23,678 nt of DNA from a virus. Each line of letters starts with the position of its first letter. Positions within the stretch are counted from its first letter, which is position 1. Both the position numbers and the translations under genes were made by a program. Positions 1 through 23,678 of the stretch are shown in pieces. Under the pieces are notes generated by a model. The model saw only the letters and a list, made by a program, of their open reading frames with translations, did not search any database and was not told the origin of the DNA. The stretch spans positions 1 through 23,678 of the IMG/VR virus record IMGVR_UViG_3300028559_000194; one strand, given 5' to 3'.

Positions 1-353
1 ATCGGCAAATTCACGTTCACAGTGTTGGGAAAGTCGCGAAGCTGTTGGCGGTAATCTTTCCATGCTTGGGATTCTGAAGTTACTGTTTCTGAAGCACGTA
101 TGGCTACCCAATCCGTTTGTTGCAACAAATAATTCCTTTGCAAACGAATGCTTTCTAGTTTTTGATCATTACCCCATACTGTCCAAGGATTGAGCATCAC
201 ATCTTTGTATGCATTAAGATAACGATCCAGTAAAACTTTTTCATAAGCGGGCGAAGTGTTTCTCGGTTCAAACACATAATATGTATTGGCTCCGAATTGA
301 TTTAAGCCATCTTCAGGTCCTCGAAAAACATTTTTATTTTGAATAATATACAT
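1..353 (-). CDS. Tail fibre assembly chaperone, second copy (3' end outside window)
   Basis: I translated this by hand from the ATG at 353-351; it stays open to the left edge, giving about 117 residues. The C-terminal half carries NPWTVWGNDQKL, then SIRLQRNYLL, QTDW, YRQQLRDFP and VNLP. This is the signature of the phage tail assembly chaperone family (Pfam Phage_tail_APC type): a basic helix, 'TDW', then 'YRQxLRDxP'. The family is found beside fibre genes and is thought to help the adjacent fibre fold or assemble. The first ~60 residues differ from the complete paralogue at 2877-3278, while the core is nearly identical even as DNA. The start lies 2 nt after the stop of the fibre gene at 356-2863, so the two are probably translated together. 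The usual terminal W-P motif would lie outside the window. Confidence 0.85.
   Translation of the reverse strand, partial: MYIIQNKNVFRGPEDGLNQFGANTYYVFEPRNTSPAYEKVLLDRYLNAYKDVMLNPWTVWGNDQKLESIRLQRNYLLQQTDWVAIRASETVTSESQAWKDYRQQLRDFPNTVNVNLP
130..191. repeat. 62-bp repeat shared by the two chaperone genes, copy 1
   Basis: Aligned by eye with 3037-3098, it differs at only 2 of 62 positions (TT versus AG after GAATGCT). It encodes the QRNYLL, IRLQ and NPWTVWGNDQKL core. The flanking parts of the two genes diverge clearly, so this block looks recently duplicated or homogenised by recombination. Confidence 0.85.
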
Positions 354-355
354 AA

Positions 356-2863
356 TTAATAGGTTTGTATGGTGGGTGGAGTAAAACTATTTGCAGTAGC
401 TACATTCAAGGTATTTGTTGTACCAAAACTATTTCCCACGCTAGTGCAATTTATGACTATTGCGCCTGCTGCCGCAATAGTGTTGTTTGTGCCAGCAAAA
501 GGAAAAACATTCGTGCAATTGGCAAAAGTTGCATTACTTTCTGAGACTGCAAAACTATTGTTGCTTCCTTGAAAATAATATACCGATCCTATAAAATAAA
601 ATCTAGAATAAGGATTAACACCCCCCTTTGGGCCAGCAGCTGACCTACCTCCGCTGAAACCATAATCAGTTATTGACAGACACGTTATATATGATCCCGA
701 CACATTTAGTCCTGGTGGATTTTCAGCGTCTAGTATAATAATTCCTTTGGTATATATAAGGCTAGAAAATCTATAGTTAGCCCTCCCGACAATAAAAATA
801 CCATTTGAATATACATGAATTAGATTAGAATCTAGGTCAGATAATAGCATGGCAGCGCTATGAGTACTACCACCACAATTTTGAAAAAGTGTACAACCAG
901 TAAAGCTCCCAAGAGACATAGTCAATCGAGTTGGATATCCGTTATAACGGTGATGAATCATACTATTCTGTCCAATATTTGAATATAAATTACTAAAGAA
1001 AAAAGCATTCCCTCCACTATATTGATTAACAGTGCCCTCTCTTATTTCTAAATTTATAGAGGCACCGATTGATGCCACATTGTTAATATTTCCACTGTTT
1101 CCGTTTGCATACGAAATAAAAGTATTGTATCCGCCTGGTGCCTGAACTATATTGGATCCATTTATAACCAAGTTAGGCCAATCAGAATTATAAACTTGTG
1201 CACCAACATTATTCATATTTAAAACACTATTGTTATCGACTTGAACATGCGTTACGAAACGTCCAATCAAACCCAGTCCGCTTACGCCAAGTGTCAAAGA
1301 GGATCGGGAACCTGTATCGGATGGCAGTCCATTTCCAACTTTCAGAGCATTTTGTTTGAGCGCTCCATTGTTTATCACCACCAAATTATCAACAATATTA
1401 AATTTGCTATTGTTAAGATACAAACAAGCAAATCCGTTGGTATCTGATGTGAGAGAAGGATACACAGAAGTGCTGTTTATATTGCTAAAATCCAGCTTGC
1501 TTTTTAATATTTTAGATTGCGGATAATTAATTGCATATCGTGAATTGGTCGGATCTGTATATGTTAAACTATGCCCAATTGTTTTAATACCATATTGGGG
1601 CAAAGGAAAACCACTGATAACACCTAAACTACTAGTGATTCCTTTCATACTATTTTTGAAAAATCCATAATCAGGAATTTCTATAGTCACACTGGTGGTA
1701 CCGTTTACAGCTGCTACTCGGTGACATCCGCGATATCTTTCAAAGGAAGTTTTTACCAAATATGGTGTTGGGGTGGTGATGATAGACGAATCAACATCAT
1801 TATATCCACTCAGACCTTTTCTTCCAGTTTTAAACGGATAATCTAAAAAGCATTTGTTGTTGCTGCTAACAGCTTCTACAACGCGAGTTTGGCCTAGTGC
1901 TAAAATCTGATCGCCTGGATTCAGATATGTGTTGGTAGGTGTGGCATTGCTAAAAGTTAAAATGTAATTAGAGGTTTCGTCTGGAAAAGTAACATGAGTT
2001 TGTGTCGAAACTACTTGTGTGAATGTGTTGCCAATATAAGATTCAGGATTGCCTATTTGCATTAGAATACTATAATTATCTATTCCTTGTATAAGTGGAT
2101 TGTTTGCAAAACGTATTACTCTGCGATTATAACCAAAAAACTCGATGGCCACCGATGAAACTGTACAAACATAGCTGGGTGTGGTGGTTGTTGCATTTCC
2201 GCCACTAAGCAGGGTAACAATTGCTTTGTCTCCAACATTAATATAAGATGCACCTTCTCCAGTTGTTTTAGGGCCTGTTGGATTAGAGAGATCTACAATT
2301 AATCCTACTACATAAGCGCCAGCCACTCCGCCAGAAAAACTTACAGTGTATGTATCAGGATAATACGAGGCATGTCGTCCAGAAATTGCGTAGATATTTA
2401 CGTAATCACCCACGGCAGGTGTAGTTGAACCTGATTCCAGAGCAATAGTTGCACTAAGAGTGCTAACATTAACTCCAGAAACACTAAGAACAGGACTGCC
2501 TTTGGCACTTTTAAAATTCAGGTCGCTAACGCCTCGAATAGTGATACGATCCCCGTAATCGTGACCCAAATTGATTGGAGATGTTTCATTAAATGTTTCA
2601 TCATCCAATAGAATTTGCACATCAGCCGTATCATCAAAAATAAATGAACTTAAACTATCGAGGGCACTTTGCAATTTTGTAAATTGCCGGGTGCTACCCA
2701 CAGGAATGTTGATATTTCCGCCCGTCAGTTGCAAAATATCTGTTAAAAGCTTGCCGCTGCCTTGAAATGTTACAGCTTTGATGTTGCCGCCTGCAGAAAG
2801 ACCCACTGATTGGGATTGCTGCAACCGAGCTCCAACATTTCCTAGATTACGTGCGTTGCTCAT
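356..2863 (-). CDS. Tail fibre / receptor-binding appendage, shorter paralogue (835 aa)
   Basis: A large Gly/Ser/Asn/Thr-rich protein, almost entirely beta-strand-like, probably a trimeric fibre or spike. It opens with MSNARNLGNVGARL, a style of N-terminus common in phage appendage proteins. From about residue 46 (LTGGNINIPVGST) it aligns with the 1033-residue protein at 3275-6376: VQILLDDETF, DRITIRG, SVSGVNVSTLSATI, NTYLNPGD, TPYLVKTSFERYRGCH and SKLDFS all have counterparts. Downstream of that shared central region the sequences diverge, as expected of a receptor-facing tip. The far C-terminus is a run of short N-x-N/T-rich turns consistent with a right-handed beta-helix. It lacks the two YRYT repeats of its paralogue, so its attachment mode may differ. 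A CATAAATA motif lies 10 nt upstream. No enzyme motif was recognised. The fold is inferred from composition. Confidence 0.82.
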   Translation of the reverse strand: MSNARNLGNVGARLQQSQSVGLSAGGNIKAVTFQGSGKLLTDILQLTGGNINIPVGSTRQFTKLQSALDSLSSFIFDDTADVQILLDDETFNETSPINLGHDYGDRITIRGVSDLNFKSAKGSPVLSVSGVNVSTLSATIALESGSTTPAVGDYVNIYAISGRHASYYPDTYTVSFSGGVAGAYVVGLIVDLSNPTGPKTTGEGASYINVGDKAIVTLLSGGNATTTTPSYVCTVSSVAIEFFGYNRRVIRFANNPLIQGIDNYSILMQIGNPESYIGNTFTQVVSTQTHVTFPDETSNYILTFSNATPTNTYLNPGDQILALGQTRVVEAVSSNNKCFLDYPFKTGRKGLSGYNDVDSSIITTPTPYLVKTSFERYRGCHRVAAVNGTTSVTIEIPDYGFFKNSMKGITSSLGVISGFPLPQYGIKTIGHSLTYTDPTNSRYAINYPQSKILKSKLDFSNINSTSVYPSLTSDTNGFACLYLNNSKFNIVDNLVVINNGALKQNALKVGNGLPSDTGSRSSLTLGVSGLGLIGRFVTHVQVDNNSVLNMNNVGAQVYNSDWPNLVINGSNIVQAPGGYNTFISYANGNSGNINNVASIGASINLEIREGTVNQYSGGNAFFFSNLYSNIGQNSMIHHRYNGYPTRLTMSLGSFTGCTLFQNCGGSTHSAAMLLSDLDSNLIHVYSNGIFIVGRANYRFSSLIYTKGIIILDAENPPGLNVSGSYITCLSITDYGFSGGRSAAGPKGGVNPYSRFYFIGSVYYFQGSNNSFAVSESNATFANCTNVFPFAGTNNTIAAAGAIVINCTSVGNSFGTTNTLNVATANSFTPPTIQTY

Positions 2864-2873
2864 ATGTTATTAT

Positions 2874-2881
2874 TATTTATG
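2874..2881 (-). promoter_or_regulatory. Late-promoter-like motif CATAAATA
   Basis: CATAAATA lies 10 nt before the ATG of the 835-residue fibre gene and overlaps the stop codon of the chaperone gene upstream. It matches the T4-type late promoter (TATAAATA) at 7 of 8 positions. It would let the second cassette be transcribed separately. Confidence 0.45.
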
Positions 2882-3278
2882 GTTTGCTGGGCCAGATTAT
2901 TTGTTCAATGGGCAGGTTCAAATCAACAATGTCAGGAAAATCCCGAAGTTGTTGTCGATAATTTTCATAAGCCGTTTTCTCTTCAGGAGAAAGAGGCACA
3001 TCGTTCAATGCTGTCCAATCAGTTTGACCCAATAGATAATTCCTTTGCAAACGAATGCTAGCTAGTTTTTGATCATTACCCCATACTGTCCAAGGATTAA
3101 TATTTTTAATAATAGGATTTGGATAATTGGCATCTCCTATTTTGGTTTCTGTTCTTTGAAAAATATCTGTAAAATTATCCTGTATGAAAAGCAAAACGTT
3201 GTTTGCATATAAAGAATCAATTTCAGAAGAAACAATTCTTCGAAGAATATCATTATTTTTAATAATATATGCGTTCAT
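2877..3278 (-). CDS. Tail fibre assembly chaperone, first copy (133 aa)
   Basis: The start codon overlaps the stop of the 1033-residue fibre gene by 4 nt (ATGA), indicating translational coupling. Residues ~1-55 are variable. The C-terminal region reads NPWTVWGNDQKLASIRLQRN, then LLGQTDWT, LSPEEKTAYENYRQQLRDFP, VDLNLPIEQIIWPSKP. A basic helix with 'TDW', a 'YRQxLRDxP' block and a terminal 'WPxKP' is the Phage_tail_APC pattern. Proteins of this family are encoded directly after fibre genes and are believed to act as chaperones, or occasionally to stay attached to the fibre. Length is in the usual 100-200 residue range. The variable N-terminus against a conserved C-terminus, compared with the copy at 1-353, suggests that the N-terminus recognises the particular fibre. 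Confidence 0.9.
   Translation of the reverse strand: MNAYIIKNNDILRRIVSSEIDSLYANNVLLFIQDNFTDIFQRTETKIGDANYPNPIIKNINPWTVWGNDQKLASIRLQRNYLLGQTDWTALNDVPLSPEEKTAYENYRQQLRDFPDIVDLNLPIEQIIWPSKP
3037..3098. repeat. 62-bp repeat shared by the two chaperone genes, copy 2
   Basis: Partner of 130-191, identical at 60 of 62 positions by eye. It lies in the conserved C-terminal coding part of the chaperone gene. The near-identity makes it a possible site for homologous exchange between the two cassettes. Confidence 0.85.
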
Positions 3279-6200
3279 AATATAGTTGCAGGTTCTCTGT
3301 AAAAATTTCCATTTGTGACATCAAAACCAGCTGCTGGCACAGTAGGTCCTACTTTTGTTGTGCAATTTAATAACAAGACAGCAAATAAATTTACTGATGT
3401 GTTTTGATAACTGGCGTAAGCTGTGGTATCATACAATTTGTTGACATGAGCAACAATAGTGTTGCCCCCAAAACCTGTATTTGCATTTTGCTCATTTCCA
3501 ATTTGATTTATAAAAGTTTCACTAAATGCAACCCAATTGTTTCTGAATCCAAAACCGCCCGTACCTCCCCAAAACCAATTTGCTTGTCCTCCTGCTTGTC
3601 CTCCAAGGACTACACTGGAATCAATTTGAAGAATGCTTTGAGCAAACCTATAATTACTGAAATCTCCTTGAGCCATGCTAAGGGTTAAACGCATCATGGA
3701 TTGAGCACAAAAAAAACCTTCTCCAACCGTACCACCAATATCAACTCTGTTATTTCCCAAATATATATTCATGTTAACAAAATCAAAACCAAGATACCAG
3801 CCCACATAACTATTATTGTATTGTTTGTTGAAAAGTGTTCCATGCCGCATACCAGTATTAAAGTTAATGCTAAAAAAACCTCCTGTTATTCCATTAACAT
3901 ATTGTGCAGCATGATATATTGTGCAACCATTAAAAGATACATTTTGAAAATTATGTGTTATACAATCTGTTATTGTAACATTATTATAATTAGTTTTATT
4001 GTTGGATGCTCGGCCCCTAACAAAAGGGGCAAATGCTCGCAACACTAGTGAATCTGAAGTCATTGATGATGAGCTGTCACAAGTCACAAAAAAATGAATT
4101 GCTTGACTAAAAATTGCATTTGTTGGACTGGCTAATGTCCAACTGTTATAATTTCTCAAAACTTGAGTTGCATAAAATCTTCCCAAATTGATTGTTGAAG
4201 AGTTTTGACATATTGCAGCATAAATATAATTTCCCCAAACGCCTATGCTTCCTAAATTTATTTCTGCTCCATCATTACTAAGAAAAAGAGATAATGCTGC
4301 TGTTGCATTTTCCCTAACAAATACCATATTATCTAATAATCTTAATGTTGCATTGGTTATGGCAAGTTGATGACTGCTAGTGTTGGTTGAAAAATCAATT
4401 TTGCTTTTGAAAATCTTGTTAGTAGCAAATTGTGTAAAACCACCAGCTGGAGCAACAGCGTCTATATTATAACCAAAATTGTTTATTCCGTAAATTGGCA
4501 GTTTTTGACCAGATACAGGATAAATGGTAACTCCTGTTGAATTAGGAGCCATGGTTGGTGTGATATGACCATAAGACATCATTTCAATAGTCACGTCATT
4601 TCCTGCAACAGCCACCACTTTATGACAGCCCTTGTAACGTTCAAAAGCTGTTTTTACAAGATAAGGTGTTGCTGTTGATATGGTGGCACTTCTGCCGCTG
4701 TTGCCTGCTCCGTTTGTATATAAAGGAGGAAACACAATGCATCGGTTTGTGCCACTAGTTTCATAAACATGTGTAAATTGACCCAATGCATGAATAAAGT
4801 CGCCTTCATTCAAATATGTGTTTGTGCTAACTGCAGTATTATCAAATGATAATATTGCCCGAGTTCCGTCTGGATGCAATGCTTGTGTAAATTTATTTCC
4901 AATGTTTGAATCTTTTGTTCCAACTTGCACCATGATGTAGCGAGCATCATTTCCTAATGAAAATGCTTGAGCACTGAGTGAAAGTGAATGCCATCCAATA
5001 CCACCAAATGGTGTAGGTCCTATTGATGTTATTGGAATTACTGCACTGGTAACAGGTCCTGCAGCAAATGGGGATAATTTTGTTATTAATGCCCAATCAT
5101 TTGTTCTTATATTATGATAAGCTCCTGATCTAACGGCAACTGGTGCTGCGCTTGGTTGCAAAGTAATTGTATAACTACTGACATCTTGCATTTGACTGCA
5201 CCAACCAACATCTCTTCCAGAAACGCTTTCAATTGTGACATAATCACCAACTGCAGGAATGGTGCTGAATGTGCTATCAAGAGTTATGGTGGCGCTTAAA
5301 GTGGGAACATTTACACCACTGGTAGATACAATTGGATTGGTTCCGTTATTTGTGGATCTCCAACTATATGTATTGGCACCTTTAATTGTTATGCGATTAC
5401 CATAAGGATGCGATACATCAATTTGATTTGGTGAGATAAAAGTTTCATCATCTAAAAGTATTTGTACATTTGCCGTGCTATCAAAAGCATAACTTGATAA
5501 ACTATTCAATGCACCTGTAATATTTTTGTATGTGCGAGTGCTGCCCACAGGAATGTTGATATTTCCTCCAGTAAGTTCGAATGTGTTTCCTGTAATGGTC
5601 ACTTCACCAAGACCGCTGCTGGGATTTAATATTATGCCAGGTCCTGCCACAATTCGGCTTACTCCTCCAAGACCGCCAATATCATAAGCGCTAAGAGTTG
5701 CCACATCCAACACGTCACCGCTGCTCAATCCTTCTGATAAAGTAATGGTGCTGCCATTTGATGCAGAGTAATCCAATCCATTGACCAAATGACTTCCGTT
5801 CAAATACACATCCAAAGTTGGTGAAGAATAAAGAAGAGTATTTCCCAAATCATCCGGTCCAGTTATGTTGATGGTACCTTGAGCAACTGTGGTTGGACAA
5901 GTGTAACGATAATTGGTTTGGAAAACAGTTCCACCTCCGCTAAGAAGATTTGTGATGGTGACACCTGTTGCACTGAGTGTGACCACATCCACAACGTCTC
6001 CCTCATTCATGGTGCTCAAGTTTAGGATTTGTGTGCTGTTGTTGGCTATGAAATCTTGATTGTCTACAAGATGCACACCATTGCGATACACATCCAATTG
6101 ACCAGTTGTGTATGAAAGATAATTGCCGTAATCATCCATGCCACTGACAGCATTTAGATTTTCACCACCATCAATTGTGTAACGATAATTGATGCGTTTT

Positions 6201-6376
6201 ACAGTTCCAACACTACCGCCTGGTGTGAAACCTTTTGCAATAAGCAATCCGCTGATGGCAACTGTAAGACTGTCCAAATCAGTGCGTATTTCGTCTACAT
6301 TACGATAACCCACCACAAAGTCTGTGGCGCTGAGAACAGTTTGAGGGGTAAATTGTGTAAAATTCTTGAGTGCCAT
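3275..6376 (-). CDS. Tail fibre / receptor-binding appendage, longer paralogue (1033 aa)
   Basis: Three-part protein. Residues ~1-50 (LSATDFVVGYRN, then RTDLDSLTVAISGLL) resemble the virion-proximal start of marine myovirus fibres. Residues ~61-138 and ~153-231 are two copies of a repeat built on 'NYRYT ... DDxGNxLxYxxxxLDVYxNGxHLVxxxDY ... GDVxDVxTLSA', a beta-rich module seen in fibres of large marine phages. From ~267 (ELTGGNINIPVGST) a region shared with the 835-residue fibre begins, followed by a divergent Asn/Gly/aromatic-rich C-terminal half, probably the host-contacting part. No catalytic motif is seen. The gene is followed by its chaperone with a 4-nt overlap and is preceded by AGTAAATA 8 nt before the ATG. 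Codon use looks uniform with its neighbours. Function is inferred from repeats, size and neighbours. Confidence 0.88.
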   Translation of the reverse strand: MALKNFTQFTPQTVLSATDFVVGYRNVDEIRTDLDSLTVAISGLLIAKGFTPGGSVGTVKRINYRYTIDGGENLNAVSGMDDYGNYLSYTTGQLDVYRNGVHLVDNQDFIANNSTQILNLSTMNEGDVVDVVTLSATGVTITNLLSGGGTVFQTNYRYTCPTTVAQGTINITGPDDLGNTLLYSSPTLDVYLNGSHLVNGLDYSASNGSTITLSEGLSSGDVLDVATLSAYDIGGLGGVSRIVAGPGIILNPSSGLGEVTITGNTFELTGGNINIPVGSTRTYKNITGALNSLSSYAFDSTANVQILLDDETFISPNQIDVSHPYGNRITIKGANTYSWRSTNNGTNPIVSTSGVNVPTLSATITLDSTFSTIPAVGDYVTIESVSGRDVGWCSQMQDVSSYTITLQPSAAPVAVRSGAYHNIRTNDWALITKLSPFAAGPVTSAVIPITSIGPTPFGGIGWHSLSLSAQAFSLGNDARYIMVQVGTKDSNIGNKFTQALHPDGTRAILSFDNTAVSTNTYLNEGDFIHALGQFTHVYETSGTNRCIVFPPLYTNGAGNSGRSATISTATPYLVKTAFERYKGCHKVVAVAGNDVTIEMMSYGHITPTMAPNSTGVTIYPVSGQKLPIYGINNFGYNIDAVAPAGGFTQFATNKIFKSKIDFSTNTSSHQLAITNATLRLLDNMVFVRENATAALSLFLSNDGAEINLGSIGVWGNYIYAAICQNSSTINLGRFYATQVLRNYNSWTLASPTNAIFSQAIHFFVTCDSSSSMTSDSLVLRAFAPFVRGRASNNKTNYNNVTITDCITHNFQNVSFNGCTIYHAAQYVNGITGGFFSINFNTGMRHGTLFNKQYNNSYVGWYLGFDFVNMNIYLGNNRVDIGGTVGEGFFCAQSMMRLTLSMAQGDFSNYRFAQSILQIDSSVVLGGQAGGQANWFWGGTGGFGFRNNWVAFSETFINQIGNEQNANTGFGGNTIVAHVNKLYDTTAYASYQNTSVNLFAVLLLNCTTKVGPTVPAAGFDVTNGNFYREPATIL

Positions 6377-6384
6377 TCTTTTAT

Positions 6385-6392
6385 TATTTACT
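6385..6392 (-). promoter_or_regulatory. Late-promoter-like motif AGTAAATA
   Basis: AGTAAATA sits 8 nt before the ATG of the long fibre gene. It keeps the TAAATA core of the T4-type late promoter but not the first two bases. No Shine-Dalgarno sequence is obvious between it and the start. Confidence 0.4.
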
Positions 6393-6412
6393 CAAACATG
6401 GCACAAATTCTT

Positions 6413-7546
6413 TTAAACAAAGCCTATTCTTTTCTTTTCTTTATCCTTTTCTTTATCGTCCATACCACCTTCTTCATTATATATTTCGGCAAGTGTCATG
6501 CTTTTTTCAGCAACCCTTTTGCTGCCTATTTTTTTCAAAATTTTATTTGATTGTTCAGCATCCAATTCTTCAAAATGATGCTCTGCAATAAGACGACCCT
6601 TGCGTATCAATGCTTTATCTATTTTTTCACGAGGAGTGTTGAAAGTTGCTATAATAAACAAATTCAAACAATCCCCCAGAAAACCGTCAGTAAGATTCAA
6701 TATGTTGCTAACACCTTCAGGGTTGCTGCCTTCACCTTCCCTGCTTCTTATGACTTTTTCAGCATCTTCAATCAAAAGAATGCTGTTTTTATGAGCCAGC
6801 ATGAAATTCAAAAATCCAGGAGTAGTGATAATATCCACTGTACCAGGTGGAACAAATATTATTTTTTTATCAATATTCATGGCCAGATTTTTAACAACTG
6901 TGGTTTTGCCACTGCCCGGAACTCCAGAAAAAAGAACCAGTCCACTTTTCTTATCATCTTTTAATTTTTCCAAAATTTTATTATATTTAATTTCAAAATC
7001 TTTTCCATAATTCAGTTCAATATCAATATCACCGCTGGGCAATTTAATATCAAATTTTTTCAAATATGTTCCTTCAATGCCATCCTGACAAATCAGAAAC
7101 ACATTTCCTTTTTTCACATTTTCTTTGTATTCAAACATTCCTCGTATTTCTTCCAATGTTTCCATTTCAGTATAAAGAATCTGTACCCAGAAACTTTTGC
7201 TTTCCATTTTTTCCTCGAATGCTTCATTTTGAGAAAACACACCATAATCATTCTCATCATCTTTGGTGCGATCCAAACAAACCATTGCATCTTTATATGT
7301 GTAATAAAGCTGAGTAGTGAACACATCCCTCTTGTCATTTTTTTTGTTGCGATAATCTGTTTTACTATCAAAAACTTTCAAAGATCCTTTTTTTTCCAAT
7401 TTGCTCAAAATGTTGTCGCTGATCAGCAGATTGTTCAATTTGAACACCAACGGCTGCTTTTTAAAATGATGTGTGTAATAAAAAAACACATTGAAAGGAT
7501 TGTATCCTGAATTGCTTCGTGAATATGGTTGATAACTTTCACTCAT
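6413..7546 (-). CDS. AAA+ family ATPase (377 aa)
   Basis: C-terminal half is a clear AAA+ module. Walker A GVPGSGKTT is at ~208-216, Walker B ILLIED at ~256-261, a sensor-1-like IIATFN at ~298-303, and DKALIRKGR at ~310-318, matching the 'DxALxRxGR' arginine-finger region of classical AAA proteins such as BCS1 and FtsH. Residues 1-180 have no recognised domain and may bind the substrate. The tail is highly charged (DDKEKDKEKKR). Likely roles are ATP-driven remodelling of a protein or DNA complex, but the target is unknown. The gene starts 5 nt after GGTAAATA and is divergent from the small gene at 7576, with the two promoter-like motifs forming an inverted repeat. Similar ATPases occur in other large phages. 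The ATPase call is firm; the role is open. Confidence 0.9.
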   Translation of the reverse strand: MSESYQPYSRSNSGYNPFNVFFYYTHHFKKQPLVFKLNNLLISDNILSKLEKKGSLKVFDSKTDYRNKKNDKRDVFTTQLYYTYKDAMVCLDRTKDDENDYGVFSQNEAFEEKMESKSFWVQILYTEMETLEEIRGMFEYKENVKKGNVFLICQDGIEGTYLKKFDIKLPSGDIDIELNYGKDFEIKYNKILEKLKDDKKSGLVLFSGVPGSGKTTVVKNLAMNIDKKIIFVPPGTVDIITTPGFLNFMLAHKNSILLIEDAEKVIRSREGEGSNPEGVSNILNLTDGFLGDCLNLFIIATFNTPREKIDKALIRKGRLIAEHHFEELDAEQSNKILKKIGSKRVAEKSMTLAEIYNEEGGMDDKEKDKEKKRIGFV

Positions 7547-7551
7547 AACGT

Positions 7552-7559
7552 TATTTACC
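7552..7559 (-). promoter_or_regulatory. Late-promoter-like motif GGTAAATA for the AAA+ gene
   Basis: GGTAAATA ends exactly 5 nt before the ATG at 7546. Together with TGTAAATA at 7563-7570 on the other strand it forms the inverted repeat TATTTAC-N5-GTAAATA (7552-7570), so the two divergent motifs are almost back to back. Confidence 0.5.
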
Positions 7560-7562
7560 TAT

Positions 7563-7570
7563 TGTAAATA
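7563..7570 (+). promoter_or_regulatory. Late-promoter-like motif TGTAAATA
   Basis: TGTAAATA ends 5 nt before the GTG at 7576. The same octamer with the same 5-nt gap occurs before the GTG at 17959, which supports both GTG starts. Confidence 0.5.
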
Positions 7571-7575
7571 GATGT

Positions 7576-7710
7576 GTGAAAAAGTCAAAGAAAAGACGTA
7601 AAATACCGCCTTTTAAATATTTTGTAAAGAATAAGGGCATGGATGCCACCACCATGCCCAATACTGCTTTCTTGCCTGCAGCAGGTTCCGGCATGCAACC
7701 AAGTTTTTAG
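7576..7710 (+). CDS. Small basic protein, GTG start (44 aa), unknown
   Basis: Found by reading the gap between the divergent genes. The frame opens at GTG 7576 and stops at TAG 7708-7710. The start of the protein is strongly basic (MKKSKKRRKIPPFKYF) and the rest is Ala/Pro/Met/Gly-rich (MDATTMPNTAFLPAAGSGMQ). The second half is much richer in G+C than its neighbours and contains two perfect DNA hairpins (7635-7642 with 7652-7659; 7675-7679 with 7681-7685). A TGTAAATA motif stands 5 nt before the GTG. A terminator-like hairpin begins just before the stop. A lysine/arginine head suggests nucleic-acid or capsid-interior binding, but this is only composition. An alternative is a structured RNA instead of a protein. 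An internal ATG at 7639 would give only 23 residues. Confidence 0.5.
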   Translation: MKKSKKRRKIPPFKYFVKNKGMDATTMPNTAFLPAAGSGMQPSF

Positions 7711-7729
7711 TTGACATGGTTGTTTTTTT
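7696..7729 (+). terminator. Rho-independent terminator running into a promoter
   Basis: CAACCA (7696-7701) pairs with TGGTTG (7717-7722) over a 15-nt loop and is followed at once by seven T residues (7723-7729). The last T of that run is the first base of the TATAAATA box of the next gene, so terminator and promoter are fused end to end. The stem is short, so strength is uncertain. Confidence 0.4.
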
Positions 7730-7736
7730 ATAAATA
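7729..7736 (+). promoter_or_regulatory. Late promoter TATAAATA
   Basis: A perfect TATAAATA, 9 nt before the ATG at 7746. If it works like the T4 late promoter (box at about -13 to -6), the transcript would start only about 4 nt before the ATG. Confidence 0.6.
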
Positions 7737-7745
7737 ATAACAAAC

Positions 7746-9449
7746 ATGAGAAAAGATTTGCAAAACATACGAGAAAGCTATGAACGTAATGTTTTGAGGG
7801 AAAATGTGGATCGCCTGGATTTTCTAAAAAACAAGTATGTTCCATTATTTTACGCCAAGCTTTTGCACATCTGGCCCGATGAAAGCAACCTTCCCAGCAG
7901 TTACGAAGATTTTAAAAAAGGAACAGAAACCAATTCCAAATACAAAGCTTATTTGGAGTTTCTGAGTGAAACCATTGACAATCTGATAGGAGCAGATCCT
8001 TTCAGCAAAGTAGACATGGAAAAAGGAGCAGGATATGCTGGTCAATACAGTGATTGGATATTAAAAACATTTCTGAAAATATTTGATGAAAAAGGTGAAG
8101 GTGCTGGAAAAACATTAAATGACCTGAAACGATTCATGAACGAGGATCTTTATAAATTGAACAGTGATTTGAAAATTTACGATAAAAACAAAAGCAAGGT
8201 TTCCCTTAACAAAAAAAATGTGCGAGATATCAATCAAGTTCCTGATTTTAAGAACCTTTATTACATCATCAAACAATTTGTACCCAAATATGAGGAGGAA
8301 CTGGTCAAGGACAAAACCAAAGTGCGAATTCTTTTGGACAACAGCCAGTATTTTGTGGGTGTTCCTCTTTCACTTTCTGCCAGTCAAAACCTGGGCAACA
8401 ACACCAGATGGTGCACCGCTGCTCGAAGTGATAACAATACCTACTATGCATCATATACCAAGGACGGTCCTCTTTACATTGTATTCCTTAAAAATAAAGG
8501 AGAGTTGATCAAATATCAATTTCATTTTCCCAGCGGTCAATATATGGATTCAGATGATCACTCTATTGATGTTTTTGATTTTTTCAGCAATCATCCTATC
8601 ATAGGAAAAGTCATATTAGATGATTATGAAAAAACAGATCCAGACGAAAACGATTTGAAAAAGGCAAAATTGTTAACAGGTGGTATTGAAATACTAGACA
8701 AAGAACCAGAAGAATTTTTTCAAAATCTTTCAGTTCAAAACATCATTACCATGATTTCTATTGGACAATTAGATTTGGAAAAAATAAACAAAGGATTAGA
8801 CGTTCTTTCAAAATCTTTTGATAACAAAGCAACATTCACAGCTGACGGATTGCAATTAACAATAATCAAAAATGAAACAGATGAATTTCTGGAAGATTTT
8901 TACAATTATGGAATCAATCGGGTAATTCAGGGGTTTCTTTACAATCCTGTCAGCGTATTTTTTGATGGAAATGAAGATCAGGAAATGGTTCCATTTGTTC
9001 TAAACAATATTTTAAATGCAAAACAAAAACAAAGTATACAACGAGTATTTTCTGATATTGCTGAAAATCCAGAATCATCTGATGAATTTTATAACATTTG
9101 CAGAAATGTTTTGAATAGCCATATCAAAAAAACATCAACACAATATTTGAAAAATGTCGTACTTGATGTTTTTAAAACTCGAGGAATTATTTTTAATAAA
9201 AAAGGAAGAAAAAATGAATTACTCATTCCTTTCGATTCTCTTCTGGACATTTTCAAAGGAGAAAACTCAACGAACTTTCTGAGTTTATTGGAAAATCCTT
9301 CATATTACACAAAACTAGGAGAATTGATACCAGATGTTTCCAATGATCAAATTGAAGATGAAAAGAGTAATTTCATAGATTTTGTTTCACAAAATATTGA
9401 TCGTAAACAAATTGCAGATGATATTATTAAAAAGACAGATAAACGTTAA
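7746..9449 (+). CDS. Unknown phage protein with 'WCTA' domain and capsid-targeting-like N-terminus (567 aa)
   Basis: Residues 1-20 (MRKDLQNIRESYERNVLREN) form a helix ending in L17-R-E19, like other N-termini in this window. Residues ~80-180 hold the segments YAGQYSDWILKTF and VRDINQVPDFK. Residues ~192-290 form a beta-rich domain whose hallmarks are LGNNTRWCTA (~216-225), YYASYTKDGPLYIV and KYQFHFPSGQYMD. The same pattern (DI..F, then G...[WF]C[TI][AS], then Y..Y and [LF]Y[IF]V) recurs in the 355-residue protein at 11492, so I treat it as one domain with an invariant Cys. From memory, similar 'WCTA' proteins occur in several large phages without assigned function. The C-terminal ~270 residues are helical and unrecognised. 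A perfect TATAAATA lies just upstream. Late expression and packaging into the head are inferred, not shown. Confidence 0.82.
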   Translation: MRKDLQNIRESYERNVLRENVDRLDFLKNKYVPLFYAKLLHIWPDESNLPSSYEDFKKGTETNSKYKAYLEFLSETIDNLIGADPFSKVDMEKGAGYAGQYSDWILKTFLKIFDEKGEGAGKTLNDLKRFMNEDLYKLNSDLKIYDKNKSKVSLNKKNVRDINQVPDFKNLYYIIKQFVPKYEEELVKDKTKVRILLDNSQYFVGVPLSLSASQNLGNNTRWCTAARSDNNTYYASYTKDGPLYIVFLKNKGELIKYQFHFPSGQYMDSDDHSIDVFDFFSNHPIIGKVILDDYEKTDPDENDLKKAKLLTGGIEILDKEPEEFFQNLSVQNIITMISIGQLDLEKINKGLDVLSKSFDNKATFTADGLQLTIIKNETDEFLEDFYNYGINRVIQGFLYNPVSVFFDGNEDQEMVPFVLNNILNAKQKQSIQRVFSDIAENPESSDEFYNICRNVLNSHIKKTSTQYLKNVVLDVFKTRGIIFNKKGRKNELLIPFDSLLDIFKGENSTNFLSLLENPSYYTKLGELIPDVSNDQIEDEKSNFIDFVSQNIDRKQIADDIIKKTDKR

Positions 9450-9461
9450 ATAATATATAAT

Positions 9462-9674
9462 ATGAAAATATTAAATGATCTGTTAAATGTGATTGAAGCG
9501 GTTCGTTGGACGGTAGTTTGGAAGATCGAAGATCTTAAAAACACAGTTCATAATTTGTTTCCTTCAAAGGATGTTGAAGATCCTTTTGTTGGAGAATCTT
9601 ATATTGAAAATAAACCTTCTAAAAAAACCGTTAAAAAATCAACAAAAAAGAAAACCAAAAAAAGTAAGAAATAA
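9462..9674 (+). CDS. Small protein with Lys-rich tail (70 aa), unknown
   Basis: The first ~30 residues (MKILNDLLNVIEAVRWTVVW) look like an amphipathic helix. The middle is short and acidic (DVEDPFVGESY), and the last ~20 residues are almost all Lys/Thr/Ser (KKTVKKSTKKKTKKSKK). Such a tail suggests binding to nucleic acid or to an acidic surface. The gene starts 12 nt after the 567-residue gene. Its stop overlaps the Nudix start by one base (TAATG), so it is translated with that gene. No family is recognised. The arrangement supports a real gene, and the function is unknown. Confidence 0.65.
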   Translation: MKILNDLLNVIEAVRWTVVWKIEDLKNTVHNLFPSKDVEDPFVGESYIENKPSKKTVKKSTKKKTKKSKK

Positions 9675-10117
9675 TGAAATTTCCGAGTTTTTCGGAAGTT
9701 GTTAAAATTGCAAAACGGCGAAGTGCCGGAGGAATTCTTTTTGATAAAAACAAAAACATAATTCTTGTGCAAGAACGGGATGGTTCTTGGAGTTTTCCTA
9801 AAGGAGGCATAGAAGATGGTGAATCTCCGTTGAGTGCAGCTGTGCGAGAGATAAGAGAGGAAACAGGCATACGTTCACTATATCCCATCCGATCTTTGGG
9901 ACAATATTTTCGACCCACACGCAAAGGTAAAAAACGAATGGTGTTTATGTATTTGTTCAAGGTAGACAATCAAAAACTTCAACCTTTGGATCGAAACAAT
10001 CCTCGGGCTGAATTTTTTGCTTTTAATAAAGCCATAAACAAATTGGATATTCCAAGTGACAGTGCTTTTTTGAAAACATGTGAAATTGTTATAGATAATT
10101 ATTTAAAAAATAATTAA
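9674..10117 (+). CDS. Nudix hydrolase (147 aa)
   Basis: The Nudix box G-x5-E-x7-RE-[LIV]-x-EE-x-G-[LIV] is complete at residues 44-66: G44, E50, R58-E59, E62-E63, G65-I66. These residues bind the divalent metals that drive hydrolysis of a nucleoside diphosphate linked to another group. The lead-in WSFPKGG resembles diadenosine- or diphosphoinositol-polyphosphate hydrolases and RNA pyrophosphohydrolases more than MutT, but the substrate cannot be fixed from this. Length is typical for a single-domain enzyme. T4 and relatives encode a Nudix enzyme (NudE), so a role in clearing signalling or damaged nucleotides, or in mRNA turnover, is plausible. It overlaps the preceding small gene by one base. 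Confidence 0.93.
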   Translation: MKFPSFSEVVKIAKRRSAGGILFDKNKNIILVQERDGSWSFPKGGIEDGESPLSAAVREIREETGIRSLYPIRSLGQYFRPTRKGKKRMVFMYLFKVDNQKLQPLDRNNPRAEFFAFNKAINKLDIPSDSAFLKTCEIVIDNYLKNN

Positions 10118-10153
10118 ATCTTGATTTTATTTTTCTTTATATAAAATACTCTG

Positions 10154-10435
10154 ATGAAAATATTAGAGAAAAATTTTGAGCGTAAAAAATTTGAATATGA
10201 TCAAATTTACCGAAAAGTTAATTTAGCAATTTATAAACAAAAAAATATAGAATATGGAAGCTTGACATATGAGGTGATTACGATAAAATCACACAATGGT
10301 TATGAAATCATGGGAAACAAAATTCCACCTTCTGAAGTATATCCTTGCGACAGTCAATGGGGCGATTTAGCTTGGACATACCAAACATTAGAAGAAGCAC
10401 AAAACAAAATAAAACAACTGGAGGAAACAAAATGA
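10154..10435 (+). CDS. Conserved-looking small protein (93 aa), unknown
   Basis: The start is Lys-rich and helical (MKILEKNFERKKFEYDQIYR). The core reads YEVITIKSHNGYEIMG, then PPSEVYPCDSQWGDLAWTYQ, followed by an EEAQNKIKQLEE helix. The beta-strand, 'PPxExYP..xxWG...WTY' and terminal helix layout is one I associate, from memory, with small hypothetical proteins of marine phages, with no known function. Upstream is TATAAAAT (10140-10147), an imperfect late-promoter-like element 6 nt before the ATG. Its last codons overlap the start of the next gene. Confidence 0.75.
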   Translation: MKILEKNFERKKFEYDQIYRKVNLAIYKQKNIEYGSLTYEVITIKSHNGYEIMGNKIPPSEVYPCDSQWGDLAWTYQTLEEAQNKIKQLEETK

Positions 10436-10644
10436 AAGTAGGAAAAATTAAAAAAATAACAATGTATAAGGTTGATCTTGAAAATATCACACCTGAAGAA
10501 CAAAAAACCATTACTGATTATGGTCGCAGTGTGATAACAGAAAATCAATATTTTGAAATTGGTACAGTAAAAGCATTAGAAAATTTTGTTAATATTAATA
10601 AAACCACCTCTAAGAAAAAGAACCGTACTAAACGCATAAACTAG
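10432..10644 (+). CDS. Small basic protein (70 aa), unknown
   Basis: The reading frame is open from 10345, but I choose the ATG at 10432. It overlaps the previous stop as ATGA and is preceded by GGAGGA about 7 nt upstream, one of the few strong Shine-Dalgarno sites here. The product begins MKVGKIKKITMYKVDLENIT and ends in a basic tail (KKKNRTKRIN). No family is recognised. It is the last gene before the strong terminator at 10669-10705. Confidence 0.65.
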   Translation: MKVGKIKKITMYKVDLENITPEEQKTITDYGRSVITENQYFEIGTVKALENFVNINKTTSKKKNRTKRIN

Positions 10645-10668
10645 TATCTGTAATAGTTCATATATAAA

Positions 10669-10705
10669 AAAATACCCAGATGGTTTTTTGCCATCTGGGT
10701 ATTTT
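10669..10705. terminator. Strong bidirectional terminator between convergent genes
   Basis: A perfect 15-bp inverted repeat (AAAATACCCAGATGG at 10669-10683 with CCATCTGGGTATTTT at 10691-10705) with a 7-nt loop. It gives T-rich tails on both strands. It sits between the plus gene ending at 10644 and the minus gene ending at 10720 and should stop transcription both ways. It is the strongest hairpin in the window. Confidence 0.93.
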
Positions 10706-10719
10706 CTTTTAGAATGATA

Positions 10720-11019
10720 TTACTGTTTGAAATCGCCTAGATCTCGGTGAAATGTGTATTCACCTGGCTTGGCAACCAGAACATCATAACCAGCATCGAT
10801 TTCATCAGCCATTGCCAGAAACGGTGATGCAACTGCAAAAAGACCAAAACCAGCAATGGTTCCGGCAGCGCCAATAGGACGCACAACCAAAATATCGGCT
10901 GTGGCCAAGAAAGCGCTTTCTGCTGTCACTTCATCCGAATCGGTGGTTGTGCCTGTGTCTGCATAAGACAAGGTGGCTGCTAGCATCAATACCGATACGA
11001 GGGTGATTAGTTTATTCAT
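10720..11019 (-). CDS. Small exported protein with signal peptide, cellular type (99 aa)
   Basis: I start at ATG 11019, since MNKLITLVSVLMLAATLSYA is a textbook Sec signal peptide (basic start, hydrophobic core, A-x-A-like cleavage after SYA). A TTG five codons upstream would spoil it. The mature part has a short acidic linker, then ILVVRPIGAAGTIAGFGLFA and SPFLAMADEID, a hydrophobic hairpin-like region, and ends YDVLVAKPGEYTFHRDLGDF. The pattern 'D.lvvRP.g..at..G..lFv...Pf ... lv..P..YTF.RpLG.f' resembles small periplasmic or inner-membrane proteins of Gram-negative bacteria. It is noticeably richer in G+C than its neighbours, which suggests recent acquisition from a host. The terminator at 10669-10705 follows it. 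Its role in infection is unknown. Confidence 0.75.
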   Translation of the reverse strand: MNKLITLVSVLMLAATLSYADTGTTTDSDEVTAESAFLATADILVVRPIGAAGTIAGFGLFAVASPFLAMADEIDAGYDVLVAKPGEYTFHRDLGDFKQ

Positions 11020-11047
11020 GTATATAATTACCAAACCAACCTCTTTA

Positions 11048-11425
11048 TCAACTGTATTTTTTAATAACTTTACGAGCTTCTTTTTCGTTGATTCCGCTCA
11101 TATGACTCATTATTTTATTAAAAGTTTTTACATTCTTTAAATAACGCTTGGCTTGACTAAGTTTATATTTTTCAAAACTATCCATTTTCCTATTTTGTTT
11201 TGACAATAAATCAGGAGCTTTTTCTGTTTTGGTTTCTTCTTCTTCATCTGCAAGCTTTCCATCACCACCAGTGGCTTTATCTATGGCTTTTCCTCGAGCT
11301 TTTTCGTAATCACTCAGTTTTCCGTCTTTGTTTAAATCAGATTTTTTTACATCAATAGCATCTTCGTCAGTGGCTTTAACCATCTTATATTTTTCTAAAA
11401 TAAGATCAATTTCGTTATTCAACAT
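11048..11425 (-). CDS. EF-hand-like calcium-binding protein with capsid-targeting-like start (125 aa)
   Basis: Residues ~30-41 read DLNKDGKLSDYE, a full EF-hand loop: Asp1, Asn3, Asp5, Gly6, hydrophobic 8, Ser9 and Glu12. The helix after it, KARGKAIDKA, is present. A second stretch (GGDGKLADEEEE) resembles a degenerate loop. The C-terminal ~45 residues are basic and helical (KYKLSQAKRYLKN, then EARKVIKKYS). The N-terminus MLNNEIDLILEKY ends a short helix in I9-L-E11, the pattern found in several proteins here. A perfect TATAAATA lies 5 nt before the ATG, so late expression is likely. EF-hand loops of this kind occur in structural proteins of marine phages. Calcium binding is likely; the role is unknown. 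Confidence 0.82.
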   Translation of the reverse strand: MLNNEIDLILEKYKMVKATDEDAIDVKKSDLNKDGKLSDYEKARGKAIDKATGGDGKLADEEEETKTEKAPDLLSKQNRKMDSFEKYKLSQAKRYLKNVKTFNKIMSHMSGINEKEARKVIKKYS

Positions 11426-11430
11426 AATAT

Positions 11431-11438
11431 TATTTATA
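11431..11438 (-). promoter_or_regulatory. Late promoter TATAAATA (minus)
   Basis: A perfect TATAAATA that ends 5 nt before the ATG at 11425. It faces away from the equally perfect box at 11479-11486 on the other strand, making a divergent late-promoter pair within 60 nt. Confidence 0.6.
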
Positions 11439-11478
11439 AAACAAGGGTTTCTATTGTTGATTTATGATATTATTATTA

Positions 11479-11486
11479 TATAAATA
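11479..11486 (+). promoter_or_regulatory. Late promoter TATAAATA (plus)
   Basis: A perfect TATAAATA that ends 5 nt before the ATG at 11492. With T4-like geometry, transcription would start at or next to the ATG itself. Confidence 0.6.
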
Positions 11487-11491
11487 GTTTT

Positions 11492-12559
11492 ATGCCTTTT
11501 AATCGGGATCAGCATATTATTTTTGAAAAATATCTTACTCTGACAGAGAAGGTTTCGTTAGATGGTATTCTTAATCTTTTGCAGAATAAAAATGAAAAGA
11601 TAGCAGCCAAACTTCTTGAAATGGACAAAACAACAAGCAAAGGACATGTTCTTAAATTGGCAAAATTCTTTAATGAAGTACAAAATCTGGATGTCTTATC
11701 CGAATATTATAAAAAGTTTTTGGAACTGAAAAAGCGTAATCGTATACAAGACATCACTGGTTTCAAATCATTCAATGAAATGGAAAATGCAATCGATGCA
11801 ATGGAAACAAAAGTTAACCTTTCCATGCCTGAAGAAGTTGGTGATGCTGAGAAACCACTTTACGAGGATGAAAATATAAAAGTTTTTGAAGGAGAGAATC
11901 GTGCCAAATGTGTAAAACTAGGAAGCAATTATAAATTTTGCATCAGTCGCCCAGATCGCGGAAATGCTTATTCCAATTATCGTTTAAGAGATCAATCCAG
12001 TTTTTATTTTGTTCGTTTGAAAAAACGCACTGATGAAATGAAAAATGGTGAGTATGTGGATCCTGCACATTTGATGGTTATTGATGCTTTACCTAGAGGT
12101 GAATATAACTGGACATGGGCAGATAATGGTTGGCAGGGACATGGAACAACCAGAGTTACCAAAGAACAGGCAATCAAAGAATTTCCAGAATTGAAACCTG
12201 CTTTTGACAAAATTATAACTGCAAAACCTTTGACACGGGATGAAAAAAGCAAAATTGAAAAGTTCAATGAATTGGCTAGTGACTTTGATGTAAAAATTTT
12301 TAACAGTTTAAAATATTCTGAAAAAGAAGAATTTATTCAACAAGGTGGTGTTGAACTTACTTTTGATGCATGGAAAACTCTTGATAAAAATCTTCGTAAT
12401 GAATATTTGAAAAATATTGAAAATTTTGATCGTGAAATATTTGAAGATCTTAAACCAAACGAAAAAGTTGTGTTTGAAAAACAAATTCAAAAAAGTGCCG
12501 AAGCCGAATTCAATTATTTTCTTTATTTAGATAAATTAATCGAAAAAGATGAACGATGA
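11492..12559 (+). CDS. Unknown protein with 'FCIS' domain related to the 567-residue protein (355 aa)
   Basis: The N-terminal helix MPFNRDQHIIFEKYLTLTEK ends in L17-T-E19, the same position as in three other proteins here. Residues ~85-245 hold IQDITGFKSFNEME, then LGSNYKFCIS (~143-152), YSNYRLRDQSSFYFVRLKK, and NWTWADNGWQGHGTTR. This parallels the DI..F / G..TRWCTA / YYASY / LYIVFLK order of the protein at 7746, with Trp-Cys-Thr replaced by Phe-Cys-Ile. I therefore read it as a diverged copy of the same domain. The last ~110 residues are charged helices. A perfect TATAAATA precedes the start. The gene overlaps the next by 11 nt, so it is translated with the 29-residue-repeat protein. Biochemical function is unknown. 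Confidence 0.8.
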   Translation: MPFNRDQHIIFEKYLTLTEKVSLDGILNLLQNKNEKIAAKLLEMDKTTSKGHVLKLAKFFNEVQNLDVLSEYYKKFLELKKRNRIQDITGFKSFNEMENAIDAMETKVNLSMPEEVGDAEKPLYEDENIKVFEGENRAKCVKLGSNYKFCISRPDRGNAYSNYRLRDQSSFYFVRLKKRTDEMKNGEYVDPAHLMVIDALPRGEYNWTWADNGWQGHGTTRVTKEQAIKEFPELKPAFDKIITAKPLTRDEKSKIEKFNELASDFDVKIFNSLKYSEKEEFIQQGGVELTFDAWKTLDKNLRNEYLKNIENFDREIFEDLKPNEKVVFEKQIQKSAEAEFNYFLYLDKLIEKDER

Positions 12560-13685
12560 TATACAACAAAAACAACAGGATCTGGTTGTTAACATAGCAA
12601 AAGATCCTTATGTGGCCATGCGTTTTGCTCGACACATGCGTTCTCAAGAAAAACCCATTCCGGATATTATTCTGAAATCAATTATAAACGAACCTTTGGC
12701 AGGATCTAATTTTGCTTTGGAATTGGCACGTGATTATATTTTATTGAATGATCCTGTGCCTGAAATATTATTGGATAGAATTATAACCAATTCTAAAAAT
12801 TCATATTATATTGCAAAATATTATAAAAAAAATAATCAACAAATACCTGACAAGGTTTTAAAAAGCGTACAAAATTCACCATTTGCAAGATTATCATTTG
12901 ATGAAGACGAAGAACAATCAAACGAACCTGCTATCAAGCAAGAATTGCGAAAAAAAATTTTAGCGGATCCAAAGTATGCTCTTCGATACGCAAAGGTTTT
13001 AGTTCAAAACGGTAGACCTGTTCCTGACAGTGTGGAAGATTCGTTCACAGATTCTCCCGAATCTGCTAATGAATATGCAAAAACAATAATATCTAATAAT
13101 GGTGAAGTTTCACAAAAAATATTTGATATCATTGAAAAAGATAATTATCAAAGTTTTGATTTTGCTAATAGTATACTTCAACCAAAAGTTGGATATGGTC
13201 CGTCTAATGCAGCAAAAATTGCTCCATTACAAATAATAAAATCACTTGCAAAATATTCGGGTAATGCAACAGCATATGCAACAGAGTATTTAAAACAAGT
13301 TGATAAATATGATAAAACAATTTTAGACGTGCTAGAAAATGGAATTAAAAAAGGAGTAACAGTTAGTTTTAAAGGTGATGAAGATAAAGACATATCTGAA
13401 AATGTTTCAAAATATGTTATGGCATATGTGGATTCTGTTGGGGAATTACCATCTAAAGAAATGCTTAAATTGACTAAAGCTAAAAGTCTTGTTTATATTA
13501 GTAACATTCTTTGGTCTCAAAATAAAGAAATTCCACAGGAAATTATTGATACAATTGCTAAAAATGGCAGTGCATCATATGCATTTGTTGCTCGATATAA
13601 AATGTTAAAAGGTGGAAAAACGCTTCCTAGCATTTATAAAAAAATTGAAAATAGTGCCAGAAATTACAACGAAAATACTATTTAA
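12549..13685 (+). CDS. 29-residue helical-repeat protein A (378 aa)
   Basis: Built largely from repeats whose usual length is 29 residues. Clear units are at ~17-45, 46-78, 79-107, 138-166 and 167-195, with looser ones to the end. The consensus is x-x-[DNS]-P-x-x-A-x-x-[YF]-A-x-x-[LIM], a short loop, then [IV]-P-[DE]-x-[IL]-[LI]-x-x-I. Two helices per unit are expected, making an alpha-solenoid as in TPR- or HEAT-like scaffolds. Units ~108-137 and ~280-320 carry acidic insertions. The same repeat makes up the proteins at 17959 and 18702, so this is a local gene family. The ATG overlaps the preceding gene by 11 nt. I do not recognise a named family. Protein binding is a fair guess from the architecture only. 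Confidence 0.8.
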   Translation: MNDDIQQKQQDLVVNIAKDPYVAMRFARHMRSQEKPIPDIILKSIINEPLAGSNFALELARDYILLNDPVPEILLDRIITNSKNSYYIAKYYKKNNQQIPDKVLKSVQNSPFARLSFDEDEEQSNEPAIKQELRKKILADPKYALRYAKVLVQNGRPVPDSVEDSFTDSPESANEYAKTIISNNGEVSQKIFDIIEKDNYQSFDFANSILQPKVGYGPSNAAKIAPLQIIKSLAKYSGNATAYATEYLKQVDKYDKTILDVLENGIKKGVTVSFKGDEDKDISENVSKYVMAYVDSVGELPSKEMLKLTKAKSLVYISNILWSQNKEIPQEIIDTIAKNGSASYAFVARYKMLKGGKTLPSIYKKIENSARNYNENTI

Positions 13686-13757
13686 AATAAATTGATTTTT
13701 TTTAACACCCTGTAAAATAAAGGTTGTGGTAATACTATCTTTGGAAATAATGTAAAA

Positions 13758-13946
13758 ATGAATGTTTTAAAAGAATCAGAAACTGAATACAAGCAATTTA
13801 TACAAAAATACAGCAACGCTTTTAGTGCCACGATTCAAGATGTGGATCGGGATGCTAAAGCCAATATCAAATCAAATATTTGTTTGAATAAAATATATGA
13901 TCTTTTTTTGGATTTTATAATTGATTCAAAAAGACTACTAAAATAA
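13758..13946 (+). CDS. Small helical protein (62 aa), unknown
   Basis: The product starts MNVLKESETEYKQFIQKYSN and ends KIYDLFLDFIIDSKRLLK. It is entirely helix-forming and lacks the [LI]-x-E end of the other N-termini. The gene lies 72 nt after the repeat protein, with only a weak AT-rich motif upstream. It converges on nrdB, with 9 nt between the stop codons. The match to local codon use supports it; no function can be given. Confidence 0.55.
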   Translation: MNVLKESETEYKQFIQKYSNAFSATIQDVDRDAKANIKSNICLNKIYDLFLDFIIDSKRLLK

Positions 13947-13963
13947 CTTTATATATTAAAGTT
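13945..13963. terminator. AT-rich hairpin across the stops of convergent genes
   Basis: AACTTTA (13945-13951) pairs with TAAAGTT (13957-13963) over a TATAT loop. It overlaps both the TAA of the 62-residue gene and the stop of nrdB. The 15-mer ACTTTATATATTAAA recurs at 22949-22963, again in a convergent gap. No G-C pairs beyond one, so termination strength is doubtful. Confidence 0.3.
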
Positions 13964-15020
13964 TAATGTCGGCAAAATCATTATCTGTAACTGTTGTGTC
14001 TCTTGCAGCAATTTTGTATGATTGCAATTCTGTTTCTTGGGGTGCTGCCTGGACTTTGCTGCTGTCCATATAACTGTCCATCCACCCAGACAATGGATTT
14101 TCTTTTTGATTAAAAATCTTTTTATATCCTAAACTGCGCAGTCTGTTATCACAAAGCCATTTGGTGTATCCGGTCACAACCTCTTCATTTAAACCCAACA
14201 GATTGCCTTTGCTAAAAAGATATTTGCACCATTCATTTTCATTTTTTGTGGCTTGTTCATATATTGCATAAATTTTGTCTTCATTCTTTTTCACAAGTGA
14301 AGTGAAACCTTCTTTTTCTTCATCTCGTAATATTTTTAAAAGATTTTGACTCACACTAAAATGCAAAGCTTCGTCTCGTTGAATGAACTTTACAATTTTA
14401 GCATTGCCTTCCATTTTGCCTCGATAACCAAAATAAAAACTGCAGGCAAAGCTTACATAAAACACCAATCCTTCCATTACATTAATGGAAAGAATGCAAT
14501 CTAATATTTTTTGTTTAACATCTTTTTTATCTTCATCTCCTAATATTTTATCATAACTATTGCGTATCAATTCAGCCCTATTCAATATTTCTTTATCCTC
14601 CATAATGCTGTCAAAAAATTTGGTAGCATCTGGGTAAACATTGTTGAGCAAATAACTGTAGCTATAACTATGAATTCCTTCAAACTGAGCCCATGTGTTC
14701 ATGCATATTTCCAATTCAGGATTGGTCACATATTCTTTTAATGAATGAATGCTTCTGGAAAGCATGCTGTCTCCCAGTGTTTGAAATCTTAAATTACTAT
14801 CAAAAACAAAACGTTCTGTATCTGTCAAATCGTTGTAATCGCTACGATCTTTGGATAATGTGATTTCATGCGGCCACCAAAAGTTCTCGTTTTGTTTTTT
14901 AAACAATTCAAAAAATATAGGATATTTGAAACGATCATATCTTTGCAAGTTCAAATCTTCACCAAGAAACAATGGTTGCTTGGTGGTGTCGATATTTTTT
15001 AAATTTAAAACTGTTTTCAT
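13956..15020 (-). CDS. nrdB: Ribonucleoside-diphosphate reductase, beta subunit (class Ia, R2)
   Basis: Carries the dimetal-tyrosyl cofactor that starts the radical chemistry turning ribonucleoside diphosphates into deoxy forms. Metal ligands are all present: D84, E114, H117 (FEGIHSYSYSY), E183 (VMEGLVFYVSF), E217 and H220 (RDEALH). The radical tyrosine is Y121 in the HSYSY motif, and F187 matches the conserved Phe near the iron site. The C-terminus (DNDFADIKL) resembles the tail that docks onto NrdA. Length 354 compares with 376 in E. coli. The gene lies 24 nt after nrdA on the same strand, with TATAAATA between them, so it may be transcribed both with nrdA and alone. It would supply dNTPs for phage replication. 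Confidence 0.97.
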   Translation of the reverse strand: MKTVLNLKNIDTTKQPLFLGEDLNLQRYDRFKYPIFFELFKKQNENFWWPHEITLSKDRSDYNDLTDTERFVFDSNLRFQTLGDSMLSRSIHSLKEYVTNPELEICMNTWAQFEGIHSYSYSYLLNNVYPDATKFFDSIMEDKEILNRAELIRNSYDKILGDEDKKDVKQKILDCILSINVMEGLVFYVSFACSFYFGYRGKMEGNAKIVKFIQRDEALHFSVSQNLLKILRDEEKEGFTSLVKKNEDKIYAIYEQATKNENEWCKYLFSKGNLLGLNEEVVTGYTKWLCDNRLRSLGYKKIFNQKENPLSGWMDSYMDSSKVQAAPQETELQSYKIAARDTTVTDNDFADIKL

Positions 15021-15027
15021 GTAATTT

Positions 15028-15035
15028 TATTTATA
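15028..15035 (-). promoter_or_regulatory. TATAAATA between nrdA and nrdB
   Basis: A perfect TATAAATA, 7 nt before the nrdB ATG, inside the 24-nt gap after nrdA. It is unexpected because reductase genes are normally expressed before late genes. It could be chance in AT-rich DNA, or could give late beta-subunit synthesis. Confidence 0.4.
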
Positions 15036-15044
15036 CCAGCAGGA

Positions 15045-17318
15045 TCATAATTTGCAAGCACCACTGTTGCAATCTTGATCTTCTTTTTGGTTCATCATTT
15101 GTTCTTTATCACCATCATCGGTATTGTTGTAATAAAGACTAATTAATCCCAGACTGTAAGCATACATGATTTCTTTCATGACAGTTGCATCAGGAAGAAT
15201 ATGATTTTCATAATGACTATAGTTGTAATAAACATTGGTGCTTATGGCCATGTCCAGGTATTTTTGAATAATTGCATTAATGTTAAGCAAACCTTTATTG
15301 TTTCTAAGATCATAAGCTAGTTGATAATTTTTTTCATATTTTCCTATTCCAGGAACAAGCACCGGAAGTTTACCCATTTTGCTCATTTTATAAGTGATTA
15401 ATGAGCGAATAGGTTCCACCCCATTTGTGCTGGATTGTATCACGCTACTACTTTCACACGGCATGCAACTGCTGAGTGTGCTGTGTCGCAATCCGTGTTT
15501 TTCTATGTCTTTTCGTAATTGTTGCCAATCACATGTTAGTTTGCGTTTGGTTAAACCTTTGATGCTGTCTTTGAATGTATCAATTGGCAATATTCCTTTG
15601 CTGTATTTTGTGCAATTAAACTTTTCACAAGATCCCCGTTCCTGGGCCAGTTTGTTGCTGCTTTTCAAAAGATAATACTGAAAATATTCCATCCATTCGT
15701 CCAGTAAAGAAAGAGATTTTTCATCATCATAATTCGTTTCATGCTTTGCTAGAAATGCCGCAAGATTCGTGATTCCAATTCCAAGACTCCGGCGTTTGCT
15801 TGCAAAGTTCTTGGCAGCAACATTAAAATAATCCTGCAAATCAATAATCTCTTCTAAAAATCTAACAGTCAAATCACATATCTTTTCCAGTTCATTCCAA
15901 TTTTTAATTTCCAGCATGTTGATCGCACTGAGAATACACATGCCAATTTCAGCTTCAGGATCATGATAATCCCGCATGGGTATGGTTGGATGTATAACCT
16001 CTAAACAAAGATTGCTCATGGTAATCTTGTCTAGCCATGCACCATGTTCATTTGCATTATCCACATTTAAAATATAAATTCTTCCGGTTTCTACCCGTTC
16101 TTTTATAATTGTACCAAAAAGCTTTCTGGCACTAATTTTCTTTTTTAATTTTAAACGACGACTTTCATGTTCTTTGTAAACCTTGTCAAAACTTTCGGTT
16201 CCCCAAGCTTCAAAAAGTTCTGGCACTTCATGTGGACTGAAAAGAGTTACTTCCTCATTGTTGCGTACCCGTTCATAAAACAGTTTGCTCATGCCTACTG
16301 TATAATCCAATTTGCGAACACGATTGTCATCTGTTCCTGCATTGTTTTTCAAAACAACAATATCTTCAATCTCATAGTGCCACCATTGAATGTTGCAAGT
16401 GGCACTACCTCCTCGCAATCCGTTTTGTTGCCATGCTTTCACACTGGCTTCATATATCTTCAAAAAAGGAATAAGACCGGTATGCACCACTTCACCATTC
16501 TTTACGGCTGAACCTGCTGCACGAATGCGACTCACATCAATTCCTATTCCACAACGGTTAGCAGTGGCCATGCTGACAGCAGTAGCGCTGCTGGTGATGC
16601 TGTCTTTGGTATCATCCACGCCTATAAGACAACAACTGGCATAATTTCTGGAACTGGTACGAAGACCAGCCATGACAGGTGTGGGAAGATTGATTTTGTG
16701 TTTGCTGATTGCATTATAAAATCTACACACATATTCCATTCGGGTTTCTTCTGGATAATTCATGAATGCAGTCATGCTGATCAGCATATAAGCAAATTGA
16801 GGTGTTTCATGAATTTCACCACTCACTCGATCTTTGATCAGATATTTGTCACATAATTGTTTTATGCCAGCATAGGTGAAAATATAATCCCTATCATGAT
16901 CCATATTCTCTCCTATTTTATTAATTTCATTATCGCTATATTTTTCCAAAATAACCGAATCATAAATTTTCTTTTTGACTCCAACATGAAGAAAGTCTTT
17001 TAACCGAGGCGGATGTTTTCCTCCCCAAACATCTTTTCTAAGTTGATAATTTAATAAACGAGCTGCCACATATTGATAATTGGGATGATTCACGCTGATC
17101 AAATTGGCTGCACTTTCTATGATCAATTTGTGAATTTCTTCAGTCCTGATGCCATCATGAATGTTTATGTTTGCATTGATTTCAATATCGCTGGGACTCA
17201 CCCCGGTATAACCATTGATGGCCCATTCAATTACCTTGGTGATTTTGGATAGATCAAAGTTTTCCGTCTTGCCGTTTCTTTTTTTTACGAGAATTTGTTT
17301 CATGGTTGGAGTAGTCAT
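15045..17318 (-). CDS. nrdA: Ribonucleoside-diphosphate reductase, alpha subunit (class Ia, R1)
   Basis: Catalytic subunit making deoxyribonucleotides. At 757 residues it nearly equals E. coli NrdA (761). An N-terminal ATP cone, the allosteric activity site, is at ~8-95 (VKKRNGKTENFDLSKI). Active-site cysteines are C229 (YASCCLIG) and C461 (MCILSA), with the thiyl-radical C438 in SNLCLE between N436 and E440. The radical-transfer pair Y729-Y730 (LYYNNTDDG) and the C-terminal shuttle C750-x4-C755 (CNSGACKL) are intact, so the enzyme should be active and re-reduced by thioredoxin or glutaredoxin. LKNNAGTDDNRVRKLDY is a strong family match. No late-type motif precedes the ATG. nrdB follows after 24 nt. 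No intron or intein is seen. Confidence 0.98.
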   Translation of the reverse strand: MTTPTMKQILVKKRNGKTENFDLSKITKVIEWAINGYTGVSPSDIEINANINIHDGIRTEEIHKLIIESAANLISVNHPNYQYVAARLLNYQLRKDVWGGKHPPRLKDFLHVGVKKKIYDSVILEKYSDNEINKIGENMDHDRDYIFTYAGIKQLCDKYLIKDRVSGEIHETPQFAYMLISMTAFMNYPEETRMEYVCRFYNAISKHKINLPTPVMAGLRTSSRNYASCCLIGVDDTKDSITSSATAVSMATANRCGIGIDVSRIRAAGSAVKNGEVVHTGLIPFLKIYEASVKAWQQNGLRGGSATCNIQWWHYEIEDIVVLKNNAGTDDNRVRKLDYTVGMSKLFYERVRNNEEVTLFSPHEVPELFEAWGTESFDKVYKEHESRRLKLKKKISARKLFGTIIKERVETGRIYILNVDNANEHGAWLDKITMSNLCLEVIHPTIPMRDYHDPEAEIGMCILSAINMLEIKNWNELEKICDLTVRFLEEIIDLQDYFNVAAKNFASKRRSLGIGITNLAAFLAKHETNYDDEKSLSLLDEWMEYFQYYLLKSSNKLAQERGSCEKFNCTKYSKGILPIDTFKDSIKGLTKRKLTCDWQQLRKDIEKHGLRHSTLSSCMPCESSSVIQSSTNGVEPIRSLITYKMSKMGKLPVLVPGIGKYEKNYQLAYDLRNNKGLLNINAIIQKYLDMAISTNVYYNYSHYENHILPDATVMKEIMYAYSLGLISLYYNNTDDGDKEQMMNQKEDQDCNSGACKL

Positions 17319-17449
17319 TTAGTTGTACCATACAATTCGTCAAATCATATTTTTTTTCTTTTGATTTGAAATAATTTTTCGATACATTTTTATTTAGAGT
17401 TGAGGACGTAAAAATTTTTTTTCTGTTATGAAAAAAGTAAATACAAATG

Positions 17450-17477
17450 TTGACACACCATCAACAACATATAGAAT
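17450..17477 (+). promoter_or_regulatory. Sigma-70-like promoter
   Basis: A perfect -35 TTGACA (17450-17455) is followed after 16 nt by TAGAAT (17472-17477). The ATG at 17484 is only 6 nt further, leaving almost no leader. The gap between nrdA and this gene (17319-17483) otherwise holds only AT-rich sequence and a 17-codon frame that I do not accept. Confidence 0.4.
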
Positions 17478-17483
17478 ATAATA

Positions 17484-17687
17484 ATGACAGTTAAAAAATT
17501 AAAAGAAATTTTAAATAACCATCATGAGGATTTACACGTGTTTATACGTGGTTATGAAGGTGGATATGCAGATGTTAAAAATATAATCAATGCAAAAATA
17601 AAAAAGAATGTGAATAAAGAATGGTGGTATGGACCTCATGAAATAAATAATAAAAACTACGATAAGGAAGGAATTATATTGGAATGA
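17484..17687 (+). CDS. Small protein (67 aa), unknown
   Basis: Begins MTVKKLKEILNNHHEDLHVF, followed by IRGYEGGYADV and WWYGPHEIN. A 'vkxLxexLnxxhpdxxVxixgyegGyadv' pattern is common in small hypothetical proteins of phages and bacteria, and likely forms a compact alpha/beta unit with a Gly-rich turn. The stop overlaps the next ATG by 4 nt (ATGA), starting a chain of coupled small genes. It may be served by the sigma-70-like promoter just upstream. Confidence 0.72.
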   Translation: MTVKKLKEILNNHHEDLHVFIRGYEGGYADVKNIINAKIKKNVNKEWWYGPHEINNKNYDKEGIILE

Positions 17688-17857
17688 AATACATAGAACA
17701 AATCAAAGACGAATATGGAAATCTTATGCAGTTGTGGGGCATATATGAAAAAACCGAATATGAGCTTTTTGAAGAAGGAAACCATATTACCAAAAGGAGA
17801 TTGTTAAGAACGTTTGAATCATTGACAGCAGCAAATCATTTTTTGAAAAAAACATGA
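17684..17857 (+). CDS. Small protein (57 aa), unknown
   Basis: Read by hand between 4-nt ATGA overlaps on both sides. The product starts MKYIEQIKDEYGNLMQLWGI and continues YEKTEYELFEEGNHITKRRL, ending ESLTAANHFLKKT. The alternation suggests a small beta-hairpin followed by a helix. No family is recognised. The tight overlaps are strong evidence that it is translated. Confidence 0.65.
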   Translation: MKYIEQIKDEYGNLMQLWGIYEKTEYELFEEGNHITKRRLLRTFESLTAANHFLKKT

Positions 17858-17943
17858 GTCCAAAATTGTTTGAATATTTTATTGTAATATTGGGTGTTAT
17901 TGCAAATATTGTGCTGATTGTTAATGCTCTGCATCATTGGTAA
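17854..17943 (+). CDS. Tiny membrane peptide (29 aa)
   Basis: The ATG overlaps the previous stop (ATGA). The product MSPKLFEYFIVILGVIANIV plus LIVNALHHW is essentially one transmembrane helix with short ends. Tiny membrane proteins next to other small genes are common in phages and may act on the host envelope or on superinfection, but nothing here decides this. It could also be a chance frame, though the exact coupling argues against that. Confidence 0.5.
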   Translation: MSPKLFEYFIVILGVIANIVLIVNALHHW

Positions 17944-17945
17944 AT

Positions 17946-17953
17946 TGTAAATA
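17946..17953 (+). promoter_or_regulatory. Late-promoter-like motif TGTAAATA
   Basis: TGTAAATA ends 5 nt before the GTG at 17959, the same octamer and gap as at 7563-7570. Confidence 0.5.
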
Positions 17954-17958
17954 ATTAG

Positions 17959-18705
17959 GTGACATTCGCTTTTTACAAGAAACTGTTGTTGGGTGAGGAA
18001 AGCAGCTTTCAACAGCAGTATATGGCTAAACTGTTGGAACCAGGAGAAGACAGCCGAAATCGTCGTTTGATTTATGCAACAAAGCTGGCGTTGCGAAATC
18101 GTGCCATACCAGAACCAATTCAAAACATTATATTATCCACCCCCTTTGAAAGCATGGTTCTTGCTTATAATTTGAAAATAAGCAATATACAACCCGAAGA
18201 AAAATATCTAAGAGTTTTGGCCAATCAACCAATCAAAGCTGCTCAATATGCTAGACTATTGTCAGATAAAGGAGAAAACGTACCTGAATTTATTTTGCAA
18301 AGCATAAGCAACGATCCACAAGAATCAGAACGTTTTGCAAGCCATCTTATGATGAGCAATGTAAGCCAGTATCATCGAAATGTGGATGGAAAAGAGGTGA
18401 GCATACGCAGGGTCAAAGAATTGCCTGTTCCCCTAATCATATTAAAAGGAATAGCAGGAGATCCAGAAGTTGCACATGGATACATGTATTATATTATAAA
18501 ATATACCGATAAAAAAGTTCCAGAAATATTGATAAAAGGATTATCAACTCGGCCTGATTTGGCAATTGATTTGGAACAAAATTATCGCAATTTAAATAAG
18601 AGTGCACCCTCTAGTTTGCATGAAATTATCAGCACCAGCAAGCAGTTGCAAAATGCAGTTGCAAACCGCAAGAAAAAGGGAAGAAAGGGCAATGCATTTT
18701 TGTGA
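17959..18705 (+). CDS. 29-residue helical-repeat protein B, GTG start (248 aa)
   Basis: GTG is chosen because TGTAAATA lies 5 nt before it. The N-terminus MTFAFYKKLLLGEES has L11-G-E13, like other packaged-type leaders here. From ~41 on it is made of the repeat described for the protein at 12549; the clearest unit is 88-116 (ANQPIKAAQYARLL, then NVPEFILQSI), with others at ~60-87, 117-165 and 166-195. The unit at 117-165 has a ~20-residue insertion rich in charge (NVDGKEVSIRRVKELPVP). A very similar insertion (NFDTGEETSRFKFP) occurs in the next protein, suggesting a shared beta-hairpin side feature. Its stop overlaps the next start as GTGA. The C-terminus is basic (NRKKKGRKGNAFL). Function is unknown. 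Confidence 0.8.
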   Translation: MTFAFYKKLLLGEESSFQQQYMAKLLEPGEDSRNRRLIYATKLALRNRAIPEPIQNIILSTPFESMVLAYNLKISNIQPEEKYLRVLANQPIKAAQYARLLSDKGENVPEFILQSISNDPQESERFASHLMMSNVSQYHRNVDGKEVSIRRVKELPVPLIILKGIAGDPEVAHGYMYYIIKYTDKKVPEILIKGLSTRPDLAIDLEQNYRNLNKSAPSSLHEIISTSKQLQNAVANRKKKGRKGNAFL

Positions 18706-19478
18706 AAACCTATCGTTTTTTTCTGGAGGATATAAAACAAGATTTATACGATAAAATAAAAAAAAATCCTTATTATGCAAGTAAACTTATTGAAAAGCTC
18801 AGATTAAACAAAAGAGAAATACCTGATGAATTATTAAATTTGTTCTTGCATAATCCAGAGTATCTGGATAACATTTTACGAAATATGATTGCTGATTCTG
18901 ATTGGAACACACTAAACAATCCCATTATTAAAAAAATATTAGAACAGCATGCAGTTTTATCTTTTGATTTGTTTGAATTATTATATGATTATCACATAGA
19001 AAAATTAGAACAATTGTTTAATAATAAAAATCCGTTTTTATATGCATTATACAAAGGCATAAGCAAAGATTCTGTATTATCTAAAAAATTAATGTTAAAA
19101 TATGCAGGAAAAATGATTAAGGTTAATTTTGACACAGGAGAAGAAACATCAAGGTTTAAATTTCCCATCATCATATTAAATTCAATAAATGATGAAATGG
19201 CAACCGCATATGAATTTGCACAAATTCTTTTGGACAGGGACAAGAAAGTTCCAGAATCCACAATGAAAAAACTTGCAACAAGTGTTGTTTACAGCATTCA
19301 AATTGCATTATATTATAATAAAGAAAGAAACAGAAACGTGCCAGAAATAATTTTAAAAACAATTGCGGATCATAAAAGGGGCACTCTCACATATTACCAA
19401 TATTTGATAGAAAGAAATCTACCAGTTCCAAAAATTATAATTGATGCATTGGACAAATGGGGCGGTCCTGGTATTTAA
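18702..19478 (+). CDS. 29-residue helical-repeat protein C, GTG start (258 aa)
   Basis: Starts at GTG within a GTGA overlap with the previous gene. The first residues, MKTYRFFLED, closely resemble the T4 internal-protein leader (MKTYQEFIAE, from memory) and end F7-L-E9. Clear 29- or 30-residue repeats are at 20-48 (KKNPYYASKLIEKL, then REIPDELLNLF), 163-191, 192-221 and 222-250 (RNLPVPKIIIDAL). The middle (~50-160) is more diverged and includes the NFDTGEETSRFKFP insertion shared with its neighbour. With proteins A and B it forms a three-member family. Tandem placement of B and C points to local duplication followed by strong divergence. Function is unknown. Confidence 0.8.
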   Translation: MKTYRFFLEDIKQDLYDKIKKNPYYASKLIEKLRLNKREIPDELLNLFLHNPEYLDNILRNMIADSDWNTLNNPIIKKILEQHAVLSFDLFELLYDYHIEKLEQLFNNKNPFLYALYKGISKDSVLSKKLMLKYAGKMIKVNFDTGEETSRFKFPIIILNSINDEMATAYEFAQILLDRDKKVPESTMKKLATSVVYSIQIALYYNKERNRNVPEIILKTIADHKRGTLTYYQYLIERNLPVPKIIIDALDKWGGPGI

Positions 19479-19493
19479 ACAATCATATATGGT

Positions 19494-19640
19494 ATGAAAA
19501 AATGGATCAATGTTGTTATCAAAACTTTTGTAAACGATTGCAGCATTGGTTTAACACTAATAGTATTGGGCTTTATTGCGGGAGTATGTTACATAAACTT
19601 GTTTCATTTTTTACAAAATATTTTCATGAGCATAAAGTGA
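19494..19640 (+). CDS. Small single-span membrane protein (48 aa)
   Basis: Read by hand: MKKWINVVIKTFVNDCSIGL, then TLIVLGFIAGVCYINLFHFL. It has a basic N-terminus and one hydrophobic helix at ~19-36. It lies 15 nt after the repeat protein and overlaps the next gene by 4 nt (GTGA). I prefer this gene plus 19637-19897 over a single 146-codon frame from 19457, whose first part is Cys/Trp-rich and overlaps the upstream gene. Confidence 0.6.
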   Translation: MKKWINVVIKTFVNDCSIGLTLIVLGFIAGVCYINLFHFLQNIFMSIK

Positions 19641-19897
19641 AACAAGGTCCAAATAGCCTGGAAGAATTGTTGAATCAATTTGATCTGCCATCCAAACAAA
19701 AAACACCACAACAAAACATTCAGCATCATATAATATTACAAAAAATGATAAAACTGGAAGGAGAATATCAACATGGCCTGCCCGAAGAGTTTTATCAAGG
19801 AGTGTATATTGTGGAATATGCAAACAAAGTGAAAATAGTATCCATACCCTGCATGATACGTCCAGGCACGTTATATGATTGTTTTAGCCGTAATTAA
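19637..19897 (+). CDS. Small protein, GTG start (86 aa), unknown
   Basis: Starts at the GTG of a GTGA overlap with the membrane-peptide gene. The product is MKQGPNSLEELLNQFDLPSK, a Gln-rich helix (QQNIQHHIILQKMIKLEGEY), then a beta-rich end: LPEEFYQGVYIVEYANKVKI, then VSIPCMIRPGTLYDC. No family is recognised. The frame is open further upstream, but the coupled start fits the pattern of this gene chain. Confidence 0.6.
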   Translation: MKQGPNSLEELLNQFDLPSKQKTPQQNIQHHIILQKMIKLEGEYQHGLPEEFYQGVYIVEYANKVKIVSIPCMIRPGTLYDCFSRN

Positions 19898-19916
19898 AAA
19901 AATATAGAATATTTTT
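19898..19916 (+). terminator. Weak AT-only hairpin after the small-gene chain
   Basis: AAAAATAT (19898-19905) pairs with ATATTTTT (19909-19916) around an AGA loop, right after the stop at 19897 and with a terminal T-run. With no G-C pairs it would be weak. It separates the chain from the HNH genes, which have a TATAAT box at 19925-19930. Confidence 0.3.
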
Positions 19917-19939
19917 GCGCAAGGTATAATATAAGAAAA

Positions 19940-20515
19940 ATGAAAGCGTTGCAAAAAAGGTTCTGTGTGCAGGATCTGAAAAATTTGTTCCGGGCAGATT
20001 ACCAGAATGGCATAATATATTGCAAAAAAACAGGCAGGGCCATATTAAACAAGCCTAACAAAGATGGTTATTTGCGGGTAGGAATAAAAAATAAACAGAA
20101 TGGTCGATACAAACCTTATTATATTCATGATGTGATTTTTTACATGAAATACCATTGGCTGCCTGAAGAAATGGATCATGTTAATCACGTTAAAAATGAT
20201 AACCGGGATGTTAATCTGCAACCCAGCAATCACAATCTGCAACAAGTAAACATGCCTAAAAAAAATGGAAAAAGCAGCAGATACAAAGGAGTATGTTATT
20301 ATGCCTGTAAAAAAAGCAAAAAATGGCGGGCCAGTCTTCAACACAGGGGAAAACATCTGAGTCTTGGACATTATGAGAATGAACAGGATGCAGCAAAGGC
20401 ATATGACAAATCAGCTTATGCCCTATGGGGAGAATATAGTCGACCCCATCTTAATTTTCCAAACCTTATAAACAATAATATGGTGCAACAATTATTGAAT
20501 CTGGAACTTGCTTAA
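19940..20515 (+). CDS. HNH endonuclease with AP2 DNA-binding domain, copy 1 (191 aa)
   Basis: Free-standing homing-type endonuclease. Residues ~20-60 hold the usual lead-in (GIIYCKKTGRA, then KDGYLRVGI). The HNH site runs ~62-95: YIHDVIFYMKY (H63), MDHVNHVKNDNRDVNLQ (D79-H80, N92). An AP2/ERF-type DNA-binding domain is at ~113-173 (SRYKGVCYY, KWRASLQHRGKHLSLGHYE, AAKAYDKSAY, LNFP). Such genes spread by cutting DNA near their own site. D79 is followed by HVNH, where canonical copies have HING, a small change near the active site. A TATAAT box (19925-19930) is just upstream, unlike the TAAATA motifs of its neighbours. No interrupted host gene is seen next to it. Confidence 0.93.
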   Translation: MKALQKRFCVQDLKNLFRADYQNGIIYCKKTGRAILNKPNKDGYLRVGIKNKQNGRYKPYYIHDVIFYMKYHWLPEEMDHVNHVKNDNRDVNLQPSNHNLQQVNMPKKNGKSSRYKGVCYYACKKSKKWRASLQHRGKHLSLGHYENEQDAAKAYDKSAYALWGEYSRPHLNFPNLINNNMVQQLLNLELA

Positions 20516-20525
20516 TATAACAATT

Positions 20526-21110
20526 ATGAAAAGAGCAATAGAAAAAGCATGGAAGAACAGGGAGGATATGTTAAAAGATATACGGCCTGATCCTGAAACC
20601 GGAATTGTATACAGCAGAAGAACAGGCAAAAGTATAGGGGTACTTCATATAGATGGTTATGTACGCATTAGTAAACGTGCAAATGGAAAACATTACAACA
20701 TAAAAAGAAGCCATGTCATATGGTGGAGCAAGTACCAAAAAATGCCCCCTGTAAAAATGTGTATTGATCATATTGATGGGGACAAAACAAATGATAGAAT
20801 AGAAAATTTGCAAATTCTTAGCAATCAACAAAATATTGCAAAAAAAAAGAAAAACACAAAAGCATTTTCAAAATACAGGGGAGTTAGATTTAGAAAAGAT
20901 AGGAAAAAATTTGAAGCTCGGGTAAGAAAATGGGGAAAAGAATATAATTTTGGAGGTTACGAGGATGCGAAAGAAGCGGCGGTTGCCCGGGATAGAGGCG
21001 TGATAAAATTATATGAAAAAGAAATGAAGGAGACAGGCTTTTTACCGCCTCTTAACTTTCCAGAGATTTTACAAAATAATAAAGAACTTGTGCAACTGGA
21101 ATTGTTTTAA
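20526..21110 (+). CDS. HNH endonuclease with AP2 DNA-binding domain, copy 2 (194 aa)
   Basis: I start at ATG 20526, since the TTG at 20508 would overlap the first HNH gene for no gain. The layout matches copy 1: lead-in DPETGIVYSRRTGK, then HIDGYVRIS; the HNH site with H63 (RSHVIWW) and the canonical IDHIDGDKTNDRIENLQILS (D81-H82, N94); and an AP2 domain at ~115-178 (SKYRGVRFRK, KKFEARVRKWGKEYNFGGYE, AAVARDRG, LNFP). The catalytic motif is closer to consensus than in copy 1. The two are homologous but well diverged, so they are either an old tandem duplication or separate insertions. It is probably an active nicking or cutting enzyme. Confidence 0.94.
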   Translation: MKRAIEKAWKNREDMLKDIRPDPETGIVYSRRTGKSIGVLHIDGYVRISKRANGKHYNIKRSHVIWWSKYQKMPPVKMCIDHIDGDKTNDRIENLQILSNQQNIAKKKKNTKAFSKYRGVRFRKDRKKFEARVRKWGKEYNFGGYEDAKEAAVARDRGVIKLYEKEMKETGFLPPLNFPEILQNNKELVQLELF

Positions 21111-21143
21111 AATGAAACACAACAATATAAGTGCATAAAAACG

Positions 21144-21151
21144 TATAAATA
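21144..21151 (+). promoter_or_regulatory. Late promoter TATAAATA
   Basis: A perfect TATAAATA in the gap after the second HNH gene. It is 28 nt before the preferred ATG at 21180 (13 nt before an alternative ATG at 21165), allowing a short leader, unlike most other boxes here. Confidence 0.6.
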
Positions 21152-21179
21152 ACAACAGCGTAAAATGCTTTGTGCTGTT

Positions 21180-21425
21180 ATGAAAACATATAATCAATTT
21201 ATTTTGGAAAAAAAGAAACGAAGAAAAAGAAAGAAAAAAACCAAAAGTAAAAGAAGCAGTTTTCAGCAATTTCCAGTATCCACAGGCAGAGGGAGTGGAT
21301 ATGGGGGTGGATATGGTTACGGGTACGGTCCCGGTTATTACGCAACAACAGATGCAGGCATGTCAGATGGAGCAGCAGGAGGGGATGCAGGTGGCGGTGG
21401 AGATGGTGGAGGTGGGGGAGAATAA
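21180..21425 (+). CDS. Lys-rich/Gly-rich protein with T4-internal-protein-like leader (81 aa)
   Basis: The ATG at 21180 is chosen over 21165 because it gives MKTYNQFILE, which differs from the T4 internal-protein leader (MKTYQEFIAE, from memory) at four of ten residues and keeps I8-x-E10, the prohead-protease cleavage pattern. What follows is a highly basic block (KKKRRKRKKKTKSKRSS, ~11-27), then a Gly/Tyr block (GSGYGGGYGYGYGPGYY, ~40-56), then an acidic Gly/Asp tail. After cleavage this would leave a small basic disordered protein suited to lie with DNA in the head, as T4 internal proteins do. Apart from the leader there is no homology visible to a named family. TATAAATA upstream fits late expression. 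Confidence 0.75.
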   Translation: MKTYNQFILEKKKRRKRKKKTKSKRSSFQQFPVSTGRGSGYGGGYGYGYGPGYYATTDAGMSDGAAGGDAGGGGDGGGGGE

Positions 21426-21439
21426 TAAAAAAGTATAAG

Positions 21440-21447
21440 CATAAATA
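21440..21447 (+). promoter_or_regulatory. Late-promoter-like motif CATAAATA
   Basis: CATAAATA ends exactly 5 nt before the ATG at 21453, matching the late box at 7 of 8 positions. Confidence 0.5.
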
Positions 21448-21452
21448 GTATT

Positions 21453-21590
21453 ATGGCTATTAATAAGATTAATGAGCTTTATTATCAAAGTCGAAAGATT
21501 TTGAAAGAAAATAGGAATGATGAATTAACACATGAGGATGCCGAAGAAACAACCAAGCAGGATCTGGCTGATTTAAACGAGAAAAATTAA
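21453..21590 (+). CDS. Very small acidic protein with shared leader (45 aa)
   Basis: Read by hand. The leader MAINKINELYYQSRKILKEN is very like that of the protein at 22239 (MDIDKINQLYYTNRKLLQEQ), both with L17-x-E19. The remainder is only ~25 residues, acidic and probably disordered (RNDELTHEDAEETTKQDLAD). It therefore looks like a targeting peptide with almost no cargo: either a remnant of a larger gene like 22239 or a genuine short scaffold-type protein. Its stop overlaps the stop of the opposite-strand gene at 21587 in the shared tetramer TTAA. CATAAATA lies 5 nt before the ATG. Confidence 0.7.
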   Translation: MAINKINELYYQSRKILKENRNDELTHEDAEETTKQDLADLNEKN

Positions 21591-22141
21591 ACTTCAGGAT
21601 TTTTATCCTGCACAAACTGACTGAAGGTTCCTAGTTTTTTTAATTTTCTTTGCCTTTCGTGTTCTAATCTTTTTCTTCTGTATTCTGGATCATTGGCATA
21701 TTTTTGCTTTTCGTGTTCTAATTTTTTTCTTCTATATTCTGGATCATTGTCATATTTTTGCTTGCTTTGTTCTAACCTTTTTCTTCTGTATTCTGGATCA
21801 TTGGCATATTTTTGCCTTTCGTGTTCTAATCTTTTTCTTCTGTATTCTGGAGCACTGACATATAACTTAGTATATAATTTTTCAAATGCTTTTTGCATAC
21901 CATTTTTTTTGAAATAAAGAAGCGCCTCAATTTGATCATCTGTCGCATGTGGGAACATTATTTTGAGTTTGGTAGTATATTTGCCGTGATAATCCACATA
22001 AGTTTCACTGGAAAAAGGAGAACTTCCACTTTTTTCACCCTCGGTTGTTTCTGGATCTTTTTGCAAATTACTTACAAAATCCTCTCCACCCAGAGGATTT
22101 GAACGCAATGTCATGTTTTCCCATAAAACCTGAAACTTCAC
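21587..22141 (-). CDS. Tandem-repeat coiled-coil protein, GTG start (184 aa)
   Basis: GTG 22141 is preferred over the ATG at 22114, because ATTAAATA ends 5 nt before it and it gives the leader MKFQVLWEN with L6-W-E8. Residues ~10-60 are polar (LRSNPLGGEDFVSNL, then SSPFSSETYVDYHGKYTT). Residues ~62-95 form a helical unit (PHATDDQIEALLYFKKNG). Residues ~97-168 are four 18-residue repeats of [AD]PEYRRKRLEHERQKYAN, almost all charged, likely a long single helix or coiled coil able to bind nucleic acid. The C-terminus contains GTFSQFVQDK, which itself looks like a targeting leader at the wrong end. Similar 'PEYRxKxxE' repeats occur in phage and bacterial proteins of unknown role. Confidence 0.78.
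   Translation of the reverse strand: MKFQVLWENMTLRSNPLGGEDFVSNLQKDPETTEGEKSGSSPFSSETYVDYHGKYTTKLKIMFPHATDDQIEALLYFKKNGMQKAFEKLYTKLYVSAPEYRRKRLEHERQKYANDPEYRRKRLEQSKQKYDNDPEYRRKKLEHEKQKYANDPEYRRKRLEHERQRKLKKLGTFSQFVQDKNPEV
21638..21853 (-). repeat. Four tandem 54-bp coding repeats
   Basis: The TATTCT of each copy falls at 21681, 21735, 21789 and 21843, exactly 54 bp apart. Each copy encodes 18 residues (PEYRRKRLEHERQKYAN type), so copy-number change keeps the frame. The copies differ by only a few bases, suggesting recent expansion. Confidence 0.92.
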
Positions 22142-22146
22142 TAATG

Positions 22147-22154
22147 TATTTAAT
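22147..22154 (-). promoter_or_regulatory. Late-promoter-like motif ATTAAATA
   Basis: ATTAAATA ends 5 nt before the GTG at 22141. It is a weak match to TATAAATA but keeps TAAATA and the spacing seen elsewhere. Confidence 0.35.
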
Positions 22155-22236
22155 AATAAAAAATGTTGATTTGTAATTTATTTTTGGGTAAATAATAAAA
22201 AATGTTGATTTGTAATTTATTTTTGGGTAAATAATA
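22152..22236 (+). repeat. 39-bp tandem repeat carrying a late-promoter-like motif
   Basis: Two identical 39-bp copies (22152-22190 and 22191-22229) plus the first 7 bases of a third (22230-22236). Each copy ends GGGTA and runs into AATAATA, so both junctions read GGTAAATAATA. The second junction lies just before the gene at 22239; the first is the same sequence 39 bp upstream. The repeat fills most of the divergent intergenic gap. Confidence 0.93.
22226..22233 (+). promoter_or_regulatory. Late-promoter-like motif GGTAAATA, second of two
   Basis: GGTAAATA ends 5 nt before the ATG at 22239. An identical octamer 39 bp upstream (22187-22194) comes from the tandem duplication, so this gene may have two start sites. 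Confidence 0.5.
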
Positions 22237-22238
22237 CT

Positions 22239-22670
22239 ATGGATATTGACAAGATTAACCAGCTTTATTATACTAATAGAAAACTTTTACAAGAGCAAAG
22301 TGAAGAGGGTGAAAGAGTATTTTATGCGTCTGTGCCTCTGGAATTGGAACATTACAACAAACCAGAAAAATATGATTCCAGTTTACGAGAATATCCATCA
22401 TTAGGAAAAATTAATGTTTCATATAAAATATATTTTGATTTTGTAAAAAATGGTCTTCGTAGCATCAGTGTGTATGATGTGGAAGTGAAACCTTTTACAA
22501 TATATGATGATATTGATGATATGAAAACAATAAATGTGGATTTCGGAGGAAAAGAAATAGAGTCAGAAGTTCCAGATAAAATAACTTTGCCATTAATACC
22601 TTATGTTTTCAGATTGGTATTGGACGACGGAACAACACCAATTGCGGAAAAATCCACACTTATATTTTAA
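22239..22670 (+). CDS. Unknown beta-rich protein with shared leader (143 aa)
   Basis: The leader MDIDKINQLYYTNRKLLQEQ ends in L17-Q-E19, like three other proteins in the window. The rest is mixed beta: VFYASVPLELEHYNKP, SLGKINVSYKIYFDFVKNGL, SISVYDVEVKPF, then LPLIPYVFRLVLDDGTTPIA. Alternating hydrophobics suggest a compact beta-sandwich. No family is recognised. It follows two copies of a promoter-like repeat, and its leader matches the 45-residue protein at 21453, so the two genes may share an origin, with the smaller having lost its body. Confidence 0.78.
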   Translation: MDIDKINQLYYTNRKLLQEQSEEGERVFYASVPLELEHYNKPEKYDSSLREYPSLGKINVSYKIYFDFVKNGLRSISVYDVEVKPFTIYDDIDDMKTINVDFGGKEIESEVPDKITLPLIPYVFRLVLDDGTTPIAEKSTLIF

Positions 22671-22998
22671 TATAGACACTATTCTAGAAGTTCTGCACAT
22701 CTAGAGATTTGATAAATGGCAATTATTTACAAAATCTGCAAATTTCGGAAAAAAAATATAAAAAAATATTTTAAAAATTATTGGCATGCGCCCCTGGTTT
22801 TTAAAAAAAACTGCTTTTGCCCATTAGCGATTCTAATGCCGACCCTTTGTAAAACCGACCCCCATTTAAGAAAGCATGCCCATTATGCAAGTGCCCATTG
22901 TTTGCAAAATGACCCCCCTTTTTGTATTGACCCCATTTTATATAAATGACTTTATATATTAAAACAAAAAGGGCGAGGATGATTAGTCATCGATATTC
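22671..22998. other. Gene-free convergent gap with eight C-runs
   Basis: No convincing gene. The left part (to ~22780) is AT-rich with long A-runs. From 22791 to 22934 there are eight runs of three to six C, all on the plus strand, beginning at 22791, 22820, 22843, 22859, 22879, 22894, 22913 and 22931. They are mostly in GCCCATT or GACCC contexts at 15-29 bp spacing. The 15-mer ACTTTATATATTAAA (22949-22963) repeats one at 13946-13960. The strip also marks the change to the more G+C-rich genes on its right. Confidence 0.6.
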
Positions 22999-23229
22999 TC
23001 ATTTTTTCCCACCTTTCTTTTTCTTTTTGGGGTGCAGGGGATGAGCTTTCGGGGTGTCGATTGCGATGGGGCATTTGTCCCAAAAGTTTTCAACTACATC
23101 GCCACCTTCCTCGGTTGCGTATGCCTTGGCTTTTTCAAGGGTGTCGAAGGAAAAGACCCTATGGGCGTTTTTCCAGTAAAATCCGTGCGAGTCCGTATAG
23201 GGAGCTGGTGTTAGGACTTCGTAGCTCAT
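22999..23229 (-). CDS. Small protein with Lys-rich tail (76 aa), unknown
   Basis: The product is MSYEVLTPAPYTDSHGFYWK, RVFSFDTLEKAKAYATEEGG, VVENFWDKCPIAI, and a Pro/His/Lys tail (HPLHPKKKKKGGKK). The 'vFdTxexAxxyAxexGg..ven..' segment looks like a small alpha/beta unit. AAGGAAGG lies just upstream of the ATG, an ordinary Shine-Dalgarno site inside the previous gene, and the ATG overlaps that gene's stop. G+C is higher than in most of the window. No function is assigned. Confidence 0.75.
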   Translation of the reverse strand: MSYEVLTPAPYTDSHGFYWKNAHRVFSFDTLEKAKAYATEEGGDVVENFWDKCPIAIDTPKAHPLHPKKKKKGGKK

Positions 23230-23387
23230 TTGTTTCCTTCCTTCATTCCGTGTTCCAAGGCAAACTCCGTACCTGCTTTCATCATCGCCTCACTCATATC
23301 TACCGACTCTTCAATCCACCAATCATCTTCGCTAACGCAAATTGTGTAAGTCTCCTCACCCCAACTAAAATTGTGCTCGGTTATCAT
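23226..23387 (-). CDS. Small acidic protein (53 aa), unknown
   Basis: Read by hand: MITEHNFSWGEETYTICVSE, then DDWWIEESVDMSEAMMKAGT, ending FALEHGMKEGNK. It is strongly acidic with a WW pair. AAGGA about 9 nt before the ATG serves as a ribosome-binding site, and its stop overlaps the start of the 76-residue gene (ATGA). It belongs to the same operon as that gene. No family is recognised. Confidence 0.65.
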   Translation of the reverse strand: MITEHNFSWGEETYTICVSEDDWWIEESVDMSEAMMKAGTEFALEHGMKEGNK

Positions 23388-23555
23388 ATTTTTATTTCCT
23401 TGTATCTCCTCGAGAGTTTTTGAAAGTTTTGACTAGCGTCAGCTTCTTTCTCTGTTCTTGATTTGATTAGTTCACTCTATATGTTTTTTGAAAGAATAGC
23501 AAGCTCAAAAGATTATATATTAAAAATATATTTTGCAAATAATGATTGACATTGC
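23388..23555. other. Intergenic region before the small minus-strand operon
   Basis: 168 nt of AT-rich sequence with no gene found on either strand. No TAAATA box is placed before the gene at 23387, unlike most genes to the left. A weak minus-strand sigma-70-like arrangement around 23480-23510 could be chance. Confidence 0.4.
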
Positions 23556-23678
23556 TCATTTGGTTGGTTTATACTTTCCTTTCGGGTCGGTCTTGATGGT
23601 AAACTCAAAGTGTTTGAATCTGAAGTGCAGTTCGGTAGTAAGATCACTGGTGAATCCGCTGAACCCTATATTATTTCG
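23556..23678 (-). CDS. C-terminal end of an unknown gene (5' part outside window)
   Basis: A frame open from the right edge to TGA at 23558-23556 gives the last 40 residues. It includes NNIGFSGFTSDLTTELHFRF, then KHFEFTIKTDPKGKYKPTK. The regular beta-strand alternation and the G+C level match the neighbouring small genes, so this is probably a real gene end. Too little is present to identify it. Confidence 0.6.
   Translation of the reverse strand, partial: RNNIGFSGFTSDLTTELHFRFKHFEFTIKTDPKGKYKPTK

Follow-up and report, generated by a model that had tools for sequence, protein, structure and literature searches.

The window, the whole 23,678-nt stretch of DNA analysed here, is a fragment of the genome of an uncultured T4-like phage. 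A preliminary description had read the starts of nine of its genes as short leaders ending in [LIF]-x-E, and all nine N-termini are found where it placed them, with L17-x-E19 in four genes (g7746, g11492, g21453 and g22239). The leaders are of the T4 MKTYxxF kind (type A), resemble a second signature, MxxDxxLIFEAY (type B), are common to two window genes (type C) or are unplaced. They are listed below with the T4-type late-promoter boxes that precede the genes.

7729..7736, plus strand: TATAAATA box of g7746, 9 nt before the start
7746..7802, plus strand: leader of g7746 (7746-9449), with IRE10 and LRE19; no significant match elsewhere (best p 0.18)
11393..11425, minus strand: type B leader MLNNEIDLILE of g11048m (11048-11425), matching G037_168563 (z 3.1) and kept in L007/L008
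11431..11438, minus strand: TATAAATA box of g11048m, 5 nt before the start
11479..11486, plus strand: TATAAATA box of g11492, 5 nt before the start
11492..11548, plus strand: type B leader of g11492 (11492-12559), with IFE12 and LTE19; best match MNKDSHLIFEAY of G037 (z 6.2)
17946..17953, plus strand: TGTAAATA box of g17959, 5 nt before the start
17959..17997, plus strand: unplaced leader MTFAFYKKLLLGE of g17959 (17959-18705); GTG start, no significant outside match
18702..18731, plus strand: type A leader MKTYRFFLED of g18702 (18702-19478); GTG start, Y4 and F7, D at position 10
21144..21151, plus strand: TATAAATA box of g21180, 28 nt before ATG 21180 and 13 nt before ATG 21165
21180..21209, plus strand: type A leader MKTYNQFILE of g21180 (21180-21425), with Y4, F7, I8 and E10 as in T4 IPIII
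21440..21447, plus strand: CATAAATA box of g21453, 5 nt before the start
21453..21509, plus strand: type C leader MAINKINELYYQSRKILKE of g21453 (21453-21590), common to g22239 (score 62)
22118..22141, minus strand: unplaced leader MKFQVLWE of g21587m (21587-22141); GTG start, alternative ATG 22114, no significant outside match
22147..22154, minus strand: ATTAAATA box of g21587m, 5 nt before the start
22226..22233, plus strand: GGTAAATA box of g22239, 5 nt before the start
22239..22295, plus strand: type C leader MDIDKINQLYYTNRKLLQE of g22239 (22239-22670), common to g21453

Three of these genes start with GTG (17959, 18702 and 22141). The gene caller applied to the window and related contigs is simple and misplaces some starts; in G004 it clearly missed or misplaced genes. 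It favours downstream ATG codons for 22141 (22114) and 17959 (18022), with loss of the leader in both, and for g17959 the GTG, the leader and the upstream box are all kept in L006/L007. For g21180 there is a second in-frame ATG, 21165, which lies five codons further upstream and closer to the box. The description of the nine proteins as unrelated fails for g17959 and g18702, whose bodies are mutually related (E 0.001), and the body of g12549, which has no leader, is related to both (E 5e-6 and 3e-5, respectively). A PDB sequence search returned nothing below E 0.07, the phage collection gave no match for g22239, g17959 or g12549, and a pattern search found no relatives of g18702. A kinship between g7746 and g11492 through a W/F-C domain, noticed by eye, found no support in a profile comparison (probability 0.5, E 0.12). 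Structures predicted from three-sequence alignments are poor (mean pLDDT 57 for g11492 and 61 for g7746); in each model the N-terminal 20 residues belong to the least certain part, which proves little.

The clearest relation to T4 is found in the type A leaders. According to PMC9026906, residues 4 and 7 of the T4 leader (Y4, F7) serve targeting and residues I8 and E10 processing, while D10 allows targeting and blocks trimming. Y4 and F7 occur together in g21180 and g18702, a pair that the other seven leaders lack; only g21180 carries all four tested residues. Its product is very basic, with a glycine-rich tail, and its residues 1-25 and 1-33 weakly match the PHROG families phrog_3966 (E 0.009) and phrog_8765, an internal virion protein (E 0.07), respectively. 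The site of g18702 reads F-L-E-D, and I-E-D in relatives, the leader being VKTYRFFIED in L006/L007. MKTY..F is not seen at any of the 2,550 N-termini used for comparison, and the scan places a T4-type leader on at least 48 families.

Type B resemblance is seen in g11492 and g11048m and, weakly, in g7746; significant N-terminal matches in G037 or G032 exist for only two of the nine leaders. The body of g11492 is not similar to that of its best G037 leader match, and its IFEKY and TLTEK are kept in L007/L008. The body of g11048m is related to G032_214766, which itself carries a type B leader. Among 1,822 related proteins, the MxxDxxLIFEAY signature occurs 12 times at N-termini against 1.04 expected, and its strict form seven times at N-termini and nowhere else. 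A count of 12 type B families, obtained under half-length coverage, proved too high and falls to seven groups when any local similarity outside the leader counts. When IMG/VR was scanned for LIFEAY, a start codon lay within 10 codons upstream at 44 of 53 open sites; the K form IIFEKY[L/F], searched as a codon-restricted pattern, was N-terminal at just 3 of 23 open sites and was dropped as a signature of general use. Type A and type B leaders are carried by 10 and 13 of the 1,164 proteins in protease-bearing records and by none of the 1,360 in other loci, and type B is confined in this sample to records with a gp21-type protease and to the lineage of the window itself.

The type C pair consists of one leader on g21453 and g22239, whose bodies do not match each other; its score of 62 is beyond the level reached in shuffles (P 0.003 at a score of at least 44). 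In g7746, E19 is kept in L007/L008 and E10 becomes D in L008. The body of g7746 has a homologue in PA5oct gp279, whose annotation calls it structural and detected by ESI-MS/MS; the leader there is different.

A T4-type late box lies within 30 nt upstream of eight of the nine starts, the remaining gene, g18702, overlapping g17959. Such boxes precede only 5 of the 19 other genes (one-sided P 0.003), and late expression of the leader genes is predicted from these sequences. Type A and B leaders also co-occur with the box in G037 (P 1e-4), G032 (P 0.02) and W01 (P 0.01). The box TATAAATA is that of the T4 late promoters read by gp55, relatives of which are found in G037, G032 and G033.

How much of this could be chance was assessed on 28 curated window genes, set against shuffled N-termini and internal stretches. 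[LIF]-x-E with E at positions 9-20 occurs in 8 genes (5.2 in shuffles, P 0.13; 3.7 in internal stretches, P 0.009), with E at 7-20, the range that covers all nine leaders, in 11 (6.0, P 0.018; 4.1, P 0.0005), and with E at 5-20 in 13 (6.8 in shuffles, P 0.003). E at exactly 19 is seen in 4 genes against 0.46 (P 0.001), a position picked after looking. Across the 1,822 related proteins, the motif is not enriched at N-termini (239 observed, 259 expected). The loose motif is therefore modestly enriched in the window and uninformative in general. The single motif that the preliminary description saw in all nine is not borne out, and most N-terminal pairs score no better than shuffles. The tripeptide L/I-x-E, present in g21180, g11048m, g11492, g7746, g17959, g21453, g22239 and g21587m, is itself common. 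The assertion that known enzymes lack the motif fails at the stringency applied to MKFQVLWE, since its L-x-E at E8 has a counterpart in the F-x-E at E8 of the Nudix protein (MKFPSFSE); g17484 likewise has L-x-E at E8. As a predictor of virion proteins in PA5oct, the motif was dropped for want of association: with genes from the same simple kind of caller and 91 of the 93 typed MS entries matched, it occurs in 17 of 91 detected proteins and 44 of 178 others. Most of the leaders could be due to chance: residues such as L, I, K and E are frequent in this A+T-rich phage, many N-termini begin with short helices, and a wide-range [LIF]-x-E is found in a third of genes. The count at E9-20, the missing N-terminal enrichment in related proteins and the pair scores agree with this. 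As an account of the whole set it is rather unlikely given the P of 0.018 at E7-20, the T4 determinants in two genes, the significant resemblance of the g11492 and g11048m leaders to those of other phages, the g21453/g22239 pair and the late-box link. It is likely to be right for g21587m and possibly for g17959. The signal is carried by the longer leaders of a subset of genes, not by the tripeptide.

Trimming, which the preliminary description had proposed for the set, finds no clear support. None of the nine sites taken has A, G or S after the E, against 43 of 71 T4-type leaders (P 5e-4), in a comparison chosen after looking and for a tendency that is not a strict rule (28 of the 71 lack it); adding the second g7746 site, followed by S, gives 1 of 10 (P 0.004). 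No PF03420 protease is found on the window or on G001-G004, all of which are fragments, and gp21-family proteases are present in G032, G033, G037, PA5oct, SCTP-2, Paride and LR756511. The N-termini might be docking peptides that attach to the scaffold or to some other component of the virion and stay uncut, the final E not being a protease site. The residues after E, the D10 of g18702 in both lineages seen and the change of g7746 E10 to D in L008 agree with this. Yet g7746 E19 and g11492 E12 and E19 are kept in relatives, and type A and B leaders track protease-bearing records, which makes docking alone an improbable explanation.

A gap of 5 nt between the end of the late box and the start codon is frequent in the window phage and its relatives, and genes with a box mostly have no Shine-Dalgarno sequence. 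This spacing suggests leaderless late mRNAs. That the leaders are nucleotide-level marks of translation initiation on such mRNAs, with no protein signal, is very improbable, since codons vary at the fixed residues of type B leaders, many boxed genes have neither a type A nor a type B leader (42 in G037 and 44 in G032), and, among the matches listed in the type A scan, 49 of the 84 genes lack a box within 60 nt.

The reading of the leaders as head-targeting signals thus keeps the two leaders with T4 targeting residues, the two (and weakly a third) of type B, the late boxes and the MS-detected homologue of g7746, and loses general trimming. Leader-like sequences recur on different bodies in related phages and are linked to late boxes and to protease-bearing records. 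Head-loading tags are credible in roughly seven of the nine proteins, and from them core binding, packaging, trimming and injection are inferred. On balance, and without great confidence, g21180, g18702, g11492, g11048m and probably g7746, g21453 and g22239 are taken to be late proteins with a T4-like capsid-targeting leader at the N-terminus; g17959 and g21587m are possible members of the set. While the head is being assembled, the leader would attach to the prohead core and bring its cargo inside. It would be removed where the following site suits the prohead protease of the phage, and probably retained in g18702, which has D10. The cargo would then lie alongside the phage genome and might pass into the host cell.

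Comparison with known systems points both ways. As in T4 IPI, IPII and IPIII, a short leader (MKTYxxF with targeting residues 4 and 7, then [LI]-x-E) precedes diverse cargo, and window leaders include the T4 lengths of 10 (IPII, IPIII) and 19 (IPI). T4 IPI has 95 residues and a leader ending in I17-T-E19, like L17-x-E19 in the window; since the mature protein has 76 according to PMC3012670, 19 residues are removed. Unlike in T4, all four tested residues are seen only in g21180, the residues after E differ, the bodies are not T4 internal proteins and the protease is not on this fragment. The head propeptides of SPN3US and phiKZ, cut by gp245 and gp175, respectively, are also N-terminal and cut after E; in SPN3US two are short (20 and 24 residues), whereas the motif is another and most have 111-254 residues (PMC10052503). 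In contrast to the window phage, the T4 stretches read and PA5oct show no clustering of boxes 5 nt before start codons.

More tentatively, MxxDxxLIFEAY may be a second widespread head-loading tag beside MKTYxxF in T4-like environmental phages, with lineage-specific versions, each attached to many otherwise dissimilar late proteins, and late mRNAs of G037, G032 and probably the window phage may be leaderless, with 5' ends on the start codon or no more than two bases from it. The box-to-start spacing offers a plain testable prediction on late mRNAs. Leaders of this kind mark proteins delivered with the phage DNA, such as T4 IPI, which shields that DNA from a restriction enzyme of the host (PMC3012670). 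With a recognisable second tag, candidates for delivered proteins could be listed in uncultured phages, where their bodies match nothing known.

All nine leaders of the preliminary description, short N-terminal tags proposed to be of the T4 capsid-targeting kind, are present in the window as claimed (genes named by start coordinate, m for minus strand: g7746, g11048m, g11492, g17959, g18702, g21180, g21453, g21587m and g22239). Their common mark, [LIF]-x-E, is weak. It is modestly enriched with E at residues 7-20, the range covering all nine (11 of 28 genes versus 6.0, P 0.018), and with E at 5-20 (13 of 28 versus 6.8, P 0.003). With E at 9-20, 8 of the 28 curated genes carry it against 5.2 for shuffled N-termini (P 0.13) and 3.7 for internal stretches (P 0.009). 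Among 1,822 proteins from the related contigs G037 and G032 and from 78 further loci retrieved by NrdA similarity, it shows no N-terminal excess (239 starting within residues 1-10, 259 expected). It occurs in 17 of 91 proteins of phage PA5oct detected by mass spectrometry versus 44 of 178 others, an absence of association by which the motif by itself predicts nothing. Nor do all the known enzymes lack it as had been stated, since the Nudix gene has F-x-E at E8, the same position accepted for MKFQVLWE. The nine proteins are not all unrelated either: g17959 and g18702 resemble one another and the leaderless g12549, the three helical-repeat-like proteins lying at 12549-13685 (leaderless), 17959-18705 (unplaced leader) and 18702-19478 (T4-type leader).

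The signal lies in longer leaders of some of the nine. The best single member is g21180, whose leader MKTYNQFILE (type A, MKTYxxF) has all four determinants of the ten-residue T4 leader; according to PMC9026906, residues 4 and 7 mainly govern targeting and 8 and 10 processing, and aspartate at 10 stops processing and leaves targeting. PHROG matches to this leader region are weak. The g18702 leader, MKTYRFFLED (VKTYRFFIED in loci L006/L007), has Y4, F7 and D10. None of the 2,550 comparison N-termini has MKTY..F; an ATG-anchored scan of IMG/VR gave at least 86 non-redundant T4-type sites in at least 80 loci, at least 84 of them open for at least 50 codons, with at least 48 families of bodies. 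In type C, two bodies without mutual likeness, those of g21453 and g22239, carry a single leader roughly 20 residues long. Their N-termini are the one outstanding pair among all in the window (score 62; chance of any pair scoring at least 44, P 0.003). T4 IPI has 95 residues and its mature form 76 (PMC3012670), so that 19 are removed, ending in I17-T-E19. Two leaders, of g17959 and g21587m, remain unplaced among types A-C; g21587m (21587-22141, minus strand) contains repeats of about EYRRKRLEHERQKYANDP.

Two genes, g11492 and g11048m, and perhaps g7746 as a third, have type B leaders (MxxDxxLIFEAY-like). At its N-terminus g11492 matches MNKDSHLIFEAYKTVV, which G037 carries on a dissimilar body (score 49, z 6.2), and g11048m matches MNRDIKLLFEAY (z 3.1); best matches were not significant for g7746 (p 0.18) or the other six (p 0.28-0.80). 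Twelve proteins begin with the type B motif, of which 11 belong to G037 and G032 and the last to the lineage of the window itself, versus 1.04 expected from its rate elsewhere, and its strict form is N-terminal seven times and found elsewhere never. The 12 reduce to seven groups once any likeness beyond the leader counts; one of them, G032_214766, is related to the g11048m body. A LIFEAY scan of IMG/VR, not anchored at a start codon, gave at least 74 non-redundant sites, at least 53 with at least 40 codons downstream, some of the proteins being near-identical across contigs. Among the matches listed, 44 of 53 open sites have a start codon within 10 codons upstream, and 33 sites, counted by hand, have ATG 6-9 codons upstream with TAAATA 5-10 nt before it. 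Codons differ at positions of constant residues in 11 leaders. Against the type B reading, only 3 of 23 open sites of the K form seen in the window, IIFEKY[L/F], are N-terminal.

Homologous bodies bear different leaders. From residue 66 on, g7746 is homologous to PA5oct gp279, which is annotated ESI-MS/MS and begins MKLFEVFTLYE; its homologue in Salicola phage SCTP-2 has an internal Met 36 codons past the annotated start, followed by KVKHITQYLFESY, and that of CcrBL9 is neither type A nor type B, with I-x-E at E20. The gp21-type protease family PF03420 was found in PA5oct, SCTP-2 and Paride and not in CcrBL9. A NTRWCTAA domain (g7746 residues 207-275, window 8364-8570) is common to PA5oct, SCTP-2, CcrBL9 and other Pseudomonas phage proteins. 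The otherwise unlike leader-bearing proteins G037_8086, G037_215683 and G032_196850 have in common a module roughly 37-41 residues long, KCWKGYHKxGTKxKxGxRVNNCVK (78% identity). In g11048m, a DLNKDGKLSDYE stretch (11296-11350, minus strand), EF-hand or dockerin-like by eye with a weak Pfam match, recurs in G032_214766 and Roseobacter phage CRP-3.

The window spans all 23,678 bases of an IMG/VR virus record, with close relatives in G002 (L007/L002; 85% identity for g7746), G004 (L008; 70%), G003, G001 and L006; G003 contributes a terminase large subunit, a tail tube and a head-closure protein. A tail-fibre-like start, MALKNFTQFTPQT, recurs in several genes of this lineage (window 3275-6376, minus strand; G002 19344; G003 3971; G004 48938). 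PF03420 was not found on the window, G001-G003 or G004, all fragments; it is present in 3 of 34 NrdA-related records searched. The 595-kb phage record LR756511.1 has two matches to it (242621-242989 and 526118-526534). N-termini of that phage include MKTFAEWIVE, MKNFRVWLEE and, in a distant homologue of g11492, MEFREWFRSAE. Records with PF03420 (G037, G032, LR756511.1 and stretch L072 of G033) have type A leaders in 10 of 1,164 proteins and type B in 13, versus none of 1,360 in other loci (P 4e-4 and 4e-5), many of these loci being fragments of phages whose protease may sit elsewhere. L006-L008 (26 proteins; type B in one, type A in none) were kept out.

Leader genes are associated with late-promoter boxes. 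TAAATA lies at most 30 nt upstream of the start in 8 of 9 leader genes versus 5 of the 19 remaining genes (P 0.003, one-sided), or 7 of 9 versus 5 of 19 at gaps of 3-12 only (P 0.015); g18702, overlapping the end of g17959, has none. The box is more frequent at genes with type A/B leaders in G037 (11/16 versus 42/199, P 1e-4), G032 (6/10 versus 44/179, P 0.02) and LR756511.1 (4/30 versus 17/622, P 0.01), and at those with the loose motif in G037 (P 0.04) and G032 (P 0.003), with no clear association in LR756511.1 (P 0.10). Relatives of gp55 were found in G037, G032, G033 and PA5oct; none was found in LR756511.1 or G002-G004. The gap is exactly 5 nt in seven window genes (g6413m, g11048m, g11492, g17959, g21453, g21587m and g22239).

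T4-type late-promoter boxes, each ending 5 nt before a start codon
7552-7559, minus strand, late-promoter box
11431-11438, minus strand, late-promoter box
11479-11486, plus strand, late-promoter box
17946-17953, plus strand, late-promoter box
21440-21447, plus strand, late-promoter box
22147-22154, minus strand, late-promoter box
22226-22233, plus strand, late-promoter box

Among the relatives, a gap of 4-6 nt is seen in 71 of 101 box-start pairs for G037, 58 of 93 for G032, 8 of 11 for G002, 9 of 20 for G003, 11 of 20 for G004 and 36 of 108 for LR756511.1, but the T4 stretches read have it in 4 of 39 and PA5oct in 3 of 89. Of the 40 hexamers most frequent 4-6 nt before open starts, nested starts included, TAAATA shows the greatest over-representation in G037 (18.5-fold), G032 (16.3) and G004 (10.4); in the window it reaches 11.6-fold, rarer hexamers ranking higher, and in LR756511.1 Shine-Dalgarno hexamers lead. 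A Shine-Dalgarno-like stretch precedes 2 of 49 genes with a box near the start versus 29 of 130 without in G037, and 1 of 47 versus 14 of 121 in G032. The T4 late box occupies -13 to -6, a place that would put +1 on the A of ATG here. In T4, roughly one turn of the helix separates the box from the transcription start downstream (PMC2988020). TAAATA near starts may alternatively have a role in translation. The 5-nt spacing, with genes mostly devoid of Shine-Dalgarno sequences in the window, G037 and G032, suggests from sequence that late mRNAs of this phage group would be leaderless. A literature search covering few subscription papers, and part of PMC5312081, found no paper treating the T4 late promoter or TATAAATA together with leaderless mRNA.

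In 43 of 71 distinct T4-type IMG/VR leaders, among the matches listed, E is followed by A, G or S, versus none of nine window sites (P 5e-4), or 1 of 10 with the second g7746 site, E10-S11 (P 0.004). Either the protease of this lineage differs or the leaders stay uncut. By analogy with T4 only, leader-bearing cargo may be injected into the host. As words, LIFEAY and MKTYQEF were found in no paper by a search covering few subscription papers. We file the window leaders as a variant of an already known kind, the T4 capsid-targeting leader, the variant itself being new.

Follow-up and report, generated by a model that had tools for sequence, protein, structure and literature searches.

Three proteins encoded within a 23,678-nucleotide stretch of DNA from an uncultured large phage (the window), designated here as A, B and C, are paralogues composed of tandem units of usually 29 residues. 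Each unit consists of a helix of approximately 13 residues followed by a loop and then by a short helix that begins at an [IV]P[DE] turn. Judged by sequence comparison, these units look like a longer-loop variant of a 26-residue DPxxAxxYA repeat, and protein A and the product of its upstream neighbour, E355, are most simply read as a split version of a protein that combines a so-called WCTA domain with a solenoid. The reading as a whole, which includes a perhaps virion-associated role, is regarded here as probable, with moderate confidence. The 29-residue form is a new version of a phage repeat module that is itself undescribed so far. The features discussed below are listed in Table 1.

Table 1. 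Location of the WCTA-domain genes, the repeat proteins A, B and C and their units in the window
Feature	Position	Strand	Evidence
Source DNA (virus)	IMG/VR record IMGVR_UViG_3300028559_000194, positions 1-23,678	one strand, 5' to 3'	
D567, canonical WCTA-domain protein (LGNNTRWCTA), C-terminal half mostly helical	7746..9449	+	WCTA profile; AlphaFold2 pLDDT 79
E355, divergent WCTA-domain protein (CVKLGSNYKFCISR), directly upstream of A	11492..12559	+	WCTA profile; L151 homology
Protein A, 378 aa, alpha-solenoid, ~10 two-helix units	12549..13685	+	ORF; unit profile; AlphaFold2; orthologues
A unit 1, residues 18-46 (29 aa)	12600..12686	+	40.0 bits; helices 20-32, 39-46
A unit 2, residues 51-79	12699..12785	+	33.1 bits
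A unit 3, residues 80-108	12786..12872	+	33.3 bits
A linker, low-confidence acidic run (~DEDEEQSNE), then helix	12873..12962	+	pLDDT < 50 at 119-126
A unit 4, residues 139-167	12963..13049	+	36.7 bits
A unit 5, residues 168-196, weak in sequence	13050..13136	+	5.1 bits; helices 170-182, 189-196
A units 6-8, degenerate, loop insertions	13137..13475	+	helix pairs 199-209/227-233, 237-250/256-268, 278-297/303-308
A units 9-10, residues ~310-367	13476..13649	+	unit 9, 9.6 bits; helix pairs 311-323/330-337, 340-353/361-377
Protein B, 248 aa, GTG start, repeats from residue 31	17959..18705	+	ORF; unit profile; orthologue 75 %
B units 1-3, residues 31-117, strict 29-residue register	18049..18309	+	middle unit (60-88) by register only
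B unit 4, charged loop insertion at ~139-156	18310..18459	+	insertion length equal in orthologue
B unit 5, residues 168-196	18460..18546	+	29.5 bits
Protein C, 258 aa, GTG start	18702..19478	+	ORF; orthologue 61 %
C unit, residues 21-49	18762..18848	+	28.9 bits
C charged loop insertion, residues ~135-155	19104..19166	+	orthologue without insertion
C last three units, residues 164-192, 194-222, 223-251	19191..19454	+	33.6-34.0 bits

The open reading frames which the initial annotation placed at 12549, 17959 and 18702 (A, B and C, respectively) were each present, the start of C overlapping the stop of B (GTGA), and the common unit of approximately 29 residues proposed for them was borne out by unit-profile cross-validation and blastp. 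Pairwise blastp matches, obtained in a very small database, were 4e-9 (A-C), 1.7e-8 (A-B) and 2e-5 (B-C). A unit profile derived from any one of the proteins scored the other two higher than any of 1000 shuffles in six of six directions, for example at 46.9 bits from C to A (shuffled maximum 8.2) and, in the weakest direction, at 8.1 bits from B to A (shuffled maximum 7.5). The 29-residue spacing was likewise shown to be real, with strong units starting at residues 18, 51, 80 and 139 of A, at residues 31, 89 and 168 of B (31-59, 89-117 and 168-196; 29.5-32.9 bits) and at residues 21, 164, 194 and 223 of C. Gaps between these are often filled by weaker units in the 29-residue register (168 and ~310 in A, 60 and 118 in B), those of A being backed by helices of its AlphaFold2 model.

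The predicted model of A (pLDDT 85.8, pTM 0.59) displayed approximately ten consecutive helix pairs, so that the alpha-solenoid previously suggested for the whole family is carried for A by a confident model, while B and C should, by homology to A, adopt the same architecture. In fold searches with this model, the matches from the PDB were confined to generic helical repeats at low TM-scores, and those from a viral library to giant-virus repeat proteins, all at E > 1e-3. The charged insertion described as common to B and C was found in the same inter-helix loop of both proteins, but is conserved in B only; a common origin of the two insertions is unsupported because the orthologue of C lacks it.

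A pattern scan of viral contigs identified 56 stretches of tandem DPxxAxxYA, nearly all with a period of 26 (spacings of 26 in 220 of 262 cases, and of 27-28 in 14). As this set was gathered with a pattern representing the first-helix motif, its likeness to A, B and C in helix one is partly by construction. When doubled 29-unit and 26-unit profiles were compared using hhalign, the score was 22.1 vs 7.0 +/- 1.6 for column shuffles, and the alignment was in register and covered the second-helix PE motif, which is absent from the search pattern. The initial annotation had set the unit apart from phage DPxYAxxYA repeats of another period; this separation was not upheld, as the 29-residue unit aligns as a longer-loop variant of the 26-residue unit, and it is further undercut by a 28-residue intermediate that is fused to a homologue of A's neighbour gene. 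The 26-residue repeats (part of them in PHROGs phrog_28193, function unknown) resemble A, B and C in the helix-one motif and the second-helix PE turn, and the phages that encode them resemble the window in possessing several paralogues each and a WCTA link. In contrast, the inter-helix loop of A, B and C is longer and ends in [IV]P[DE]xIL rather than [RK][WF]PEAE, and their units are far more diverged; because their period is 29 rather than 26, the three proteins are classed as a variant, not as members, of the 26-residue repeat. Tandem-repeat proteins of this kind are found in many uncultured large phages, without a curated family or function, and nearly absent from isolated phages, among which tblastn found only Salicola phage SCTP-2.

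Many 26-residue proteins carry a WCTA domain at their N-terminus. Among 105 open reading frames with the 26-residue profile, 19 also carried the domain and nine lay beside a WCTA gene; no adjacent WCTA gene was observed for 77, many of which are located on contigs too short to tell. The 28-residue intermediate is a 587-aa fusion protein (L151:9834-11597) on the 331,849-base contig IMGVR_UViG_3300037851_000141, the N-half of which is homologous to E355 (32 % over 263 aa, 1e-27) and the C-half of which comprises the 28-residue version of the repeat, matched by B at 8e-8. It shares with the window the E355-like half and, in its repeats, a VPQEIITGI turn, and differs in being a single polypeptide with near-identical units that is encoded within a tail/baseplate gene cluster. 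This is the only fusion protein that ties the E355 type to the repeat, and a unit profile derived from it alone was too narrow, missing the window proteins.

E355, the gene of which shares 11 bases with the start of A, matched a WCTA profile built without it at 3.5e-8 (~12,900 open reading frames; best shuffled decoy, 0.35) and, on this profile evidence, is assigned to the uncharacterised WCTA domain family. This family (phrog_17056 and phrog_28193, function unknown), exemplified by SCTP-2 gene 435, which possesses two DPxYA-like units beside its WCTA domain, and by PA5oct EST35_0205, is that of D567 and, divergently, of E355. E355 differs in carrying FCIS in place of the WC[TVI][AST] motif and in having its solenoid in a separate protein; an E355-like protein of a 595-kb phage has WCIA at this position. 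Scans with the E355 family turned up neither additional viral contigs nor a relative in bacteria. D567 matched the WCTA profile at 5.8e-53, a value that is not independent given that an identical copy (L008) was included in the model, and is related to PA5oct EST35_0205 (tblastn 2e-6); a fold search with D567 yielded a best value of 0.14 and nothing significant, and weak proteasome-subunit matches at E > 1 were not used. Only A adjoins a WCTA gene (E355), B and C do not.

E355 and A are read as a split WCTA-solenoid protein because counterparts of both halves are fused in L151 and because E355 falls within the family that is common on 26-residue proteins, while the location of the WCTA half in the gene adjoining A suggests that the two halves work together. 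The window would thereby represent a split version in which the repeat is linked to one particular partner gene; from the L151 fusion it is predicted that E355 and A bind each other. In uncultured large phages, the solenoid often follows an N-terminal WCTA domain, either within the same protein or as the product of a neighbouring gene. In the window, E355 would supply the WCTA half and A the solenoid half, their genes overlapping, and B and C would be free-standing duplicates. The solenoid may serve as a variable arm for ligand binding, by which a conserved WCTA core is positioned or targeted; E355 and A would act as one two-chain unit, and this assembly may belong to the virion or be packaged with it. 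We infer for A, B and C a role as protein-binding scaffolds, possibly virion-associated. A broader proposal, namely that WCTA-solenoid proteins constitute a new modular recognition system of large phages, with a conserved core and exchangeable arms (26-, 28- or 29-residue repeats or DUF4116) fused or acting in trans and present in the virion, and that E355 or D567 can use B and C as alternative arms, is considered unlikely.

The absence of a named family, as noted initially, is correct for Pfam, PHROGs, NCBIfam and the PDB, none of which covers A, B or C; relatives exist, as described above, though none with a curated name. No TPR, HEAT/Armadillo or SEL1 model of Pfam matched the three proteins at E <= 1 (units of 34, 37-47 and 36-44 residues, respectively, vs 29). 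Matches to MgtE_N, GerD and TPR_22 were below their cut-offs, and those of the tandem consensus in PHROGs and Pfam were artefacts of a repetitive query, no stretch passing alone. DUF4116 (PF13475), which has been modelled as an alpha-solenoid (PMC8078820), as A is here, and also follows WCTA domains in SCTP-2 (3e-17), would speak for A, B and C being diverged members of a curated solenoid family (TPR, HEAT, SEL1 or DUF4116), but it likewise gave no match to them at E <= 1, its period is 22 and its profile scored 7.5 against the 29-residue unit, equal to column shuffles (7.6 +/- 1.8), and this very improbable reading is already largely refuted. Tblastn with A or with the 29-residue consensus gave no match in named phages, viral contigs scanned with A, B and C individually gave no relatives, and a search of the literature for the motif was negative. 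An independent new repeat family, resembling the 26-residue repeat through convergence of short amphipathic helix pairs, would fit the lack of significant database matches for A, B or C and the weak score of A with the 26-residue profile (5.7e-4 in 10,828 open reading frames), which comes mainly from helix one, the collecting motif. Convergence is nonetheless judged quite improbable, as the profiles align in register across both helices, and as B and E355 match the same L151 protein, the latter independently of the repeat pattern. Relatives of the three proteins were reached via the neighbouring ATPase gene; orthologues are present in two IMG/VR contigs (A, 66 % in L009 and 36 % in L011; B, 75 %; C, 61 %). 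The dN/dS values of A, B and C were 0.25-0.47, and the three proteins evolve faster than their neighbours (NrdB, 0.07; ATPase, 0.10; D567, 0.12; E355, 0.20). At 0.47, the value for A is among the high ones of this locus, as might be expected of decaying or functionless repeats, but all three values are clearly below 1, the frames are open, and gene order and overlaps are conserved in a second genome. Decay is thus already unlikely, to the point of being barely credible; given their orthologues and dN/dS values, A, B and C are therefore real genes under purifying selection.

Regarding the location of the split WCTA-solenoid protein, some relatives hint at the virion. The gene cluster of L151 also contains genes for a tail tube and for a baseplate hub and wedge, and PA5oct EST35_0205, which is 41 % identical over 217 aa (3e-39) to the WCTA half of a WCTA and repeat protein, is annotated as 'structural protein, ESI-MS/MS', a label also given in PA5oct to proteins, among them an FtsH homologue, that are unlikely to be structural (PMC6892783). 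The MIJ3 counterpart of EST35_0205 adjoins the large terminase; the four proteins named by MIJ3 virion proteomics do not include it. Head, portal, protease and sheath genes also occur among the neighbours of WCTA and repeat genes, a list with no background rate for comparison. All of these hints bear on relatives of the partner domain rather than on A, B or C. The same solenoid module could instead operate inside the cell, with A, B and C as adaptors that bind host proteins for take-over, counter-defence or regulation, E355 and D567 providing the effector cores. In the window, the genes are surrounded by tail fibres, a Nudix protein and NrdAB, with no recognisable morphogenesis cluster; over the window and the orthologue contigs together, their neighbourhood comprises Nudix, NrdAB, an AAA ATPase and small proteins. 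The rapid evolution of A, B and C relative to their neighbours is frequent in host-facing proteins, and an expansion of adaptors would fit both the presence of several paralogues in a single phage and the large array of paralogues on one 85-kb contig. Against this stand the tail/baseplate setting of L151 and the reported presence of the PA5oct WCTA protein in virions, and an intracellular role is considered possible, yet doubtful.

All three open reading frames (ORFs) proposed in the initial annotation to encode repeat proteins (A, B and C) were found in the window, and sequence comparison showed them to be paralogues. A profile of eleven 29-residue seed units, anchored on [IV]P[DE], detected eleven strong units (A, four; B, three; C, four), besides weaker ones. 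As these scores count the seeds themselves, cross-validation was performed: each protein's own profile was tested against its two paralogues and against 1000 shuffled versions of either. The real score exceeded every shuffle in all six directions, B to A being the weakest. The computed consensus, D/N-P-x-x-A-x-x-Y-A-x-x-L, a loop and [IV]-P-[DE]-x-[IL]-L-x-x-I, nearly matches that of the initial annotation. The AlphaFold2 model of A, based on a three-sequence alignment (mean pLDDT 85.8, pTM 0.59), consists of helix pairs in unbroken series, bearing out the anticipated two-helix unit.

Locations of the features discussed
Feature	Location	Remark
A	window 12549-13685	
B	window 17959-18705	
C	window 18702-19478	
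E355, divergent WCTA-domain protein	window 11492-12559	
D567, canonical WCTA-domain protein	window 7746-9449	
Helix pairs of A (examples)	20-32/39-46, 82-94/101-108, 141-153/160-166, 170-182/189-196, 311-323/330-337	AlphaFold2 model
Low-confidence parts of A	acidic linker 119-126; loop 214-220	AlphaFold2 model
Orthologues	IMGVR_UViG_3300032331_004459	A 66 %, B 75 %, C 61 %
Orthologues	IMGVR_UViG_3300013126_000049	A 36 %; further short repeat protein
Bridging protein	L151:9834-11597	587 aa
E355-like protein	L197:7854-11084 (LR756511.1, 595 kb)	1076 aa
Tail-fibre-like genes	window 1-6376 (-)	1033 and 835 aa
EF-hand-like protein	window 11048-11425 (-)	125 aa
ORF after A	window 13758-13946 (+)	62 aa
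Endonuclease-like gene pair	window 19940-21110 (+)	HNH/AP2-type
Short-repeat protein	window 21587-22141 (-)	184 aa

No fitting family for A, B or C was found in Pfam, PHROGs or NCBIfam, sequence searches of the PDB with a profile of A or of the repeat unit gave no match, and tblastn of A against 50,697 phage records returned no relative. Fold searches with A retrieved generic helical repeats only, with low TM-scores (best, a designed repeat protein, 8e-4). Fifty viral loci were reached via an AAA ATPase neighbouring the repeat genes; two of these contigs carry orthologues, whereas around the remaining ATPase relatives, some on contigs as long as 288 kb, the regions searched contained no repeat protein. 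The window looks like a large-phage fragment; the PA5oct group of Pseudomonas jumbo phages encodes distant relatives of both the ATPase and D567.

Viral contigs were scanned for two DPxxAxxYA motifs spaced 24-32 residues apart, and 56 stretches matched (chance expectation, roughly estimated, <1), the spacing being 26 in 220 of 262 cases, 27 in ten, 28 in four and 29 in none. Likeness in helix one between the 29- and 26-residue repeats is partly built in, because the scan pattern was derived from the helix-one motif. Three results are less open to this objection. When doubled 29- and 26-residue profiles were aligned, the match covered the second helix and, after a three-residue deletion, continued into the following unit, scoring 22.1 versus 7.0 ± 1.6 for column shuffles. 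On 10,828 ORFs collected independently of the pattern, the 26-residue profile matched only a WCTA protein of Salicola phage SCTP-2 (2.6e-6) and A (5.7e-4), and no decoys. Finally, a single protein at locus L151, on a 331,849-base contig, matches E355 in its N-terminal half (32 % over 263 aa, 1e-27) and has 28-residue units in its C-terminal half (e.g. DPDYAYKYASNVLKWQNVPQEIITGISK), matched by B at 8e-8. Assignment of the window repeats to this family is very probable, their 29-residue unit representing a new variant. Metagenomic phage contigs commonly carry the overall module, which is unnamed in the libraries searched; literature searches found no paper containing the motif. A large tandem array of paralogous 26-residue repeat proteins was observed in IMGVR_UViG_3300035181_001867 (84,887 bases; L155, L158, L161, L163 and L172), about a dozen of the ORFs lying in L163 alone.

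Many 26-residue repeat proteins carry an N-terminal domain marked by GxxT[RK]WCTA, and a WCTA profile from which E355-like sequences were left out recovers E355 (3.5e-8). Two or more 26-type units were present in 105 ORFs (stop to stop, several loci sharing one contig, hence ORF counts and not independent events), of which 19 also contain the domain and 9 adjoin a WCTA gene. SCTP-2 (L006, L132) encodes at least seven WCTA-domain paralogues, whose C-termini consist of DUF4116 repeats, DPxYA-like units or helical tails of other kinds. The D567 model (pLDDT 79) has a small strand-helix core, and a fold search with the model gave no significant match. The E355-like protein of L197 has a WCIA motif and a long tail with a weak MgtE_N match, its gene lying a few genes downstream of capsid-looking genes. 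In the window, E355 lies directly upstream of A with an 11-base overlap, and an overlap is also present in the orthologous contigs. Given these adjacent, overlapping genes and the L151 matches, these two window genes therefore correspond to the two halves of one protein elsewhere; a partnership of E355 and A is somewhat favoured.

Pairwise NG86 dN/dS was 0.25-0.47 for the repeat proteins versus 0.07-0.20 for their neighbours. As a faster-changing solenoid thus adjoins a more conserved core, these comparisons suggest that the solenoid may act as a binding arm. Location in the virion is less certain than this role, and is proposed tentatively. In its favour, L151 is clustered with tail-tube and baseplate genes, the PA5oct WCTA protein (EST35_0205) is annotated as structural (ESI-MS/MS), the large terminase adjoins its MIJ3 homologue, and head, portal and sheath genes lie near other WCTA/repeat genes, as counted without a background rate. 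However, MIJ3 proteomics named four virion proteins only (PMC6892783), the PA5oct 'structural' label is broad and the gene context in the window is mixed.

Among other window genes, the 62-aa ORF is kept in both orthologous contigs and a 230-kb relative. The conserved 125-aa protein has an EF-hand-like DLNKDGKLSDYE and a weak dockerin match. The 184-aa protein, probably a charged coiled coil, repeats a unit resembling YANDPEYRRKRLEHEKQK about four times in near-identical form; it contains NDPEY, yet its repeat differs from the A/B/C unit. Each tail-fibre-like gene is followed by a small paralogous, tail-fibre-assembly-like protein (NPWTVWGNDQKLxSIRLQRNYLL), and related contigs conserve the N-terminal ~265 residues of the 1033-aa protein, the remainder being replaced. 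The endonuclease-like genes form a tandem pair adjoining B and C.
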